Below are positions 1 to 61,670 of a stretch of DNA of 61,670 bases, piece after piece. Position numbers and translations under genes: made by a program. Below the pieces are notes generated by a model. The model saw only the letters and a list, made by a program, of their open reading frames with translations, ran no database searches and was not told the DNA's origin. The stretch comes from Sulfurimonas sp. (GTDB taxonomy: Bacteria; Campylobacterota; Campylobacteria; Campylobacterales; Sulfurimonadaceae), in contig JAMORK010000042.1 of NCBI GenBank assembly GCA_027063645.1, positions 1 through 61,670 on the forward strand. The letters are read 5' to 3'. Position 1 is the stretch's first letter, and every line of letters begins with the position of its first letter.

Positions 1-112
1 TCCAATGAGCATTAGAGCAAGCATAAAGTTTTACTTTTTTCCCTCGCACCTCTTTATCTCTCACCTCAATAGAGCCATCTTCACAATAAGGACACTTCCC
101 TAAGATCATCAT
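1..112 (-). CDS. zinc-ribbon protein, 3' part cut off by window edge
   Basis: This is the N-terminal 37 residues of a protein that runs off the left edge. It starts MMILGKCPYCEDGS and has a CPYC knuckle near residues 7-10 and a second partial ACSNAHW element near the cut, the pattern of a small zinc ribbon such as those at the C-terminus of topoisomerase I. A good ribosome binding site (AAAGGAAA) lies just before the paired ATG codons at 112 and 109. The function is unknown because most of the protein is missing. Confidence 0.55.
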   Translation of the reverse strand, partial: MMILGKCPYCEDGSIEVRDKEVRGKKVKLYACSNAHW

Positions 113-185
113 TTTCCTTTCTTTTTTCATTATTTTAATCTACGAAAAAGAAAAAAAGAAAAAATATGACAAATTGCAATCTTAT

Positions 186-494
186 CTAATCAGATGCATA
201 GATATCATTGGCTTTGAATGCGATTACTATCATATATATCACACTAGCTCCAAAATGGAGTGTCCCATCTGAAGGGAGATACTTTACATAATCATAAAAT
301 AAAAAATAGATAATAAAAAGTATTGTAAAAAGGGCTAAAGAGAGTGAAACAAAAGAAAAACTCTCATCTATAATGTATAGAATCATAAATACAACACCCA
401 AGATAGCAGGGATAATATGATTCGATGTGTACCAATAAAACAAAGCACTTATAATGATTAGAAGATTGATAAAAAGTTTTTCACCTACATACAT
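186..494 (-). CDS. small integral membrane protein of unknown function
   Basis: The 102-residue product is almost entirely hydrophobic, with about four membrane-spanning stretches (roughly residues 8-24, 28-42, 50-67 and 82-94) and short polar turns. I do not recognise the family. It lies between the truncated zinc-ribbon gene (same strand, 73 nt downstream) and the divergent radical SAM gene, with an AAGGAA-type ribosome binding site before ATG. It has no charged catalytic motif, so it is probably a structural or accessory inner-membrane protein. Confidence 0.5.
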   Translation of the reverse strand: MYVGEKLFINLLIIISALFYWYTSNHIIPAILGVVFMILYIIDESFSFVSLSLALFTILFIIYFLFYDYVKYLPSDGTLHFGASVIYMIVIAFKANDIYASD

Positions 495-577
495 AATAAT
501 TCCTTTCTAAAATAAGTATACTCCTCTAAGTCAAAAATTGCATTTAACTCTTATATAATTTTCGCTAAAATTCGCCC

Positions 578-1837
578 ATGAATTCATATGAGCAAAAATT
601 TAATACAGCGATACAAAACACTTTTTATACAAACTTACCAGAGAATGAGCAAAACTTCATAAAAGAGAAGGCTTTTTTGCATAAGTTCTCCAATCAAGAG
701 CTCAAGCAGATTATAAACATCGCTAGAGATTTAGAGATGTGGGATGAGCGGGGGATTGAAGAGATTTTTCCTGAACATTCACAAAGAAAAGTCATTTTTA
801 CTCGACTTGTAAAACGCTACCAAGAGATTCGTGATACTCCAAACTCCTATGAGGAGTTCACCCTCAAAAACATCCCTAAAGAGCAAAAATTTACTTTTAA
901 AGTAGCAGAGAAACAAGGTTTTGGTCTTGGTCTTTGTCCCGTTGCAAGTGAGAAAACAAGGTGCTGTAACCTTTTAACTCTTGATGCTGTCGAGTCTTGC
1001 GGATTTGATTGTTCTTACTGCTCTATCCAAAGTTTTTACAACCAAAACACCATCACCTTTGATGCAGGTTTTAAAGAGAAACTTCTCAACCTAAACCTTG
1101 ATCCACATAAAACTTATCATATAGGAACAGGACAAGCGAGCGATTCACTGATGTTTGGAAATCGTGAAGGAATTTTAGATGCTCTTTTTGAGTTTGCAAG
1201 AGCTAACCCCAATGTGATTTTAGAGTTTAAAACAAAATCAGACAACATCAAGTACCTCCTTGAGAATGATCTGCCTAAAAACATCCTCTGTACTTGGAGT
1301 CTCAACACTCCTACCATTATAGAAAATGAAGAGCACCTCACAGCCTCACTTGAAAAACGCATCAATGCAGCAAGAAAACTTGCAGACAAGGGTGTCAAAG
1401 TTGGTTTTCATTTTCATCCTATCGTAGAGTATGTGGGCTATCTTGATGAATATCAAGAGGTATATGAAAAACTTATACTAAAATTCGACCCATCAGAGGT
1501 GGCACTCGTGAGCTTTGGAACACTCACCTTTATCAAGCCTGTTATCAAACAGCTTCGAGGTCGTGAGTTTCATACAAAAATCACACAGATTCCCCACGAA
1601 GATGCAAGTGGAAAAACATCTTACCCAGACTCTACAAAAGTGGAGATGTTTCAACATGCCTATAAAAGCTTCAAGTCATGGCAAGAGGGAGAGGATAAAG
1701 TCTTTTTCTATCTTTGTATGGAAGAGCATCAGATGTGGGCAAAAACTTTTGGCTACCAGTATGCCACAAACAATGACTTTGAGCATGCAATGCTTGGGGC
1801 TTATTGTCAAAAACTAGGACAAGATTACTTCATTTAG
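578..1837 (+). CDS. radical SAM protein, spore photoproduct lyase-like
   Basis: The 419-residue protein has a radical SAM cluster motif CX3CX2C (C141, C145, C148 in ESCGFDCSYCSIQ), which should bind a [4Fe-4S] cluster and SAM. An N-terminal region of about 110 residues and extra cysteines (C120, C129, C130) precede it. The arrangement resembles the spore photoproduct lyase (SplB) family, whose characterised members repair the thymine dimer of UV-damaged spores. The host presumably does not sporulate, so the substrate here is open. No Shine-Dalgarno sequence is visible before the ATG at 578. The gene is followed after 7 nt by the NnrS-like gene, so the two are probably co-transcribed. The superfamily is secure; SPL-type is a judgement from overall appearance. 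Confidence 0.7.
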   Translation: MNSYEQKFNTAIQNTFYTNLPENEQNFIKEKAFLHKFSNQELKQIINIARDLEMWDERGIEEIFPEHSQRKVIFTRLVKRYQEIRDTPNSYEEFTLKNIPKEQKFTFKVAEKQGFGLGLCPVASEKTRCCNLLTLDAVESCGFDCSYCSIQSFYNQNTITFDAGFKEKLLNLNLDPHKTYHIGTGQASDSLMFGNREGILDALFEFARANPNVILEFKTKSDNIKYLLENDLPKNILCTWSLNTPTIIENEEHLTASLEKRINAARKLADKGVKVGFHFHPIVEYVGYLDEYQEVYEKLILKFDPSEVALVSFGTLTFIKPVIKQLRGREFHTKITQIPHEDASGKTSYPDSTKVEMFQHAYKSFKSWQEGEDKVFFYLCMEEHQMWAKTFGYQYATNNDFEHAMLGAYCQKLGQDYFI

Positions 1838-1844
1838 GAACATT

Positions 1845-3017
1845 ATGAACACACAAAAAAAAGAGAACTATTTTTTATCACAACCTCATCAACCCTTCTT
1901 TGTACTTGGGATACTCAATGCATTTATAATGATGCTACTTTTTGCACTCAGTTACAAGGGGATTCTTTCCCTTGAGATAGATGCAAGAACTTTCCATGTA
2001 TACTCCCTTGTCTACCTTGTTTTTACCAACCTATTTACCGGTTTTTTATTTACCACTTTTCCAAGGTTTAATCAGGCACAAGTGATAGAGAAGAAGTACT
2101 ATACAAATGTATTTGCCATTAATGCTCTTGGCTCCCTCTTGTTTATCATCGCTATATTTATATCCCAACTATTTGTTGTAGGTGCTATGCTCGTTATCTT
2201 AGTGGGTGAAATTTTAATTGTAAAAAAACTTCACCAAATCTATAAAGAGGGTATGGCACCAGATAAAACAGACTCTTTTTGGATTTTAAGTGCTAGCTAC
2301 TTTGGTCTTGGAGCCAATCTACTGTTTATCTTGAGTGAGTTTACCCCTGCACTCCAGGATGTAGCTATCAACATCGCGTTTTATCTCTACCTTATCTTCT
2401 TGGCGTTTAGTGTAGGGCAACGTATGATCCCCTTTTTCTCCCACTCCTTTGCTCAAAAAAATGAAAACTTTGTCAAGATTGTTTTTACCCTTTTTATCTT
2501 CAAGTCTATCTTTAGTACAAGTGGAATTACCATAGGTGAGATTATCATAGATTTACTCTTAGCAGTATATATGGCAAAAGAGTTTTTACGATGGGAACTC
2601 CACCCGTTCAATTCCCCTGCCATCCTTTGGGTACTCCACCTAGCACTAGCATGGCTTCCGATGGCATTTTTACTCTCTGCGATATCTCTCATAGCTGAGT
2701 TAGTTCTTGGAACATCATTTTATTTTTTAAATATCCATCTTTTAGCCATAGGATTTTTAACTACAGTACTTGTTGGATTTGGAACGAGAGTTACCCTTGG
2801 ACACTCAGGACAACCTCCTCATGGCGATGCACTAGCAACCAAGATATTTATCTTCATTCAGTTTGTCGTTCTTGCTCGCGTTCTCTTTAGTATCAATGTA
2901 GCATTTGGATGGGGTTTAGACTTTTTGTTTGATATCTCATTTAGTTTGTGGTTGATTCTCTTTTTAGTTTGGGGTGGAAGATACTTTAAAACTTTAGTCT
3001 TTGGCACTAAAGTTTAA
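1845..3017 (+). CDS. nnrS: NnrS-family multi-pass membrane protein
   Basis: The 390-residue protein has about 10-12 hydrophobic segments. It shows NnrS landmarks: an N-terminal QPFFVLG stretch, and a C-terminal HLLAIGFLTTVLVGFGTR segment followed by VTLGHSGQPP. NnrS proteins are heme/copper-containing membrane proteins linked to relief of nitric-oxide and nitrosative stress in denitrifiers. The start is ATG at 1845, 7 nt after the radical SAM stop codon. Its 3' end faces the WGR gene on the other strand, with a 9-nt gap. The family call is good; a role in NO stress is taken from the family. Confidence 0.8.
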   Translation: MNTQKKENYFLSQPHQPFFVLGILNAFIMMLLFALSYKGILSLEIDARTFHVYSLVYLVFTNLFTGFLFTTFPRFNQAQVIEKKYYTNVFAINALGSLLFIIAIFISQLFVVGAMLVILVGEILIVKKLHQIYKEGMAPDKTDSFWILSASYFGLGANLLFILSEFTPALQDVAINIAFYLYLIFLAFSVGQRMIPFFSHSFAQKNENFVKIVFTLFIFKSIFSTSGITIGEIIIDLLLAVYMAKEFLRWELHPFNSPAILWVLHLALAWLPMAFLLSAISLIAELVLGTSFYFLNIHLLAIGFLTTVLVGFGTRVTLGHSGQPPHGDALATKIFIFIQFVVLARVLFSINVAFGWGLDFLFDISFSLWLILFLVWGGRYFKTLVFGTKV

Positions 3018-3019
3018 GT

Positions 3020-3059
3020 AAAGAGTTTATGAAGCTTTGAGGTAACCTAACTCTTTTTT
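3020..3059 (+). terminator. possible terminator after nnrS-like gene
   Basis: AAAGAGTT (3020-3027) and AACTCTTT (3049-3056) are perfect 8-bp arms with a 21-nt loop, followed by TTT. The loop is long, and the structure lies mostly within the 3' end of the convergent WGR gene, so confidence is modest. Confidence 0.4.
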
Positions 3060-3251
3060 ATCAATAGCGATATCGAGCACTTTATATAGTGCCTCGCGTT
3101 TAGAATCTACATACTCTTTGATGGTATTTGTAGGTTTGAGGTTTTGTTTTAAACCATACTCTTTTTGTACCAAATAATCTCCAAAAAGTGTTTGATACAC
3201 ATTTATCTTGTAATAGTAAATTCTCTCATTTGAATTTTTCAATAACAGCAT
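3027..3251 (-). CDS. stand-alone WGR-domain protein
   Basis: The 74-residue product consists of little more than one WGR-like domain. It has the YYYKINVYQTLFGDYLVQKEYG start, a central variable turn, then a helix with DSKREALYKVLDIAIDKKELGY. WGR domains occur in PARPs, in MolR-type proteins and as short bacterial stand-alone proteins, and are thought to bind nucleic acid. The eponymous WGR triplet is EYG here, so the hallmark Trp and Arg are missing. The start ATG at 3251 has a weak AAGAGA upstream. It is divergent from arsR, with the ars operator between them. Confidence 0.65.
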   Translation of the reverse strand: MLLLKNSNERIYYYKINVYQTLFGDYLVQKEYGLKQNLKPTNTIKEYVDSKREALYKVLDIAIDKKELGYLKAS

Positions 3252-3300
3252 TCAATTCTCTTTCACATTTAATGAAAAATATTCAGCAAGATATGTTCCA

Positions 3301-3332
3301 TTACATATATCAATATATCTTGATATATGTAA
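3301..3332. promoter_or_regulatory. ArsR operator (13-bp perfect inverted repeat)
   Basis: TTACATATATCAA (3301-3313) is repeated in perfect reverse complement at 3320-3332, with a 6-nt spacer. The site is 38 bp upstream of arsR, and its right arm contains the -35 hexamer of the arsR promoter. Dimeric ArsR repressors bind palindromes of this kind, so repression by occluding RNA polymerase is the natural reading. Confidence 0.75.
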
Positions 3333-3348
3333 TTTATTTTGTTATACT
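3320..3348 (+). promoter_or_regulatory. sigma70-type promoter of the ars operon
   Basis: TTGATA (3320-3325) and TATACT (3343-3348) are separated by exactly 17 nt. The expected start point is near 3355, just before the AAGGAG ribosome binding site (3359-3364) of arsR, so the leader is very short. Confidence 0.75.
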
Positions 3349-3369
3349 TCCACAATCAAAGGAGTATGG

Positions 3370-3684
3370 ATGGATATTTTTCTCAAAACAATGGGTTCAC
3401 TCAACGATGAAACTCGCATAAAAATCTTACACTTTATAGATACAAACAAAGAGGTCTGTGTGTGTGACATTGAGAACTCTTTTGAGATGATTCAATCACG
3501 CATATCACGCCACCTGAAAATCTTAAAAGATGCAGGCTTTTTAAAGGTTGATAGACGAGGACGATGGGCATACTACTCCATCAGAACGCCACTCGATGAA
3601 TTTCGCCTCTCTATACTCAAAGAGATAGCTCACTTAGAGCTCAATACTCCACAACTACAATCAGGATGTCAAAATGGAAAATAA
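3370..3684 (+). CDS. arsR: ArsR-family metalloregulatory repressor
   Basis: The 104-residue winged-helix protein carries the arsenic-sensing CVC motif (C30, C32) in the helix before the recognition helix, as in the E. coli-type ArsR sensor. A further Cys (C100) sits near the C-terminus. The helix-turn-helix region reads SRISRHLKILKDAGFL and the wing follows at DRRGRWAYYSI. Binding of As(III) or Sb(III) would release it from the operator at 3301-3332. ATG 3370 is chosen because AAGGAG lies 5 nt upstream; an ATG at 3366 is out of frame. The gene overlaps arsC by 11 nt, so repressor and resistance genes form one operon. Confidence 0.88.
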   Translation: MDIFLKTMGSLNDETRIKILHFIDTNKEVCVCDIENSFEMIQSRISRHLKILKDAGFLKVDRRGRWAYYSIRTPLDEFRLSILKEIAHLELNTPQLQSGCQNGK

Positions 3685-4081
3685 AAAAGTTTTAATTCTT
3701 TGCACAGGAAACTCATGTCGCTCTATCATAGGGGAAGCTGTACTTAATGCTTACCTTGATGGTGTTGATGCTTATAGTTCTGGTGTCAAAGCAAGTGGCA
3801 AGGTCAATCCAAATGCCAAAAAAGTTTTACAAGAGGAAGGTATTTGGAAAGATGAATACCACTCTAAAAAGATAGACAAAGTTTTAGATATAAAGTTTGA
3901 CCTTGTGGTGACTGTATGTGACAATGCTAAAGAGTCTTGTCCCATTTTTCCTAAAGATGTCAAAGTGATCCATGTTGGCTACGAAGACCCCGATGGAAAA
4001 AATTATAGTGCCTTTACTAAAACACTGAAATTAATTAAAATGGAACTCACACCTATAGTGAGAATGGAACTGGGTCTTTAA
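3674..4081 (+). CDS. arsC: arsenate reductase, low-molecular-weight phosphatase type
   Basis: The 135-residue protein starts KKVLILCTGNSCRS, giving the CX5R phosphate/arsenate-binding loop (C10, R16). It also has the redox pair C82 and C89 in VTVCDNAKESCP. These are the same positions as in the thioredoxin-coupled ArsC of Staphylococcus plasmid pI258. It should reduce As(V) to As(III) in the cytoplasm through a C10-C82-C89 disulfide cascade, feeding As(III) to the efflux pump encoded next. It overlaps arsR by 11 nt, and its last base is the first base of the arsB start. Confidence 0.9.
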   Translation: MENKKVLILCTGNSCRSIIGEAVLNAYLDGVDAYSSGVKASGKVNPNAKKVLQEEGIWKDEYHSKKIDKVLDIKFDLVVTVCDNAKESCPIFPKDVKVIHVGYEDPDGKNYSAFTKTLKLIKMELTPIVRMELGL

Positions 4082-5334
4082 TGATACTCGCTATATCTAT
4101 CTTTTTACTCACCCTTCTTTTTGTTATATGGCAACCTAAGGGGCTACAAATTGGAACAAGTGCTGTTATAGGTGCTGGTGTTGCTCTTACTCTTGGTCTT
4201 GTCAGTTTTGATGATGTTAAGATTGTGTTTGATATCATCTGGGATGCTACCCTTGCATTTGTCGGGATAATTATCCTCTCTATGGTTTTGGATGCGATTG
4301 GATTTTTTGAGTGGGCAGCATTAAAGATGGCAAAGTTTTCTAAGGGAAGCGGAGTGAAGATGTTTTTTTACTCTATCTTACTAGGTGCCTTTGTTTCAGC
4401 ACTCTTTGCCAATGATGGAGCAGCACTAATATTGACCCCTATCTTACTTGCAAAAATGCGCATACTGCGTTTAAATACCAAAACCATCCTTGCCTTTTTA
4501 CTTGCAGGTGGATTTATAAGTGACAGTGCCTCGCTCCCTTTTGTATTTTCAAATCTTACCAACATTGTAACAGCAAACTACTTCAACATTGGTTTTTATG
4601 AGTTTATCTCCACTATGATTATCCCCTATTTTGTAAGTGTTACCATTAGTATGATTGTGCTCTATGGAGTTCTACACAAAGATATACCAAAGAGAGTCGA
4701 TACAACACTTCTTTTAGATCCACAAAGTGTTATCAAACATCAGGGACTTTTTAAATTTTCTTGGTTTTTCCTAGCTCTTTTACTCTCTGCTTATTTTATT
4801 GGAGATAGATACAACATCCCTATCTCTGTTTTTGCACTTGGTGGGGCTATTATCTTTTTAAGCATAGCTTCTTTTACAAAAACAGTCAAAGCAACTACTA
4901 TTATGAAAGAAGCACCTTGGCAGGTTGTTTGGTTTTCTCTTGGCCTATATGTAGTGGTATATGGTCTTAAAAATGCAGGACTTACAGATGAAGTTGCCCA
5001 TATCCTTCACTACCTCAATTCCCAATCACAAACTATTGCCGTAGTGGGAACAGGATTTTTAGCAGCTATTCTCTCTGCATTTATGAACAATATGCCTACC
5101 ATTATGATTATGGATATTGCTTTAGTAGATATAGGCAATGAAGCGATGATCTATGCAAACATCGTTGGATGTAACCTCGGACCAAAGATGACCCCTTTTG
5201 GTTCTCTTGCTACCCTGCTTTGGCTCCATACTCTTGAGAAAAAAGGGGTCAATATCAGTTTTTGGTCTTACTCCAAGTTTGGACTGATTGTAACCCCTCC
5301 TATTTTACTTGTGGTACTTCTCTCTCTTGTATAA
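4081..5334 (+). CDS. arsB: arsenite efflux membrane protein
   Basis: The 417-residue protein has about 11-12 hydrophobic segments and the ArsB/NhaD-like signature region ANDGAALILTPILLAKM. A second-half repeat, with NNMPTIMIM followed by GCNLGPKMTPFGSLATLLW, matches the family's pseudo-duplicated fold. It would export As(III) across the inner membrane. It starts at ATG 4081, sharing one base with the arsC stop, so it is translationally coupled. No arsA ATPase follows, so the pump would be driven by the proton gradient. Confidence 0.87.
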   Translation: MILAISIFLLTLLFVIWQPKGLQIGTSAVIGAGVALTLGLVSFDDVKIVFDIIWDATLAFVGIIILSMVLDAIGFFEWAALKMAKFSKGSGVKMFFYSILLGAFVSALFANDGAALILTPILLAKMRILRLNTKTILAFLLAGGFISDSASLPFVFSNLTNIVTANYFNIGFYEFISTMIIPYFVSVTISMIVLYGVLHKDIPKRVDTTLLLDPQSVIKHQGLFKFSWFFLALLLSAYFIGDRYNIPISVFALGGAIIFLSIASFTKTVKATTIMKEAPWQVVWFSLGLYVVVYGLKNAGLTDEVAHILHYLNSQSQTIAVVGTGFLAAILSAFMNNMPTIMIMDIALVDIGNEAMIYANIVGCNLGPKMTPFGSLATLLWLHTLEKKGVNISFWSYSKFGLIVTPPILLVVLLSLV

Positions 5335-5866
5335 AACAGCTATAACTGTCCATAAGATATACTCATCTCCTGAGCATAACTACTTTACAAAAGAGAAGTT
5401 TGTTCAAGGGGATGCACCAACACTTACCCATCAGTCTATCAAACTAGTTCCAAATCAGGGTATAAAAGATGATAGATTTGAATTTGCAAAGTATCCTATT
5501 ACCTTTTTTTCACTAGAAGTAGCTACAGAGGTGTGTAAAGAGCTGGAACTTCCTCTACAACTTGAACTCTTTCGAAGAAATATAGTCATTAGTGGTGTCC
5601 ATCTCAACTCACTTATAAAAAAACAGTTTATTATTGATGGTATTGTGTTTGAGGGGCTTGCTCATTGTGCCCCTTGTACTTGGATGAACCATGTGCTGAA
5701 AAAAGGTGCTTTTTCTCTTATGAGTGGAAGGGGTGGTTTACGAGCTAAAGTGATAGATGGAGGGGAACTCTTCTTAGGTGATGCCATACTCCAAACAGAG
5801 TTTGAGATAGACACCAACCCTCTTGTACCACTCAAAAAACCCTCTATCCCAAAAAATCAGCTATAA
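5309..5866 (+). CDS. MOSC-domain protein
   Basis: The product of about 180 residues has the MOSC core: DDRFEFAKYPITFFS, then RRNIVISGVHLNSL, then the cysteine-bearing segment AHCAPCTWMNHVL and RGGLRAKVI. MOSC proteins bind the molybdenum cofactor or carry sulfur; the conserved Cys in HCAPC is the likely sulfur/metal ligand. The gene overlaps the end of arsB, and only TTG codons (5309 or 5327) precede the conserved region, with no ribosome binding site, so translation is probably coupled to arsB. Molybdenum-cofactor genes also occur at 38-40 kb. A role in arsenic metabolism is suggested only by position. Confidence 0.75.
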   Translation: MWYFSLLYKTAITVHKIYSSPEHNYFTKEKFVQGDAPTLTHQSIKLVPNQGIKDDRFEFAKYPITFFSLEVATEVCKELELPLQLELFRRNIVISGVHLNSLIKKQFIIDGIVFEGLAHCAPCTWMNHVLKKGAFSLMSGRGGLRAKVIDGGELFLGDAILQTEFEIDTNPLVPLKKPSIPKNQL

Positions 5867-5896
5867 TTTCATTATATTAACACAACGGAATTACCA

Positions 5897-6754
5897 ATGA
5901 CACAAAATACACAAAGCTACTTTTTAGAGCTTGGACTTATAAATACACTCGTTATCGATAGATTAACTACACCTGGAGCTTATATGATGGCTCAGGATGG
6001 CAACGATGTTCTTCTTCCCGGACAATACCTTACAAACGATATGAAAGAGGGAGACCTTCTTGATGTTTTTCTTTATACAGATTCAGAAGATAGACTCGTC
6101 GCTACAACACTTACACCTAAGGCAAAACTTGATGAATTTGCCCTTTTAGAGGTGGTAGATGTTGCTGGTTTTGGTGCTTTTATGGACTGGGGGCTAAGCA
6201 AAGACCTACTAGTTCCAAATATGTTTCAAAAAACAAGATTTGAAGTGGGTGAAAAGCGCTTTATTAGAGTTATCTATGATGAACGAACACATAGACTTGT
6301 TGGTACTGAAAAACTTGGTGACTTTTTTGAGAGAAAAATAACTGGTCTGCATCCAAATCAAGAGGTGAAAATCCTTGTAATTGCTAAAACGCCACTCGGC
6401 TTTAAATGTATAGTTGAAGACAAATATGAAGGGCTTATCTACCACAATGAGATTTTTGAAAAAATTGCTCTAGGTGATGAGAAAAAAGCATTTATAAAAA
6501 CGATTAGAAAAGATGGTAACATCGACCTTAATCTTCGTAAACCCGGTAGTAAGAAATCTGGTGGTTCACATGAAAAAGTACTTGCACTTTTAAAAGAGAA
6601 CAAAGGGATTATGCCTTACAACTATAAAAGTGATGCAGAGCTTATCAAAGATGTTTTTGGTCTTAGTAAAAAAGAGTTTAAACGTACACTCACTTCTCTT
6701 CAAGAAAAAAAGAAGATAGAAGTAAAAGATACTGGAATATACCTCAAGGACTAA
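5897..6754 (+). CDS. CvfB-like S1-domain RNA-binding protein
   Basis: The 285-residue protein fits the CvfB/YitL architecture: several S1-like barrels followed by a winged helix. The S1-like units are visible as EVVDVAGFGAFMDWGLSKDLLVP (about residues 80-102) and VLVIAKTPLGFKCIVEDKYEGLIYHNE-type text (about 160-185). The C-terminal winged helix (about 225-285) contains DVFGLSKKEFKRTLTSL. Staphylococcal CvfB binds RNA and influences virulence gene expression; the role here is unknown. It has ATG 5897 with GGAA upstream, and 2 nt separate it from the next small gene. Confidence 0.75.
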   Translation: MTQNTQSYFLELGLINTLVIDRLTTPGAYMMAQDGNDVLLPGQYLTNDMKEGDLLDVFLYTDSEDRLVATTLTPKAKLDEFALLEVVDVAGFGAFMDWGLSKDLLVPNMFQKTRFEVGEKRFIRVIYDERTHRLVGTEKLGDFFERKITGLHPNQEVKILVIAKTPLGFKCIVEDKYEGLIYHNEIFEKIALGDEKKAFIKTIRKDGNIDLNLRKPGSKKSGGSHEKVLALLKENKGIMPYNYKSDAELIKDVFGLSKKEFKRTLTSLQEKKKIEVKDTGIYLKD

Positions 6755-6756
6755 AG

Positions 6757-6963
6757 ATGGCAAAAAAGAAAAAAAGCATAGAGCTCACAGCACAAGACAT
6801 AAGTTTTACTCAAAAAGATACACTCTATAAACTTATGCGCTTTTACCCAGATAAGATGACACTAGATACTATGGTTTATGAAGATGGGAAAAAACAAGGG
6901 ATGCGAAACATCCCTTTTGCACATCTTCCTAAAGAGCTTAAAAAAAAGATAAAACCTAACTAG
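6757..6963 (+). CDS. small basic protein of unknown function
   Basis: The 68-residue product is very lysine-rich at both ends (MAKKKKS and ELKKKIKPN), with a short amphipathic middle (LYKLMRFYPDKMTLD). It begins 2 nt after the CvfB-like gene and has AAGGACTAAAG before its ATG, so it is probably translated in the same operon. I do not recognise a family. Charge and context would suit an RNA-associated role, but that is inference. Confidence 0.5.
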   Translation: MAKKKKSIELTAQDISFTQKDTLYKLMRFYPDKMTLDTMVYEDGKKQGMRNIPFAHLPKELKKKIKPN

Positions 6964-6972
6964 GATCTAAAT

Positions 6973-7095
6973 ATGAATGAACAGATTGATCAGGCTGCAA
7001 GCGGTGGAGATTTTTATATTTGGATTGTGATGTTTAGTTTACTTATAGTTGGTGTTGGGTATTTGGCTTGGATAAATAAAGATATAGAGAGATAG
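6973..7095 (+). CDS. 40-residue single-pass membrane protein
   Basis: This short reading frame encodes MNEQIDQAASGGDFYIWIV followed by one hydrophobic helix (about residues 15-34, FYIWIVMFSLLIVGVGYLAW) and a charged NKDIER tail. The soluble N-terminus, single helix and basic/acidic tail are typical of a real micro-protein. It follows the 68-residue gene by 9 nt, with AGGATCT upstream of the ATG. A weak imperfect hairpin (7098-7116) comes after it. No family is recognised. Confidence 0.45.
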   Translation: MNEQIDQAASGGDFYIWIVMFSLLIVGVGYLAWINKDIER

Positions 7096-7193
7096 ATCCT
7101 AGCCTAAAGGCTTAGGAAATATAGTAAAGTACATCTTATCGAATTAGGCATAAGACCATACAAGGAGAATCGTAAAAGTATTATATATCTAAA

Positions 7194-7223
7194 TTGTTAC
7201 AGAAGTGTTAACAGATTTATAAT
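7194..7223 (+). promoter_or_regulatory. sigma70-type promoter of the chorismate mutase gene
   Basis: TTGTTA (7194-7199) and TATAAT (7218-7223) are separated by 18 nt. The predicted start point is about 30 nt before the gene's start codon. Confidence 0.6.
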
Positions 7224-7260
7224 CTTTTGCTAAGATATACTAAACAAAATGGAGAAAGAT

Positions 7261-7563
7261 ATGTCCGAAGTTAAAAAATGTAACTCATTACAAGAGGTAA
7301 GAGATGAGATCGATCTCTTAGATGCAAAGCTCGTTGAGCTCATTTCACAAAGATCACATCTTATCCGTCAGGCAGCATCATTCAAAGACTCTGTCGATGA
7401 AGTAAAAGCGGATGATCGTATTGAAGATATTATGCAAAGAGTTCGTCAATTAGCAATAGAAAAGAATATAAACCCTAATATGATGAGTGAACTTTTTACT
7501 ATAATGATTAACGATATGGTGGAGACTGAAATCTCTGAGTTTAGAAATTCTGGTACTTTTTAA
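7261..7563 (+). CDS. chorismate mutase, type II (AroQ class)
   Basis: The 100-residue all-helical protein has the AroQ pattern: LQEVRDEIDLLDAKLVELISQRSHLIRQAASFK, then DDRIEDIMQRVRQLA and a third helix ending in TIMINDMVETEI. It would convert chorismate to prephenate for Phe/Tyr synthesis. The closely related isochorismate pyruvate lyases look similar and cannot be excluded. I place the start at ATG 7261, because GGAG at 7251-7254 lies 6 nt upstream. An in-frame ATG at 7249 overlaps that GGAG. It is a single-gene unit with its own promoter. Confidence 0.75.
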   Translation: MSEVKKCNSLQEVRDEIDLLDAKLVELISQRSHLIRQAASFKDSVDEVKADDRIEDIMQRVRQLAIEKNINPNMMSELFTIMINDMVETEISEFRNSGTF

Positions 7564-7580
7564 AAAAAGAGGTTTGTAGA

Positions 7581-7604
7581 TACTATGAGCAAAAGCTCAT
7601 AGTA
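7581..7604. terminator. bidirectional hairpin between chorismate mutase gene and infA
   Basis: TACTATGAGC and GCTCATAGTA form a perfect 10-bp stem with an AAAA loop. It lies between the 3' ends of two convergent genes. Only short T/A tracts flank it, so it is probably a shared terminator or an RNA 3'-end-protecting structure. Confidence 0.6.
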
Positions 7605-7611
7605 AAATCGT

Positions 7612-7830
7612 TTACTTATATCTATAAGTGATACGACCTTTATCAAGTGAGTATGGAGTAAGTTCGAGTTTCACTTTATCACCTGGAAGAATTTTAATGT
7701 AATGCATTCTCATTTTTCCAGCAATGTGACATAAAATAATATGTCCATTTTCTAATTCAACACGAAAAGTTGCATTTGGTAATGCTTCAATAATCTTACC
7801 ATCAACTTCAATAACGTCAGCTTTTGCCAT
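7612..7830 (-). CDS. infA: translation initiation factor IF-1
   Basis: The 72-residue S1-fold (OB) protein has the classic IF-1 text [29 protein letters not shown] and [14 protein letters not shown]. It binds the A site of the 30S subunit during initiation. It is the last gene of the ribosomal operon, 21 nt after map, with AAGGAC before ATG. The genes that often follow it elsewhere (rpmJ, rpsM, rpsK, rpsD, rpoA, rplQ) are absent here. Confidence 0.95.
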
Positions 7831-7851
7831 TATAAGTCCTTTAGTTTTCTC

Positions 7852-8610
7852 TTATGCAAGAGATAATATTTCAGCTTTACCGTTGATAACTGCAACAGTA
7901 TGCTCATAGTGTGAACCGCGTAAACCATCGGCACTAACAACATCCCACTGATTTTCTAGGATGATCGGTGTAGAATCTTTTTGACATATCATAGGTTCTA
8001 AACAAAAAACCATTCCATTTTTTATCTTTGGACCAGCCTTAGGGTTACCACCCTCAAGATAATTAGGAATCTCTGGTTCTTCATGAGGTTTTTTCCCTAT
8101 ACCATGACCACAAAAATTCTTTAAAGGTACAAAGCCTGCTTCTTTAATGAAATTCTCCATTAAAAAAGAGAGCTCTTTAAAACGCATACCCTGTTTAATA
8201 TTTTCAATCGCATAATACAAAGTATCTTTTGCACAAGCGATTAATGCTTCATCTTCTTGAGTAATACTTCCAACAGGCATAGTTATTGCAGCATCACCAA
8301 ACCAGCCATCAAGCTCCGTACCAATATCAAAACCAATAACATCTCCATCTTGGAGCTTATAGTCTGTAGGGATACCATGAATAATGACATTGTTAAGTGA
8401 TGTACATACTGCATTTGGAAAACCGTATAAACCTTTAAAAGAGGGTCTTGCACCGTGAGCACGAATATAATCTTCTGCCATAGCATCAAGTTCTTTTAAA
8501 GTCATACCAGCTTTTGTATTTTCACGAAGAAGTTGAAGTGCACCACCAACAATCTTGTTGGCAGCACGAAGTTTTTCTATCTCTTGGGGTTTTCTAAGCG
8601 CAATCGCCAT
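7852..8610 (-). CDS. map: methionine aminopeptidase, type I
   Basis: The 252-residue enzyme removes the N-terminal Met from nascent proteins. The metal-site landmarks are visible: GDVIGFDIGTELDGWFGDAA with two Asp ligands, the FCGHGIG histidine segment, and the C-terminal CLEPMIC and EHTVAV glutamates/histidine. It starts 2 nt after the secY stop and has no strong ribosome binding site of its own, so translation is probably coupled to secY. Confidence 0.95.
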   Translation of the reverse strand: MAIALRKPQEIEKLRAANKIVGGALQLLRENTKAGMTLKELDAMAEDYIRAHGARPSFKGLYGFPNAVCTSLNNVIIHGIPTDYKLQDGDVIGFDIGTELDGWFGDAAITMPVGSITQEDEALIACAKDTLYYAIENIKQGMRFKELSFLMENFIKEAGFVPLKNFCGHGIGKKPHEEPEIPNYLEGGNPKAGPKIKNGMVFCLEPMICQKDSTPIILENQWDVVSADGLRGSHYEHTVAVINGKAEILSLA

Positions 8611-8612
8611 CG

Positions 8613-9875
8613 TTATAGACCGACCGCACTTAGTGTTTCATATTTGCTCATATATATCTGAGCCTCTATCTTTCTCATTGTATCAAGTGCAACTTGAACA
8701 ACGATTAAAACAGCAGTACCACCGAAGAAGAAAGGAACACCCATCCCTTTAATAATCATAAATGGTAATGTAGCTACAAGACCTAGATACAATGCACCTG
8801 TAACTGTTAAGTTAGAAGCTGTTGTATTTAAGAACTCTTTTGTAGCATTACCAGTACGAATACCTGGAATGAATCCACCTTGACGTTTTAAGTTGTCTGC
8901 AATATCTTTCGCATTGAAAGTGATCGATGCATAAAAGAATGCAAAGAAAATAACAAAAGAGAAAGTCAAAAAGTTAAAAAAGTAACTATTTGGATTCAGT
9001 AAATCTGCTATCGCTTGGATAGTAGGGTTAGTACTTGAAGATAAAACAGTCATAGGGAACATTAAAATCGCCGATGCAAAGATAACTGGAATAACACCAG
9101 CTAAGTTCACTTTAATTGGGATATAGTTCATTACACGTTTATCTTGGTTTTGCATCATTGTCTTTTTAGCATATGTAATTGGAATACGACGTTCACCAAG
9201 TTCAACATAGATAATAATTGCAACAGTTCCTAAAATTAAGGCTAATATAGCGATAACTGTAATGAAACTCATTGCACCAGTATTTACCATAGTGATTGTT
9301 TGACCAATAGCACTAGGGATTGCTGATACGATACCTGCGAAGATAATTAAAGAGATACCGTTACCAATACCACTTTGAGTTATCTGCTCACCAATCCACA
9401 TAAGTAACATAGTTCCAGCAAGCATAGAAACTGCTGAGAGCATGATAAATGTAGTATGGTCTGCAAGAATTGCACTATTACCACTAGGACCAGTTAGACT
9501 TTGTAGTCCAACACTAACACCAATCGCTTGAATCACTGTTATAACGATAGTTGCATAACGGATAATTTGCATATATTTCACCATTCCATCACGCTCTTTT
9601 TTCATTTGACCAAGAGTTGGAAATGTAGCAGCTAAAAGCTCCATAATAATTGAAGCAGTGATATAAGGCATAATACCGAGTGAAATAATTGAAAGTCTTT
9701 GTACTGCGTTTCCACTGAACATATTAAAAAGACCTAATGCATCTGATTGGTGTGAGTCGAAGAATGAAGCTATAACAGCTGTATCTACGCCAGGTACTGG
9801 CACATAAGCCAGTAGGCGATAGATAAATAAAAAACCGATAGTAATAAGTATCTTATTTACTAGATTTTTATTCAC
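8613..9875 (-). CDS. secY: protein translocase subunit SecY
   Basis: The 420-residue, ten-helix channel protein of the Sec translocon starts MNKNLVNKILITIGFLFIYR. It contains the plug region LGLFNMFSGNAV, the GERRIPI cytosolic loop and the C-terminal GGTAVLIVVQVALDT segment. The length is normal for the family. It lies 2 nt after rplO and 2 nt before map, as in many spc operons. rpmD, which often lies upstream of rplO, is missing. Confidence 0.96.
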   Translation of the reverse strand: MNKNLVNKILITIGFLFIYRLLAYVPVPGVDTAVIASFFDSHQSDALGLFNMFSGNAVQRLSIISLGIMPYITASIIMELLAATFPTLGQMKKERDGMVKYMQIIRYATIVITVIQAIGVSVGLQSLTGPSGNSAILADHTTFIMLSAVSMLAGTMLLMWIGEQITQSGIGNGISLIIFAGIVSAIPSAIGQTITMVNTGAMSFITVIAILALILGTVAIIIYVELGERRIPITYAKKTMMQNQDKRVMNYIPIKVNLAGVIPVIFASAILMFPMTVLSSSTNPTIQAIADLLNPNSYFFNFLTFSFVIFFAFFYASITFNAKDIADNLKRQGGFIPGIRTGNATKEFLNTTASNLTVTGALYLGLVATLPFMIIKGMGVPFFFGGTAVLIVVQVALDTMRKIEAQIYMSKYETLSAVGL

Positions 9876-9877
9876 AA

Positions 9878-10276
9878 CTAGTTACCTGTTGTTGTAACGT
9901 TTTCGTCTTTAATTTTCGAAGCTAAATCTTTCGCAGTAGCTCCTACTAGTTTAATTTTAGCTACTGAATTTGCAACTTTGTGAACAGAACGGATTGTTTC
10001 CATTGTGATCTCTTCTAATTCAGCAACAGCTTTGATACGCTCAACGTTGATTACATATGGTTTTACTAAACGTGAAGTAAATCCAATTTTAGGCATACGT
10101 TTTGCAAGTGGTTGTTGACCACCCTCAAAGTTTCTTTTTCTTTTGTAACCTGAACGAGATTTTTGACCTTTTTGACCACGAGCTGCAGTCTTACCAGTAC
10201 CAGAACCTTGTCCACGTCCAACTCTCTTACGAGAGTGAGTTGAACCTTCTGCAGGTGTTAAGTTTTCAATACCCAT
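9878..10276 (-). CDS. rplO: 50S ribosomal protein L15
   Basis: The 132-residue protein shows the glycine/arginine-rich L15 N-terminus ([18 protein letters not shown]) and a short globular C-terminal domain. It is assembled late into the 50S subunit. It follows rpsE by 3 nt with no rpmD (L30) in between, an arrangement also seen in Helicobacter and Campylobacter. Confidence 0.95.
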
Positions 10277-10279
10277 ACC

Positions 10280-10720
10280 CTATCCTTTAATACGAGATAG
10301 TGCTTCAATTGTAGCACGTACTAGTGTGTTTGGATTGTTTGAACCGATTGATTTTGTAAGGATATCTTGGATCCCTGCAAGCTCAAGAACTGGACGAGCA
10401 GCTCCACCGGCGATAACACCCGTACCTTCAGATGCTGGCTTAAGTAAAACGCGAGACGCATTGTACTTATGCTCAATATCATGTGCAATTGTTGAACCTT
10501 TAATCTTAACAGTTGTTAAGTTTTTAAAAGCATTATCAACTGCTTTACGGATTGCATCTGGAACTTCTTTCGCTTTTCCAACGCCATATCCAACAGTACC
10601 GTTTTTGTCGCCAACTACGATAAGAGCAGTAAAACGGAAACGTCTACCACCTTTAACAACTTTAGTTACACGACCAATGTTTACGATTGATTCTTCAAAA
10701 TCATCTCTATTGATTTCCAT
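10280..10720 (-). CDS. rpsE: 30S ribosomal protein S5
   Basis: The 146-residue protein has the S5 motif [21 protein letters not shown] (about residues 25-45) and the C-terminal [21 protein letters not shown] region. Mutations at its interface with S4 affect decoding accuracy in other bacteria. It lies 8 nt downstream of rplR. Confidence 0.95.
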
Positions 10721-10728
10721 CTTAGCCC

Positions 10729-11085
10729 CTAAAACTTAATTTCGTTTGCACGAAGTGCGTCACCAAATGCAGCGATAACACCGTGATATTGGTAACCATT
10801 ACGGTCAAATACAATTTCATTGATGTTAGCAGCTTTAAGTGTTGCAGCAAATGCTTCACCTAATGCAGTAGCACCTTCTTTATTTGCACTTTTACCGATT
10901 GACTTAGATGACGCAGCACATAATGTTGTTGCAGTAACATCATCAATAGCTTGTACACTTAAGTAACGGTTTGATTTAAATACAGAAACACGAGGAAGTG
11001 TAGCACTACCAGATATTTTTGCACGGATACGACGCTTACGTTTTAAACGATTCGCAATTTTGCTTTTTAATACTTTAGCATTCAT
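10729..11085 (-). CDS. rplR: 50S ribosomal protein L18
   Basis: The 118-residue 5S-rRNA-binding protein has a basic N-terminus ([14 protein letters not shown]) and the conserved [15 protein letters not shown] and [17 protein letters not shown] blocks. The gene follows rplF by 14 nt with a GGGAGGAAG ribosome binding site. Confidence 0.94.
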
Positions 11086-11099
11086 TTTATCTTCCTCCC

Positions 11100-11636
11100 T
11101 TATTTCTTAGCTGTTTTACCGGCTTTACGCACGATATGCTCATCTATGTATTTAACACCTTTACCTTTGTACGGCTCTGGTGGACGGAATGATCTAATCT
11201 CAGCAGCTACTTGACCAAGTGTTTGCTTGTCATGGCTTTTAAGAGTAATAACATTCTTTTCAACACTAGCTTCAATTACATCTGGTAAATCATAATTAAT
11301 ATCATGAGAAAAACCAAGTTGTAAGTTAAGAACTTTACCTTTAACAGCAGCTCTATAACCAACACCATTGATCTCTAGTTGTTTTGTATAACCTGTAGTT
11401 AAACCAACAACGATATTTTGAGATAATGCTCTATAAGTTCCCCAGAAAGCTCTATGCTCACGAGAATCTGATAAGTTTTTGAAAGTTAAAGTTGTTCCCT
11501 CTACTTCAAAAGTTACATTACCTTTTGTATCTAAATCAACACTATTTTTGCCTTTAGCAAAAGTAATAACATTTCCATTTGTAGTCACTTTGATGTCTGC
11601 ACCAAAATCTACTGGTAATTTTCCAATTCTTGACAT
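11100..11636 (-). CDS. rplF: 50S ribosomal protein L6
   Basis: The 178-residue protein contains the two L6 repeats and the C-terminal signature [16 protein letters not shown]. It contacts 23S rRNA near the factor-binding site. It is 9 nt downstream of rpsH with AGGAG upstream of ATG. Confidence 0.95.
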
Positions 11637-11645
11637 GTTATACTC

Positions 11646-12044
11646 CTACCAAACCGTACACATAACTTCACCACCAATGCCAAGCTCATATGCTTTGTCA
11701 TTTGGAAGAACGCCATGTGATGTACTTACAATAATAGTTCCGTAACCATTTTTGAAACGTTTAATCTCTTCTTTACCTTGGTATACACGACGACCAGGTT
11801 TAGAAATTCTTTTCATTTCATTGATTACACTTTTACCATCTTCGTTGTATTTAAGTACAACTTTAATAGTTTTTTTAACGCCATCTTCGATAACGTTACA
11901 AGATTCTAAGTAACCTTTATCTACTAAGATATTTGCTACAGCTTCAACACTCTTAGAGTGAACAAGAGTTGTAACAGGTAATCTTCTCATACCCGCATTA
12001 CGAACACGTGTTAACGCATCTGATACTAGATCATTAATTGCCAT
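11646..12044 (-). CDS. rpsH: 30S ribosomal protein S8
   Basis: The 132-residue protein has the S8 pattern: [17 protein letters not shown] at the start and [14 protein letters not shown] with the conserved STS...G near the end. S8 binds helix 21 of 16S rRNA and, in E. coli, represses translation of the spc operon. Here the gene is preceded by the only large gap in the operon (67 nt, with hairpins), which might be its own regulatory site. Confidence 0.95.
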
Positions 12045-12119
12045 TATTTTTCCTTAATGTGAGTGCTTATGCACTTGCTATTGTTAGGAGTTTCCACTTG
12101 GAGGCAAATGCCTACCAAG
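12045..12119 (-). promoter_or_regulatory. structured leader between rpsN and rpsH
   Basis: On the minus strand a bulged hairpin (CTTGG, AGGC / GCCT, CCAAG; 12098-12119) spans the rpsN stop codon. Further on, AGTGC/GCACT form a second small stem, followed by the AAGGAAAA ribosome binding site of rpsH. All other junctions in the operon are 21 nt or shorter. An S8-binding or processing site is possible but inferred. Confidence 0.4.
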
Positions 12120-12297
12120 AAGACTTTCTAACACCTGGGATTAATCCCTCGTTTGCCATTTTTCTAAAACAAATACGACAGATACCAAAGTCACGAAGTA
12201 CTGAATGTGGACGACCACAGATTTGACATCTTGTGTATCCACGTACTTTAAACTTAGGTGTTCTTGCCGCTTTTGCGATCATAGACTTTTTAGCCAT
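12112..12297 (-). CDS. rpsN: 30S ribosomal protein S14, zinc-binding type
   Basis: The 61-residue short form carries two CX2C knuckles (CQIC and CRIC), so it binds zinc (C+ type) rather than being the long zinc-free form. The [19 protein letters not shown] start and [10 protein letters not shown] end are standard. It shares one base with the end of rplE, and a hairpin overlaps its stop codon. Confidence 0.95.
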
Positions 12298-12842
12298 TAG
12301 TTGCTCCCTTTAGTGAAAGGCATACCCATTTTCTCTAAAAGAGCAAACGCAGCCTTGTCTGAATCAGCTGTAGTAACCATAGTGATATTCATACCATGAA
12401 TTTGCATGATTGAATCATAAGATACTTCAGGGAAAATAAGTTGCTCTTGAAGACCGAAGTTATAGTTACCACGACCATCAAAACCATTTCTTGGAACACC
12501 ACGGAAATCTTTCACACGTGGAAGTGCGATAGATACGAGACGATCTAAGAAGTTATACATATTTTCACCACGAAGAGTTACACGGATACCAACTGGCATA
12601 CCTTCACGAACTTTAAAACCTGCAACAGATTTTTTCGCGATTACTGTAGATGCTTTTTGACCAGCAATCTTAGTAATAGTATCTTCGATGTTTTTAATAA
12701 GCTTGTTATCTTTCATTGCAAAACCAGCACCAACAGAGATGATAATCTTCTCAACTTTTGGTGTTTGCATAGGGTTTTTGATCCCTAATTCAGCTTGTAA
12801 TTCAGATTTTAAACCTAAATATTTTTCTTTTAAGCGTGCCAT
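12297..12842 (-). CDS. rplE: 50S ribosomal protein L5
   Basis: The 181-residue 5S-rRNA-binding protein of the central protuberance shows [19 protein letters not shown], the [16 protein letters not shown] loop and the C-terminal [16 protein letters not shown]. It lies 4 nt after rplX and overlaps rpsN by one base. Confidence 0.95.
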
Positions 12843-12846
12843 CTAA

Positions 12847-13077
12847 TTATGCCTCCACTTTACGTACATTTGAAGCGTCAATTGGCATCTCTTTATTGAT
12901 ATGCCCACCCTTCGTGTTCTCTTCAGTTGGTTTAACAGCTTTCTTAGCTATTTTACAACCCTCAACGATAACCTTGTTTTTCTTAGGCATAACTGCAACT
13001 ACAGTAGCCTTAGTTCCACGGTCATCTCCAGCGATAATTTCTACAGTATCACCTTTTTTGAAATTAAACTTTGCCAT
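12847..13077 (-). CDS. rplX: 50S ribosomal protein L24
   Basis: The 76-residue protein consists mainly of the KOW motif (FKKGDTVEIIAGDDRGTKATV) and a conserved GGHINKEMPIDASNV tail. L24 nucleates 50S assembly. It begins directly after the rplN stop codon. At 76 residues it is shorter than the E. coli protein, as is common in this phylum. Confidence 0.94.
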   Translation of the reverse strand: MAKFNFKKGDTVEIIAGDDRGTKATVVAVMPKKNKVIVEGCKIAKKAVKPTEENTKGGHINKEMPIDASNVRKVEA

Positions 13078-13446
13078 CTATACAACCTCCGGCGCAAGAG
13101 ATACAATTTTCATGAAACCAGCGTAACGTACTTCACGACCAACAGGTCCAAAAATACGAGTACCGATTGGCTCTCTCTTGTCATCAAGGATTACAGCTGC
13201 ATTGTCATCAAAACGAATTAATGAACCATTTTCACGTTGAACTTCTTTATGAGTTCTAACGATAACAGCTTTAACAACCTTACCTTTTTTAACTTTAGCA
13301 GTTGGAGTCGCTTTTTTAACAGAAGCAACAATAACGTCACCCACTGATGCATAACGACGCTTAGAACCACCAAGCACTTTAATACACATAATCTCTTTAG
13401 CACCTGTATTATCAGCTACTACTAAACGAGTAAAACCTTGGATCAT
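13078..13446 (-). CDS. rplN: 50S ribosomal protein L14
   Basis: The 122-residue protein reads [20 protein letters not shown], then [13 protein letters not shown] and the C-terminal [14 protein letters not shown]14 is among the most conserved ribosomal proteins. It forms part of the subunit interface. It overlaps the rpsQ stop by one base. Confidence 0.96.
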
Positions 13447-13694
13447 TATTTAGCTCCTGATACTACTGTTTTAAGTCTAAAAGATTTAGTCTTAGAAAGT
13501 GGACGACATTCGATTGCAATAATCTCATCACCAACTTTAACTTCATTACGCTCATCATGTACTAAGTACTTTTTGAAACGTTTTACAACTTTGTGGTAAC
13601 GAGGGTGCATTACACGACGCTCAACAACGATAGTTACCGTTTTGTCACCTGCAATTTTTACAACATTACCTTGAATTTCACGTTTATGTGTCAT
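13446..13694 (-). CDS. rpsQ: 30S ribosomal protein S17
   Basis: The 82-residue OB-fold 16S-binding protein has [20 protein letters not shown] and the [13 protein letters not shown] and [11 protein letters not shown] motifs. It lies 10 nt downstream of rpmC with AGGAG upstream. Confidence 0.95.
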
Positions 13695-13704
13695 TGCTCG
13701 GCTC

Positions 13705-13893
13705 CTAGTTCGCTACTGCACTAAGTGCAGTGTTGATTTTTGCAATATCTTTTTTAGCAACACGAAGTTCGCTAGTGTTTTGAAGTTGCATCATCTTTTG
13801 TTTAATTTTTAAAGTAAAAAGTTCAGTCTTTTTCTCTTTAAGCATAGCTTGAAGTTCAGCTGAAGTTTTTCCTGCTAAATCAGAATATTTCAT
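13705..13893 (-). CDS. rpmC: 50S ribosomal protein L29
   Basis: The 62-residue two-helix protein begins [18 protein letters not shown] and ends in [14 protein letters not shown]29 borders the exit tunnel and helps form the trigger factor/SRP docking site. The gene overlaps the 3' end of rplP by 14 nt. Confidence 0.93.
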
Positions 13894-14305
13894 TGTTCAT
13901 CTCCGCAGTGATTATTTTTGTTTTGAATGGTAACTTATGCATAGCAAGAGTTAGTGCTTCACGAGCGATATCGTGTGGAACACCAGCCATTTCAAATATA
14001 ATACGACCTGGTTTAATGTTCATTACCCATTGGTCAACTGCACCCTTACCTTTACCCATACGAGTTTCAAGAGGCTTAGCAGTTAACGGTTTAGCAGGGA
14101 ATACACGAATCCAAATCTTACCATTTCTTTTAATGTGACGAGTAGCAGAGATACGAGCCGCTTCAATCTGACGAGAGTTGATACGACCAGCTTCTACAGC
14201 TTTAAATGCAATGTCACCAAACGCTAATTTGTAACCTGAACGAGCATAACCACGGTTACGACCTTTCATTACTTTACGATATTTTGTTCTTTTTGGCATT
14301 AACAT
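13880..14305 (-). CDS. rplP: 50S ribosomal protein L16
   Basis: The 141-residue protein starts [19 protein letters not shown] and has the [13 protein letters not shown] loop and [11 protein letters not shown] tail typical of L16, which lies near the A-site tRNA. It overlaps rpmC by 14 nt, which implies coupled translation. Confidence 0.96.
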
Positions 14306-14307
14306 AA

Positions 14308-15024
14308 TTATTCAGCCTTTTCACTATTTTCACGACGAGGAGCACGTTTTCCGCGACGCTCTTTTTTCTCTTCAGCTACTTCTACTGGAACACCTTTAGT
14401 AAGTACTTCACCTTTGAAGATCCATACTTTAACACCGATGATACCGTAAGTTGTGTGAGCTTCAGCGAAACCGTAATCAATCTTAGCACGAAGAGTATGA
14501 AGTGGAACACGTCCCTCTAAATACCACTCAGTACGAGCCATTTCAGCTCCACCAAGACGACCAGCAACTGCTACTTTAATTCCCTTAGCACCAGAACGTT
14601 GTGCACCTTGCATAACTTTCTTCATAGCACGTCTAAAAGCAACACGACGCTCAAGTTGAGTAGCTACATTTTCAGCAACAAGTTGTGCAGAAGTTTGAGC
14701 TTTTTTCTCTTCTTTGATGTTTACAGAGATTGTTTTACCGATAAGCTTTTGAAGAGAAGTTTTAAGTTTCTCAATATCCGCACCTTTTTTACCAATAATG
14801 ATACCAGGACGAGCAGCTACGATAGTAACACGTAAACGTTTTACAGTTCTTTCAATGATGATGTTAGAAACACCAGCATAGTAAAGTTCTTTCTTTAAAA
14901 ATGTTCTTATCTTGTGATCTTCACCTAAAGCAGCAGGAGCTGTTTTAAAGTTAGGGAACCAACGGCTCTCCCAGTTACGGTTGATACCAAGACGTAAACC
15001 AATAGGATTAACTTTTTGACCCAT
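14308..15024 (-). CDS. rpsC: 30S ribosomal protein S3
   Basis: The 238-residue protein has an N-terminal KH domain with the [14 protein letters not shown] loop and the C-terminal S3 domain ([12 protein letters not shown]). A charged tail rich in Glu, Lys and Arg follows, ending RRENSEKAE. It lines the mRNA entry channel. It lies 1 nt after rplV. Confidence 0.96.
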
Positions 15025-15025
15025 A

Positions 15026-15343
15026 CTATTTACCCTCTACTTCTACTAAGATATGTGCTGTTGGTTTTCTAATTCCAGAAGCCATACCACGAGCACGTGG
15101 ACGGAAACGTTTTAGAACTGGACCATTGTCAACACGGCAAGATGTGATAACACAATCTTCAGCTTCACTACCACTGTTCGCTACTGCAGATGCAATAACT
15201 TTAGAGATAATTTTTGCTGCTTTGTTTGGAGTGAATTCTAAAGCTGCCATAGCTTCTTCAGCATTCATACCTTGAACCTCTCTTGCAATAAGACGAGATT
15301 TAATCGGAGAAACACGGATAAATTTCAATAATGCTCTAGCCAT
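15026..15343 (-). CDS. rplV: 50S ribosomal protein L22
   Basis: The 105-residue protein has the L22 pattern [16 protein letters not shown] at the start. The tunnel-facing hairpin [20 protein letters not shown] follows, a known site of macrolide-related variation in other bacteria. It follows rpsS by 2 nt. Confidence 0.95.
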
Positions 15344-15345
15344 GA

Positions 15346-15621
15346 TTAACCTTTCTTCTGAACAGAGCCCTTATGGCCCTTGAATGTACGAGTTGGTGCG
15401 AATTCACCAAGTTTATAACCAATATGATTCTCTGTAACATATACAGGAACGAATTGGCGACCATTGTGAACATTTAATGTTAACCCAACCATTTCAGGAA
15501 GAACCATAGATCTTCTTGACCAAGTTTTAATAGGTTTTTTGTCTCCGCTAGCTTTTGCTGCTTCAACTTTTTTCATTAAATGGCCATCTACGAATGGACC
15601 TTTTTTAATTGAACGAGCCAT
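15346..15621 (-). CDS. rpsS: 30S ribosomal protein S19
   Basis: The 91-residue protein has the near-invariant [30 protein letters not shown] and [14 protein letters not shown] blocks. It sits in the head of the 30S subunit with S13. It lies 2 nt after rplB. Confidence 0.96.
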
Positions 15622-15623
15622 TA

Positions 15624-16469
15624 TTAACCTACCCTTTTAGCATTTGGTTTACGGCGAGTAATAATAAGTTTATCACTTGCTTTCTTACGACGAGTTTTAG
15701 CACCCTTCGTTGGTTTACCCCAAGGAGTAACTGGATGACGACCTGAGTTCGTTTTACCTTCACCACCACCATGCGGGTGATCAATCGGGTTCATAGCAGA
15801 ACCACGAGTTTGTGGACGAATACCAAGATGACGTTGACGACCAGCTTTAGCGATAACAATGTTACCAAACTCTTCGTTTCCAACGATACCAACAGTAGCT
15901 AAACACTCACCAAGAACTAAACGCATCTCAGATGAAGGCATACGTAAAGATACATATTTACCATCACGACCCATAATTTGAGCAGATGTTCCAGCAGCAC
16001 GACACATTTGTCCGCCTTTACCAGTTTTAAGCTCAATATTGTGGATTAATGTACCCACTGGGATGTTTTTAAGTTTCATAGTGTTACCTGGTTTAACATC
16101 AAGACCTTCAGCAGAAGACTGGATTTTATCACCAACATTCAAACCTTTTGGTTGAATGATATAACGTTTTTCACCATCAGCATAAGTGATAAGTGCGATA
16201 CGACAGTTACGGTATGGATCATACTCGATTGCGCTTACTGTTGCAGGGATATCAAACTTGTTACGTTTGAAATCGATGATACGGTAAAGTTTTTTCGCAC
16301 CCGCTTGCTTATGACGAGATGTAATACGACCATTATTGTTACGACCAGCATGTTGTGGAAGTTTTACAAGTAATGAACGAACACTAGCTTTAGCAGTGAT
16401 ATCTGAACTATCAACATTCGTATAAAAACGACGTGAAGGAGTTATCGGTCTATAAGTTTTAATTGCCAT
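15624..16469 (-). CDS. rplB: 50S ribosomal protein L2
   Basis: The 281-residue protein contains the hallmark [14 protein letters not shown] segment near the peptidyl-transferase centre, plus an N-terminal OB and a central SH3-like domain ([20 protein letters not shown]). It lies 1 nt downstream of rplW. Confidence 0.97.
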
Positions 16470-16470
16470 C

Positions 16471-16752
16471 TTATACCGCCAAACTTTCTATTTGTGCACC
16501 CTCAGGTAAAGTTACATAGAACTTTTTGAAGTCATTTTGCTTCCCTTGTACACCACGGAAACGTTTAGTTTTTCCGTTTTGATTTAAAGAGTTGATTTTT
16601 GAAGGAATAATTCCAAAATACTCTCTAAACACCTCTTTAAGACCTGTTTTAGTCATACGTGGTGAAGTTTGAACAACGATAACACCATCTTCTTGTAGAC
16701 CAAGAGTCTTTTCTGTATATAATATAGATTTAATATCTGTAATATCAGCCAT
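16471..16752 (-). CDS. rplW: 50S ribosomal protein L23
   Basis: The 93-residue protein starts with [18 protein letters not shown] and ends [17 protein letters not shown]23 is the main docking site for trigger factor and SRP at the tunnel exit. It overlaps the rplD stop by one base. Confidence 0.93.
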
Positions 16753-17366
16753 TACTTAGCCTCACTTGTTAAAGTTTCCCATACAGCTTTTTCTATCACT
16801 AAAGAGCGATAGTTAGCAGCTAAGTATGCGTTTAATTCATTAGACTCTACAACATATGTTTGATGAAGGTTCTCAAACGCTAAGAATGTAGGCTCATCTA
16901 ATAAAGATTTAACAAAAAGAGTATCTCTTTGGTTAAGAGCTTTAAACATTGCAGCAGCATCTTTAGTTTTACCAGATGCAATTTCAATGTTATCAACTAT
17001 AAAAAGAGTACCATTTTGTGCATGCTCATTTAAAGCGAAGTTAAGAGCAAGTTTCTTTTGCTTTTTGTTCACTTTTAAATCGTAGTTACGGTTGTTTTGT
17101 GAACCAAAAGCTTTACCACCACCTACGAAGATAGGAGAACGACGTGAACCAGCACGAGCGCGACCGCCACCTTTTTGAGCCCATGGTTTTTTACCACCAC
17201 CACGCACATCACTTCTACCTTTAGTTACTGCTGTATTTGCACGTTGTGCAGCTTGAGCAGACTTTACATAAAGGTAAAGGTTATGAGGATTAATTCCAGA
17301 GAATGACTCTGGTAATGCTAACTCAGATGCTTTTTCCATTTTATCATTTAAAACGATTGCGCTCAT
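16752..17366 (-). CDS. rplD: 50S ribosomal protein L4
   Basis: The 204-residue protein has the extended tunnel loop [24 protein letters not shown] (quoted in part as [14 protein letters not shown]) and [14 protein letters not shown]. In E. coli L4 also represses the S10 operon by binding its long leader. The leader here is only about 50 nt, so that mechanism is unlikely to be present in the same form. One base overlaps both rplC and rplW. Confidence 0.95.
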
Positions 17367-17941
17367 TATTTAGCTACCTTTACACGACCTAGAGCACCAT
17401 TAGCACCACTTACTGAACCTAAAACCGCAATGATTTTGTTTTCAGCATCGAAACTAACGATCTCATTTTTAACACAGTTTTGTGTGTTACCATATTGTCC
17501 AGGCATTTTCTTACCCTTCATTACACGACCTGGCCACTCAGCATTACCGATAGAACCTGTTCTACGACCAAATCTATGACCGTGAGATGCAGGACCACCA
17601 CCGAAATTCCATCTTTTCATAGCTCCAGAGAAACCGCGACCTTTAGTGTTGAAAGTAGTTTTAAGTACACTTGCTTCTGCAAGTGGAGCTAAATCTAAAT
17701 CACCAGCTTCAGTATTTGTTACATCTAATGTAACGAAACGGTTAAACTCAGCAGAAAGAGAATATTTCTTCTGTTGACCTTCAATTGCTTTATTCATTTT
17801 TTTACCACTGTTATACGCAACAATAGCTTTACCATCATTAACTTCACATACCTTAGCATCAAGAACTCTTAAAAGAGTAACTGGTTTTGCAGGAACTGTG
17901 ATAGTACGGCTCATACCGATTTTTTCAACAATATATTCCAT
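17366..17941 (-). CDS. rplC: 50S ribosomal protein L3
   Basis: The 191-residue protein has the L3 signature [20 protein letters not shown] followed by [12 protein letters not shown] and [14 protein letters not shown]. It binds near the peptidyl-transferase centre and starts 50S assembly together with L24. The gene is 9 nt after rpsJ with AGGAGTAACC upstream of ATG. Confidence 0.96.
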
Positions 17942-17950
17942 TGGTTACTC

Positions 17951-18262
17951 CTATTTGTCCATAGAGCGAACTTCAACGTCCACTTCTGGTGCAAGATCAA
18001 GTTTCATTAATGAATCAACTGTCTCTGGTGTTGCAGAAACGATGTCGATCATTCTAGCGTGCATACGAATTTCAAATTGCTCACGAGCTTTTTTGTTAAC
18101 GTGAACTGATTTAAGAACAGTATACTTACGAATCTTTGTTGGTAAAGGTATTGGACCACGGATTACCGCGCCAGTACGTTTTACAGCCTCTACGATTGAT
18201 GCTACTGATCTATCGAGTACACGATGATCGTAAGCTTTCAATTTTAAACGAATTTTTTCCAT
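17951..18262 (-). CDS. rpsJ: 30S ribosomal protein S10 (first gene of the operon)
   Basis: The 103-residue protein reads [20 protein letters not shown], then [30 protein letters not shown]-type text typical of S10/NusE. S10 also takes part in transcription antitermination with NusB. AGAAGGAAAATT precedes the ATG. The promoter at 18318-18346 gives a leader of about 50 nt. Confidence 0.96.
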
Positions 18263-18317
18263 AATTTTCCTTCTAAAGAACTCGTTGGATCCTAGCCCAA
18301 CTATTTAAGGGAGCGCA

Positions 18318-18346
18318 ATTTTACCCAATCTATTGTATATATTCAA
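18318..18346 (-). promoter_or_regulatory. rpsJp: sigma70-type promoter of the S10-spc operon
   Basis: On the minus strand TTGAAT (18346-18341) and TAAAAT (18323-18318) are separated by exactly 17 nt. Transcription should start near 18311. The leader contains a small GTTGG/CCAAC stem (18284-18301) before the rpsJ ribosome binding site. Confidence 0.7.
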
Positions 18347-18438
18347 GGTTTTAGGGGGTATTTTTTGATTTTTAGTAAAATTTATTTCCTTTTAAAAAGG
18401 AAGTGCTATAATTTGAGTAGTTAAAATTTAGGAAAAAT

Positions 18439-19503
18439 ATGGAAATTTTACTCGAAGAGTTGTATAAAACAGAGATACATTTAGAAAAATACCACTTTAG
18501 AAAACTGTTTATAGATGAAAAATCGTATCAGATTACAGGTATATCACAAAGCGGCAAGACGAAAATCATTAAACATTACCTCTTGGGGCTTAAAAAAAGT
18601 TCTTATATTTATATAGATTGTAATGATGTTCGTATCGATGTTGAAAAACTCAATGCCTCCCTACTCTCCTTTTGTAATAAAAACAAGATAGATGTACTTG
18701 TGCTTGATAACTACAATCCGGAGTTTAAATTTGTCAATGTCTCACAACTTATTATCGCTTCGGAGATTGATTATGATCTAGAGTATCTAGAGAAATTACA
18801 ACTCTACCCTCTCGATTATGAGGAGTTTTTAGCTTATGAACATAAGTATGACTCCACAGCACTCAACCACTTCTTTCAATTAGGTGGTCTTCCTGTAATG
18901 CATAAGATCTATGCAGATGAGAGAAATCTCTTTTTACAAAAAGTGATTAGAAATACTCTTGATGATGTAGAATTTGACATCATGATGCTGTGTGCAAAGA
19001 TGATGAGTCAAAAGCTCTCTGCCTATACTATATATGAAAGACTCAAAGTTATTCGTAAAATATCTAAAGATAAATTATATAAATCATTTGAGAATCTTCA
19101 AGAAAAAAACTATATTCATCTTCTTGAAAAGCTCAATCACTCTAAAGCTACAAAAAAAGTCTACCTTTGCGATACCTCTTTTAAGAGTGCTCTAAGTGTA
19201 GAGAAAAACTTTGGTCGGCTTTTTGAAAATATGATCTTTTTAGAGCTTTTAAAATCGGGTACTCAGTGTTACTATGAAGATGGGATAGACTTTTACCTTC
19301 CCAATACTGATGAGATTATTTTATGTAAACCTTTTGCAGATGAGCGGCGTTTATTTCAAAAGCTGGAGAGTATCGAAGCATTTATCTTTACCCATTCTAT
19401 CAAAAAGATCACTGCCGTGAGTATGAATAAAGAGGGAGGTTTATCGCATCCACTAGCAAGTGTTGCTATAATCCCTTTTGATATTTGGGCTTTGGGGGAT
19501 TAG
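18439..19503 (+). CDS. P-loop ATPase of the AAA/DUF4143 type
   Basis: The 354-residue protein has a Walker A loop (ITGISQSGKTKI, about residues 32-43) and a hydrophobic beta strand ending in Asp (DVLVLDNY, about 85-92) that serves as Walker B. A helical middle and a DUF4143-like C-terminal half (KKVYLCDTSFKSAL, then GRLFENMIFLELL, then a nuclease-like DEIILCKPF) follow. Such proteins are predicted ATPases with a C-terminal restriction-endonuclease-like fold; their function is poorly known. AGGAAAAAT precedes ATG, and a TATAAT lies at 18407. The stop codon abuts rnhB. Confidence 0.7.
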   Translation: MEILLEELYKTEIHLEKYHFRKLFIDEKSYQITGISQSGKTKIIKHYLLGLKKSSYIYIDCNDVRIDVEKLNASLLSFCNKNKIDVLVLDNYNPEFKFVNVSQLIIASEIDYDLEYLEKLQLYPLDYEEFLAYEHKYDSTALNHFFQLGGLPVMHKIYADERNLFLQKVIRNTLDDVEFDIMMLCAKMMSQKLSAYTIYERLKVIRKISKDKLYKSFENLQEKNYIHLLEKLNHSKATKKVYLCDTSFKSALSVEKNFGRLFENMIFLELLKSGTQCYYEDGIDFYLPNTDEIILCKPFADERRLFQKLESIEAFIFTHSIKKITAVSMNKEGGLSHPLASVAIIPFDIWALGD

Positions 19504-20061
19504 ATGGGTATTTTATGTGGCATAGATGAAGCTGGGCGTGGACCTTGTGCTGGTGACTTAGTGGTTGCTGGATGTATATTTAACAAGCAGATTAAAGTAG
19601 ATGGGCTTAATGATTCTAAGAAGATAAGTGAAAAACGCCGTGAAGAGATGTATAAGCAGATACACCCTAACACACTTAACCATATCGTAGTAATCTCCCC
19701 TCAAGAGATTGATGATGAGGGTATCTCTAAGTGTATGACACGAGCACTCTTAGAGATTCAAGAAAATCTACAAGCAGATGAGTATCTTTTTGATGGGAAC
19801 ACCACCTTTGGAGTAAGTAACCTTAATACCATGGTCAAAGCAGATGGAAAGATTGCTGAAGTAAGTGCTGCCTCTATACTAGCTAAAGTTATTCACGATA
19901 GAAATATTATAAGAGATGCAAAAAAATACCCAGAGTATGGTTTTGAGAAACATAAAGGGTATGGAACAAAACTTCATATAGAGATGATAAAAGAGCATGG
20001 TTACTGCCCAATACATCGTCGTAGTTTTAAACTTAAAGCTCTGCAACAAGGATTATTCTAA
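19504..20061 (+). CDS. rnhB: ribonuclease HII
   Basis: The 185-residue enzyme begins GILCGIDEAGRGPCAGDLVVAG, with the catalytic Asp-Glu pair at D8/E9. The further acidic residues lie in EYLFDGN and the SILAKVIHDR region. It removes ribonucleotides and RNA primers from DNA. The gene starts right after the ATPase stop codon and so is co-transcribed with it. Its stop codon is inside the inverted repeat that precedes galE. Confidence 0.94.
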   Translation: MGILCGIDEAGRGPCAGDLVVAGCIFNKQIKVDGLNDSKKISEKRREEMYKQIHPNTLNHIVVISPQEIDDEGISKCMTRALLEIQENLQADEYLFDGNTTFGVSNLNTMVKADGKIAEVSAASILAKVIHDRNIIRDAKKYPEYGFEKHKGYGTKLHIEMIKEHGYCPIHRRSFKLKALQQGLF

Positions 20062-20094
20062 GTAAATATTATGTATAATAAAACAATATTTACT
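20061..20094. promoter_or_regulatory. inverted repeat around a -10 hexamer upstream of galE
   Basis: AGTAAATATT (20061-20070) and AATATTTACT (20085-20094) are perfect 10-bp arms with a 14-nt spacer. TATAAT lies inside the spacer (20074-20079), 28 nt before the galE start. This could be an operator for the galE-adaptor operon; no good -35 hexamer is seen. As RNA it could also form a hairpin. Confidence 0.5.
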
Positions 20095-20106
20095 AAGGAA
20101 AGTTGA

Positions 20107-21120
20107 ATGATATTAGTAACAGGGGGAGCTGGTTATATTGGCTCACACACATGTATTGAACTACATGAAGCGGGTTTTGATTTTGTTGTTTTCGATAATT
20201 TTTGCAACTCTTCACTTGAATCATTAAAAAGGGTTGAAAAGATAATTAACAAAGAGATAGCCTTTGTTGAGGGTGACATTCGTAATGCAAACGATTTACA
20301 GTCTGTTTTTGATACCTATAAGATTGATTCTGTTATTCATTTTGCAGGGCTCAAGGCTGTTGGTGAGTCAGTAGAGAAACCTCTTGAGTATTATGATAAC
20401 AACATCAATGGTACCATAGTACTCTGTAATATCATGAGAAAAAACAACTGTAAAAAGATAGTTTTCAGCTCTTCTGCCACGGTATATGGTGATCCTCATA
20501 CAACCCCTATAAAAGAAGATTTTCCACTCTCTGCTACAAATCCTTACGGAAGAACAAAACTTTTCAATGAGGAGATTCTTCGTGATCTTTATACTTCAGA
20601 CCATGATTGGAAAGTAATACTTCTTCGTTATTTTAACCCTGTCGGTGCACATAAATCTGGTACGATTGGGGAAGATCCTAATGGAATACCAAACAACCTT
20701 ATGCCTTTTATCGCTCAAACAGCCGTTGGTAAACGCGACGAGCTTAGTGTTTTTGGTGGAGACTACGATACTCACGATGGAACAGGGGTGAGAGACTACA
20801 TACATGTGGTAGATTTAGCCCAAGGGCATGTAAAAGCTCTACAAAAAATAGACTCTCTCAAAGAGGTACTTACAGTGAACCTTGGAACAGGAAACGGCTA
20901 CTCTGTACTAGATATGGTCAAAGCATTTGAAAAAGCTAGTGGCAAGAAAGTTGCTTATAAAATAGTTCAACGTCGTGCCGGTGATATAGCCAAATGTTTT
21001 GCAGACCCCAGTTATGCTTTAGAGGTTCTTGGTTGGAAAGCGACAAAAGGTATTGATGAGATGTGTGAAGATAGTTGGCGATGGCAATCGAACAACCCTA
21101 ACGGTTATACTAAAAACTAA
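20107..21120 (+). CDS. galE: UDP-glucose/UDP-GlcNAc 4-epimerase
   Basis: The 337-residue SDR-type epimerase has the NAD-binding GGAGYIGSH motif (residues 6-14), the catalytic Ser in SSSATVYG and the YGRTK (YxxxK) pair. It interconverts UDP-Glc/UDP-Gal and possibly UDP-GlcNAc/UDP-GalNAc; which one cannot be read with certainty. It lies next to the Pel-like operon and 15 nt before a membrane-fusion protein gene. Pel is a GalNAc/GalN polymer and other Pel loci carry an epimerase (PelX or GalE), so supplying the sugar nucleotide is a reasonable inference. Confidence 0.9.
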   Translation: MILVTGGAGYIGSHTCIELHEAGFDFVVFDNFCNSSLESLKRVEKIINKEIAFVEGDIRNANDLQSVFDTYKIDSVIHFAGLKAVGESVEKPLEYYDNNINGTIVLCNIMRKNNCKKIVFSSSATVYGDPHTTPIKEDFPLSATNPYGRTKLFNEEILRDLYTSDHDWKVILLRYFNPVGAHKSGTIGEDPNGIPNNLMPFIAQTAVGKRDELSVFGGDYDTHDGTGVRDYIHVVDLAQGHVKALQKIDSLKEVLTVNLGTGNGYSVLDMVKAFEKASGKKVAYKIVQRRAGDIAKCFADPSYALEVLGWKATKGIDEMCEDSWRWQSNNPNGYTKN

Positions 21121-21135
21121 AACTTGGAGAAAAAA

Positions 21136-22125
21136 ATGATATATTCTTTAATAAAATATTGTCTAGTTGTTACCCTTCTTATTTTTACAGGTTGTGCAAA
21201 ATCTCAAGAGGAAAAAGCATTAAAAATAGAAGACCAAAATGTAAGTATACGTATCGAAGCAGCTGTATACCCTAGTAAACGCGAAGATGTCCTTGCTTCT
21301 GTTGCAGGAAAGATAAAAAAACTTTATATTACTTATGGTGACAGGGTAAAAAAGGGTGATATTCTATACTCTTTAGATAAAGAGCTTATCAAACTAGATA
21401 TTCAAAATAAAAAAATTGAAGTTGCATCTTTAGAGAAAATTAGAAATAATTTTAAACGAAACCATAATGCATCTAGTAAAGAAGCTATAAACTTGGCTGC
21501 ACAAGAATTAAAAAAAGTTTCCAAGCTAAAAGCACAAGGCTATGTACGATCTTTTGAAGAAAACACTTACAAAAAAAACTACATTAATGCCGTTTACAAC
21601 AATAAAACGAAAGATAGTACCGATTACGAAAAACTCAATACACTTGAAACTAATTTAGCAACTAAAAAAATTGAATTGAAAAAGCTGGAGTATCAACTAA
21701 AACATGCCGATGCTTATGCTCATATTGATGGTTTTATTGTTGATATCCAAGTAAATGAGGGGGAATCAGTTAGTGAAGATAAAAAAGTGTGTATTATTGA
21801 AAACCTTGATTCCGTTATTGTTAGAGCAGGTTTTGCTAATGGTTTGCTTCCATTTATTCATATTGGTCAAATTGCTAAAATAAGCTTTGTCACATCGCCT
21901 CCTTACAATACTGAAGCGAAAGTAAACCGTATTGTCCCGATTGTTGATCCTGCATTTAAAAATATGACCTTAGATATTGAACTCCCGAACAATCATTACA
22001 TACTACAAGAGGGAACGCGAGCACTTGTAACACTTGAACTTACAAAAGAGGGGCAAGATAAAGTAAGAAAATACTTTATGCATAACAAAAGAGATAGAGT
22101 CGTAGAGATTCAATCAAAGATATAA
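21136..22125 (+). CDS. lipoprotein membrane-fusion (HlyD/RND adaptor) protein
   Basis: The 329-residue protein starts with a lipoprotein signal (hydrophobic stretch, then FTGC; C20 would be lipidated). It has a biotinyl-lipoyl-like half motif (SVAGKIKKLYITYGDRVKKGDILYSLD, cited in part), then a helical hairpin of about 100 residues. The second lipoyl half (HIDGFIVDIQVNEGESV) and a beta-barrel region end the protein. Adaptors of this type bridge an inner-membrane exporter and a TolC channel. No RND or ABC pump is adjacent, but a TolC-like gene lies in the facing operon. ATG 21136 is chosen because GGAG lies 6 nt upstream; an in-frame TTG at 21124 is less likely. Confidence 0.75.
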   Translation: MIYSLIKYCLVVTLLIFTGCAKSQEEKALKIEDQNVSIRIEAAVYPSKREDVLASVAGKIKKLYITYGDRVKKGDILYSLDKELIKLDIQNKKIEVASLEKIRNNFKRNHNASSKEAINLAAQELKKVSKLKAQGYVRSFEENTYKKNYINAVYNNKTKDSTDYEKLNTLETNLATKKIELKKLEYQLKHADAYAHIDGFIVDIQVNEGESVSEDKKVCIIENLDSVIVRAGFANGLLPFIHIGQIAKISFVTSPPYNTEAKVNRIVPIVDPAFKNMTLDIELPNNHYILQEGTRALVTLELTKEGQDKVRKYFMHNKRDRVVEIQSKI

Positions 22126-23520
22126 ATAAACTCTTCCTAAGGGAAGATTTTTATGTGTAAAAATATCTTTTTGAAATTTAAGATCTACTACAGTTGTCTC
22201 TTTTTGGCTTTTTAGGTAAATATTACTGTATGTATCTAGTATTGTTCTACCCCTCTTTAGATGGGGAGATTGTATTTTCAAGTATAACTCTTCAGAAGAT
22301 TGTTCACAAACTAATACAAACCCCTTTTCATAAAATCTTATATACCCTTCGAGTGTACCGATTTTTTCGTAACTCTCCCCAAGTGGAGCTCCTAAATCAT
22401 AAAAGTAAATCTCATCGCGTTCTAATTTTCTATTTGTTGGGATCTCTGCATAAACTAAATTATTGGTGAGTTTTGCCATTGCATAACTAAAATAGATAGC
22501 ATTTTTAGGTTTCACCTCTTTGTATAAAGGTAGATTCTTATACACTTTTTCATAATCAGGTGCAATATAATTTAAATAGATAAAATTTTTAAAACCATCT
22601 TTTTTATACTCTTTTTTGTATTTTGTAAGCATATCAATAAATTTTAACGAATCTGCGATACTCTGAGAATTATCATAAATAGGATAGTAATTTGTTACAC
22701 TTATTTCATCTACCCAACCCTTATTAAGAAGTTGCAATTTTATCTTTTTTGTCACATCAGTTGTGATGTAGCTTTCTGTCATATCATATGTGACATAAGG
22801 AAGTACAAACTGTTTTTGTCTAAAACCCTGATTTGTTACAACAAAAATATTTTTCTTTTTGAGTGTTTTATAAAATTTTTCAACAAGATCAAAATATTGT
22901 AGTTTAGGATTTAATTTTTTGAAATTGCTGAGTATCTCTTTATATGGTTTATCTAAAATATATTGTGCTGGAGCCCAATCAAAGAAAATACCATTAAACT
23001 TTTTTTCTTGCATATTATTGAGTAGATCAGCTACTCGTTTATCAAAGAGTTCCTCATTACCAAGATTGTAGTAATACTCACGACACCAATCGTAATGATT
23101 CTCTTTACAGTGAATAAATGGTCCCTCAGGATTTAAAGTGGTCTTTTCTCGGTGCTGATACAACCACTCAACAAAATCTCTATTTTCACCATCAGTATAA
23201 TAATACAATGCTGGCATCCAATCATAAGCAATATGATGTGGTATTTGCAATAAGCCTTGCTTTTTAAGAAGTGTGGCATTGACATTATTGTCTTCTACAT
23301 TACCTAACTCAACAATATTAAATTTCTTCATCCAAGTGAGTTCATCACCTTTTGCAAAAGGTGATGCAATAAGGTAGTCACCTTTCACCTCTTTTAAATC
23401 AGTGATTTTTGGGCTTTTGCTTGTTATATAATTTTCTTTTGATACAAGAGAAAATTGGTTTGCTTCTAGCGAAGAGAGTAATAATAAAAGAAATAAACTA
23501 TATTTTACAATAAGACTCAT
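22114..23520 (-). CDS. secreted glycoside-hydrolase-like (TIM-barrel) protein
   Basis: The 468-residue protein has a signal peptide (hydrophobic residues 4-20, cleavage near LEANQ). Its central domain resembles TIM-barrel putative glycoside hydrolases of the GH114/TM1410 kind: KFNGIFFDWAP with an Asp at a strand end, VVTNQGFR and the YVTYDMTESYI segment. In the Pel system PelA has a related hydrolase domain fused to a deacetylase; here the deacetylase is a separate gene two positions upstream. It is the last gene of the 13-gene operon, overlaps its upstream neighbour by 4 nt and the convergent adaptor gene by 12 nt. The exact family is uncertain. Confidence 0.6.
   Translation of the reverse strand: MSLIVKYSLFLLLLLSSLEANQFSLVSKENYITSKSPKITDLKEVKGDYLIASPFAKGDELTWMKKFNIVELGNVEDNNVNATLLKKQGLLQIPHHIAYDWMPALYYYTDGENRDFVEWLYQHREKTTLNPEGPFIHCKENHYDWCREYYYNLGNEELFDKRVADLLNNMQEKKFNGIFFDWAPAQYILDKPYKEILSNFKKLNPKLQYFDLVEKFYKTLKKKNIFVVTNQGFRQKQFVLPYVTYDMTESYITTDVTKKIKLQLLNKGWVDEISVTNYYPIYDNSQSIADSLKFIDMLTKYKKEYKKDGFKNFIYLNYIAPDYEKVYKNLPLYKEVKPKNAIYFSYAMAKLTNNLVYAEIPTNRKLERDEIYFYDLGAPLGESYEKIGTLEGYIRFYEKGFVLVCEQSSEELYLKIQSPHLKRGRTILDTYSNIYLKSQKETTVVDLKFQKDIFTHKNLPLGRVYLYL
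22132..22152 (+). terminator. terminator of galE-adaptor operon, inside the facing gene's 3' end
   Basis: TCTTCC (22132-22137) and GGAAGA (22142-22147) form a 6-bp stem with a TAAG loop followed by five T residues. It lies 7 nt past the adaptor stop codon and within the 3' coding end of the convergent glycoside-hydrolase-like gene. Confidence 0.6.
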
Positions 23521-24422
23521 TTTTTCAAAAGCTCCTTGAAGGAGAGTTTTTTTGTAATTAAAAAGATATACAGCAGTATAAAATCTACCGCAAATAAAAG
23601 TATATGAAAAATCGTTGCAGCAATGAGAGCATCTTCTGCATTCACATTATGAGCTGTTAAAAAAAGAACTACAGCAGCCTCATATGTGCCAATTCCAGCA
23701 GGTGCTAATGGGACAGAGAGTGCAATAGTAGAAAAGATAAATAGTTCTAATATCATAGAGATATTAAGGGAGAAATCTACTGCATAAAGGAAAAAAACAG
23801 CAGTAGAAGCAAAATACACTAACCATAATAGAAGACTGTAAAAAAGTAACGATAAAGGTTTTTGAAAAAGAGTATGTACACTTTTATAGATTTTTTGTAT
23901 ATAGATCCTCAAAAATCTAAAAGGTATTTTTTTAATAAGTATTAGTGCATATTTTGTATTGAAAAAAACAATTGTTAAGAGAATTAAAACACTCAAAAGT
24001 AGTATAGAGTTTTTTGCCATTTCATTTGAGACATAGGTATATGCCCACAGACAAAGAAGTAAAAATATAATTATTAGATCCAAAAAACGTTCTACAAACA
24101 TAATGGAGATAGTTTTATGATAACTATAGTTATAAAACTTCTTTAAATAAATGGCTTTTGAGACCTCTCCTAATTTTGCAGGTAAAATCATGTTCAGTGC
24201 ACTTGAAACAATAATAGTCTCAAAAGAGACTTTAAAAGAGAGAAGTGACATCTTCATCCAACGAATACTAAGTACAATTTGAGATACAAGAATAACAAAA
24301 AAGCTAAGAACAATACCTACAATAGAAAATTTTGATATATTGATTTTATCTATATCAAAATCATAAAGAAGATAGATAAAAATAGCTATAAGTAAAACTG
24401 TATTAAAAATTTTACTTTTCAT
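23517..24422 (-). CDS. LPG-synthase-type (UPF0104) membrane protein
   Basis: The 301-residue protein has about 7-8 transmembrane segments. It carries the UPF0104/lysylphosphatidylglycerol-synthase membrane pattern: LNMILPAKLGEVSKAIYLKK near residue 80, FVERFLDLIII near 105 and VPLAPAGIGTYEAAVV near 240. Such domains are proposed lipid flippases or transporters and are frequent in polysaccharide and glycolipid loci. It overlaps both neighbours (11 and 4 nt). Confidence 0.75.
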   Translation of the reverse strand: MKSKIFNTVLLIAIFIYLLYDFDIDKINISKFSIVGIVLSFFVILVSQIVLSIRWMKMSLLSFKVSFETIIVSSALNMILPAKLGEVSKAIYLKKFYNYSYHKTISIMFVERFLDLIIIFLLLCLWAYTYVSNEMAKNSILLLSVLILLTIVFFNTKYALILIKKIPFRFLRIYIQKIYKSVHTLFQKPLSLLFYSLLLWLVYFASTAVFFLYAVDFSLNISMILELFIFSTIALSVPLAPAGIGTYEAAVVLFLTAHNVNAEDALIAATIFHILLFAVDFILLYIFLITKKLSFKELLKK

Positions 24423-25164
24423 TTAAAATATCTTCTATCTTATTTTTTGCAAAACTAGAGGCATAAAAAGCTAAAATATAATCTATATTTACCCCAGCAT
24501 ATTGTAAAAAACTTTTAAGTAAATTTGTTTGCATCAGTTCATATGGATGAATGTACAGTATAGGATTTTTTGTTTTTTTAAATAAAATCTTAAGTATCCA
24601 AGTTGGTAGGACTCGCAGATAAAAACCACCACTAAAAGGAATTATATACTTTGGAATTGGTCGCTCTTGAACTTTTCCAAAATTTGTATATATATCAAAA
24701 GGATTTGTTTTATTTATGCTATTTCCATACATATAATTTTTCATTGGGAAATAAGATGAAGAGTATTTCAACCCAATTTTTGCTAAATGCTCATAGTATC
24801 TTTTTTCAAAAGGCATAGACCAGCTTGGACTTCTATACCCTAAAACTTTTTCACCTATTATCTCTTGGAGCAAATTTTTAGCTTTTAGGAGATCTGATGC
24901 CCATGTATCAAAATCTTCTTTATAAACTAAATTATGATGATAGCCATGGCATGCTATTTCTATATTTGCTTGAAAAAGTTTCTTAACAAGATGAGGATAT
25001 TTTTGAGCAAAACTGCCTAAAACAAATGCCGTTGCACTCTCCCCTCGACTCAGCTTTATAAATGTATCGATATACTCTTCATAATTTATAGCTGGTTCTT
25101 GCTTCCATTGAACATTAAAATTCATATCTACCACTTCTTCGACATCTATAGTAAGCCAAATCAT
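24412..25164 (-). CDS. polysaccharide deacetylase (CE4/NodB-like)
   Basis: The 250-residue enzyme starts MIWLTIDVEEV. D7 and E9/E10 take the place of the usual DD, as in exosortase (XrtA)-associated deacetylases. H73 and H77 (CHGYHH) look like the metal ligands, and YRSPSWSM is the motif-3 arginine segment. It would remove acetyl groups from an amino sugar. There is no signal peptide, so it acts in the cytoplasm or is not exported by Sec, unlike the periplasmic deacetylase domain of PelA. It overlaps the FemAB-like gene by 4 nt and the flippase-like gene by 11 nt. Confidence 0.8.
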   Translation of the reverse strand: MIWLTIDVEEVVDMNFNVQWKQEPAINYEEYIDTFIKLSRGESATAFVLGSFAQKYPHLVKKLFQANIEIACHGYHHNLVYKEDFDTWASDLLKAKNLLQEIIGEKVLGYRSPSWSMPFEKRYYEHLAKIGLKYSSSYFPMKNYMYGNSINKTNPFDIYTNFGKVQERPIPKYIIPFSGGFYLRVLPTWILKILFKKTKNPILYIHPYELMQTNLLKSFLQYAGVNIDYILAFYASSFAKNKIEDILNEK

Positions 25165-26060
25165 AAATCAACCAGGTATTTACAAAGTTTTGGACCAATA
25201 AAGTCAACCATTTTTTTAGGAAGTTTTTTCCAGATATCAGAAGCTAAAGAATATCTTGCATATATATCAATCTCTTGTGAAGAGTGGATATCTATCTTTA
25301 CTGGATTTGCACCAAATTGAGATTTGAATTTATAAGTGCTCCCCCCATAAGAGGATCTTCCAAAATCAAATATTTTACTTTGTGTATTATCACAAATATA
25401 TTTAAGTGTTTCCCAATAAATTTGATAGCCTGCGAGTTTACTATTGTACTCACTACGAACGCCACCCCAAGGGTACCAAGCTATCTCTTCATCAAGTAAA
25501 ATACACATTGTAGCTATAACTTCATGCCCATCATAAAGGTTAAAAAAGATGATATTTTCTCCAAACTCCTCCACTAAATTATAAAATATCTTTTTATCTA
25601 AAAGTGGTGTGCCATGTTTATACATAGTTGATGAGAAAATAGTATAAAAATCTTCTATATCTTGAGATCTGTTTCCATATTGCATTGAAAAATTAAACTT
25701 TTTAAATGCATTTCTCACCTTGTTTCTACATCTTGATTTTACATCTTGTGCGAAGAGTTCTTCACTTGTTTTATCTTCAATACTTACTCTCATAGTAACT
25801 GTATCATCTGTTATAAAACTATCATACTCAAAGTTTAAAGCTCTTATCTGATACTCGTTGTCTTTAGCTAATTCTAACAGATCTTCAATATTATCACTTC
25901 GTCTATCTGTATAGTTTAACAAAGGCAAATAACTTAATGTTTTTGCACCTGTTATAGAAGGGACAACAACAAAGTCCATATATTTTGGATAATTATAAAG
26001 CTTATTGAGAGCTTTTGTAAATCTCATTACAAAAGAGTTTGTTAATAAGGTCTTATTCAT
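25161..26060 (-). CDS. FemAB/GNAT-type acyltransferase-like protein
   Basis: The 299-residue protein has the two-lobed GNAT look of FemAB-like proteins tied to exopolysaccharide and PEP-CTERM loci. CRNKVRNAFKKFNFSM lies mid-protein, the acceptor helix is AGYQIYWETLKYICD, and the signature is FDFGRSSYGGSTYKFKSQFG (near residues 230-250). It may transfer an acyl or aminoacyl group to a sugar or lipid intermediate; the substrate is unknown. It overlaps the DUF2304 gene by 8 nt and the deacetylase by 4 nt. Calling it FemAB-like rests on the C-terminal signature. Confidence 0.65.
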   Translation of the reverse strand: MNKTLLTNSFVMRFTKALNKLYNYPKYMDFVVVPSITGAKTLSYLPLLNYTDRRSDNIEDLLELAKDNEYQIRALNFEYDSFITDDTVTMRVSIEDKTSEELFAQDVKSRCRNKVRNAFKKFNFSMQYGNRSQDIEDFYTIFSSTMYKHGTPLLDKKIFYNLVEEFGENIIFFNLYDGHEVIATMCILLDEEIAWYPWGGVRSEYNSKLAGYQIYWETLKYICDNTQSKIFDFGRSSYGGSTYKFKSQFGANPVKIDIHSSQEIDIYARYSLASDIWKKLPKKMVDFIGPKLCKYLVDL

Positions 26061-26385
26061 CTTCTATTTTCTTTGCATTTTGTTTTGCAGTCTCTCGAAT
26101 AATGGTCGTAATCATTTGATTATGATTTTTTTGATTCACATATAAAATAATATTTACAAGTACCGTTAGTGCTAAAACGATATAAACAATAAGATCCGTA
26201 CCACTTTGAATCGAAAATACATGAGCGATACTATCTGAATATTCAGGTTTTAAAATCAATAAAAACACAAGAGCATAACCACCAAGGACACTTAGTTTTT
26301 GAAAAATTTTCAGTTTTGAAGAAAAAGAAAAAATTAAAAATGCTAAAGTAAGAACACTAATCAGAAAAAATTTAATAATTATCAT
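26053..26385 (-). CDS. DUF2304-like small membrane protein
   Basis: The 110-residue protein has three hydrophobic helices (about residues 3-20, 32-47 and 67-85) and the GTDLIVYIVLAL region found in DUF2304 proteins, which often sit beside DPM1-type glycosyltransferases, as here. It ends in a charged tail. It overlaps the GT2 gene by 4 nt and the FemAB-like gene by 8 nt. Its role is probably to anchor or assist the GT2 enzyme, by inference from context. Confidence 0.6.
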   Translation of the reverse strand: MIIIKFFLISVLTLAFLIFSFSSKLKIFQKLSVLGGYALVFLLILKPEYSDSIAHVFSIQSGTDLIVYIVLALTVLVNIILYVNQKNHNQMITTIIRETAKQNAKKIEDE

Positions 26386-27074
26386 TTCATTATACTCCCA
26401 GTAAAATAATCAAGAATGATGTTTATACTATTCCACATTGACTGACCTTTTTCTATTGTATATTCTGTATATCTTATCTCACAAGGTTTTTCAATATATT
26501 TCATATCTAATGATTTAATAATACTAATAATCTCAGAAGCATGTGCCATTCTATTTTGAGTAATCTTAAAATTTGGATACTTACTGATATGAATAGCTCT
26601 AAAGCCATTATGTGAGTCTGTCAACCAAAGTCCAGTCGTGAGCCAAGTAAAAATTCTTGAGGCTTGTAAAAGATACCTTTTTCGTGTAGGCATATTTTTA
26701 GTTTTTCCTAAAAATCTTGAGCCAAGCACGATATCAGCCTCATTATTCTCTAATGCCTCAACAAAAGGCACAATGTCGTAAGGGTTATGTTGTCCATCTG
26801 AATCAAAAGTGATAGCATAATCACATCCTAAGGTAAGTGCATATTCTAAGCCTGTTTGTAAAGCAGCTCCTTGTCCAAGGTTTATAATATGTTTTAGCAT
26901 ATATATACCTTTTAAAGAAGCTTTCTCATAACTTTTATCGCTAGAGCAATCATCTACAACAACAATATAATAAGAGGGGTATAAAGATTGCAACTCTTCT
27001 AAAACACCTTGTATCACCTTCTCTTCATTATATAAAGGTATGACAATGGCAACTTTTGCATTTTCTAAAGACAC
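26382..27074 (-). CDS. family 2 glycosyltransferase, DPM1-like
   Basis: The 230-residue cytoplasmic enzyme has the GT2 nucleotide-sugar core VAIVIPLYNEEKVI and VVVDDCSSDKSYE, then the metal-binding DSD in ITFDSDGQHNPYD and the acceptor-side DSHNGFRA. This subfamily usually moves a sugar to a polyprenyl phosphate. It has no membrane domain, so the neighbouring DUF2304 protein may tether it. It lies 1 nt after the HD-GYP gene. Confidence 0.8.
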   Translation of the reverse strand: MSLENAKVAIVIPLYNEEKVIQGVLEELQSLYPSYYIVVVDDCSSDKSYEKASLKGIYMLKHIINLGQGAALQTGLEYALTLGCDYAITFDSDGQHNPYDIVPFVEALENNEADIVLGSRFLGKTKNMPTRKRYLLQASRIFTWLTTGLWLTDSHNGFRAIHISKYPNFKITQNRMAHASEIISIIKSLDMKYIEKPCEIRYTEYTIEKGQSMWNSINIILDYFTGSIMK

Positions 27075-27075
27075 A

Positions 27076-28572
27076 TTAATCCTTTTTTGCTTTAATTTTC
27101 ATAATTTTTGTTTTGAGTGATTTTTCAATATCTAAAAAAGCATCTACAACGACGGCATTGAACATTTTTTTACTTAAATCTTTAATAATCTCAACTGCCT
27201 CTTCATGTGTTTTGCCCTCCTTATAAGAACGATCGCTCGTCACTCCAACATAAAACTCCCCAAGTGAAACAATCTGTGCATCTAAAGGAATCTGAGACTC
27301 TTTCAATCCAAAAGGGTACCCTTTTCCATCAAAACGTTCATGATGATATTTTATAATATTTTCAATAGGATACAGATGACAAATAGGCTCTACAATAATA
27401 CCACCAATAAGAGGATGCTCCTTAATGAGATTCATATCTTGCTCTTCTAACTCCTCTTTGTCAATAGCTACCAATAAGTCTCCAACCATTCCGATATCAT
27501 GTAAATAAGAACCTAATTGAATTGTATCAATCTCTTTTTCAGAAAGAAAAAGAGATTTGGCAATTTCTACAGAGATCGTTTGTACAATAAGGGAGTGATT
27601 CTTGTAGTAAGGATTTTCTAACTCAATTGCATCGTTTGTAAATCGTAAGAAAGAGAGATAATTCTTAATAGTTTCACTTTCATAATCTGTATTGACTAAG
27701 AATCCACCTGCCATATCTAAAAATGAACCAACCTGAGTAATTGTTTCTTGTTTTAAAGGTTTTGTATCGTAAAACTCTAACTTATAGGGTGTATTTCTAA
27801 TAAAAAAAACTTTTTTCAATGAAGCATTTTCACTAGGAGCTTGTTCAAAAACAAGTGCACCCTCTTTAGTAAAAAGCTTTACACCTTCTGCTTTGGTAAT
27901 TTTAATAACCAATGAGATAAAAAATTTGAAAAATTGATTTTTATCCATCTGCAATTTCATAAGAGAACTAGAGGTGCTTTTACCTAAACTAGATTGTGTT
28001 TCGCCACCTTTAAAATTAAAACTTTTTGATACCTGTTCGTAATAAGTAAGCATAATATCAAAATAGCCATAATAAGGTTTCAGATCAAATGTATAAAAAC
28101 TAAAAAACATCATCATCTGATTTTGACTACTATTTGCTATACTGTACACTTTATAGTTACCACTTTTTTGAAAATCATCAATATCTTTTTTTCCTATTCT
28201 AAAGGGAGCAGCCACATCAGTGTTAGTGCTCGTGTTTGTCTCTATTAAGATATAAGTTTCGCCTCTTAATTCATACAGAGCAAGATACTTTGCATTCACC
28301 AGTTTTGCACTTTCAAGTAAAATTTTCTCAACATCTTTTATCTGTGTTTGAAGGCTTAATTTTTGTAAGAATGTATTAAACTCCAAATTTTTACTTTCCA
28401 AATAAACCTTTTGTCTAAAAATATTGAGCATAAAGAAAAAGAAAAAGAGAGAAAAAAGCCCAAAAATCCACCACCATTGTTCTAAAAAAGTATTTATTTG
28501 ATCTAAATTATATAAAATTATATCGGGGAGAATATTATTTAAATAATATCTACTTTGCTCAAAAAAACTCAT
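27076..28572 (-). CDS. membrane-anchored GAF-like/HD-GYP domain protein
   Basis: The 498-residue protein has one transmembrane helix (about 35-52), a coiled or linker region, and two GAF-like stretches (about 70-190 and 207-295). An HD-GYP domain follows (about 310-490). In it, H326, H358-D359, H386, H410-H411 and the DGKGYP loop (415-420) are present. The Lys of the usual HDxGK is Met362, and the Asp of the usual AD motif is Glu439. HD-GYP enzymes hydrolyse cyclic di-GMP; with these changes the protein may be active, altered or only a sensor. It sits where a c-di-GMP receptor (PelD) would be expected in a Pel locus. It overlaps the preceding gene by 4 nt. Confidence 0.8.
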   Translation of the reverse strand: MSFFEQSRYYLNNILPDIILYNLDQINTFLEQWWWIFGLFSLFFFFFMLNIFRQKVYLESKNLEFNTFLQKLSLQTQIKDVEKILLESAKLVNAKYLALYELRGETYILIETNTSTNTDVAAPFRIGKKDIDDFQKSGNYKVYSIANSSQNQMMMFFSFYTFDLKPYYGYFDIMLTYYEQVSKSFNFKGGETQSSLGKSTSSSLMKLQMDKNQFFKFFISLVIKITKAEGVKLFTKEGALVFEQAPSENASLKKVFFIRNTPYKLEFYDTKPLKQETITQVGSFLDMAGGFLVNTDYESETIKNYLSFLRFTNDAIELENPYYKNHSLIVQTISVEIAKSLFLSEKEIDTIQLGSYLHDIGMVGDLLVAIDKEELEEQDMNLIKEHPLIGGIIVEPICHLYPIENIIKYHHERFDGKGYPFGLKESQIPLDAQIVSLGEFYVGVTSDRSYKEGKTHEEAVEIIKDLSKKMFNAVVVDAFLDIEKSLKTKIMKIKAKKD

Positions 28573-30743
28573 TCTTTTTCCTTCTTTTTATCTCTTAAGT
28601 ATTGTATATAATTCCGATTATCAATGGAGTAAACAGTAACTGTTTTTGTCTTATAATATACCCTCATATTATCATGTGTCATTTGGTAGATTGCTAACCA
28701 GCTTTTTAACTGAGTTTGAAATTTTTCTCTCCATCTATAAAACCATTCTTCCATCCCTTTATATGCATTTGGATAATTTTCTACAAATATATATATCTTT
28801 TCTGTTGGAATAGCTAAGTACTTCTCAGCTGGAGAATAATCAAGGATTAAGTTTTGTGTATTTATATGGTAACCCTTATCTAGAATTTTAGCATAAGTTT
28901 GAATATAGGCAACAGCCGTCCAGCTATAAGGTCTATTCTCTTTATCAATTTTCATAATAATTTCTGGAATAGATGTATACTGCGTTTGGTTTATATTTTT
29001 CCAAAACTCTTCTGTATCAATCCATCTAGGTGTGCTAAGTACTAAAAACAAGAAAATCACATACATTAAAAAAAGTAATACGGAATTTGCATATTTTTTA
29101 AATATAGAAATAAATGGTTTTTGGATTAAATAATGAAAATAAAATGCCCCAAGTAAAGTCATAGCAAAAAAGAGGTACTCAATAAGTCTGCCTTGTTTTG
29201 TTAAAAGTGGTAAACCTGCATTTGGGCCAAAATAGATTAAAAAAACTCCAAGAATTATCAATAAATAAGAAGTGTTCAAAAATCTTTTCTTTGAAAAAAA
29301 TGCTATGATAAAGGCAAATGCCAAACTAGCAAACATCAATAGATGGAACTTAGAAATATTGATAATAGAAACTATAGAAAATCCTGTTTTTGCAATATTT
29401 TCAACATTTTTTTGAGTTCCTAAAAGTTTGTCTAGTATAGGAGCTGCTGCACCAAAATCTTGAGGAATACCATACTTTATCATAGAAAGAATCCATAAGT
29501 TACCAAATATTGCAGCAAAGATAATAGCAATAGTACCTCTTGTAAGTAATCTCCAATTTAGTTTCATAAAAAGAAGTGCATTTAATGCAATAAGCATACT
29601 TATAAATATAAGTACAATAGCCCCACCCCCATGAAATATAAAAACAAGCATCAAGGTTAAAGAGTAGAGAATAAGGTACTTTAGTAATTGTGTTTTAAAA
29701 ACTTTTATAAGAAAATAAGCATTGAGTAAAACAAATACGGAAGCATGCTCATATGCCATTCCAGATACATACCTTATGTATGTATAGTAACCCTCTAGAT
29801 GTCCTTGGGTTTTCACCTCTTGTAAACTTGGCATATAAAATTTCATATTAAAAAAATCTACAATATGAGGATTGGCTGTTGTCACAATCTCTCCTATAAG
29901 TAAATTTGACATTGGACTCATAAAAATCAAACCATGAAGAATAACACCAAAAAGAGCCGTATATTTAGAATCACTAAAGTCTTTAATAACATAATATATA
30001 GATATGTAAAGTGCAATAAGCAAAAGTAACGGATAGAGACTAAAAAGTATAATAGGATCAATATTTGTAAAAACATTGATAAAAAATATCATAATAGAGA
30101 TACCGTAAAAATCTGCTCCAAAGGTTTTATTGTCTGCATATAAATTATTATGTTGAAGATAATTCACCCATTCCATAAATTGAGCAGTATCACTTACAGG
30201 ATCACTGTAGCTCATCAGCCCTCGTGTTATGAGTATAGATAAGATATATGTAAAAACACTATAAAAAAGAACTTTTTTTGAAAGAGTAAAAAAACTAATG
30301 CGAGACTCAATTAAGAGTATTTTTTCTTTAATATTTGAGATAACCTGTTGTTTAAATCCTTGAGGATCATCTAAAATATCTAATGATTTTAACATAAGCT
30401 TCACCCTAAGATTATGTACTAGTTCACGAATACTTCTATGATAATAAAATTTTTCAAAGGCGAGTCTAGTTCCAACAAGTACTACAAGGAAAAAGATAAG
30501 ACTAAAAATTTTCACAAAAACCAATAAAGGTATTACAAGTTCAATATATGCACTCATATAGATAAAATTAAAAGTTAATTTTTGAACACTGCTAACGGTT
30601 TGGGATTGTGGAAAAATCTTTGTTGGCAACCAAACAAAAAGCATATAAGAAACCATCAAAAGTTTCATTACATACCAGATGTTTTTTGCAACAAAAGAGT
30701 AGACCATGCCTAAATCAATAAAATAGACATCTTGAGGGAACAC
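28569..30743 (-). CDS. large multi-pass membrane protein, possible GT-C or polymerase
   Basis: The 724-residue protein has an N-terminal pair of helices, a cytosolic loop (about 100-155), then around ten more helices up to about residue 575, and a soluble C-terminal domain of about 130 residues. The loop after the third helix (SDPVSDTAQFMEWVNYL) carries Asp residues at the membrane edge. Together with the long helix bundle this resembles GT-C-type transferases or Wzy-like polymerases. I cannot assign a family. It lies 4 nt after the lipoprotein gene and overlaps the HD-GYP gene by 4 nt, so the two may form a complex. Confidence 0.6.
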   Translation of the reverse strand: MFPQDVYFIDLGMVYSFVAKNIWYVMKLLMVSYMLFVWLPTKIFPQSQTVSSVQKLTFNFIYMSAYIELVIPLLVFVKIFSLIFFLVVLVGTRLAFEKFYYHRSIRELVHNLRVKLMLKSLDILDDPQGFKQQVISNIKEKILLIESRISFFTLSKKVLFYSVFTYILSILITRGLMSYSDPVSDTAQFMEWVNYLQHNNLYADNKTFGADFYGISIMIFFINVFTNIDPIILFSLYPLLLLIALYISIYYVIKDFSDSKYTALFGVILHGLIFMSPMSNLLIGEIVTTANPHIVDFFNMKFYMPSLQEVKTQGHLEGYYTYIRYVSGMAYEHASVFVLLNAYFLIKVFKTQLLKYLILYSLTLMLVFIFHGGGAIVLIFISMLIALNALLFMKLNWRLLTRGTIAIIFAAIFGNLWILSMIKYGIPQDFGAAAPILDKLLGTQKNVENIAKTGFSIVSIINISKFHLLMFASLAFAFIIAFFSKKRFLNTSYLLIILGVFLIYFGPNAGLPLLTKQGRLIEYLFFAMTLLGAFYFHYLIQKPFISIFKKYANSVLLFLMYVIFLFLVLSTPRWIDTEEFWKNINQTQYTSIPEIIMKIDKENRPYSWTAVAYIQTYAKILDKGYHINTQNLILDYSPAEKYLAIPTEKIYIFVENYPNAYKGMEEWFYRWREKFQTQLKSWLAIYQMTHDNMRVYYKTKTVTVYSIDNRNYIQYLRDKKKEKE

Positions 30744-30747
30744 TGCT

Positions 30748-32052
30748 CTACCTTTTGTGAATTGTGAATTCTACTCTACGATTTTTAGCTCTTCCCTCTG
30801 CATGTTTATTTGAAGCTATAGGATTAAACTCACCATACCCAATAGCTCTTATGCGTCTAGCATCTACACCCATATCAACAAGAGCTTCTTTTACTGCATT
30901 TGCTCTTAGCACTGATAATCTTTTATTGTATTTTTGTGAAGCAACATTGTCTGTATAGCCAACAAGAGATAATGTAGCTTCTTTATGCGCTAATAAATAC
31001 TCTGCTATTGGTTCTAGCACATGCAAACTTCCCTTGAGAAGTTTAGCTGAATTGTATTCAAAATTCAGATTTTCAAGAATCATTGGTTTATTTTCCACAA
31101 TAGGTGCTACTGCTATAGCCTCTCTCTTTAAATACCCTTTTTCCAATAGGTATCGTAAAAGTTTCCAACGAAGTAGCTCTCCATCATATCTTTTATCTTT
31201 AAATTCAAATGGTCGAATAAATACAACGGCTCCCTTTCCATAAGGGATTATAGAAACAATTGGAGATCCTTTAGTATTTGATAAAAGGGTTTTCCCTTCA
31301 GCTATAAAGTCAGCGGCTAAATAGTAGTTTGTATCTATCTTTAAGTCTTTTATATCTTGAAAATAATGGATAGGACTTTTTGGCTTGAACTTAAGTGTTA
31401 AAGGAACATAATTTACTTGATCTATATTTTTACTTTTGTAGATATGTGTATATACTTTTCTGTCAAAGAAATGTAGATGAGCACTTTTTGAAGCAATTTT
31501 TTCACTAATTCGCTTTGGATCAATGTAGCCACTATGTTTAAATGTATCATATCTTGTAGAATAAATTCCACCCTCTACCCAAAAGATTCCACCTTGTCCA
31601 ATCCACCATTGAAGAATCTCTTGCTCTTTATGTGAGAGATTATAGCTATATGCGATATCTTCAAAGAGATCATTTGAAACATGTAAAAACTTATTTGCCC
31701 ATGTTGGTAAGACATAAATAAAATCTTCTGAAAAAGGGTTTGTTCTTAGTTTCCAAAAATCGACATCTTTAATATGTGAAGCATAATAATTATAGTGAAT
31801 TTTATCATAGAACTGATTAGAGAACTTACCATCAAAATCTAATATAGGTTGATTTGAGATAAATGGAAACTTCTTAAGAAGTATTGCTCTATTGTCAGTT
31901 TTTCTATATACATGATCTACTGTTATGTCATAAATATCGACTGTCTCAGGTGTTAAGATTTTATCTTCTAGCTGTACTTCTTGCTGAGTACTGCATCCAA
32001 TAGTAAATGATAAAAATACCACAAGAAGGGAGTTTAATGCCAATGTTTTCAT
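30748..32052 (-). CDS. lipoprotein with C-terminal OmpA-like domain
   Basis: The 434-residue protein has a lipobox (FTIGC, lipidated C20) and a large N-terminal domain of about 300 residues (WIGQGGIFWVEGGIYS, SIIPYGKGAVVFIRPFEFKD) reminiscent of DUF4159/GATase-like proteins. A peptidoglycan-binding OmpA domain follows (about 320-434) with LVGYTDNVASQKYNKRLSVLRA and the GEFNPIASN and GRAKNRRVEF motifs. It would be held in the outer membrane and grip the cell wall, perhaps stabilising the export channel. It lies 19 nt after pelG. Confidence 0.75.
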   Translation of the reverse strand: MKTLALNSLLVVFLSFTIGCSTQQEVQLEDKILTPETVDIYDITVDHVYRKTDNRAILLKKFPFISNQPILDFDGKFSNQFYDKIHYNYYASHIKDVDFWKLRTNPFSEDFIYVLPTWANKFLHVSNDLFEDIAYSYNLSHKEQEILQWWIGQGGIFWVEGGIYSTRYDTFKHSGYIDPKRISEKIASKSAHLHFFDRKVYTHIYKSKNIDQVNYVPLTLKFKPKSPIHYFQDIKDLKIDTNYYLAADFIAEGKTLLSNTKGSPIVSIIPYGKGAVVFIRPFEFKDKRYDGELLRWKLLRYLLEKGYLKREAIAVAPIVENKPMILENLNFEYNSAKLLKGSLHVLEPIAEYLLAHKEATLSLVGYTDNVASQKYNKRLSVLRANAVKEALVDMGVDARRIRAIGYGEFNPIASNKHAEGRAKNRRVEFTIHKR

Positions 32053-32071
32053 ATCTAATCTAATCCTTATT

Positions 32072-33649
32072 TTAAAATGATGAATAATAATAATATTCTA
32101 GTTTTTTAAACATCTGTACAGAGTAATAAAAGCTTATTGCCCAAAAAACTATACTGCCAAACAACAATCCATAAATAGCATATTCTAAACCAAACATTCT
32201 ACTTAATACGACACCAATTAAAAGATTAACTACAGAAGCTGTTAAAATTGCCTTGAGTGAAAAATTTTGTCTTGAGAACGAAAACATAAAAAGAACATTC
32301 ATAAGACCATTAACCATAAAAGCATATGACACAGCTGCTATCCAATAAATAAATGGTGTAAAACTTTTGAAAAAATCTTTCGTAAACTCATAATCCATAT
32401 ACTTGTCTAATAAGTATACAGCATAATATGTAAGAATAATAATAATTATAGAAACGATTAAGTAAGCCAGATTGAATTTTTTGAAAAAACTATAAATTTT
32501 ATTGTTAAACTCTTGATATTCAGAGTACTTATACTTTATAACCAAGTCATTAATTCTATACATAAATTCATGAATACTGATTTCGGTAAGACCCATAAGT
32601 AAAACAAGTGCAATAAGAGCCCAGTCTAATCCTAATTCATAAGGTACATTAAACCAAATAAAATAAGGCTTCGCCTCCATATAATTACTCCATGCAACCA
32701 TTCTATCTGTCACTAAGAAAATAAAATAAAGAAACCCATAAAGATAAAATGGGATAAGAGAATAAAAGAGTATGGAAGCCCTTGGCGTTCCCTCCCCCTC
32801 AGCACTTAAATCTTTTCTTTTAAGATTCCTGATTTTTATAAAGGTAAAAAAGATGATAAGTGCATCTAAAACAACTAAAGATATAAACTGTGCTTCTGGT
32901 AAACGAACCTTAAGAATACTATGTGAAATATAAGTAAAAATAACACCTAAAATAAAGAAGAAAAGAATGGTATTATACTCTTCAAACATATAGTAAATGG
33001 CAATATTTAAGAATAAGACAGAGAGTAAAAAATAAAATGCAACCATTATAAAAAAATAATAGCTTGGAAATATTTCAAAAAATATATTGAACAATATAAG
33101 AAAAGAACCAATAGTAAAAACAAGTATATACCCGATGCTAAGTAGTTTTCTTGTTATGTTGGCAGCAAGTATAACCTCCCCTTGCTTGAGGTAAAAGAGT
33201 CCCTTCCTTCCGATAGCTTGAGCAGAAGCTCCAGTAACTATAAGTGCTAAAAAGGTACCAACTGCAATTACCGTTGCTTTTGTTTTGTCCATCTCTAGTC
33301 CTGACCAAATTGCATAACCTATGGAGAGTGTAAAAAATATTTGTACAAACATTGGCATAGCAAAAGCTAAACCACGAAGATAGTTTTTTACCATTCTTAG
33401 AAATAATGGAGGTAAATCTTCAAAATTTACAAGAGATTTAGTAGGGTATTGTTTTACATCTCTATATTGCATCATATATTTTGCCATCTCAAAAACATTT
33501 TCAAAACCATACTCTTGCTGTGCATCGATATCTCTAATTCCATATACTTCTAAAAGTGCTGTAATCTCCCAAAAATCAAGTGGTTTTCCTCTCTCTTGAG
33601 TTATATTTTTATATAACTCACTAAGATCTCTAGTTGTAGCTACCTCCAC
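32072..33649 (-). CDS. pelG: PelG-like MATE/Wzx-type membrane transporter
   Basis: The 525-residue protein has about 12 transmembrane helices and the PelG-like segment LIPFYLYGFLYFIFLVTDRMVAW. A cytosolic N-terminal extension of about 100 residues (WEITALLEVYGIRDIDAQQ and onward) precedes the first helix. The P. aeruginosa protein is about 456 residues, so the extension accounts for the extra length. PelG is the inner-membrane transporter of the Pel system and works with PelF. It overlaps pelF by 10 nt. Assignment follows from sequence flavour plus the neighbouring pelF. Confidence 0.75.
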   Translation of the reverse strand: MEVATTRDLSELYKNITQERGKPLDFWEITALLEVYGIRDIDAQQEYGFENVFEMAKYMMQYRDVKQYPTKSLVNFEDLPPLFLRMVKNYLRGLAFAMPMFVQIFFTLSIGYAIWSGLEMDKTKATVIAVGTFLALIVTGASAQAIGRKGLFYLKQGEVILAANITRKLLSIGYILVFTIGSFLILFNIFFEIFPSYYFFIMVAFYFLLSVLFLNIAIYYMFEEYNTILFFFILGVIFTYISHSILKVRLPEAQFISLVVLDALIIFFTFIKIRNLKRKDLSAEGEGTPRASILFYSLIPFYLYGFLYFIFLVTDRMVAWSNYMEAKPYFIWFNVPYELGLDWALIALVLLMGLTEISIHEFMYRINDLVIKYKYSEYQEFNNKIYSFFKKFNLAYLIVSIIIIILTYYAVYLLDKYMDYEFTKDFFKSFTPFIYWIAAVSYAFMVNGLMNVLFMFSFSRQNFSLKAILTASVVNLLIGVVLSRMFGLEYAIYGLLFGSIVFWAISFYYSVQMFKKLEYYYYSSF

Positions 33650-35136
33650 TCTCGACCCTTTTCACTCATAAACTCTATATAAAGATCTTTATATACTTTT
33701 CCATAACTCTCTACCATATCTTCTATGGTAAATCCATTGAGTATAGATTCTCTAGCATCCATCCCCATATCTTTCGCAATCTCCGGATTTTTAAGTACAT
33801 AAAGCACTTTATCGGCAAACTCTTGATAATCTTTTGGCTTCACAACAAAACCATAATCTTCAAGTACCTCTTTTGTTCCTCCAACATCAGAAGAAACAAC
33901 AACTTTTTCACAAGCCATCGCTTCAATAACTACAAAAGGAAAGGCTTCAGAGATACTTGTAAGCATAACAACATCCCCTTCGTTATAAGCTGTTTGAGGG
34001 CTACTTGTTAAACCTGCAAAAGAGAAGTTGCTTTCTAATTGTAGTTCCTCTACTAAATTTTGACAGATATGATAATACTTTTCATCCACTATAGGTCCAT
34101 AGAGTTTAAAAAGGACATTTGGTACTTCTTGCCTTACAATCTCTGCAGTTCGTATATATGTTTCAATATCTTTTAAAGGATCAATTCTAGCAACCATCAC
34201 AACAGTTGGTCTATCATCCTCTTTTTCTACATCAAATTGTTTAAATACATTGGTATCTATGCCATTATAGATTGTTTGAATCTTTGCCTCGTCTACTCCC
34301 CACTTTTTCTCCCATCGTGAGTTGTAATCACAAACAGGAGAAACAATATCTGCAAAATGAAAGTTTAATTTAGAAACAAGAGTAATTAACCCCATAAGGA
34401 ACTCTTTTGTTCTATATGGCGTTTGGTTTCTTGAGTTTGCTAAATACTGCTCTCGTATGTAAACGCCATGCTCTGTTAGTAAGAACTTACTTCCATACTT
34501 TTTTTTAGCAATAATACAAGAAAGCCCACAAAATGCAGCTGCCGATGAGTGATAAATATGAGCTTCAGGCAGAGTAGGAAGCAGAGAAATAAAAAATCTA
34601 TAAAGATAACGTAATCCCTCTATCATATCAAAAGTACTAGGGATATCCTCTTGTGTATCTTTAAAGTGTTCTAAAAAATACTCTTTATATATCTCCCATA
34701 GGTCTTCACTTCTAAAAGTTTCATAATAATCATAAGTTTGAAAGTACTCATAAAACTCATAAATAGAATCACCTAAGCCATTTAAATCTTCTTTATTTCT
34801 ATAAATATGATCAAGAACCAATACCATCATAGGTCGTAATATATCCATATGATTTTCATTTTGTGTTTTGATTTTTGCTTCGTATATTTTTGAAAATTCA
34901 ATTTTTCGTATATATTCTATTGGTTCTTCTGTTCCCCATAAAGGAACATTTATAATATCTACAACATTTGGGGGAATATTGAATTTCACTTTTACAAAAG
35001 GGTGCATCTGTATAGGTATCAATACAAAGTCGATATTTTTTAATTCATGCATTAAAATATCAGCCCATGTACTTACACCACCTGTAACATAGGGATATGT
35101 TCCCTCACCAGTCCAAACAATTTTTATTCTACTCAT
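33640..35136 (-). CDS. pelF: PelF-like GT4 glycosyltransferase
   Basis: The 498-residue cytoplasmic enzyme starts with the typical PelF text IKIVWTGEGTYPYVTGGVSTW. It has the GT4 core in its C-terminal half: VARIDPLKDIETYI, then FAGLTSSPQTAYNEGDVV, and the EX7E region in SEAFPFVVIEAMACEKVV. P. aeruginosa PelF (about 507 residues) polymerises Pel from UDP-GalNAc. The length and N-terminus agree well. It overlaps the TolC-like gene by 8 nt and pelG by 10 nt. Confidence 0.88.
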   Translation of the reverse strand: MSRIKIVWTGEGTYPYVTGGVSTWADILMHELKNIDFVLIPIQMHPFVKVKFNIPPNVVDIINVPLWGTEEPIEYIRKIEFSKIYEAKIKTQNENHMDILRPMMVLVLDHIYRNKEDLNGLGDSIYEFYEYFQTYDYYETFRSEDLWEIYKEYFLEHFKDTQEDIPSTFDMIEGLRYLYRFFISLLPTLPEAHIYHSSAAAFCGLSCIIAKKKYGSKFLLTEHGVYIREQYLANSRNQTPYRTKEFLMGLITLVSKLNFHFADIVSPVCDYNSRWEKKWGVDEAKIQTIYNGIDTNVFKQFDVEKEDDRPTVVMVARIDPLKDIETYIRTAEIVRQEVPNVLFKLYGPIVDEKYYHICQNLVEELQLESNFSFAGLTSSPQTAYNEGDVVMLTSISEAFPFVVIEAMACEKVVVSSDVGGTKEVLEDYGFVVKPKDYQEFADKVLYVLKNPEIAKDMGMDARESILNGFTIEDMVESYGKVYKDLYIEFMSEKGREWR

Positions 35137-36781
35137 AAAGTTCTTTTTTTCCCGTGAGTATACCTAAAATAAACATCTCTTTTGTGTAATTTTCTTCAAG
35201 ATCTAAGAGTTGCAATGTATAATTTAAATAACTTGTTAAAGCATTCGAGTAGTCTCTGTATTGTGCAGTTCCTATAAAATACTCCTCTTTAGCAATAATA
35301 ATTTTTTTACTTGCTAAAGCCACCTGTTTTTCAAGTATCTCTTTTTGTTCTTGAAATCTTTGAATAGAATTGTATGAGTATTCGATAGCCAATAACACTT
35401 CTCTCGATTTTGCAGATAAAACACTTTTTTGTTTTAAAATAGCATTGAGTTCTTTGTCTTTATTTAAAATAATATCTTTACGATTATAGATAGGAATTTG
35501 AAATGTCAATCCAGCTTCCCAATAAGTTGACATTCCAGTTGTATTGATATTTTCAAAATAGAGTGCATCATTCGCCGTACCATATCCAAGATGAGACTGA
35601 AAATTTATAGTTGGGTAATAGCGTCTTGTTTGTGCAATAAAATCTGTTTGATTGATTTTTAATTTATTGGATTCTAATGCTATATCACTACTGTTTTGAA
35701 TTGCTTGTTTTTGTAGATCTACTAAAGAAGCTAAATGAAAATTGATTTTCTCTTGAAAAAGTTTATAAGGTTTTTCACCCTTAGATTTTATACTATGTTT
35801 TAAAATATTTTCATTATGCACATGAATATATTTTTGATTAAGCACTACTCTTTGTAAAGAAAAAAGACCATTCTGTGCATCTATATTGTCTAATGATGAA
35901 TTTTTCCCCTCATTATAACCTTTAGAGATTATAAGAGTCATCGATTTTTGTTTCTCATATATCTCTTCATATATACGAAGCTTTTCTTGAGAAGTGTACA
36001 GATTGGAGTATATGCTTAAACCTAAAATAGCCAACTTCTCTTTTGCATTCAATGCGGTAATATCTGCGAGTCTTTTATTTAAAATATCGTATGTATGATT
36101 AATAAGGCTATACTGTCCATCGTATAGAAGCTTATTTGCATTAAGTGCAACACCAACACCTGACTCTTTAAATGCACCCGTTTGTACATTGGGTATATTT
36201 AACTGTTGTGTAGATATATACTGACCCGTTCTTGCATACCCATCTACATAGATGTCAAAATTATAACGATCTTTTTGTATTTCATTTAATAAATAATCAA
36301 TCTTTTTTTGGTAAAAAAGCTCTTCTGCATTATCGTTGTATTCAAATAAAGCTGAAAGATATGTAGTAAATTCTAAAGGATCATAGGATCTTGATGGAAA
36401 AAACTTTTCTGATTCTTCTGATTGGTATATTGGTGCAGTTTTTGGTTCGTTTAAAAGAGGTCTTTGAGGAACTTGAATATTTTTAATCTCTTTTTTTTGA
36501 GAAACCTCTCTTTGACAATTTATAATAAATGCATGTTTATAACTCTTTTGTACTTGAGAAAGTTCTTTTTTAATCTCTTTATATTTTTTATGTGAAGCTA
36601 ATTTAAAAACATAGTATTTTTTTTGTTTTTCTATTACTGCAGATGGGTATTGATTAAGAAACTTCTCTTTTTCTTTCAAATCAAGCTTGGGTGCAGAACT
36701 TGCAATAATACAAAATTCTTGTGCAAAAAGAGAAGAGAAGCTTAAAAAGATCCCAATTAATAATAAAAATTTATTTGTCAT
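35129..36781 (-). CDS. TolC-like outer-membrane factor with N-terminal SPOR-like module
   Basis: The 550-residue protein has a signal peptide (cleavage near LFAQE) and a 70-residue module with SPOR-like features (EFCIIASS at the start, YYVFKLASHKKYKEIKKEL, then HAFIINC). A proline-rich linker leads to the OEP/TolC region from about residue 130 (LSIYSNLYTSQEKLRIYEEI, TYWEAGLTFQIPIYN, YSYNSIQRFQEQKEILEKQ). The module's cysteines C24 and C89 could form a disulfide. TolC proteins are trimeric channels joined to adaptors, and an adaptor gene faces this operon. In P. aeruginosa the Pel exit is PelB/PelC instead. Confidence 0.75.
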   Translation of the reverse strand: MTNKFLLLIGIFLSFSSLFAQEFCIIASSAPKLDLKEKEKFLNQYPSAVIEKQKKYYVFKLASHKKYKEIKKELSQVQKSYKHAFIINCQREVSQKKEIKNIQVPQRPLLNEPKTAPIYQSEESEKFFPSRSYDPLEFTTYLSALFEYNDNAEELFYQKKIDYLLNEIQKDRYNFDIYVDGYARTGQYISTQQLNIPNVQTGAFKESGVGVALNANKLLYDGQYSLINHTYDILNKRLADITALNAKEKLAILGLSIYSNLYTSQEKLRIYEEIYEKQKSMTLIISKGYNEGKNSSLDNIDAQNGLFSLQRVVLNQKYIHVHNENILKHSIKSKGEKPYKLFQEKINFHLASLVDLQKQAIQNSSDIALESNKLKINQTDFIAQTRRYYPTINFQSHLGYGTANDALYFENINTTGMSTYWEAGLTFQIPIYNRKDIILNKDKELNAILKQKSVLSAKSREVLLAIEYSYNSIQRFQEQKEILEKQVALASKKIIIAKEEYFIGTAQYRDYSNALTSYLNYTLQLLDLEENYTKEMFILGILTGKKELYE

Positions 36782-37427
36782 TTTCTACCATTTTAATTAG
36801 TTTTTCATATATCGGTAATTTCATCATTATTTCAAGTATTAGGTGATAAATAAAAAACACAAAGACTATGCTACCCAAGGTATCAGAGAACCAATGTGCA
36901 CCAAGAATGACACGTGCTGATATCGATACAATAGCATATATTAATAAAAGCATTATGCATATATTGGAAATCATCCTATTTTTTATCGATGAAAGTACTA
37001 AACGATACATCAATAAGCTAAGACAAAGAGCTAAAACAGAATGCCCAGATGGATAAGAATATCCACTAAGGCCATCAATACCAGACAAAGGACGAGGAAT
37101 TACAAATATATATTTTAATATATAAGCTCCTCCTGCTGCAGAGACAAAGAAAAACAAAGCAAATAGCAACTCTTTCAAATCTTTTCTTTTGTATAGAATT
37201 ACACTTATAAAAGTAAAGATTACAATGGCACTTGAAGTTGAAGAAAATTTTGTAATAAAGGTAAAAAAATCATCAATCTGTGGTGTTTTATACTCTTGAA
37301 TAATTGTAAACACTTCAGAATCAAAAGAGGTAAAAAGTTGTACTTTTACCATAAAACTGAGAGAAACAAAGAGCAATAAAAAAAAGGATACTTCTACTTT
37401 ATTGCTTAAAAAAAGTTGTTTTTTCAC
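36771..37427 (-). CDS. PAP2-family membrane phosphatase, first gene of operon
   Basis: The 218-residue protein has about six helices and all three PAP2 motifs: KYIFVIPRP (KX6RP), YPSGHS and ARVILGAHWFSD (the SRX5HX3D type, with Ala for Ser). Such enzymes dephosphorylate undecaprenyl pyrophosphate or similar lipids. This would recycle the lipid carrier and fits a polysaccharide operon. The start is GTG 37427, with AGGTG 7 nt upstream; it overlaps the TolC-like gene by 11 nt. Confidence 0.8.
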   Translation of the reverse strand: MKKQLFLSNKVEVSFFLLLFVSLSFMVKVQLFTSFDSEVFTIIQEYKTPQIDDFFTFITKFSSTSSAIVIFTFISVILYKRKDLKELLFALFFFVSAAGGAYILKYIFVIPRPLSGIDGLSGYSYPSGHSVLALCLSLLMYRLVLSSIKNRMISNICIMLLLIYAIVSISARVILGAHWFSDTLGSIVFVFFIYHLILEIMMKLPIYEKLIKMVENDK

Positions 37428-37447
37428 TTAACACCTAAGTATATTAT

Positions 37448-37475
37448 TTATAATTATTATTAATAAGAATTATAA
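37448..37475. promoter_or_regulatory. 28-bp AT-rich palindrome upstream of the Pel-like operon
   Basis: The 14-base arms (TTATAATTATTATT and its complement) match at 13 of 14 pairs; the exception is A37456 opposite G37467. It lies in the 79-nt gap before the GTG of the first operon gene and after the 182-residue gene. It resembles AT-rich repressor sites of the Fur type or a terminator stem lacking a T-run. TATAAT-like hexamers overlap it. Confidence 0.5.
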
Positions 37476-37506
37476 CATATAAAAGTGAGATACTAGTGAA
37501 CTTATT

Positions 37507-38055
37507 TTACTTAGATCCGGCGTTCAGGGCTAATCCTGCCATTTTTTGTAGATATTGATTCACATCTTCTTTTGCATCTAGTCTCTTTTGAAGATGTTCT
37601 AAAAAGTACTCTTTCGTTCTATCGTCTGCCATATTAAAAGCATAAAGTACCCATTCAGGATTCAGTGTTACATTTTCTTGATCTTTTTGAAGTGTAAAAG
37701 TTTTATAGAGGTTTACATCACTTTGAGCTAAGAGAGTTAAAGCATCTTGGTAGAATTTTGGTATATCAAACTTTACTAAAGATTTTAATTCATCCTCTGC
37801 TATCTTAGCATCTACATCTTCCATACCATTACGACCTAAGATAAGTACATCACCAAGAACAAGCTGTTCACCTATAAAATAAGGTGTTTTTCCCTCTGAG
37901 AGTGCATTTTCATCTGCATAGATAATATGCTCTTTGAGAGTTAGTAACTCATCGATTAAAATCGAGTTAAAAAATGAGTAGACTGTATTTGCTTGCATCT
38001 GAATCTCTTTAGATTCTACTTTTTTCTCTTGTGCATCAATAGCATAACTTTGCAT
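37507..38055 (-). CDS. unknown protein encoded after moeA
   Basis: The 182-residue, largely helical and acidic protein has no signal peptide or membrane helix. I do not recognise a family. Visible features are a central QLVLGDVLILGRNG strand pair and a C-terminal EYFLEHLQKRLDAKEDVN helix. Its ATG shares one base with the moeA stop, so it belongs to the molybdenum-cofactor operon. A chaperone-like role for a molybdoenzyme is conceivable from its helical nature and context, but is not shown. Confidence 0.5.
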   Translation of the reverse strand: MQSYAIDAQEKKVESKEIQMQANTVYSFFNSILIDELLTLKEHIIYADENALSEGKTPYFIGEQLVLGDVLILGRNGMEDVDAKIAEDELKSLVKFDIPKFYQDALTLLAQSDVNLYKTFTLQKDQENVTLNPEWVLYAFNMADDRTKEYFLEHLQKRLDAKEDVNQYLQKMAGLALNAGSK

Positions 38056-39266
38056 TAAAAATTCTCCAATAATATTACATTCACATAGGTTCCAGCTTCT
38101 AAAAATTTATCATCTTCTCCAGCGACCATAAGGGCTGAGTTGTGAAGCATATTTACCAAAATTGCGGAGCTTCCCACTTTTTTACCCTCAAAATTAACAA
38201 AATACTCACCATCTTCTACCACAACATTACAAGCAGTAAACTCTGTAAAAGGGCTGCGTTTTTTAAAGTCACTTTGAAGTTTTGCTGCAACCATAGTGTA
38301 GGGTTTCTCTTTACCTAACATCTTTGCTATAAGTGGCAGAGCAAACAAAATGCCTGTCACTGTTGAAGAGTAAGCAAATCCTGGAAGTGCCAAAATAAAC
38401 TTCTCCTCACGTTGTGCTACCATGATATGGCGACCCGGCTTGATAGAAACACCCTTGTAAACCACCTTTGCCCCTAAACGCGGAACAATATCTTTGACAA
38501 AGTCATAATCACCAACACTCACACCACCAGTACTTACCAAGATATCTGCACAAGAGAGTGCATTCTCAAAGGTTTGCATGATTGCATCTCTATCATCTGG
38601 AGCAGTACCAAGTTGAATCACCTCTGCACCGGCACTCTCAAAAAGAGCTGCTAGTGTGTAGTTATTTGAGCTGCGAATTTGTGCAGGGTTATCTGCATTT
38701 TCACCTAAATCAAGGATTTCACTTCCTGTTGCAATCACTGCGACACGGGGACGAACAGAAACTTTCACCATCACTTGGTTGAGTCCTGCCATCACACCAA
38801 TCTCAGCAAAAGTGATTTTAGTTCCCTTTTTAATGAGTACATCACCCTCACGATACCCCTCACCAATAGGACGAACAGAAAAACCTTTTGGTACACTCTC
38901 GTTGATGGTGATTTTTCCATCTTCATAAGTTACATTTTCAATCTGTATAAGAGTATCTGCCCCATGAGGCATCATAGAGCCTGTAAAAGTTTTAATACAC
39001 TCTCCACTTTGAATCGTTCGCGTTTCATCATGTCCTGCTGGATTATCACCAAGCACTTTGATCTCACCACTTGCTAAATCTTCATGTTTTACAGCATATC
39101 CATCCATAGAAGCAGTTGGAAACTGAGGATCATTAAACTCCGCTGTGATATCTTCAAAAAGCACTCTACCAAGAGAATCACTTAGAGGAACTCTCTCGTA
39201 TCTATTTGCATTCACTTGAAGAAGATCGAGCATATTTTGACTTGTTTCATAAGCTAAAAGATTCAT
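38055..39266 (-). CDS. moeA: molybdopterin molybdenumtransferase
   Basis: The 403-residue enzyme inserts molybdate into adenylyl-molybdopterin. It shows the MoeA blocks ASMDGYAVKHED near residue 50, IFTGSMMPHGAD-type text (KTFTGSMMPHGADTLIQ), VAVIATGSEIL and STGGVSVGDYDFVKD. The C-terminal domain is complete, so the length is usual. It shares one base with moaE upstream. Confidence 0.93.
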   Translation of the reverse strand: MNLLAYETSQNMLDLLQVNANRYERVPLSDSLGRVLFEDITAEFNDPQFPTASMDGYAVKHEDLASGEIKVLGDNPAGHDETRTIQSGECIKTFTGSMMPHGADTLIQIENVTYEDGKITINESVPKGFSVRPIGEGYREGDVLIKKGTKITFAEIGVMAGLNQVMVKVSVRPRVAVIATGSEILDLGENADNPAQIRSSNNYTLAALFESAGAEVIQLGTAPDDRDAIMQTFENALSCADILVSTGGVSVGDYDFVKDIVPRLGAKVVYKGVSIKPGRHIMVAQREEKFILALPGFAYSSTVTGILFALPLIAKMLGKEKPYTMVAAKLQSDFKKRSPFTEFTACNVVVEDGEYFVNFEGKKVGSSAILVNMLHNSALMVAGEDDKFLEAGTYVNVILLENF

Positions 39267-39712
39267 TAGTTTTCCTTTGCGAGTAGTCCACTACCCTTTA
39301 TTGGTGTTGAGCGATCTGCGGCATAGACTCTTTTGCCATCAAGCAGGTCGTATTTCCAGATAGGTGCAGAAGCTTTAAAGTCCTCTACAAACTCATCTAT
39401 AAACTCTAAGGCGACACGGCGTTTGGGAGAGAATACTGCTGCAATATATGAAGATTCATGAAGCATCACATCACCACGAGAGTGTGCCATCTTGATGATT
39501 GCACCCTTTGCCTTAGCTTTTTCCTGCCAAGCATCAAACCAAGAGTTGAGTATAGGCTCATAGATGTCAAAACTCAGTCCATCTATACCATCTTCGCTTC
39601 TTACCGTTCCAACAAATGGGATATAAGCACCATAATTACTTGTTGCTTCAGCCTCATACCACTCTTTTAAAATCTTTGGCACATCCAAAGAGCCATCATA
39701 TAATTCTAACAA
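39266..39712 (-). CDS. moaE: molybdopterin synthase catalytic subunit
   Basis: The 148-residue protein has the MoaE features GAYIPFVGTVRSED near residue 32, IIKMAHSRGDVMLHES and AVFSPKRRVALEF, plus the catalytic-lysine region PIWKYDLLDG. It adds sulfur from MoaD to precursor Z. It lies 3 nt after moaD, so the two subunits are made together. Confidence 0.92.
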   Translation of the reverse strand: MLELYDGSLDVPKILKEWYEAEATSNYGAYIPFVGTVRSEDGIDGLSFDIYEPILNSWFDAWQEKAKAKGAIIKMAHSRGDVMLHESSYIAAVFSPKRRVALEFIDEFVEDFKASAPIWKYDLLDGKRVYAADRSTPIKGSGLLAKEN

Positions 39713-39715
39713 ACT

Positions 39716-39937
39716 CTAGCCTCCACAAACTGGTGGTAAAAGTGAGATTTTATCTCCATCTTTCAAAGGGGCTTCTAAAGAGCTCACAAGGGTATCATTA
39801 ACAGCTACAGCACAGTTTTTCAACCATTCACTCAGCTCTGCATCCTCTTGTAAAACTGCTGCAAGTTCATTGAGATTTTGTATCTCCAACTCTAAGCTTG
39901 GCTTTTGTATAGGTCCTAAAAATTCGACTCTAACCAT
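39716..39937 (-). CDS. moaD: molybdopterin synthase sulfur-carrier subunit
   Basis: The 73-residue ubiquitin-like protein ends in PPVCGG, whose terminal Gly-Gly becomes the thiocarboxylate. DGDKISLLPPV is the usual MoaD lead-in. I start it at ATG 39937 because AAGGGG lies upstream and the protein then has normal MoaD length. A longer open frame exists upstream but is not needed. Confidence 0.9.
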   Translation of the reverse strand: MVRVEFLGPIQKPSLELEIQNLNELAAVLQEDAELSEWLKNCAVAVNDTLVSSLEAPLKDGDKISLLPPVCGG

Positions 39938-40003
39938 CTCTACCCCTTGTAAAATATTGGATGAATTATATCTAAGATAAGTTAAGTAATGTATAATCTC
40001 ACT

Positions 40004-40654
40004 ATGATTTTTGGAAAAATAGAATATCTCAACCTCCTCCCTTTTCATGTATTTATGAAACGCCACCTCCAACACTCCTCTGCTAAGATGGCAATGGAGT
40101 ATAAACGTAGCGTTCCTGCAAAGATAAACAAGGCTTTTCACTCTCGTAGTGTTGATGCTGCATTTATCTCAAGCATTAGTGCGAAAAACACCCCTCATGT
40201 AGGACTGGGCATCATTGCAAAAAAAGAGGTACAGAGTGTTTTGGTCATTCCATCACAAACCAATACAAAAGACAAAGAATCTGCATCATCAAATGTTCTA
40301 GTAGAAATTTTAGGGCTTCAAGGTGAGGTACTTATAGGTGATAAAGCACTTCGATATGCCTTAGAAAATGATGACTATATAGATCTAGCAAAAGAGTGGT
40401 ATCAACGATATAAACTCCCCTTTGTTTTTGCACTTTTATGTTTTCACAAAGATAAAAAGCATTATAAACATATAGAGAAAAAGTTTTTAAAAAGAACCAT
40501 TAAAATTCCCCAATACATATTAAAAACAGCTTCTCTTAGAACTGATGTAAGCCCAAAAGAGATACTCAAATACCTTCAGCTTATCTCTTACGATTTAGAT
40601 ACTAAGGCTCAAAAAGGTTTAAAAAAATTTTATAAAGAAGCCTCTAAGTTATGA
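40004..40654 (+). CDS. mqnA: chorismate dehydratase of the futalosine menaquinone pathway
   Basis: The 216-residue protein begins MIFGKIEYLNLLPFHVF, the usual MqnA opening, and has VPAKINKAFHSRSVDAAFISSIS and PYILKTASLR-type text near the end. MqnA makes 3-enolpyruvylbenzoate from chorismate, the first step of menaquinone synthesis in this phylum. The start at 40004 is preferred on homology; an in-frame ATG at 39989 adds five residues. It is divergent from moaD and overlaps the next gene by 4 nt. Confidence 0.85.
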   Translation: MIFGKIEYLNLLPFHVFMKRHLQHSSAKMAMEYKRSVPAKINKAFHSRSVDAAFISSISAKNTPHVGLGIIAKKEVQSVLVIPSQTNTKDKESASSNVLVEILGLQGEVLIGDKALRYALENDDYIDLAKEWYQRYKLPFVFALLCFHKDKKHYKHIEKKFLKRTIKIPQYILKTASLRTDVSPKEILKYLQLISYDLDTKAQKGLKKFYKEASKL

Positions 40655-41193
40655 GACATATTTTCATACTGTTACTCCTCCTTGGAGCACTATTTGCAAA
40701 GGAAGCCACAATGAACCTATACGATTTTACAGTGGAAGATATCGATGGTAATAAAGTTTCACTCTCTCGATACAAAGGGGATGTACTTCTCATTGTCAAT
40801 GTCGCAAGTGAATGTGGTTTTACACCTCAGTATGAGGGTTTGGAAAAACTCTACGAGGAGTTTAAAGAGCAAGGTTTTATGGTACTAGGTTTTCCATCAA
40901 ACCAATTTCTCTCTCAAGAACCAGGAACAAACAAAGAGATTAAGTTCTTTTGTCAAGGCACTTATGATGTTCATTTTGATATGTTTGCCAAGATCGATGT
41001 CAATGGAGATAACACAGCTCCACTCTACAACTATCTCAAAACAATGCAGGGTGGTTTTTTAGGATTTGATGCTATCAAATGGAACTTTACAAAATTTCTT
41101 GTAGATAGAGAGGGAAATGTTGTGAAACGCTATGGACCTTCAACTAAACCTGAAGATATAAAAGCTGACATTGTTAAGCTCTTAGAGCAATGA
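40651..41193 (+). CDS. glutathione peroxidase-like protein, exported
   Basis: The 180-residue protein has a signal peptide (residues 1-16) and the GPx core NVASECGFTPQ with catalytic Cys55. The GFPSNQF motif and the WNFTKFLVD motif (catalytic Gln and Trp sites) are also present. Bacterial members usually use thioredoxin rather than glutathione and detoxify peroxides, here probably in the periplasm. An internal ATG (Met21) could also give a cytoplasmic form. It overlaps both neighbours by 4 nt. Confidence 0.88.
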   Translation: MRHIFILLLLLGALFAKEATMNLYDFTVEDIDGNKVSLSRYKGDVLLIVNVASECGFTPQYEGLEKLYEEFKEQGFMVLGFPSNQFLSQEPGTNKEIKFFCQGTYDVHFDMFAKIDVNGDNTAPLYNYLKTMQGGFLGFDAIKWNFTKFLVDREGNVVKRYGPSTKPEDIKADIVKLLEQ

Positions 41194-41699
41194 AACTCAA
41201 ATACCTCCAGCACTATCCACCAAATACCCAAGAGCAGGTAAGAAAACTTATAGAAGCTAATAAGCTCACCTCCTACCTACTCTCAAAATACCCATCAGCA
41301 CACTCTATTGCCAACGATAAAAAACTTTTTCACTACACACAAAATATAAAAAATAGTTTTATGAAAAAGTCAGCACCCCTGAGTAAAACACTTTACGATG
41401 GAAAAATCAATGTGATCCATAATGCTCTTGGCACTCATCATTTTATCTCCCGTGTTCAAGGCTCAAAGCTCAAGGCAAAAAATGAGATTAAAATTGCATC
41501 GATGTTTAAAAATGTACCAGAAGATTTTTTAGAGATGATAGTGGTGCATGAACTAGCCCACTTTAAAGAAAAAGAGCATAACAAAGCATTTTATAAACTA
41601 TGTGAGTATATGCAGAACACCTACCATCAAGTGGAATTTGATCTGCGTTTATACCTAACCCACATCGAGATGAGTGGGAAGATACAAGAGTGGCACTAG
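41190..41699 (+). CDS. YgjP-like zinc metallopeptidase (DUF45)
   Basis: The 169-residue protein has an HExxH site with a third ligand (H120, H124 and H130 in VVHELAHFKEKEHNKAF), as in YgjP/WLM-type minigluzincins. The substrate is unknown. It is the third gene of the mqnA-gpx unit and overlaps the peroxidase gene by 4 nt. It ends 2 nt before the convergent malic enzyme gene; a small AGAGT/ACTCT stem lies at the junction. Confidence 0.75.
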   Translation: MKLKYLQHYPPNTQEQVRKLIEANKLTSYLLSKYPSAHSIANDKKLFHYTQNIKNSFMKKSAPLSKTLYDGKINVIHNALGTHHFISRVQGSKLKAKNEIKIASMFKNVPEDFLEMIVVHELAHFKEKEHNKAFYKLCEYMQNTYHQVEFDLRLYLTHIEMSGKIQEWH

Positions 41700-41701
41700 A
41701 G

Positions 41702-42967
41702 TTATTTTACTCTTTTGGCTAGCTCTACTTTGTATGTTTCAAGGTTAAAATCTTTCATAGAAGAGCTACCACTCTCAACTGCTGCTGCTGCAACTGCTGA
41801 TGAGATTTCAACTACAAGGCGTTTATCAAAAGGTGATGGGATGATATACTCAGCACCATACTTTAACTCTCTTCCATAAATTTCGTTTAGATAACTTGGA
41901 ATCTCTTTTTTTGCTAAATCTGCTAAGGCACGAGCTGCTGCTATCTTCATCTCTATATTGATTTTCTTCGCTCTTACATCCATTGCACCTCTAAAGATAA
42001 AAGGGAACCCTAGAACATTGTTAACTTGATTTGGAAAGTCACTTCTTCCTGTTGCTACGATTGCATCAGGACGAGCCTTTCTTGTCTCTTCAGGCATAAT
42101 CTCTGGAGTTGGATTTGCTAAGGTAAAGATGATTGGGTGCTCACACATTAGTTTTACATCATCTACATCAAAAGAGCCAGGACTAGAAAGACCTACAATT
42201 ACATCTGCTCCGGTAAAGATTTTTTCACGCTCAAGATAAGTATCACAAGCAAACTCATGTTTGTAAACATTCAGATCACTTCTCCCCTTATGGATGAGCC
42301 CTTTAGAATCAAGCATTAAGATATTTTTTACACCAATATGACGATAAAGTCTTGCACATGAGATCGCTGCAGCACCAGCACCTACAACAACAATCTTGAT
42401 ATCTTCAATCTCTTTATTTGTCATCTCACAAGCATTCAATATAGCCGCAGTAGAGATAACAGCTGTACCGTGTTGATCATCATGCATCACTGGAATATCT
42501 AACTCTTCAACAAGGCGTTTTTCTATCTCAAAACACTCTGGTGCCTTAATATCTTCAAGGTTAATTCCACCAAAAGTTGGAGCAATTGCTGCAACTACAG
42601 AACAAAATCTATCTACACTCTCCGTATCTACCTCTATGTCAAAACTATCAAGTCCAGAAAAAGATTTAAACAAAACACCTTTTCCTTCCATCACAGGCTT
42701 TGAAGCAAGTGCCCCAATATTTCCAAGACCAAGAACAGCTGTACCGTTGCTAATCACCGCTACAAGATTACTTTTTGCTGTATATTTGTAAGCATTGTCA
42801 GGATTTTTTTCAATCTCTAAACATGGCACTGCAACACCTGGAGTATATGCCATACTCAAATCTTTTTGAGTTGCTACAGGTTTTGTTACCTCTACAGAGA
42901 TTTTACCAGGTTGTGGAAACTGGTGATAATCGAGTGCTTCTTTATCTGTGACTGCTTTTTTTGACAT
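41702..42967 (-). CDS. NAD(P)-dependent malic enzyme
   Basis: The 421-residue enzyme oxidatively decarboxylates malate to pyruvate. It has YTPGVAVPCLEIEKNP, GNIGALASKPVMEGKGVLFK (with the catalytic Lys region), the metal-binding HDDQHGTA and the nucleotide-binding VVGAGAAAISCARL. The size matches the short bacterial form without the phosphotransacetylase-like extension. It stands alone, with 49 nt before the next upstream gene on its strand. Confidence 0.92.
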   Translation of the reverse strand: MSKKAVTDKEALDYHQFPQPGKISVEVTKPVATQKDLSMAYTPGVAVPCLEIEKNPDNAYKYTAKSNLVAVISNGTAVLGLGNIGALASKPVMEGKGVLFKSFSGLDSFDIEVDTESVDRFCSVVAAIAPTFGGINLEDIKAPECFEIEKRLVEELDIPVMHDDQHGTAVISTAAILNACEMTNKEIEDIKIVVVGAGAAAISCARLYRHIGVKNILMLDSKGLIHKGRSDLNVYKHEFACDTYLEREKIFTGADVIVGLSSPGSFDVDDVKLMCEHPIIFTLANPTPEIMPEETRKARPDAIVATGRSDFPNQVNNVLGFPFIFRGAMDVRAKKINIEMKIAAARALADLAKKEIPSYLNEIYGRELKYGAEYIIPSPFDKRLVVEISSAVAAAAVESGSSSMKDFNLETYKVELAKRVK

Positions 42968-43016
42968 AATGAGATCCTAAAATATTTTTGAAATTGTATC
43001 TAAAAGAGGGTAATAA

Positions 43017-44288
43017 TTAGATTTTACTTAAAAAGAGCACTGTATTGCCCTTCACATTATAGTAGATACCCATAGAGTTTTTACGTGAAACAAAAACGCC
43101 ACGACCATTAAAGGCTTGAGAATTTCTAAAGATTTCGCTAAGAAGTTGAGTATCAAAACCTTCACCCTCATCTGTGATCTTTGTTACTATGTAAGTAGAG
43201 CAACTATGAGTCACTTTATCAAGTGTCACTGTAATTTTTTTACTATTACCTTGCTCTTTTTGTAGTAAAGTATCTATGTAAGTATCTTCTTCTATAAGTT
43301 GATGTTTAGTAAAAGCATCTATACCTAAGTTTCCATGCTCATAAGCATTCATGTAAAGTTCTGTAAAAACAACACCTGCTTGATATGTTTTTTTTGCATC
43401 ATCACTTAAAGTATTCCATACATTACTATACCACTCATTTGCATTCTCCACCTCCTGCAATGAAGTGCTAAACTCTTTTTTAGTGATACACGAGTCTCTA
43501 TCAAAATCAAGTCTATTAATAAAAGTAAGGGTAAAGTCATCCTCTTGGTCTGACATTTTTTGGTACATTTTATCTATAAACTCACGTTTTGTAAAGGAGT
43601 TTTTGAAATCTTCTTCTATAAAATCCGCATAGGGTATACCATCACAGATTGTCGTATTTTCCACTATACCATCACTATAAAACAAAAATTTTTCTATATT
43701 TTTTATCTCATGACTCGAGACTTTAAAATCATCTTGGTATTTTGACATTGGAGGGTTATTTGATCGTATGCGAATCACCTCACCCTCTTTTGTTTGCATC
43801 AGCACAGGCGGCATAGAAAACTTCGCATAGTTTATAGTATTGTTTTCTCTATCTATCACTATGTAGTCTATAGAGAGGGCTTCCTCTTCTAGAAGTATTT
43901 TTTTGATGTACTGGAGGGTTTCATGGACAAGCAGATAAAGATCAAAATGATCATGTTGTATCATCTTATCAATGATATGATTAGTAAATGAGGTCATCAG
44001 CATAGAGGTTAAAGAGGCTGAAAGCCCCTTTCCCATCCCATCAACAACAAGATAAAAAGTTCTAAACCCATCAATCTTTCTCGATGTATAAGCATCACCG
44101 CTTAGGGTATCAAGAGGATGGTAAAGAAAATCTATAAGTAAAAAGCTATCTACATCACCATCCATCTGGTAATAAAAATCATTTCTCAATATATTTAGCT
44201 CTTTAGCAAAACCTAATTGTTCTTGATAAGAGTTATATTGTTCTTTTTTTTTGAGTTCTACAAGCTTTTTATTATCTGCAATTTCCAT
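43017..44288 (-). CDS. SpoIIE-type PP2C phosphatase with HATPase domain
   Basis: The 423-residue protein joins a PP2C/SpoIIE phosphatase domain (about 45-255; LSGDAYTSRKI, VVDGMGKGLSASLTS, FLFYSDGIVENT) to a C-terminal anti-sigma-like HATPase domain (about 290-423; ELYMNAYEHGNLG, ITDEGEGFD). It would dephosphorylate a STAS protein and could phosphorylate it through the kinase domain. It overlaps the chemoreceptor-like gene by one base. A STAS gene lies two positions upstream, which completes a partner-switching set. Confidence 0.85.
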   Translation of the reverse strand: MEIADNKKLVELKKKEQYNSYQEQLGFAKELNILRNDFYYQMDGDVDSFLLIDFLYHPLDTLSGDAYTSRKIDGFRTFYLVVDGMGKGLSASLTSMLMTSFTNHIIDKMIQHDHFDLYLLVHETLQYIKKILLEEEALSIDYIVIDRENNTINYAKFSMPPVLMQTKEGEVIRIRSNNPPMSKYQDDFKVSSHEIKNIEKFLFYSDGIVENTTICDGIPYADFIEEDFKNSFTKREFIDKMYQKMSDQEDDFTLTFINRLDFDRDSCITKKEFSTSLQEVENANEWYSNVWNTLSDDAKKTYQAGVVFTELYMNAYEHGNLGIDAFTKHQLIEEDTYIDTLLQKEQGNSKKITVTLDKVTHSCSTYIVTKITDEGEGFDTQLLSEIFRNSQAFNGRGVFVSRKNSMGIYYNVKGNTVLFLSKI

Positions 44289-46264
44289 TATATTTTAAAC
44301 TTACTCAACTCTTCTTGAAGTTTAGTAGCATCATCTCGAAGTGTATCTACCGAACTTTCAACATTCACTCTAAGATTTCCATTTTCAGTTGATATCTCAA
44401 CAATCTCATCCATAATTTCCATAAGATTTTTTGTTTTAGAAGCGATATATGTACTTTGATGCATCATATCTATTGATTTCTCTTTTGTTACAAGGAGGGT
44501 GTCTTTTGTTTCAGTAGATGATGATATAAGCTCTTGTGCCGATGTTGCAATACCATGCATATTTGATGATGATTGGTGTGTTTCTTCAGCAATCTCTACA
44601 ACATTTTGAGTAATTAGATTTACATTTGCACTAATCTCACTTAAAGATTTTTGTGTACGTTCTGCAAGTTTACGAACCTCATCAGCAACAACAGCAAAAC
44701 CACGTCCATGTTCACCTGCACGAGCAGCTTCAATAGCAGCATTTAGTGCAAGTAAATTTGTTTGATCTGCAATATCAGAGATGATACCTAAAACATCTTT
44801 AATATTTTTAGCTTGCTCTGTTAAAGAAGCTACTTTTTCTACAAGATCCTCTTGTTGCTCACTACCTTTTTCAATAGAAACCACAACATCATTTAATTTT
44901 TCTATAAAACCATCAAGCACATTAAATGTCAAGTCTAAATCTTCTGTTACTGTAATAGAAGATTCTTCCACTGTATCTAATTTTGTTCCTATATCTGATA
45001 CAAGTGTATTAACATCAACAATTTTAAGCTCTTCTTTTTTCGTATTGTTTGCGAGTGTATCAACAACATCACTTAGTTTTATACTCTCCTGTGTTGTTCT
45101 TTTTGCGACATCTTGTGTATTGTATACACTCTCTTTAAAAGAGACAATCATCACATGTAGTGCTTGAGATATCTGAGAAATTTCATCTTTTCCCTCTACA
45201 ACAACACTACATGTCAAGTCTAAATTATTAGAAACACATTGGATTTTTTCTAAAGAACTAGTCACACTTTTATTGACACCCTTACTGATAAAAAAGATAA
45301 CAATGAAAATACCTAGTGCGAAAGTGATATATCCAAAAAGAGTGATCATTGTTCTCATTTTAGATTCAGCTTCTACTCGTGACAAAAGTCTGTCGTTATA
45401 CTTTGCCAGTTCATCATCTACACTTTTTAAAAGATTGATCTTTTTAGTGATTGTTTGAAACCATACTACACTATCTATACCAAAATCACCAGTGATCGCT
45501 TTGGCTTTAGCGATATCTCTCATCTTGTTTACTTCTTCTACTATTGGAGAGTTCATAGTGTTCGTATAGAGAGCTTTTGACTCATCAGTAGCCATAGCTA
45601 AAAAAGAATCCATATAAGCATTTTGCTCAGCAATCAATGTTATAAATTTAGCGAACATCCCCTTGCCAAACTTATCTGCACTAAATGTTGCACTGAGTAC
45701 TGCTCGCTCTATCCCCGCTCTCTCTTTAGATTTTAAAAAATTTGTGTAAGAATCAAGTGCTTTTACAAGCTCCTGAGTATCTGCAAGTTTTGCTGTTAAA
45801 GAGACAATATCTAAGATCTCTTTGTTCATCTTGGTATAGTAAGAGACTTCATCTTTCACACTTATGCTTAAAGAATCAACCTTTGCTCGTATTTGCTCAA
45901 TTTTTCCCATATAGTCTTCAAAAGCTTGTATCTTGTTTCTAAATTCTTGTGAAAATTGTGAAAGATCTAAAGTATCTAAATAGATCAAAAGTTCTTTGTT
46001 CTTTTGTGTAGTTAACAAACGCTGCTTTGGTAATATAGTAACAAATTTTGTCCCCTTAGAACCAAGAAAACCTGCACTTGCACCACGTTCTTTTTGTGTC
46101 TCATGAATTAATAAACTCAATTTTTGCGATAATGTATTTAACTCTTTTGCTTGAGTGATCTTTGTTTTTTGCTCAATCGCATTAGCTATAGTTAAGCCAA
46201 CAATAATAAAAGCGAAAGACAACACCATCGCTATAATAAGATTTAATTTGTTCTTTATACTCAT
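44288..46264 (-). CDS. NIT-domain methyl-accepting chemotaxis protein
   Basis: The 658-residue receptor has two transmembrane helices (about 9-27 and 305-325) enclosing a periplasmic NIT sensor ([20 protein letters not shown] near residue 50). Such sensors are associated with nitrate/nitrite. A HAMP linker follows, and then the signalling tip with [21 protein letters not shown]. It lies 2 nt after the STAS gene and overlaps the phosphatase by one base. A receptor embedded between STAS and SpoIIE genes suggests it may signal to them rather than only to CheA. Confidence 0.88.
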
Positions 46265-46266
46265 TT

Positions 46267-46554
46267 CTATATTTTCCTTGCTTTAAATAAGCTCTTTAAA
46301 GAGAGATCTTCTAAAAGTTCTATCAATTGGTCATTTCCTACACGAAGTGTTAAATCAATTTTGTCTTTTAACACAAGTTTGTTAAAATATCCAATAACTG
46401 AAGATGTAATAGAGAGAGAATCAACTAGATTCACCACAATACTTTTTTTGTTTGCAACAACTGCATCAATATTTGTCTTTATATCTTGAAAATCATTTAC
46501 TGTTTTGATATTGCCCGTAATGGTTACTATGTTTGAAGAAACCGAAATGTCCAT
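46267..46554 (-). CDS. STAS-domain anti-sigma factor antagonist-like protein
   Basis: The 95-residue protein is a single STAS domain: [20 protein letters not shown] holds the Ser/Thr site expected to be phosphorylated and dephosphorylated, and [16 protein letters not shown] follows. It is the first gene of the three-gene cassette, 55 nt after rarA, and probably the substrate of the encoded phosphatase/kinase. Confidence 0.75.
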
Positions 46555-46609
46555 AAAATATCCTTATTTGTTCACTGGTATTACACTATACTAGCAAAAC
46601 TTTTCTGAA

Positions 46610-47785
46610 TTATTTTATATTTTGAAGCCAATCTTTCATTTTTCCCTCATATCCTATCTCTTTAAGCTCTACAAATTGTAAATCTTGTGATAAATACTGC
46701 TGAAAGACATAACCACCGAAGTCATGTGGGTAAAGGTACCCTTGATTATTCTGTGTAATATTGTGAGGAATTTCTAAGATTGTACCCTCTTTAACAGATT
46801 GAAGTGCTTTATTAATTGCCTCATAAGATGCATTTGATTTTGGAGATGCACAAAGGTAAATAACCGCTTGAGCTAAGATGATTCTCGCTTCTGGGTAGCC
46901 TATTTTGCTTACTGATGTCATACATGATGTAGTTAGAGTAAGTGCTTGAGGGTTTGCATTGCCTACATCTTCACTTGCAAGAATTACAAGACGCCGTGCA
47001 ATAAAGTCGGCACTCTCTCCCCCCTCTATAAGGCGAGCCAAGTAGTAGATGGCAGCATTTTCATCACTTCCGCGAATAGATTTGATTAATGCAGAAGTCA
47101 GATCATAATGCACACCAGATTCAGAGCTTCCAGCTGCAAGTGCACTTGGGCGTAAAGATTGGAGCAACTCTTTTGTTATCTTTGTCTCTATATTTGAAGC
47201 AAACTCCAAAAGTTTAAGCATCGCTCTGGCATCACCACCACTTGTCGCTACCAAATACTCCTGTGTTTGCTCATCCATAGTTAAAGACTCTTTTTGCATC
47301 GCTCTTTGCAACAATACTTCTAAAGAGCTATTTGTAATCGCTTTGAGTTCAAATAGCATAGAACGTGAACGAATTGCAGAGGTAAGAGAATAAAAAGGAT
47401 TTTCAGTTGAAGCACCTATCACCAAGACGGAATTATTTTCCATGACAGGAAGCAAAACCTCTTGTTGATTTTTTGCTAAACGATGCACCTCATCTATAAA
47501 AATCAAAGGTTTTTGTAAAGCATTTTTATACTGTTCAAAGATTTTACGAAGTTGGTCTATTTTGAGTGAAGTGGCATTAAATTCATAAAAGGGAAGATCC
47601 ATTGTTGAAGCGATAATACGAGCGATGGAGGTTTTCCCCACCCCTGCTGGACCATAAAAAAAGCTGTGTCCAAGTGCAAACTTTTCACATAAAATGCGAA
47701 GAGGAGCATCTTTAGCACTAAGGTGCTCTTGCCCCACCATATCATCAAAAGTTTTTGGACGAAGTAGCTGGGTAAAATCACTCAC
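46610..47785 (-). CDS. rarA: replication-associated recombination protein A
   Basis: The 391-residue AAA+ ATPase has Walker A GPAGVGKTSIA (about 43-53), Walker B LIFIDEVHRL, sensor region VIGASTENPFYSLTSAIRSR and the C-terminal RarA/MgsA domain (GSDENAAIYYLARLIEGGE). It acts at stalled replication forks. It lies 3 nt after the pseudouridine synthase gene. Confidence 0.93.
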   Translation of the reverse strand: MSDFTQLLRPKTFDDMVGQEHLSAKDAPLRILCEKFALGHSFFYGPAGVGKTSIARIIASTMDLPFYEFNATSLKIDQLRKIFEQYKNALQKPLIFIDEVHRLAKNQQEVLLPVMENNSVLVIGASTENPFYSLTSAIRSRSMLFELKAITNSSLEVLLQRAMQKESLTMDEQTQEYLVATSGGDARAMLKLLEFASNIETKITKELLQSLRPSALAAGSSESGVHYDLTSALIKSIRGSDENAAIYYLARLIEGGESADFIARRLVILASEDVGNANPQALTLTTSCMTSVSKIGYPEARIILAQAVIYLCASPKSNASYEAINKALQSVKEGTILEIPHNITQNNQGYLYPHDFGGYVFQQYLSQDLQFVELKEIGYEGKMKDWLQNIK

Positions 47786-47788
47786 GTT

Positions 47789-48580
47789 CTATTTTTTTCC
47801 TCTTTCTCTTGCTTTTTTCTCTTCAGCTTTTAAAAATTTAAAAAGTGCTGAGTACTCACTACGTGAGAGGTAGCGCGTTTTTCCTGTTGGGAGATTGTTG
47901 AGCTCTACTTCTGCAAAGCTCAGACGTTTAAGGTCTGCTATCTCTGTACCAAAGTGTGCAAAAAATCGACGAAGCTCACGGTTTTTACCCTCAGAAAGAG
48001 CCACTTTCAAAATCGAGTAATTATGATGATTTTTTTGAATTTTATACCCTAAAAACGGTTTAAACTCCATAGATTTTACTTTTGAGTGAGAGTGTGCTCC
48101 AGCAGTTGCATCCTCAAGATACATACCATTAAGCATCGCGTCTTCCATCTCAGAAGTCACTTCCCCTTTAATTTTTATCTTATAAATTCTCTCAAGGTCT
48201 GACTCCATAAGAGCCGTTGCCACACGAGAAGCATCAGTAAGGAGTAATAGCCCTTCAGAAGCAAAGTCTAATCGCCCAACTGGTATAAAATGTTTAAACT
48301 TTTTATCTAAGGTATCGTAGATTGTTTTGCGTCCCTTAGGATCTACTTTTGTTACAAGTTCCCCTTTTGGTTTGTTGTAAACTATAACTGTATATTTTTC
48401 TTGTGGACTTACCTGTTTTCCACTGATGTAAACTACATCAGCACGTTCTTCAATCTGTGTTGCGGGGTTGAGTTCTATCTCACCATTTACTCTTACATAA
48501 CCATCTTGAATGGCCTTATCTGCCTCACGACGTGAGTAAGTTGAGTAGTGTGCTATATATTTGTTTAATCTCATTGACAT
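47789..48580 (-). CDS. 23S rRNA pseudouridine synthase, RluB/RluE type
   Basis: The 263-residue protein has an N-terminal S4 RNA-binding domain (RLNKYIAHYSTYSRREADKAI) and a catalytic domain with the conserved GRLDFASEGLLLLTDAS (catalytic Asp). A GKNRELRRFF segment and a basic tail follow. It isomerises specific uridines in 23S rRNA (RluB class) or related RNA; the target is not certain. It abuts kdsD upstream. Confidence 0.88.
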   Translation of the reverse strand: MSMRLNKYIAHYSTYSRREADKAIQDGYVRVNGEIELNPATQIEERADVVYISGKQVSPQEKYTVIVYNKPKGELVTKVDPKGRKTIYDTLDKKFKHFIPVGRLDFASEGLLLLTDASRVATALMESDLERIYKIKIKGEVTSEMEDAMLNGMYLEDATAGAHSHSKVKSMEFKPFLGYKIQKNHHNYSILKVALSEGKNRELRRFFAHFGTEIADLKRLSFAEVELNNLPTGKTRYLSRSEYSALFKFLKAEEKKARERGKK

Positions 48581-49543
48581 TTAGGAGATTCCTTTTTCTA
48601 TCAGCGTATGAATATGAAGTACGCCTTTAATTTTTTTATCTTCATCTGTGACAACCAAGAGTTGTATCTTTTTTGTCTCTATTAAAACAAGTGCATCTGA
48701 GGCAAGCATATTTTCATCTTCACATACCATAGGGGAGAGTGTTGCATATTTCATAGCATCATCATCAAGTGAAAATTCCTCACTCAATAAGGCACGACGT
48801 ACATCACCATCACTCATAAGAGCAACAAGTTTTTGTTCTTCATCTACTATAAGTACTGTTCCTAAACGCCCTTCACTAATCGCTAAAATGGCATCTTTTA
48901 CCTTGGCATCTTTTGCTATGATAGGAAGATTTTTACTCTGCATAAGGTTGGAAACTTTTACAAAAAGTTTTTTACCCAAAGCTCCACCAGGGTGAAACGA
49001 AGCAAAGTCAGATTTTTGAAAATTACGTGCTTTCATTAAACATACGGCAAGTGCATCACCAAGTGCTAAAGTAAGTGTTGTAGAACTTGTTGGAGCTGTA
49101 TCTATAGGGCATGCTTCTTTAAGAACATTAAGCTCTATCACCATATCGCTAAAAGAACCAAGAGTAGAGTTTCTATCTCTTGTCATCCCTATAAGTGGTG
49201 CACCAAAACGTTTTATGTGTGGGAGTATTGAGCTAAGCTCTTCACTCTCACCAGAGTAACTAATGCCTATAACAACATCATTAACCCCTATCATCCCTAA
49301 ATCACCATGAAGTGCTTCTGTGGGATGAAGAAAAAAGCTTGGCGTTCCAGTGGAAGCAAAAGTTGCTGCCATCTTTGCACCTATGAGTCCACTCTTACCA
49401 ACACCTGTGATAATAAGCTTCCCTTTGCAGTTTAAAATAACATCAACAGCCTTGTCAAAAACATCGTCAATCAGCTTCATTGCATGAAGGAGAGTCTCCG
49501 CTTCTATTTGTAAGGTTTCTTGTGCAATTGTTTTATAATTCAT
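48581..49543 (-). CDS. kdsD: arabinose-5-phosphate isomerase
   Basis: The 320-residue protein has an N-terminal SIS domain (ITGVGKSGLIGAKMAATFAS, then HPTEALHGDLGMIG) and two C-terminal CBS domains (about 205-320). It converts ribulose-5-P to arabinose-5-P for KDO and lipopolysaccharide synthesis. The length is standard. The ATG at 49543 is preceded by a perfect-armed palindrome that would bury its ribosome binding site. Confidence 0.92.
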   Translation of the reverse strand: MNYKTIAQETLQIEAETLLHAMKLIDDVFDKAVDVILNCKGKLIITGVGKSGLIGAKMAATFASTGTPSFFLHPTEALHGDLGMIGVNDVVIGISYSGESEELSSILPHIKRFGAPLIGMTRDRNSTLGSFSDMVIELNVLKEACPIDTAPTSSTTLTLALGDALAVCLMKARNFQKSDFASFHPGGALGKKLFVKVSNLMQSKNLPIIAKDAKVKDAILAISEGRLGTVLIVDEEQKLVALMSDGDVRRALLSEEFSLDDDAMKYATLSPMVCEDENMLASDALVLIETKKIQLLVVTDEDKKIKGVLHIHTLIEKGIS

Positions 49544-49560
49544 AAAGGTATTATACCTTT
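49544..49560. repeat. palindrome at the kdsD/ATPase divergent junction
   Basis: AAAGGTAT-T-ATACCTTT has perfect 8-bp arms around one base and touches the kdsD start codon. In kdsD mRNA it would form a stem covering AAGG. It might alternatively be an operator shared by the two divergent genes. Confidence 0.5.
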
Positions 49561-49613
49561 TTTATCTTACTAAGATATAATGCTTAAAAATATAATTTAT
49601 AAGAGGAGTCACA

Positions 49614-50348
49614 ATGAGAAACACTATTGGTAAATATGTAGACACTATAAACACTTTAAAACTCGAAGACAGAGTACTCAATCATAACACTCTCATCCTT
49701 GGTGAACAAGGCTCAGGAAAAACAAATCTAGCTTGTAAAATCAGAAATTTTGCAATCGACAAGGGTGTTCCAACACTCTATATGGATTTTTCAGATTCAC
49801 ATGAAGAAGAAGTTGAACTTCGCTACAAAGACAAGCATTTCAACTATATCAAATTTAGTGATACTCCTGAATTTGACCAAGAGTTTGCACAACTTATCAA
49901 AGAGAAAAAACATATCTATATGGCAGTTGATCCTAAAAACTTTTCAGGAAAAAAAGATCAAAAAAGTAAACTTTCACAAAGTATCTCACAAGAAGATCTT
50001 CTTGAAAACTACTACTACTTTTTTCACGATATTGAAAATCTTAACGGTTTTTACACAAAATTTGAAGACTTTTTACTCTATATGCTTGGATTTATTAACC
50101 TCCAGAAACATGGGTTTACATTTTTAGCACAACCCCATGCAACATTTGAAAATCCACATCTAAAACTGCTATTTTCATTTCTTTACCTTGGAAAATGTTC
50201 TAATGCTGACTATTACAACACAGCAATCTTAAAAACACTGACAAAAAATAAGTTTTATTACCAGTACAGAACAGATCATCCTACTCTTCTTTTTAATGAC
50301 ATAAAAAGTAATATTGTAGAGATTGACGAGTATATTATAGAAGATTAA
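49614..50348 (+). CDS. P-loop ATPase, HerA/FtsK-like
   Basis: The 244-residue protein has a Walker A motif (LILGEQGSGKTNLA, about 27-40) and a downstream strand with IYMAVDPKNF. It resembles the ATP-binding half of HerA/VirB4-type proteins but is shorter than a full helicase and shows no clear second domain. Walker B and arginine-finger residues cannot be placed with confidence. AAGAGGAG precedes ATG. It is 1 nt upstream of nnr, so the two are one transcription unit. Confidence 0.6.
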   Translation: MRNTIGKYVDTINTLKLEDRVLNHNTLILGEQGSGKTNLACKIRNFAIDKGVPTLYMDFSDSHEEEVELRYKDKHFNYIKFSDTPEFDQEFAQLIKEKKHIYMAVDPKNFSGKKDQKSKLSQSISQEDLLENYYYFFHDIENLNGFYTKFEDFLLYMLGFINLQKHGFTFLAQPHATFENPHLKLLFSFLYLGKCSNADYYNTAILKTLTKNKFYYQYRTDHPTLLFNDIKSNIVEIDEYIIED

Positions 50349-50349
50349 A

Positions 50350-51750
50350 ATGCAAAATCTTTTTGATGAAGTGGGCTCTCTCGATAAGCGATGCTACAAA
50401 CAATTTCATCTAAGTGAAGATATTTTAATGGAACATGCCGCTGAGGGGATGGCATCGTTCATTCGCCATAAATTCTCTCAAAATTCAAAAATCATTATTG
50501 TCTGCGGAAGTGGTAACAACGGTGCCGATGGGATTGCCCTTTCACGTTTACTCCATAAAGATTTTAATGTTTCACTTCTTCAAGCCAAAAAAATTAAATC
50601 TCCCATGGCACTTCTTCAAACCAAACGCAGCCAAACACTTGAGATACCATACATAAACACCATCGAAAAATGTGATCTAATTGTTGATGCCTTAGTTGGA
50701 ACAGGGTTTAACGGTGAACTTAATACTGAACTCTCTTCACTTATGCAAACATTAAACGCCACCGATGCTTTTAAAATAGCCTGCGATATCCCCTCAGGTA
50801 TCAACTCTAACGGCAACTGTGCTAAAGATACTTTTGTAGCAGATACAACACTCACAATGGGAGCTTTAAAAAAATCACTCTTTTTAGATGAAGCCAAAGA
50901 TTTTGTAGGTGCAATTGAGGTGATTGACCTTGGACTCTCACGTTTTATATATGAGAGAGACTCCTCTTGGAAACTTTTAGATTTTGCAGATATGCAACTC
51001 CCATTTAGAGCACAAAAAAACTCTCATAAAGGATGTTTTGGGCATCTTGGTATCGCCTGTGGAGAGAAATCTGGTGCTGCAATTATGAGTGGACTTGCTG
51101 CCTTAAACTTTGGAGCAGGTCTTCTTACTCTTGTAGGGTATGAGAATGAGCAAACACTCCATCTTCCCTACTCTCTCATGTATGCACACTCTCTTCCATC
51201 CACCTCAACAGCTCTTGCATGCGGTATGGGTTTAGGAACTGAATTTAGTGATGCTGAGTTGTCAAAGTTCTTAAATAATCAACTTCCACTTATCGTAGAT
51301 GCAGATATATTTCACATGCAATGTATACAAGAGATTCTCAAACGCGATAAGCTTGTACTCACCCCACATCCTAAAGAGTTTTGTGCTCTTCTAAAGAGAT
51401 TGAACCTTGCAGATATAAGTGTAGAAGAACTTCAAAAAGGTCGTTTTAGATATGTAGAACTATTTTGTCAAAACTATCCAAATGCAGTACTTCTTCTCAA
51501 AGGTGCCAATGTCATTATAGGTCAAGCTGAAAAGTTTTTCATCAATCCACATGGGAGCGCAAAGCTTGCTAAAGGCGGCAGCGGTGATGTTCTCTCAGGA
51601 CTGATAGGTGCACTTTTAGCACAAGGGTACTCGCCACTTAATGCGACTATTTCTGCCTCATTAGCCCATACAAAACTGGCTCAAAACTACACTGGTGCTG
51701 ATTTTTCTCTTACACCAGATGATTTGATACAAGGCATAGGTGATCTCTAA
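50350..51750 (+). CDS. nnr: bifunctional NAD(P)H-hydrate epimerase/dehydratase
   Basis: The 466-residue fusion repairs damaged NADH and NADPH. The N-terminal epimerase (YjeF_N, about 1-205) has VCGSGNNGADGIALSRLL. The C-terminal ADP-dependent dehydratase (about 215-466, ribokinase-like) has LTPHPKEFCALL and LAKGGSGDVLSGLIGALLAQG. The two-domain arrangement is the common bacterial one. Confidence 0.92.
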   Translation: MQNLFDEVGSLDKRCYKQFHLSEDILMEHAAEGMASFIRHKFSQNSKIIIVCGSGNNGADGIALSRLLHKDFNVSLLQAKKIKSPMALLQTKRSQTLEIPYINTIEKCDLIVDALVGTGFNGELNTELSSLMQTLNATDAFKIACDIPSGINSNGNCAKDTFVADTTLTMGALKKSLFLDEAKDFVGAIEVIDLGLSRFIYERDSSWKLLDFADMQLPFRAQKNSHKGCFGHLGIACGEKSGAAIMSGLAALNFGAGLLTLVGYENEQTLHLPYSLMYAHSLPSTSTALACGMGLGTEFSDAELSKFLNNQLPLIVDADIFHMQCIQEILKRDKLVLTPHPKEFCALLKRLNLADISVEELQKGRFRYVELFCQNYPNAVLLLKGANVIIGQAEKFFINPHGSAKLAKGGSGDVLSGLIGALLAQGYSPLNATISASLAHTKLAQNYTGADFSLTPDDLIQGIGDL

Positions 51751-51800
51751 GATAGCTTATGTTATAAATCACTAATTAATATAATACTAGGAAAAGTACA

Positions 51801-52580
51801 ATGGATAACATTTTAAAAATTGGAAAATATGAGCTAGGCTCACGTTTAATCGTTGGAAGTGGTAAATATGACTCTTTTGAAACTACAAAAGCAGCAACAC
51901 TGGCATCTGGAAGTGAGCTTATCACTGTAGCCGTTCGCCGTTTAAACATCACAGACCCAGATAAAGAGAACTTAAGAGATACTTTTGCAGGAACAAATGT
52001 AAAATTTCTTCCAAACTCAGCCGGATGTGTAACTGCTGAAGAAGCAATCACAACTTTTCGTCTTACTCGTGAAGCAACGGGGATTGACCTTATCAAACTT
52101 GAGGTGATAGGCGATACACAAAAAACTCTTTATCCTGATGTTTTAGAAACTATAAAAGCTTGTGAAGTACTCTCTAAAGATGGCTTTACAATCATGGCAT
52201 ATACTTCAGACGATCCTATCATGGCAAAACGCTTAGAAGATGCTGGTGCTCATGCTATCATGCCTCTTGCTGCACCTATTGGTTCTGGTCTTGGAATTCA
52301 AAACCCTTACAATGTTGTTTTTGTTAAAGAGGCTGTAAATCTTCCTATCATTGTAGATGCAGGTATAGGCTGTGCGAGTGATGCAGCATATGCGATGGAA
52401 CTTGGTGCTGATGGTGTTTTAACAAACACTGCAATCGCTCAAGCACAAAACCCAATGATTATGGCTGAAGCTATGAAACATGCTGTTATCGCTGGTCGTA
52501 TGAGCTACTTAGCTGGTCGTATACCAAAAAAACCTTATGCTACTGCATCAAGCCCAGTTAATGGAATGATTCAGTTCTAA
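51801..52580 (+). CDS. thiG: thiazole synthase
   Basis: The 259-residue TIM-barrel enzyme makes the thiazole moiety of thiamine. Visible hallmarks are [29 protein letters not shown] (with the Schiff-base Lys), [17 protein letters not shown] and [21 protein letters not shown] precedes ATG. No TPP riboswitch fits in the 50-nt leader. thiS and thiF are not in the window, so it stands apart from other thi genes. Confidence 0.95.
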
Positions 52581-52605
52581 GTAAAAGTCTTTCAGACTTT
52601 TACTT
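52579..52605. terminator. strong hairpin after thiG
   Basis: AAGTAAAAGTC and GACTTTTACTT form a perfect 11-bp stem with a TTTCA loop. It starts inside the thiG stop codon and ends just before the convergent gene's stop. There is no long T-run, but its place between two convergent genes supports a shared transcription end. Confidence 0.65.
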
Positions 52606-52607
52606 CA

Positions 52608-52808
52608 CTAATGAGATCGAGCTAAAGCTGCAAAATCGACCTCTTGAGACTTTTCCTCTTGGCGTTTTTTATCCTCTTCATAACTCCCACTTGTAAAGAT
52701 ATACTCATGTTTTCCCTTGTTAAGAATACACCCTTTTATACCAGGAGCACAAGGAACATCTAAAAGTTTGCAGTGCCCTTTAAAATCATGTTGACATGTC
52801 CAACCCAT
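52608..52808 (-). CDS. small four-cysteine protein of unknown function
   Basis: The 66-residue protein has four cysteines at C5, C13, C20 and C27 in a short N-terminal module (WTCQHDFKGHC, VPCAPGIKGC) and a charged C-terminal tail (EEDKKRQEEKSQEVDF). The spacing could bind one zinc or iron-sulfur cluster. No family is recognised. It lies 4 nt after the 91-residue gene. Confidence 0.6.
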   Translation of the reverse strand: MGWTCQHDFKGHCKLLDVPCAPGIKGCILNKGKHEYIFTSGSYEEDKKRQEEKSQEVDFAALARSH

Positions 52809-52812
52809 CGAT

Positions 52813-53088
52813 TTATCCTTGAAATTTTTCAGAGAGATGTGTCATCAAAAGTAATTGTCCCATACCTTCAAAAAATTTCTCTACCCCCATATTATCAGCT
52901 TCAAGTGCTTTTTGTAAGGCGGAGAGAAAAACAAGTTGGGACTCCTCTGAAGCTTGCATATAAGTGTCTATAATATACTCAAAACTAAAAGTATGCATTT
53001 TGCCATTGACATCAAAATCTATCTCTGAAAATATATCTATATTGTTCTCTAAAAGAATTTTTTTACACTCTTGGGCTATCTTATTCAT
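52813..53088 (-). CDS. small helical protein of unknown function
   Basis: The 91-residue acidic protein has no cysteine-rich motif or signal peptide apart from one internal Cys. The visible pattern is EIDFDVNGKMHTFSFEYIIDTYMQAS followed by two amphipathic helices. It sits directly after the transporter gene (abutting) and 4 nt before the four-cysteine gene. The three probably form one unit. Confidence 0.5.
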   Translation of the reverse strand: MNKIAQECKKILLENNIDIFSEIDFDVNGKMHTFSFEYIIDTYMQASEESQLVFLSALQKALEADNMGVEKFFEGMGQLLLMTHLSEKFQG

Positions 53089-54426
53089 CTATATAACCCC
53101 CATCAAAGAGAGAAGTACCACAAACATGGCTACTGGAGTGATGTAACGAAGAGAAAAATACCAAGTATCAAATGCCCACTTTAACTGTGGTTTCATCACC
53201 GATTCTATTTGCTCTTTTGGCATTATAAAACCTACAAACACAGCCATGATAAATCCACCAACAGGGAGCATAATAGCTGCTGTTACATAATCTACCCAAT
53301 CAAAGAAGTTTTTTCCTCCCCAAGTGAGAAGCTCTTTATAATCATCTATATTTGAAAGAAGTGCCACAATACCGACAAGATAAAAGAACAGACCCATAAG
53401 GATAGAAGCTCTTAAACGCGACCAAGAAAACCTGTCTATAAAATACTGTACCATCGGTTCAACCAAAGAGACAGAGGAGGTAAGCCCAGCAAAAGCAAGA
53501 GCGATGAAGAAAAGTACTGCAAACACATTACCTAAAATACCCATCTCATAAAATGCAGCAGGTAAAGAGATAAATACCAAACCAGGACCTTTTGCAGGAC
53601 CTGAACCATACTGATAAAGAAAAGTAAAAAGCATTAAACCTGCAACAATAGCTATAGATGTATCTAAAAAAACAACCCAAAAAGCATTTTTCACAAGATT
53701 TGAGCCTTTTTCCATTGATGCTGAGTAGGTCATAATTGCACCCATACCTAAAGAGAGTGTAAAAAAGGCATGCCCTACAGCAACCACAAAGGCATTAGAA
53801 TCAATCTTCGACCAATCAGGCGAAAACATAAACTCAACAGCCTGAGAGAAAGCTCCTAGTGTCGTAGCATAGAGAAACATACCGGCTAAAATGATCATAA
53901 GCATCGGCATAAGTACTAAGTTCATCTTCTCAATACCACCCTTAATACCCTTTGTTAAAATATACGTGATCCAAACAAAAGAGATAGTGTGGTAAAGCAG
54001 TTGTGTCCATATATCACTATGAAGCATATAAGTGAATGTTGCTTCAGCCTCTTTGACATTGGCAGGCAAAGTTGTTAAAGAGGTAACAATATAATGAAGA
54101 ATCCAGCCAATAACCACCGAGTAAAAAATCATAATAAACAAACCAGCAAGTGCTTGAAAACCACCAAATTTCCAAAGATGCTTGTTGACAGGTGCCAACT
54201 CTTCAAAAGATGTCACAGTATCTCGTCTACCAAGATACCCTATAAGCATCTCTGCAATCATAATTGAAAAACCAATGAGTAAAACAGTAAAAAGATAAAC
54301 AAGAACGAAAGCCCCGCCCCCATACTCACCTGCAATATAAGGAAACTTCCATATATTTCCAAGGCCGACGGCTGAACCTGCTGCTGCTAAAATAAATCCA
54401 ATTCTACTAAATCTTGCTATCTTCAT
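53089..54426 (-). CDS. sodium-dependent transporter, NSS (LeuT-like) family
   Basis: The 445-residue protein has about 11-12 helices and the NSS N-terminus FSRIGFILAAAGSAVGLGNIWKFPYIAGEYGGG (cited in part: GSAVGLGNIWKFPYIA). The unwound TM1 and TM6 are expected to bind Na+ and an amino acid or amine. The substrate is not predictable. I set the start at ATG 54426, where AGGAAA lies upstream and the text fits the family. A longer open frame to 54507 would add 27 unconserved residues and run into the tRNA promoter. Confidence 0.88.
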   Translation of the reverse strand: MKIARFSRIGFILAAAGSAVGLGNIWKFPYIAGEYGGGAFVLVYLFTVLLIGFSIMIAEMLIGYLGRRDTVTSFEELAPVNKHLWKFGGFQALAGLFIMIFYSVVIGWILHYIVTSLTTLPANVKEAEATFTYMLHSDIWTQLLYHTISFVWITYILTKGIKGGIEKMNLVLMPMLMIILAGMFLYATTLGAFSQAVEFMFSPDWSKIDSNAFVVAVGHAFFTLSLGMGAIMTYSASMEKGSNLVKNAFWVVFLDTSIAIVAGLMLFTFLYQYGSGPAKGPGLVFISLPAAFYEMGILGNVFAVLFFIALAFAGLTSSVSLVEPMVQYFIDRFSWSRLRASILMGLFFYLVGIVALLSNIDDYKELLTWGGKNFFDWVDYVTAAIMLPVGGFIMAVFVGFIMPKEQIESVMKPQLKWAFDTWYFSLRYITPVAMFVVLLSLMGVI

Positions 54427-54500
54427 ATAATATTTTCCTATTTTTATTAAACAGATTATACTTAAATTATCTTTTTTTTTAAAGAAATTGGTAAATACTA

Positions 54501-54529
54501 TTGACATTTAGATGTTAATTAACTATAAT
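54501..54529 (+). promoter_or_regulatory. consensus sigma70 promoter of the tRNA operon
   Basis: TTGACA (54501-54506) and TATAAT (54524-54529) are both perfect consensus and are separated by exactly 17 nt. Transcription should begin near 54536, about 36 nt before tRNA-Pro. Confidence 0.85.
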
Positions 54530-54571
54530 TCCGGCTCATTAATCGGATGTTTGTTTGATTTTTGTGTAGGT

Positions 54572-54649
54572 CGGGGTGTAGCTCAGTATGGTTAGAGTAC
54601 CTGGTTTGGGACCAGGGGGCCGAAGGTTCGAGTCCTTTCACCCCGACCA
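54572..54649 (+). tRNA. tRNA-Pro (TGG)
   Basis: The acceptor arms CGGGGTG/CACCCCG pair fully, the anticodon loop is TTTGGGA with anticodon TGG, and a T-arm GGTTCGAGTCC and an encoded CCA are present. Confidence 0.95.
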
Positions 54650-54684
54650 CTTTAAAATTACAATTATATTTTAGACTTAAACAT

Positions 54685-54762
54685 GGTGGGATTAGCTCAG
54701 CTGGTTAGAGCACTGGTTTGTGGTGCCGGGGGTCGCGGGTTCGAATCCCGTATCCCACCCCA
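54685..54762 (+). tRNA. tRNA-His (GTG)
   Basis: The anticodon loop TTGTGGT gives GTG. The acceptor stem is eight pairs long (GGTGGGAT/ATCCCACC), so the extra 5' G typical of tRNA-His is encoded opposite C73. CCA is encoded. Confidence 0.95.
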
Positions 54763-54803
54763 TTTTTTAAAATATAAACTACGATAATATATAAAATATA
54801 GTA

Positions 54804-54880
54804 GCGTCCGTGGCTCAACTGGATAGAGTTTCGGATTTCGGCTCCGAGGGTTATAGGTTCGAATCCTATCGGGCGTACCA
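54804..54880 (+). tRNA. tRNA-Arg (TCG)
   Basis: The anticodon stem TCGGA/TCCGA encloses the loop TTTCGGC, giving anticodon TCG. The acceptor GCGTCCG/CGGGCGT has two G-U pairs. T-loop GGTTCGAATCC and CCA are encoded. TCG instead of the frequent ACG is worth a check. Confidence 0.93.
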
Positions 54881-54892
54881 TATTTAACTGAT

Positions 54893-54969
<77 letters not shown>

Positions 54970-55019
54970 CTGCATTTTTTATGTTATCATGTCAGAAGTG
55001 ACGTTAAAAACTTATCCAC

Positions 55020-55104
55020 GCGGACGTGGTGAAATTGGTAGACACGCCAGACTTAGGATCTGGTGCCGCAAGGTGTGAAGGTTCAAGTCCTTTCGTCCGC
55101 ACCA
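55020..55104 (+). tRNA. tRNA-Leu (TAG)
   Basis: This class II tRNA has the long variable arm (GTGCCGCAAGGTGTGA region). The anticodon stem CCAGA/TCTGG encloses CTTAGGA, giving TAG. Acceptor GCGGACG/CGTCCGC and CCA are encoded. Confidence 0.95.
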
Positions 55105-55126
55105 TCCCTTAATTATATAACTTCAA

Positions 55127-55148
55127 GAGATTTAAATCTCATTTTTTC
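55127..55148 (+). terminator. possible terminator of the tRNA operon
   Basis: GAGATTTAAATCTC (55127-55140) is a perfect palindrome followed by ATTTTTTC. The stem is short and AT-rich, but the T-run and location 22 nt after tRNA-Leu fit a terminator. Confidence 0.5.
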
Positions 55149-55247
55149 TTACACTATATGGTCAATACTATCAAGTAAATAATCTTATTTTTATCTTAAA
55201 CTCAAACCTTTTTTTATAATCTCAATATGTTTACCTTCTTAGGAGTA

Positions 55248-55272
55248 TAATTATTTTAAGTTAAAATAATTA
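55248..55272. promoter_or_regulatory. 25-bp perfect palindrome in the ppsA upstream region
   Basis: TAATTATTTTAA and TTAAAATAATTA are perfect 12-base arms around a central G. The palindrome overlaps a TATAAT (55246-55251) and ends 14 nt before the ppsA ATG. Another TATAAT lies at 55215-55220. It is a strong candidate operator or leader hairpin. Confidence 0.6.
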
Positions 55273-55286
55273 CTAGGGATTTTATC

Positions 55287-57698
55287 ATGGCAAATATTAA
55301 ATGGTTTAACGAAATTGGTATAGATGATGTTGCCGAAGTTGGCGGGAAAAATGCTTCATTGGGTGAGATGTATCAAAATCTTACAACTGAAGGTGTTCGT
55401 GTACCCAATGGTTTTGCTATTACATCAAGTGCATATAAATACATACTTGAAGCCAATAATGCATGGGAAAAACTTCACACAGAACTAGATAATCTGGATG
55501 TAAATAATGTCGATGCCTTACAAAAGCATGGAAAAAGATGTCGTGAAATCGTTTATAATTGTAAAATCCCTGAAGATCTCAAAAAAGATATTGTGGATGC
55601 ATATGCAAAACTCAAAGAGGAGTACGGCACACAACTCTCTTTAGCTGTTCGCTCTTCTGCTACTGCTGAAGACTCGCCTGAAGCTTCTTTTGCTGGGCAA
55701 AATGATACTTACCTAAATATTTCAAGTGAAGATGAACTCCTTGATGCATACAAACGATGTTTAGCTTCTAACTTTACAGATCGATCTATTCATTATAAAT
55801 ACGACAATAATTTTGAATACCTAAAAGTCTACCTTTCAGTTGTTGTAATGAAAATGGTACGTAGTGATATTGGTACAAGTGGTGTTATGTTTTCACTAGA
55901 TACAGAAACAGGATTTAAAGATGTTGTTTTCATTAATGCAGCACTTGGACTTGGTGAAAATATTGTTCAAGGAACAATTAACCCAGATGCTTTTTATGTG
56001 CATAAACCAACATATAACAAAGGTTTTCGCACAGTTCTTAAACGATCACTCGGTTCAAAAAAATTAAAAATGATCTTTACAGACACTATAAACCTCGATA
56101 ATATAGCAGTAGAATATACAAAAAACATAGCGACAACAAAAGAGGAACAAAGCCATTTTTGTTTAAGCGATGAAGATGTAATGGTTCTCGCAGACTATGC
56201 CATTAAAGTTGAAAACCACTACTCTCAAAAAGCAGGTTTTCATAAGCCTATGGATATGGAATGGGCAAAAGATGGAATAGATGGCAATATTTATATGGTT
56301 CAAGCTCGTCCTGAAACGGTAGAATCTCAGAAAAAAGGGAATATTCTTGAAGTGTATCATCTTAAAGGAAAAGCTAAAGTCCTTGTAACTGGTCAAGCCA
56401 TAGGCACAAAAATTGGTCAAGGAAAAGTACACTACATTAACGATGTAAGTGAATTAAATAGCTTTAAAGAAGGGGAGATTTTAGTAGCAGATACAACGAA
56501 CCCTGACTGGGAGCCTATTATGAAAATTGCTTCAGCTATTGTTACAAATAAAGGTGGACGAACTTGTCATGCAGCGATTCTAAGCCGTGAACTTGGTATT
56601 CCTGCTGTTGTTGGATGTGATAATGCAACAGAAGCTTTAAAAGATGCCGATGAAGTGACAGTAAGTTGTGCTGATGGGGAAGATGGACATATCTACGAGG
56701 GAAAAGTTGATTTTGAAATTATCAAAACAGATTTAGGAAAATTAACAAAAACAAAAACAGAGATTATGATGAACCTTGGTAATCCTGATTTGGCGTTTTC
56801 TCTGGCTTCTTTACCTGTTGATGGGATTGGACTAGCACGTATGGAATTTATAATTAACGAGTATATTAAAGCTCATCCAATGGCACTAAAACACCCTGAC
56901 CGAGTAGATGCGCATACTCGCACTGAGCTTGAGACACTAACACAAGCATATAGTTCCATGGAAGACTTTTTTATAAAAACACTCTCTGAAGGTGTGGCAA
57001 CTATTGCATCTTCTGTTTATCCTAAACCATGTATTGTTCGCATGAGTGATTTCAAATCTAACGAATATGCAACACTTTTAGGTGGTTCGACATTTGAACT
57101 ACAAGAAGACAACCCTATGATAGGATTTCGTGGAGCATCACGTTATGCACATCCAAACTATGAAGAGGGCTTTGCTTTAGAGTGTGCTGCTATGAAAAGA
57201 GCACGAGATGAGATGGGATTTAGTAATATTATACTTATGATTCCATTTTGTAGACGTGTTCAAGAGGGGAAAAAAGTTATAGATACCATGGCTAAATATG
57301 GACTAAAACAGGGTGAGAATGGTCTTGAAATCTATGTAATGTGTGAGATTCCTAACAATGTTATTTGTATAGATGAGTTTAGCGAGATTTTTGATGGCTT
57401 TAGCATAGGGAGTAATGACCTTACACAACTGACCCTGGGTGTTGACCGTGATAGCGAAGTTGTTGCTTTTGATTATGATGAACGCGATGAGGGTGTAAAA
57501 CGTATGATTAAAATGGCAGTTGAAGGGTGTAAACGAAATAAACGCCATAGTGGCATTTGTGGGCAAGCACCATCTGATTATCCTGAAATGGCAGAGTACC
57601 TTGTAAAACTTGGGGTAGATTCTATGAGTCTTAACCCAGACTCTGTTTTAAAAACGATTGAGAGCATAGGAAAATTAGAAGCTAAAATATCAAAATAA
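55287..57698 (+). CDS. ppsA: phosphoenolpyruvate synthase
   Basis: The 803-residue enzyme converts pyruvate, ATP and water to PEP, AMP and phosphate, which matters for gluconeogenesis in autotrophs. The N-terminal ATP-grasp domain (AVRSSATAEDSPEASFAGQND) is followed by the swivelling domain with GGRTCHAAILSRELGIPAVVG (phospho-His). The C-terminal PEP/pyruvate barrel has GIGLARMEFI, GSNDLTQLTLGVDRDS and the catalytic-Cys region HSGICGQAPSDYP. AGGGAT precedes ATG. The length is normal. Confidence 0.95.
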   Translation: MANIKWFNEIGIDDVAEVGGKNASLGEMYQNLTTEGVRVPNGFAITSSAYKYILEANNAWEKLHTELDNLDVNNVDALQKHGKRCREIVYNCKIPEDLKKDIVDAYAKLKEEYGTQLSLAVRSSATAEDSPEASFAGQNDTYLNISSEDELLDAYKRCLASNFTDRSIHYKYDNNFEYLKVYLSVVVMKMVRSDIGTSGVMFSLDTETGFKDVVFINAALGLGENIVQGTINPDAFYVHKPTYNKGFRTVLKRSLGSKKLKMIFTDTINLDNIAVEYTKNIATTKEEQSHFCLSDEDVMVLADYAIKVENHYSQKAGFHKPMDMEWAKDGIDGNIYMVQARPETVESQKKGNILEVYHLKGKAKVLVTGQAIGTKIGQGKVHYINDVSELNSFKEGEILVADTTNPDWEPIMKIASAIVTNKGGRTCHAAILSRELGIPAVVGCDNATEALKDADEVTVSCADGEDGHIYEGKVDFEIIKTDLGKLTKTKTEIMMNLGNPDLAFSLASLPVDGIGLARMEFIINEYIKAHPMALKHPDRVDAHTRTELETLTQAYSSMEDFFIKTLSEGVATIASSVYPKPCIVRMSDFKSNEYATLLGGSTFELQEDNPMIGFRGASRYAHPNYEEGFALECAAMKRARDEMGFSNIILMIPFCRRVQEGKKVIDTMAKYGLKQGENGLEIYVMCEIPNNVICIDEFSEIFDGFSIGSNDLTQLTLGVDRDSEVVAFDYDERDEGVKRMIKMAVEGCKRNKRHSGICGQAPSDYPEMAEYLVKLGVDSMSLNPDSVLKTIESIGKLEAKISK

Positions 57699-57713
57699 AA
57701 TTTAAAAAGAAAC

Positions 57714-58130
57714 TTATTTTTTATATTTTTTATTTGCTGTATCCATGGCGTTTTCAAAACTCTCTACATCTCTGTACCCAGGAAGAGAGTAGAGTATAGA
57801 ACTGTCGTCTGGGTTTATAAAAAGAGTCATAGGTCTAAAGGGTGGTCTAAATTTAGCAGGGTATTTAGCATCGTGTGCAATCATAAGAGGTACAAAATTT
57901 GAAAGTTTCTCTTTTATGTTTGTACTATCTAGTGTCTTTTCAACAAGCTGGTCACAGTAGGGACAAGGCTCTTTTACTATAACCATCATAAGTACTTTAT
58001 GCTCTTTTTTTGCTTCTGCAAGAGCTACACTATACACCTCTTGATAATCAAGCATAAATGCGGCATCTTTAGCATTTGCACCAAAAAGTGTCAATGTCAT
58101 TAGTAGTAATAAAATTATTTTTTGTGTCAT
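57714..58130 (-). CDS. periplasmic thioredoxin-like protein
   Basis: The 138-residue protein has a signal peptide (residues 1-18, cleavage near FGANA) and a thioredoxin-fold active site CPYC (C56, C59) in IVKEPCPYCDQLV. The RPMTLFINPDDSSILYSLPGY region holds a likely cis-proline. It resembles thioredoxin-like proteins of SoxW/DsbD-gamma type; the partner is unknown. It lies 2 nt after the RNase HI gene. Confidence 0.8.
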   Translation of the reverse strand: MTQKIILLLLMTLTLFGANAKDAAFMLDYQEVYSVALAEAKKEHKVLMMVIVKEPCPYCDQLVEKTLDSTNIKEKLSNFVPLMIAHDAKYPAKFRPPFRPMTLFINPDDSSILYSLPGYRDVESFENAMDTANKKYKK

Positions 58131-58132
58131 TT

Positions 58133-58948
58133 TTATCCCTCTCTCATTTTTAAAATCTCAGCTACATCTATTGGTTTAGAGTATTTTATAAACTCTTTTT
58201 GAGTCGTAAGTATAGTATACATCGTCATCCTATCGGCCAACTCGTTGCCCTCAAACCCTGCATGAGCTTTTATATGAGTAAGTTTAACATCTTTTTTAAT
58301 CTCATTATAAAGATAGTAAGCTTTTTTAATAATTTCAAGATTTTTAATCTCACCACCTTTTTTCGTCCAGTTCTTTTTCTCCCAAGAGATTGCCCATGTT
58401 TTTATGCAGTTTATGGAGTACATAGAATCACATTTTATCTCTACTTTATTGCCCTTTTGAACCTCTTTTTGTGCTAAGAGAAGGGACTCATAAAGTGCCC
58501 CTAATTCTGCTGTATTGTTTGTTCCCATTGGTTCATAAAGACCATACCAAAGTTCTGAGAGTTTGTCATTTCTGTAAACTGCTACACCAGAACCAGCTTT
58601 TCCAGGATTTGGAGTACACCCACCATCACAATAGATGGTTACATCTCCCTCCAATGGCGTTTGGGTATCTTCTTGAGGCTGTTCTTCTTGGGAATTGTTT
58701 AGCTCTTTTCTAAATTTCTGTAGTGCTTTATAATTTTTTATAATGGTCTCACGAGCCTTTTTGGTGCTAATATTTGCAAGTAAAACAAAAAGTTCGGCTC
58801 TTGCATCAGAGAGTTCTTTACCAAGAGCAAGCTCTTTAAACTGAGATTTCATCTCCTCTTTTATATCAAGTAAAACAAGTTGCTGTTCATTGATCTCGCC
58901 ATTTTTATTTAGCCCTAAATTGAGTAAAGCTTCTGTAACTATCTGCAT
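58133..58948 (-). CDS. rnhA: ribonuclease HI with N-terminal extension
   Basis: The C-terminal half (about residues 102-245) is RNase HI with VTIYCDGGCTPNPG (catalytic Asp), NTAELGALYESL (Glu), EIKCDSMYSI (Asp) and HAGFEGNELADRMT (His/Asp). The N-terminal 95 residues are an acidic, helical region absent from standard RNase HI. Another 25 residues follow the catalytic domain. A second RNase H (rnhB) lies at 19.5 kb. The gene overlaps the aldose-epimerase-like gene by 10 nt. Confidence 0.88.
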   Translation of the reverse strand: MQIVTEALLNLGLNKNGEINEQQLVLLDIKEEMKSQFKELALGKELSDARAELFVLLANISTKKARETIIKNYKALQKFRKELNNSQEEQPQEDTQTPLEGDVTIYCDGGCTPNPGKAGSGVAVYRNDKLSELWYGLYEPMGTNNTAELGALYESLLLAQKEVQKGNKVEIKCDSMYSINCIKTWAISWEKKNWTKKGGEIKNLEIIKKAYYLYNEIKKDVKLTHIKAHAGFEGNELADRMTMYTILTTQKEFIKYSKPIDVAEILKMREG

Positions 58949-59796
58949 CTATATTCCTTAGTATCATTATAACAACATTGTTTTAAAGTATGACTCTCCC
59001 CTCCCCTAAGGGTTTTAAAATCATCAAAAGCATTTGCACTCTCTATACATACAAACTCTTTATAAGCACTCTCTTTCATACCAGACATTCTTTTGGTTTT
59101 TTCTATCCATGGGTTCCATACCACTGTAGAGGAGGAGCCATATGCTGTTATGTTTACTCTTTTTTGTTTATCTTGAAGTACTAATGGTTTGTCTACTTTT
59201 TGGTAGACATTGTCAAACTCTTCTGTAATCTTTATGGTAGTATTTTGTGTATATTTTGCATCTAAAAGTGCATCATAATAAGGCCTACCCTCAAGACCAA
59301 AAATTTGAATATTTTCAATGCTAGAAACTTTAAAATAAGTATGAAGTGCTTGAGTGAGCCTGAAAGTTTTTTCATCTTTGTTAGTTGTTCTTAGTTCTAC
59401 TTCCAAAGTATCTGAGATTCTAAACACTACCTCAAGTTTAAATTTATAGTTCCATAATGCTAAGGTGTTTTCATTCTCTTCTAACTTTAAAATAAGTTCA
59501 CTTGTTTTTGTATCTACCTGTTTAAAAGAAACAAATGAAAAAAGGGAAACTCTTGCAAAACCATGTTGAGGAAGTTCTGGGTTATCCATACCAAAAGAGG
59601 GCCAGCAGATAGGGATACCACCTCGTATTGCCTTGCCATACTCAAAATCACTCTGAGAGCTCAACCAAAGTAAATCCTCTTTATCTTTTACTTTATACTC
59701 AAATATATGAGCACCTTGTAGTGCTATTTTAGCACTTGCAACAGCATTAGAAACTTCTATGTATTCAAAGCCATTGGAAAATTGTTTTATCTCCAT
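58939..59796 (-). CDS. glucose-6-phosphate/aldose 1-epimerase-like protein (YeaD type)
   Basis: The 285-residue galactose-mutarotase-fold protein has QGAHIFEYKVKDKEDLLWLS, GKAIRGGIPICWPSFG and HGFARVSLF, the YeaD-type pattern. LTQALHTYFKVSSIENI supplies another conserved His. It would interconvert hexose or hexose-6-phosphate anomers. I start it at ATG 59796, which has AAGGTG upstream. It lies in a cluster with a sugar transporter. Confidence 0.85.
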   Translation of the reverse strand: MEIKQFSNGFEYIEVSNAVASAKIALQGAHIFEYKVKDKEDLLWLSSQSDFEYGKAIRGGIPICWPSFGMDNPELPQHGFARVSLFSFVSFKQVDTKTSELILKLEENENTLALWNYKFKLEVVFRISDTLEVELRTTNKDEKTFRLTQALHTYFKVSSIENIQIFGLEGRPYYDALLDAKYTQNTTIKITEEFDNVYQKVDKPLVLQDKQKRVNITAYGSSSTVVWNPWIEKTKRMSGMKESAYKEFVCIESANAFDDFKTLRGGESHTLKQCCYNDTKEYRCR

Positions 59797-61046
59797 GATT
59801 TCACCTTGTGCCATTTATAACCATACATAAAGATCATAAAGTAGCAAAATATTCCAAGTAAATAAGCCTCTTGCATATCACCACTTATTTGAATAATTTT
59901 TCCAAAAAGTAGAGGTAAAAGTGCGCCACCCGATATGGCCATAATGAGCAATGCACTCCCTTTTGGTGTATGCTTCCCTAAATCTTCAAGTGCTAAAGGC
60001 CAAATAGTAGGCCAAACAAGAGCATTTGAGAGTCCAAGTAAGGCTACAAAAGTCACACTATTTGGCAATGTTGCCACTCCACTCCATCCCCAAAGAATCT
60101 CTGAGAGTGTTGTGTCGGTAGTGGAACTAAAAACTATGCCTAAAATAAAAAGAGACCCTAAAAGAGCCGAACCAATGAGTGCTTTTTCCTGAGAAAGGTA
60201 GCGAGGAATAAAAAAGACCCCAACAAGATATGAAATTACCATAAAAACCATAGTGTATGAAGTAAGTGCCGTCGCGTTTTGTAGCCCAATATTTTGAGCA
60301 TAAAGACCTATGGTGTCCCCTGCAATCACCTCAATACCCACATAGAAAAAGAGGGCAATTGCACCAAGGACAACACGAGGGAAACCAAAGATTGTCTCAT
60401 CATCATACTCATCACCCTCAAACTCCATCTCAGGTAAAGAGGAGAACTTTACTAAGCCTACAAGAAAAAAAAGCACCCCAGCCATCACACCATAAGGAAG
60501 CACTAATTTCTCGGCTAAACCTTGAATATCACTCGGTTCTAAAAGAGAGGTATTCCCTAAATCTGCAAAAATAAGTGCTGTAAAAAGAAGAGGCACTAAC
60601 ACCCCTGCACTCTTGTTAATAAGCCCCATAATACTTATGCGCATCGCTGCACTCTCTTGTGGACCAAGAAGCACAATGTAAGGGTTTGAAGCGGTTTGAA
60701 GTATGGTAAGCCCTGTACCCAATGTAAAAAGAGCAATTAAAAACAGAGTAAAACTTGCACTAAACGCGGCGGGTATAAAAGCCAAAGCTCCAAAAGCCAT
60801 CACTCCAAGACCTATAGCCATACCGTTTTTGTACCCTGTTTTTTCAAGTAAAGCAGCCATAGGCAAAGCCATCACAGTATAAGCTATGTAAAATGCAAAA
60901 GTAACAAATAAAGCCTCAAAATCGTTCAAATCTAAAATAAGCTTTAAAAATGGTATGAGTGAACCATTCAGCCATGTCACAAAACCAAAGATAAAAAATA
61001 AAATTCCTATAATAATCATAGGGAAAAAAGTTGATTTTTTAGCCAT
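59787..61046 (-). CDS. FHS-family sugar MFS transporter (GluP-like)
   Basis: The 419-residue protein has twelve helices and the FHS pattern: FFIFGFVTWLNGSLIPFLK near the start, LGTGLTILQTASNPYIVLLGP, and NALVWPTIWPLALEDLG. Family members transport glucose, galactose or fucose with protons or sodium. It is flanked by the HAD phosphatase (overlap 8 nt) and the aldose-epimerase-like gene (overlap 10 nt), so the three form a sugar-use unit. The substrate is inferred as a hexose. Confidence 0.85.
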   Translation of the reverse strand: MAKKSTFFPMIIIGILFFIFGFVTWLNGSLIPFLKLILDLNDFEALFVTFAFYIAYTVMALPMAALLEKTGYKNGMAIGLGVMAFGALAFIPAAFSASFTLFLIALFTLGTGLTILQTASNPYIVLLGPQESAAMRISIMGLINKSAGVLVPLLFTALIFADLGNTSLLEPSDIQGLAEKLVLPYGVMAGVLFFLVGLVKFSSLPEMEFEGDEYDDETIFGFPRVVLGAIALFFYVGIEVIAGDTIGLYAQNIGLQNATALTSYTMVFMVISYLVGVFFIPRYLSQEKALIGSALLGSLFILGIVFSSTTDTTLSEILWGWSGVATLPNSVTFVALLGLSNALVWPTIWPLALEDLGKHTPKGSALLIMAISGGALLPLLFGKIIQISGDMQEAYLLGIFCYFMIFMYGYKWHKVKSWR

Positions 61047-61670
61047 TTTTTAAACTCTCCAAATACTTTGCAACACCATCTTCATCGTTTGTATACCCTA
61101 AGACAACATTCGCCTGAGACTTAACACCCTCTTGTGCATTTGCCACAGCCACAGAAGTTTTTGCAAGTGCAAACATCCCTACATCATTAAAATTATCGCC
61201 AAAGACAGTAAGTTTCTGTAAATCAAAACCTAGATATTCACTAATGCTTGCAATACCATGAGATTTATCTGCATCTTTATGAAGTAGTGTCAAAAAGTAG
61301 CATCCCACATAAGCTTCTGGTGCTAATATGTACTTCAACCTCTCGCCAAAAATCTCTTTGAGTCTTGCTTCAAGCTCTCGAAGTTCTTTTTCATCTCCCA
61401 TATAAACCACTTTAAAATTTTCATTCATCGCTTCTATATTTTTTTTCTCTTGAAGATTGTCGGCTTTTACATAGCGTTTGAGCACTTCAGATTGGTAGTT
61501 GTTTAAGATGTCGGAGTGCAAAAACACCTCGTTAAGTTTTCCCTCCCCTAAAGAGAGAACAAAAGGGTATATACCAAACTTTGCCCCCTCAGCTATAATC
61601 TCATCAGCCACATCTTTTGGTATAAATTTTGTGTCGATGATTTTTTTATCACTCGTTGCTATGAGTGCTC
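61039..61670 (-). CDS. HAD-superfamily (Cof-type) phosphatase, N-terminus outside window
   Basis: The reading frame is open to the right edge, where it encodes ALIATSDKKIIDTKFIPKD, so at least 210 residues are visible and the true start lies beyond 61670. The DxD nucleophile motif should be in the missing part. The seen part has a Cof-type cap and the C-terminal HAD motif VFGDNFNDVGMFALAKTSVAVANA (conserved GDxxND, shown in part). It probably dephosphorylates a sugar phosphate, in keeping with the neighbouring transporter. Confidence 0.8.
   Translation of the reverse strand, partial: ALIATSDKKIIDTKFIPKDVADEIIAEGAKFGIYPFVLSLGEGKLNEVFLHSDILNNYQSEVLKRYVKADNLQEKKNIEAMNENFKVVYMGDEKELRELEARLKEIFGERLKYILAPEAYVGCYFLTLLHKDADKSHGIASISEYLGFDLQKLTVFGDNFNDVGMFALAKTSVAVANAQEGVKSQANVVLGYTNDEDGVAKYLESLKNG

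Follow-up and report, generated by a model that had tools for sequence, protein, structure and literature searches.

A Pel-family exopolysaccharide locus in a Sulfurimonas-like genome with PelF, a putative remote PelG and predicted replacement parts for export, charge and control

Operon layout and synthesis core

The window analysed here is a stretch of 61,670 nucleotides from a Sulfurimonas-like Campylobacterota genome. Between positions 22114 and 37427 it holds an operon of 13 genes, every one on the minus strand, in which 11 of the 12 gene junctions are overlaps or gaps of 1–4 bp; the junction between the lipoprotein and PelG genes is 19 bp. The first-pass annotation had described this tight packing correctly, but it ended the unit at 22114 and so omitted an HlyD-type adaptor gene and a linked galE, both on the plus strand. 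GalE (337 aa, 20107–21120; TIGR01179 465 bits, cut-off 262) would be the linked supplier of UDP-GalNAc/UDP-Gal. The first gene of the operon encodes a PAP2-family phosphatase (218 aa, 36771–37427, minus strand; PF01569 44 bits). This gene had been counted as part of the system; it is present, but it adjoins the operon only in the close relatives L049, L052 and L054 and is a lineage-specific extra. Promoter-like sites were no more frequent than in shuffled sequences.

The polysaccharide synthase is a GT4-type PelF of 498 aa (33640–35136, minus strand), with 135 bits to PF11997 and 168 bits to NF038011 (cut-off 100 bits). Its homology to canonical PelF is certain (hhalign P=100, E 8e-62) at an identity of about 23–25%, and it falls in a separate clade outside the canonical one (support 100), which extends to Nitrospirota, Bacillota, Chloroflexota and Bacteroidota. 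The possibility that the variant is the Gram-positive pel type was rejected, because the canonical PelF of Bacillales clusters with that of Campylobacterota and a grouping by phylum, with Bacillota as one clade, was rejected as well (p-AU 7.5e-98). PelG, which had been called recognisable along with PelF, is better described as a putative remote homologue. The multi-spanning membrane exporter (525 aa, 32072–33649, minus strand) matches PF16933 over its full length with 20.4 bits, below the cut-off of 29 bits, and its Psychrobacillus orthologue reaches 29.2 bits, above it. This homology appears through the Pfam model alone; hhalign to canonical PelG gave no support, local or global (P=0.4).

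All products were compared with profiles of PelA–G from 21 canonical Campylobacterota pel loci, and only PelF and the hydrolase domain of PelA were matched. The earlier statement that PelB, PelC, PelD and PelE are not recognisable therefore stands, and none was found hidden in the window proteins. Two apparent PelC matches (P 63–66) were dismissed, as they covered a lipoprotein signal peptide alone (columns 3–32).

PelA had been proposed to be split into two proteins, which held for one half. A predicted secreted glycoside hydrolase (468 aa, 22114–23520, minus strand) is related to PelA (GH166; hhalign P=92, E 5.5e-7). It has no Pfam match, a profile search of the PDB returned nothing for it, and the alignment to the canonical PelA hydrolase domain spans only 97 columns, within which D181 and E249 align to the catalytic Asp/Glu pair. 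The other half, a CE4-type deacetylase (250 aa, 24412–25164, minus strand; PF01522 46 bits, DUF3473 45 bits, TIGR03006 123 bits against a cut-off of 276), is unrelated to the PelA deacetylase (P=0.2 in the profile comparison), and no window protein contains the periplasmic deacetylase domain of PelA. The metal motif of this enzyme begins at residue 5, which makes a signal peptide impossible and places the enzyme in the cytoplasm.

Lipid-linked sugar, envelope and control genes

Four further genes, all on the minus strand, would form a lipid-linked sugar branch together with the deacetylase gene. A GT2 of 230 aa (26382–27074; Pfam GT2 86 bits) is nearest to PpgS, the polyprenyl-phospho-GalNAc synthase. 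Its score against NF058614 (195 bits, E 1e-57) is under the equivalog cut-off of 370, yet this is the best model by a wide margin (next: 54 bits). Its presumed partner is a small DUF2304 membrane protein (110 aa, 26053–26385; PF10066 43 bits). The DUF2304 family rings in C. glutamicum as well. The module is completed by a FemAB/GNAT-type transferase (299 aa, 25161–26060; Acetyltransf_6/FemAB 39 bits), nearest to the XrtA-associated FemAB (TIGR03019 118 bits, cut-off 260), and by an LPG_synthase_TM/flippase-like membrane protein (301 aa, 23517–24422; PF03706 110 bits; TIGR00374 57 bits, cut-off 43).

The 724-aa membrane protein (28569–30743, minus strand) has no Pfam match and found nothing in a profile search of the PDB. 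Its AlphaFold2 model (pLDDT 88, pTM 0.89) identifies it as a glycosyltransferase of the GT-C fold. Foldseek returned OST/STT3 (E 9e-6), DPY19, PglB and AftA (1.7e-3), with TM-scores of 0.34–0.38 to the nearest folds, the oligosaccharyltransferases. The first periplasmic loop carries an acidic residue, D185, that is invariant in 23 sequences.

A TolC-family outer-membrane channel (550 aa, 35129–36781, minus strand; PF02321 72 bits) carries an extra N-terminal SPOR/AMIN-like domain. This short domain resembles the N-terminal domain of one canonical PelB (E 5e-8); PelB itself was not found among the window proteins by profile comparison (TolC against PelB, P=0.4). The adaptor is an HlyD/RND-type periplasmic lipoprotein (333 aa, 21124–22125, plus strand; PF16576, HlyD_D23, 68 bits), whose gene is convergent with the operon and adjoins it in 9 of the 19 long loci; by gene neighbourhood it is a conserved part of the system. 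With channel and adaptor, both the outer-membrane and the periplasmic component of a tripartite HlyD–TolC exporter are present. No ABC, RND or MFS inner-membrane partner was found among the operon and adjacent genes, and PelG would have to serve as that partner. A further lipoprotein (434 aa, 30748–32052, minus strand) has a lipobox, a peptidoglycan-binding OmpA domain (68 bits) and an N-terminal alpha/beta domain of no known function, which is kept in 19/19 loci. Its model (pLDDT 83) gave Foldseek matches to the OmpA domain only, and a profile search of the PDB returned nothing.

Control may lie with a membrane-anchored HD-GYP protein (498 aa, 27076–28572, minus strand; HD_5 86 bits), which we suggest holds the role of PelD; against the profiles of the c-di-GMP receptor PelD and of PelE, no window protein rose above P=12. 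Its active site is atypical. The Campylobacterota members retain the HDIG, H386, HHE and DG-GYP motifs, and three Bacillota members are without the HD dyad. The operon protein reads HDIGM and GEFYVG where other HD-GYPs of the same genome read HDIGK and DVFDAL; it lacks the lysine of HDxxK and the final Asp of DxxDAL, the latter being replaced by Glu in all seven Campylobacterota members.

Conservation and chromosomal site

The gene set was seen in 34 diderm loci. In 33/33 loci pelF is immediately preceded by tolC, in 29/29 pelF and pelG are adjacent, and the lipoprotein and GT-C genes occur in all 19 long loci, with the GT-C gene inside the core block. Other parts are looser: three loci (L058–L060) are without deacetylase, FemAB and DUF2304, the contig of L076 ends, and the HD-GYP gene is not beside the operon in L069, L073 and L075. 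Loci of Bacillota keep GT2, DUF2304, PelF, PelG, HD-GYP, a PelA/GH114-type hydrolase, a deacetylase gene beside PelF/PelG and two GT-C genes. They lack TolC, HlyD and lipoprotein genes, as expected if these parts serve the outer membrane. Conservation of the set across several phyla, together with the profile comparison, supports the first-pass proposal of a different machine built around a PelF/PelG core.

The operon adjoins galE in L049, L050 and L052, and in sister genomes canonical pel with galE occupies the same chromosomal site. Mutual exclusion of the two types is not claimed: canonical pel occurs in 21 and the variant in 9 of 397 genomes, and their zero co-occurrence equals the chance expectation. 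The locus shows that a PelF/PelG core can stand apart from the other components of the Pel machine, and that the parts assigned to export, charge and control are exchangeable in blocks at a single chromosomal site.

Interpretation and relation to known systems

Taken together, we read the locus with moderate confidence as a Pel-family, synthase-dependent exopolysaccharide machine that shares with Pel only PelF, the PelG-like exporter and the PelA-type hydrolase, and that has a lipid-linked GalN branch, a TolC–HlyD exit and HD-GYP control. The product is probably a related galactosamine polymer made by a route not previously described. In this scheme, GalE would produce UDP-GalNAc, PelF would polymerise it in the cytoplasm and PelG would pass the chain across the inner membrane. 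In a parallel branch, the PpgS-like GT2 and its DUF2304 partner would load polyprenyl phosphate with GalNAc; the cytoplasmic deacetylase would bare the amine, which FemAB may acylate, and the flippase would turn the lipid-linked sugar to the outer face, where the GT-C protein could move it onto the emerging chain. Positive charge would thus be brought in by sugar that is already deacetylated, whereas in Pel it is generated by periplasmic PelA. Export would run through the HlyD adaptor and TolC in place of PelB/PelC, with the SPOR/AMIN-like and OmpA domains tethering this exit to the cell wall; the HD-GYP protein would replace PelD as nucleotide-responsive regulator, and the hydrolase would trim the polymer. 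Gene content, homologies, conservation, the GT-C fold and the allelic position are observed directly; substrate, order of steps, export path and regulation are what we infer from them. The scheme is weakened by the GT2 and deacetylase scores under their equivalog cut-offs, by GT-C TM-scores below 0.4, by a PelG that hhalign did not confirm, by the loci in which second-module or HD-GYP genes are missing, and by an HlyD gene that lies on the opposite strand and adjoins fewer than half of the long loci. More tentatively, it is plausible that the locus represents a distinct synthase-dependent class, with a PelF/PelG chain, charge added from outside the membrane by a lipid-linked amino-sugar branch with GT-C, an HlyD–TolC duct in place of the dedicated barrel, and control by a membrane HD-GYP receptor.

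An alternative reading, which we consider unlikely, is that the operon makes ordinary Pel (alpha-1,4 GalNAc/GalN) with replaced export and control, and that the GT2-DUF2304-FemAB-deacetylase-flippase module is a separate pathway decorating lipid A, the S-layer or another glycan. The site and galE common to canonical pel and the retained PelA-type hydrolase agree with this, as do several loci in which the module is absent or encoded on the opposite strand. It is opposed by the GT-C gene, which lies within the core block and occurs in all 19 long loci, and by the GT2, DUF2304 and deacetylase genes beside PelF/PelG in Bacillota too; no PelA deacetylase domain remains to act on a periplasmic chain.

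It is also unlikely that the variant PelF takes another sugar donor, with a product not based on galactosamine and a changed hydrolase specificity. The low identity of PelF to its canonical counterpart, its own clade and the shortness of the hydrolase alignment would allow this. Against it stand the galE linkage and the catalytic Asp and Glu of the hydrolase, invariant in 8/8 sequences. An endo-galactosaminidase-type hydrolase was moreover present in every lineage examined, PelA-like in Campylobacterota and Nitrospirota and GH114 (30–60 bits) in Bacillota and Bacteroidota; this suggests a chain of alpha-1,4-GalN/GalNAc. Very improbable is an oligosaccharyltransferase-like GT-C protein that fixes the finished chain or a glycan to the lipoprotein or another acceptor and so anchors the polymer to the cell: its top Foldseek matches are OST/STT3 and PglB and the lipoprotein gene directly adjoins its own in 19/19 loci, but any GT-C could attain such TM-scores, and Bacillota loci have two GT-C genes and no lipoprotein.

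For the preferred scheme, the closest precedents are partial. Canonical pelABCDEFG (PelCDEFGA-TPR-PelB in Campylobacterota) shares PelF, a putative remote PelG, the hydrolase domain, galE linkage and the site; its PelB, PelC, PelD, PelE and PelA deacetylase domain are missing from the variant, which instead has TolC, HlyD, the OmpA lipoprotein, GT-C, HD-GYP and the lipid-linked sugar genes. The Gram-positive pelDEADAFG of Bacillus cereus (PMC7112168) has the PelF/PelG core and, separately, a PelA-type hydrolase, with galE close by, but its PelF is of the canonical clade and its PelD, PelE and PelADA are absent here; a variant-type locus that includes GT-C and HD-GYP also occurs in Bacillota.

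In Mycobacterium and Corynebacterium, an epimerase, PpgS, Rv3632, a GT-C enzyme and a still-unidentified flippase and deacetylase place GalN on arabinogalactan (PMC9671496). The PpgS/Rv3632/Rv3779 pathway shares with the variant a UDP-hexose epimerase, a PpgS-like GT2, a membrane partner of about 110 aa and a GT-C transferase, and the operon encodes both families, deacetylase and flippase, that it requires. The variant differs in a GT2 below the equivalog cut-off, in its presumed exopolysaccharide acceptor and in having all genes and the synthase in a single operon. If the mechanism is right, it would be a second way to a cationic galactosamine polymer and would offer operon-linked candidates for the missing deacetylase and flippase of the homologous mycobacterial pathway.

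HlyD–TolC export of a synthase product has been proposed before, for cyanobacterial XcsAB-TolC cellulose export (PMC12430437), also with a polysaccharide synthase, an HlyD-type adaptor and TolC and without a dedicated barrel. The synthase is BcsA-type GT2 there and GT4/PelG here, and tolC, scattered in cyanobacteria, lies in the variant operon. The XrtA/PEP-CTERM exopolysaccharide sets share the deacetylase (TIGR03006) and FemAB (TIGR03019) families, both with scores under cut-off, but the variant has no exosortase or chain-length genes.

The first-pass annotation put the system forward as a candidate for an undescribed one. No description came up in literature searches that combined PelF with either HD-GYP or TolC, but divergent pelF/pelFG-only loci were already noted in earlier surveys (PMC7112194). 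In the Campylobacterota sample, 9 of the 30 genomes with PF11997 above cut-off are of the variant type, so that a PelF match alone is no proof of Pel production.

Gene Content and Conservation of the Variant Operon

The variant operon consists of 13 ORFs that run on the minus strand of the window contig from 37427 down to 22114. Eleven of the 12 junctions overlap or span 1–4 bp, which bears out the tight packing described in the first-pass annotation. The source genome is 54% complete, and the window is one contig of it; its close relatives bear the name Sulfurimonas. Family searches with the 13 products returned PAP2, TolC, PelF, PelG (weakly), an OmpA lipoprotein, HD-GYP, GT2, DUF2304, FemAB, a deacetylase and a flippase-like protein; they gave no assignment for the 724-aa membrane protein or the 468-aa secreted protein.

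Each window family was compared, profile against profile, with eight canonical pel families. The reference set was 21 canonical loci of other Campylobacterota, almost all of which hold PelC, D, E, F, G, A, a TPR protein and PelB. It was found that PelF matches its canonical namesake (P=100, E 8e-62) and that the 468-aa protein matches the PelA hydrolase domain (P=92, E 5.5e-7). The remaining families matched none of the eight, except for lipoprotein signal peptides to PelC, so the earlier statement that PelB-E are not recognisable stands. PelG, like PelF, had been called recognisable; in the window it reaches only 20 bits with the Pfam model, and its Psychrobacillus orthologue scores above the Pfam cut-off. 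A PelA split into deacetylase and hydrolase had also been proposed, of which the hydrolase half is upheld; the deacetylase has no PelA match in this comparison. One canonical locus carries a second full-length PelA-like gene after pelB (L157:6591-9257).

Scoring of 397 Campylobacterota genomes with PF11997 revealed two groups, 21 at 243–300 bits and nine, the window genome included, at 136–155 bits; one more genome had a sub-threshold match. The order tolC-pelF-pelG-lipoprotein-GT-C-HD-GYP is found in every low-scoring genome with sufficient sequence, and the second module (GT2, DUF2304, FemAB, deacetylase, flippase) adjoins this core, on the other strand and together with HlyD in family f8. 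When the PelF alignment was used to search GTDB genomes, 80 loci emerged. In the diderm set (34 loci), pelF has tolC before it in 33/33 cases and pelG after it in 29/29. All 19 loci with 9 kb downstream hold the lipoprotein and GT-C genes, and HD-GYP (15), FemAB (14), flippase (14), GT2 (13) and deacetylase (13) recur among them. The set is therefore kept together in relatives, and pelF-pelG lies beside tolC and HD-GYP genes, as the first-pass annotation had asked. Nitrospirota and Desulfurellales have the same gene set in a different order. The variant operon is a real, conserved system and a novel form of Pel machinery: its core works like that of a Pel machine, yet by its defining parts it is no pel operon.

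Distribution across Phyla and the Shared Chromosomal Site

In Bacillota, variant PelF and PelG occur with GT2 and with proteins resembling DUF2304 and HD-GYP; GT-C is present once or twice, and the accompanying hydrolase is of the PelA/GH114 type. TolC, HlyD and the lipoprotein are all absent from these loci. Two coiled-coil-rich proteins separate PelF from PelG in L166, L168 and L175. Bacteroidota have PelF-PelG, then a GH114 protein and two large proteins without assignment. In L179:14327-20000 and L180:826-6856, these are a membrane protein of ~660 aa (the one scanned has no Pfam match) and a lipoprotein-like protein of >1200 aa, perhaps the counterpart of the GT-C and export parts.

In the PelF trees, a branch with support 100 separates every variant PelF from the canonical PelF found in Campylobacterota and Bacillales. 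Grouping of PelF by phylum was rejected (p-AU 7.5e-98). In the order of Psychrobacillus, the canonical type occurs in 20 and the variant type in three of 200 genomes; in Nitrospirota, the figures are 15 and one of 148.

The interval from rnhB to a 182-aa gene and moeA is a variable site of the genus (window 19504-20061 and 37507-39266; L047, L152-L165). In sister genomes, it is filled by a canonical pel operon plus galE (L152-L157, L047) or by sox-type or other genes (L158-L160), or contains nothing (L161, L162). The variant operon occupies it in the window, with galE (20107-21120, plus strand), and L049, L050 and L052 have the order moeA-182aa-galE-variant operon. Since either operon, with galE, is found in this interval, we take one pel type to have been replaced by the other, in either direction, with galE retained.

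Predicted Functions of the Parts

In the HD-GYP protein, the HD, HHE and GYP motifs are intact, but Lys of HDxxK is changed to Met and the last Asp to Glu; the genome's own HD-GYPs differ from it at both positions. Three Bacillota members of its family have lost the HD dyad. Taken together, these changes suggest a receptor or slow enzyme in PelD's role.

The structure model of the 724-aa protein (pLDDT 88, pTM 0.89) matches GT-C enzymes only, namely OST/STT3 (E 9e-6), DPY19, PglB and AftA, and D185 is invariant in 23 sequences. The GT-C gene is doubled in genome G013 (L037/L038), each copy split near residue 486, and is present in three copies in L077; L058:14398-15933 lacks residues 378-626 in frame, while the gene is complete in L059, a near relative. 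The best model for GT2 is PpgS (195 bits; next model 54). The lipid-linked branch proposed here resembles the ArnC-ArnD-ArnEF-ArnT route (Ara4N). In Mycobacterium, an epimerase yields UDP-GalNAc, PpgS with Rv3632 loads polyprenyl phosphate, and the lipid-linked sugar is flipped and deacetylated by unknown factors before transfer by the GT-C protein Rv3779 (PMC9671496). Compared with this PpgS/Rv3632/Rv3779 route, the window supplies one candidate per step. The DUF2304 family has a match in C. glutamicum, which may be the ppgS neighbour reported there as homologous to Rv3632 (PMC9671496). The window deacetylase is predicted to act in the cytoplasm, because its TIDVE motif starts at residue 5.

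In the 468-aa protein, D181 (FFDW) and E249 (TESYIT) are invariant across eight relatives and align with the Asp and Glu motifs of PelA, where hydrolysis requires D149/E207 (P. thermotolerans) or D160/E218 (P. aeruginosa) (PMC12022489).

The outer-membrane duct parts of the variant system are only TolC and the HlyD-type lipoprotein adaptor (21124-22125, plus strand). A synthase-HlyD-TolC arrangement has been proposed, unproven, for cyanobacterial cellulose (PMC12430437). The TolC proteins have an N-terminal domain with weak SPOR similarity (AMIN in L078), and the lipoprotein has an OmpA domain, except in f8; the two domains may anchor the duct to the cell wall. The extra domain of these TolC proteins (window 35129-36781; L078:7824-9995) resembles the N-terminal part of PelB from one canonical Campylobacterota locus (L150:76-3123; E 5e-8).

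Follow-up and report, generated by a model that had tools for sequence, protein, structure and literature searches.

A catalytically altered HD-GYP protein encoded in a Pel-like operon of Sulfurimonas sp., a plausible c-di-GMP receptor

Locus organization

The window analysed here is the whole 61,670-nucleotide stretch of contig JAMORK010000042.1 (assembly GCA_027063645.1) from Sulfurimonas sp. It carries a gene for an HD-GYP-type protein (the regulator), located in a co-directed run of genes, most of which overlap by 4-11 bp. The genes of this run, in the order in which they are read, are as follows.

35129..36781, minus strand: TolC-type outer-membrane protein, with which the conserved cassette begins (Pfam OEP and synteny)
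33640..35136, minus strand: PelF glycosyltransferase (NCBIfam PelF equivalog, 168 bits against a cut-off of 100; DUF3492, 135 bits)
32072..33649, minus strand: PelG-like exporter, a weak match (PF16933, 20.4 bits against a cut-off of 29, residues 99-522)
30748..32052, minus strand: lipoprotein with a C-terminal OmpA domain (Pfam), a domain missing from shorter orthologues
28569..30743, minus strand: partner protein of 724 aa with a predicted GT-C fold at residues about 150-711; 4-bp overlap with the HD-GYP gene
27076..28572, minus strand: HD-GYP-type regulator, 498 aa, ATG start (open reading frame)
26382..27074, minus strand: GT2 protein, PpgS-like (polyprenyl-phospho-GalNAc synthase; NCBIfam, 195 bits, below the cut-off of 370)
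26053..26385, minus strand: DUF2304 small membrane protein (Pfam)
25161..26060, minus strand: FemAB/GNAT-like protein
24412..25164, minus strand: polysaccharide deacetylase (Pfam Polysacc_deac_1 and DUF3473)
23517..24422, minus strand: LPG_synthase_TM membrane protein (Pfam)
22114..23520, minus strand: putative secreted glycoside hydrolase (a weak resemblance to GH114, confined to the Nitrospirota orthologue)

The cassette order OEP-PelF-PelG-lipoprotein-GT-C-HD-GYP is constant in every sufficiently long Campylobacterota contig. An hhalign comparison of the PelG-like protein with a partial canonical PelG gave no significant similarity, and none of the cassette genes was named as PelA, PelB, PelC or PelE by Pfam or NCBIfam; the deacetylase, the candidate hydrolase, the TolC-type protein and the lipoprotein could be functional counterparts of Pel components. 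The OmpA domain of the lipoprotein is found in Sulfurimonas-type loci and is absent from those of the Nitratiruptor, Arcobacteraceae and Nitrospirota types.

The 724-aa partner matched no Pfam or NCBIfam family. Its AlphaFold2 (AF2) model (pLDDT 80.6) resembles STT3, PglB, ArnT and PMT (VIA Z 12-18.6), and the protein is predicted to be a GT-C-fold glycosyltransferase. D185 is present in 17/18 copies, and the model places this Asp after the first helix of the GT-C domain, in what would be the first external loop. PelE was rejected as the identity of the partner on the GT-C fold of the part from residue about 150 on. The approximately 150 extra membrane residues at the N-terminus carry a conserved motif, FPQ, which reads KIFPQ in the window. 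At one locus (L118:5622-13613), the HD-GYP gene is flanked by three tandem GT-C gene copies, one of which encodes Gln at the position where Asp (D185) is constant elsewhere. The PpgS-like GT2 and DUF2304 genes are found in most clusters and could supply a polyprenyl-phosphate sugar; their position (26053..27074) near the deacetylase gene suggests an amino-sugar decoration pathway.

Domain architecture of the regulator

From N- to C-terminus, the regulator comprises a membrane helix, two GAF-like domains and an HD-GYP domain:

28417..28482, minus strand: hydrophobic segment, predicted membrane anchor (residues about 31-52, within helix 3-73; sequence and AF2)
28018..28341, minus strand: first GAF-like domain (residues about 78-185; AF2; VIA Z about 11-12 against GAF domains)
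27703..27942, minus strand: second GAF-like domain (residues about 211-290; AF2)
27085..27675, minus strand: HD-GYP domain (residues about 300-496; Pfam, PDB sequence matches and fold match)

The AF2 model (20 orthologues in the alignment, pLDDT 80) has a single long helix, residues 3-73, that contains the membrane segment, and a connecting helix between the two GAF-like domains. Residues 313-469 match Pfam HD_5 (E 3.3e-24, 86 bits against a cut-off of 27), with a second match to HD (E 3.6e-13), and the HD-GYP motif HHERFDGKGYP is present together with the HD domain. In VIA fold comparisons of the model, the HD-GYP part matches PA4781 (4r8z) and PmGH at Z 24.9 and the c-di-GMP-bound form of DvhD (9rbz) at Z 24.0. 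A reading of this DNA made from its sequence only had described a membrane-anchored GAF-like/HD-GYP protein; this description is borne out, with the GAF-like part resolved into two domains by the model. A motif in the second GAF-like domain, F[YF]IRNTP[YF], is constant across the Campylobacterota orthologues and partly kept in the Nitrospirota orthologue (as VRNTD, with RNT retained).

Active-site substitutions

Residue equivalences were taken from an alignment of the regulator with PmGH (4mcw), in which the metal ligands are E185, H189, H221, D222, H250, H276, H277 and D305 (PMC4159591). Four substitutions stand out:

27487..27489, minus strand: M362, replacing the conserved K of HDxGK (PmGH K225); the motif is H358-D359-I-G-M362
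27256..27258, minus strand: E439, replacing metal ligand D305; the usual AD is here G438-E439
27247..27249, minus strand: V442, replacing PmGH D308
27613..27615, minus strand: N320, replacing PmGH D183, the partner of K225 in PmGH

The first two had been picked out by the sequence-only reading, as HDIGM (Met362) and GE (Glu439), and both are confirmed by the codons in the DNA and by the alignment with K225 and D305. The same reading held that the other metal ligands and GYP remain, which is correct for the histidines and the HD pair (H326, H358, D359, H386, H410 and H411) and for GYP; however, the positions of D183, R192 (I329 in the regulator) and D308 are also altered, and Y322 aligns with E185. 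As judged from the alignment, the change to the active site is therefore larger than first stated, with the D183, R192, K225, D305 and D308 positions all altered. The c-di-GMP-contact positions R448 (equivalent to R314) and K451 (equivalent to K317) are retained.

In PmGH, alanine at D183, K225 or D308 has an impact on activity like that of metal-ligand loss, while D305A and E185A keep detectable activity, reduced for D305A (PMC4159591). Single-residue rules from PmGH are not universal, since VCA0681 is active without D308 (PMC4212101).

Conservation of the substitutions

When conservation among orthologues was checked, M362 and E439 were both fixed in 34/34 proteins, the most distant being a Nitrospirota protein with 25% identity. 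These 34 are 11 orthologues found by full-length homology plus loci from a scan of named genomes, and are not all independent species. The scan of genome contigs used the motifs HDIGM and KxF[YF]IRNTP, so that M362 in loci L097-L119 is partly a product of selection; E439 and the other sites lay outside the motif selection, and among the 11 orthologues found by homology alone Met is present in 11/11, Glu in 11/11, and D308 is never Asp. Matches in Shimwellia, Firmicutes and Clostridium (L120-L122) were set aside as unrelated pattern matches: their HDIGM lies in a separate first HD domain, and the HD-GYP domain that aligns with that of the regulator has HDLGK or HDIGK.

The remaining substitutions follow the same pattern. 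Asn or Ser occupies the D183 position in all 34 proteins, each of which also has Met at the K225 position; the HDxGK lysine and D183, the PmGH catalytic pair, taken here as a mark of an active phosphodiesterase, are thus absent throughout. D308 is replaced by V, I, A, S or T, R192 by I, M, K or T, and E185 mostly by Y, as in the bimetallic Y/F subfamily (PMC4159591). All 34 keep the metal-ligand positions H189, H221, D222 (the HD pair includes the latter), H250, H276 and H277, as well as GYP, with Glu at D305, and the PmGH c-di-GMP contacts Y285, R314 and K317 are kept as Y, R and K/R. In a comparison set of 32 further HD-GYP domains from the genus, K225, D305 and D308 are each present in 32/32; the D183 position is Asp in 25/29 and the R192 position Arg in 29/31. 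Since the substitutions are fixed across orthologues while K225, D305 and D308 are intact in the other HD-GYP domains of the genus, the loss is not drift. On this alignment, the fixed signature does away with the catalytic pair and with the pair R192-D308, and leaves in place most of the metal ligands and the residues that contact the nucleotide.

Distribution and relationship to PelD

In the Pel biofilm systems known so far, the gating component is PelD, a receptor of the degenerate GGDEF type. In a survey of 397 Campylobacterota-class genomes, PelF (scored as DUF3492 above cut-off) was found in 30, PelD_GGDEF (Pfam) in 19 and an orthologue of the regulator in 9. The orthologue always occurs with PelF (9/9 genomes; chance 2e-11 over the 397 genomes), and among the 30 PelF-positive genomes it never co-occurs with PelD (chance 4e-6 under independence). 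A custom HMM built from local PelDs found a PelD-like frame in the two leftover PelF genomes, bringing PelD to 21/21 canonical loci, and found no PelD in the window or in HD-type loci. PelD_GGDEF (PF16963) had no match in the regulator or in its own genome; that genome is 54% complete, which makes the absence there weak when taken alone, and the other eight carriers are given as 98-100% complete. The GAF part of the regulator showed no significant relation to PelD by hhalign (E 0.012, probability 3.6). With no significant match by PF16963, the PelD HMM or hhalign, the idea that the regulator is PelD in disguise was rejected.

A PelF tree splits exactly according to whether the regulator is PelD or the HD-GYP protein; the split is fully supported and its branch very long, and PelD occurs only with the second, deeply separate PelF lineage. 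The two lineages are mutually exclusive within this class. The split and the long branch point to a Pel-like lineage that stands apart and has a regulator of its own, not to a one-gene swap. The earlier placement of the protein "in the place of PelD" therefore stands as mutual exclusion (9 against 19 genomes, none shared) and fails as simple gene replacement: the lineage is deeply diverged, its gene order is different, PelG is weak, and no PelB, PelC, PelD or PelE was recognised.

The carriers are some sulfur-oxidising bacteria of vents and sediments. In Nitrospirota 1/295 genomes carries the system, and a wider spread there was rejected on that count. The Nitrospirota contig (L119) carries the complete system in a rearranged order: PelF and PelG are encoded on the opposite strand, and a hydrolase-like gene separates the GT-C gene from the HD-GYP gene. 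A contig labelled Chlorobiota (L116) has Campylobacterota-type genes and is probably misbinned. We found no description of this operon in the open-access papers searched; the conserved variant is real and apparently undescribed.

Proposed function

A role as a c-di-GMP receptor is plausible from the residue pattern. We favour, with a probability of roughly 0.6, a catalytically impaired HD-GYP protein that binds c-di-GMP without efficient hydrolysis and gates the Pel-like machine, as PelD does in Pel. The regulator would be a dedicated c-di-GMP-responsive subunit whose HD-GYP domain still has its nucleotide pocket and the majority of its metal ligands, but not the residue pair for efficient hydrolysis, so that c-di-GMP would be bound without being efficiently destroyed. 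Binding would alter a dimer of the helix-GAF-GAF stalk, and this change would gate, presumably by direct contact with the synthase, a membrane complex of PelF, the PelG-like exporter and the GT-C partner. By analogy with PelD, the direction of control may be activation. The regulator's own genome encodes 20 GGDEF domains despite its 54% completeness, so c-di-GMP signalling is present.

The closest precedent in function is DvhD of Desulfovibrio vulgaris (9rbz, 9rc0), a biofilm regulator whose catalytically inactive HD-GYP domain has been proven to act as a c-di-GMP receptor, binding c-di-GMP without hydrolysing it and switching a dimer stalk (PMC13090378). DvhD and the regulator share the HD-GYP fold, and both are membrane proteins that join a sensory domain to a catalytically altered HD-GYP. 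DvhD differs in its target, an adhesin protease, in having a periplasmic dCache domain and a PAS domain, and in its loss of the HD and metal histidines, which the regulator keeps while changing K, D183, D305 and D308.

The PelD of Pseudomonas aeruginosa and Bacillus cereus is likewise membrane-anchored, GAF-containing and encoded in an operon with PelF, and c-di-GMP control of polymer output is probably common to both proteins. The GGDEF of PelD is degenerate and contains an RxxD I-site, whereas the regulator has an HD-GYP, no GGDEF and a different partner gene. Streptococcal PelD, which has no GGDEF, is another Pel operon regulator unlike the GGDEF type that binds c-di-GMP (PMC7112168). In that case the receptor domain has just been lost, whereas the regulator has a cyclic-dinucleotide domain of another kind. 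The exclusion with PelD could also reflect two unrelated operon types and not a shared function, which would count against the receptor.

A variant of the receptor reading, doubtful in our view and overlapping with it in probability, is that the regulator mainly controls the GT-C partner and polymer modification, not synthesis by PelF/PelG. The two genes overlap by 4 bp and adjoin in the Campylobacterota contigs that hold both, and a possible source of polyprenyl-phosphate sugar accompanies most clusters; however, the cassette contains the PelF and PelG-like genes just as constantly, and gene order alone does not demonstrate contact.

The sequence-only reading had offered either a receptor or a slow phosphodiesterase. 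This pair of options stands, and the residue pattern appears to favour the receptor. The active phosphodiesterases PmGH and PA4781 share with the regulator the fold, HD, the four metal histidines, GYP and the R314/K317 positions (PmGH also the combination of GAF and HD-GYP), and differ from it in K225 (to M), D305 (to E), D308 (to V), D183 (to N), and its two GAF-like domains and membrane helix. A slow or conditional phosphodiesterase that lowers c-di-GMP in the vicinity of the synthase, or a trigger enzyme with turnover as the signal, is rather unlikely. The six His/Asp ligands and the Glu are invariant in the 34 proteins, suggesting that metal is still bound and that some chemistry may remain; DvhD has lost its metal ligands, and their invariance here, the chief doubt about the receptor reading, makes a slow enzyme or a metal-dependent receptor possible. 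The residual activity of PmGH D305A (PMC4159591) and the activity of VCA0681 (PMC4212101) point the same way. Against this, alanine at either K225 or D183, positions changed in 34/34 orthologues, abolished PmGH activity (PMC4159591), and the lysine is present in 32/32 other HD-GYPs of the genus.

Less likely again is a distinct Pel-like secretion class in which a metal-loaded, non-hydrolysing HD-GYP with Met and Glu serves as a built-in receptor gating the GT-C protein and PelF, possibly reading c-di-GMP and metal or redox state. It is improbable that the altered metal site responds not to c-di-GMP but to metal, redox state, oxygen, NO or a different nucleotide. A Met and a Glu that never vary, next to a metal site intact in other respects, suggest specialisation and not decay, and the two GAF-like domains provide further ligand pockets, but the three PmGH c-di-GMP contacts are kept in 34/34. 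Random pseudogene decay was rejected, as the reading frame is intact and many metal and pocket residues are invariant down to 25% identity.

Significance

The operon points to a putative polysaccharide machine, so far uncharacterised, in Campylobacterota of vents and sediments. If the receptor reading is true, the control problem solved in Pel by PelD would be solved in this Pel-like system by a disabled c-di-GMP-degrading domain. The HD-GYP receptor role seen in DvhD would be extended to polysaccharide synthesis, and the fixed signature would provide sequence rules for separating metal-holding HD-GYP receptors from active enzymes.
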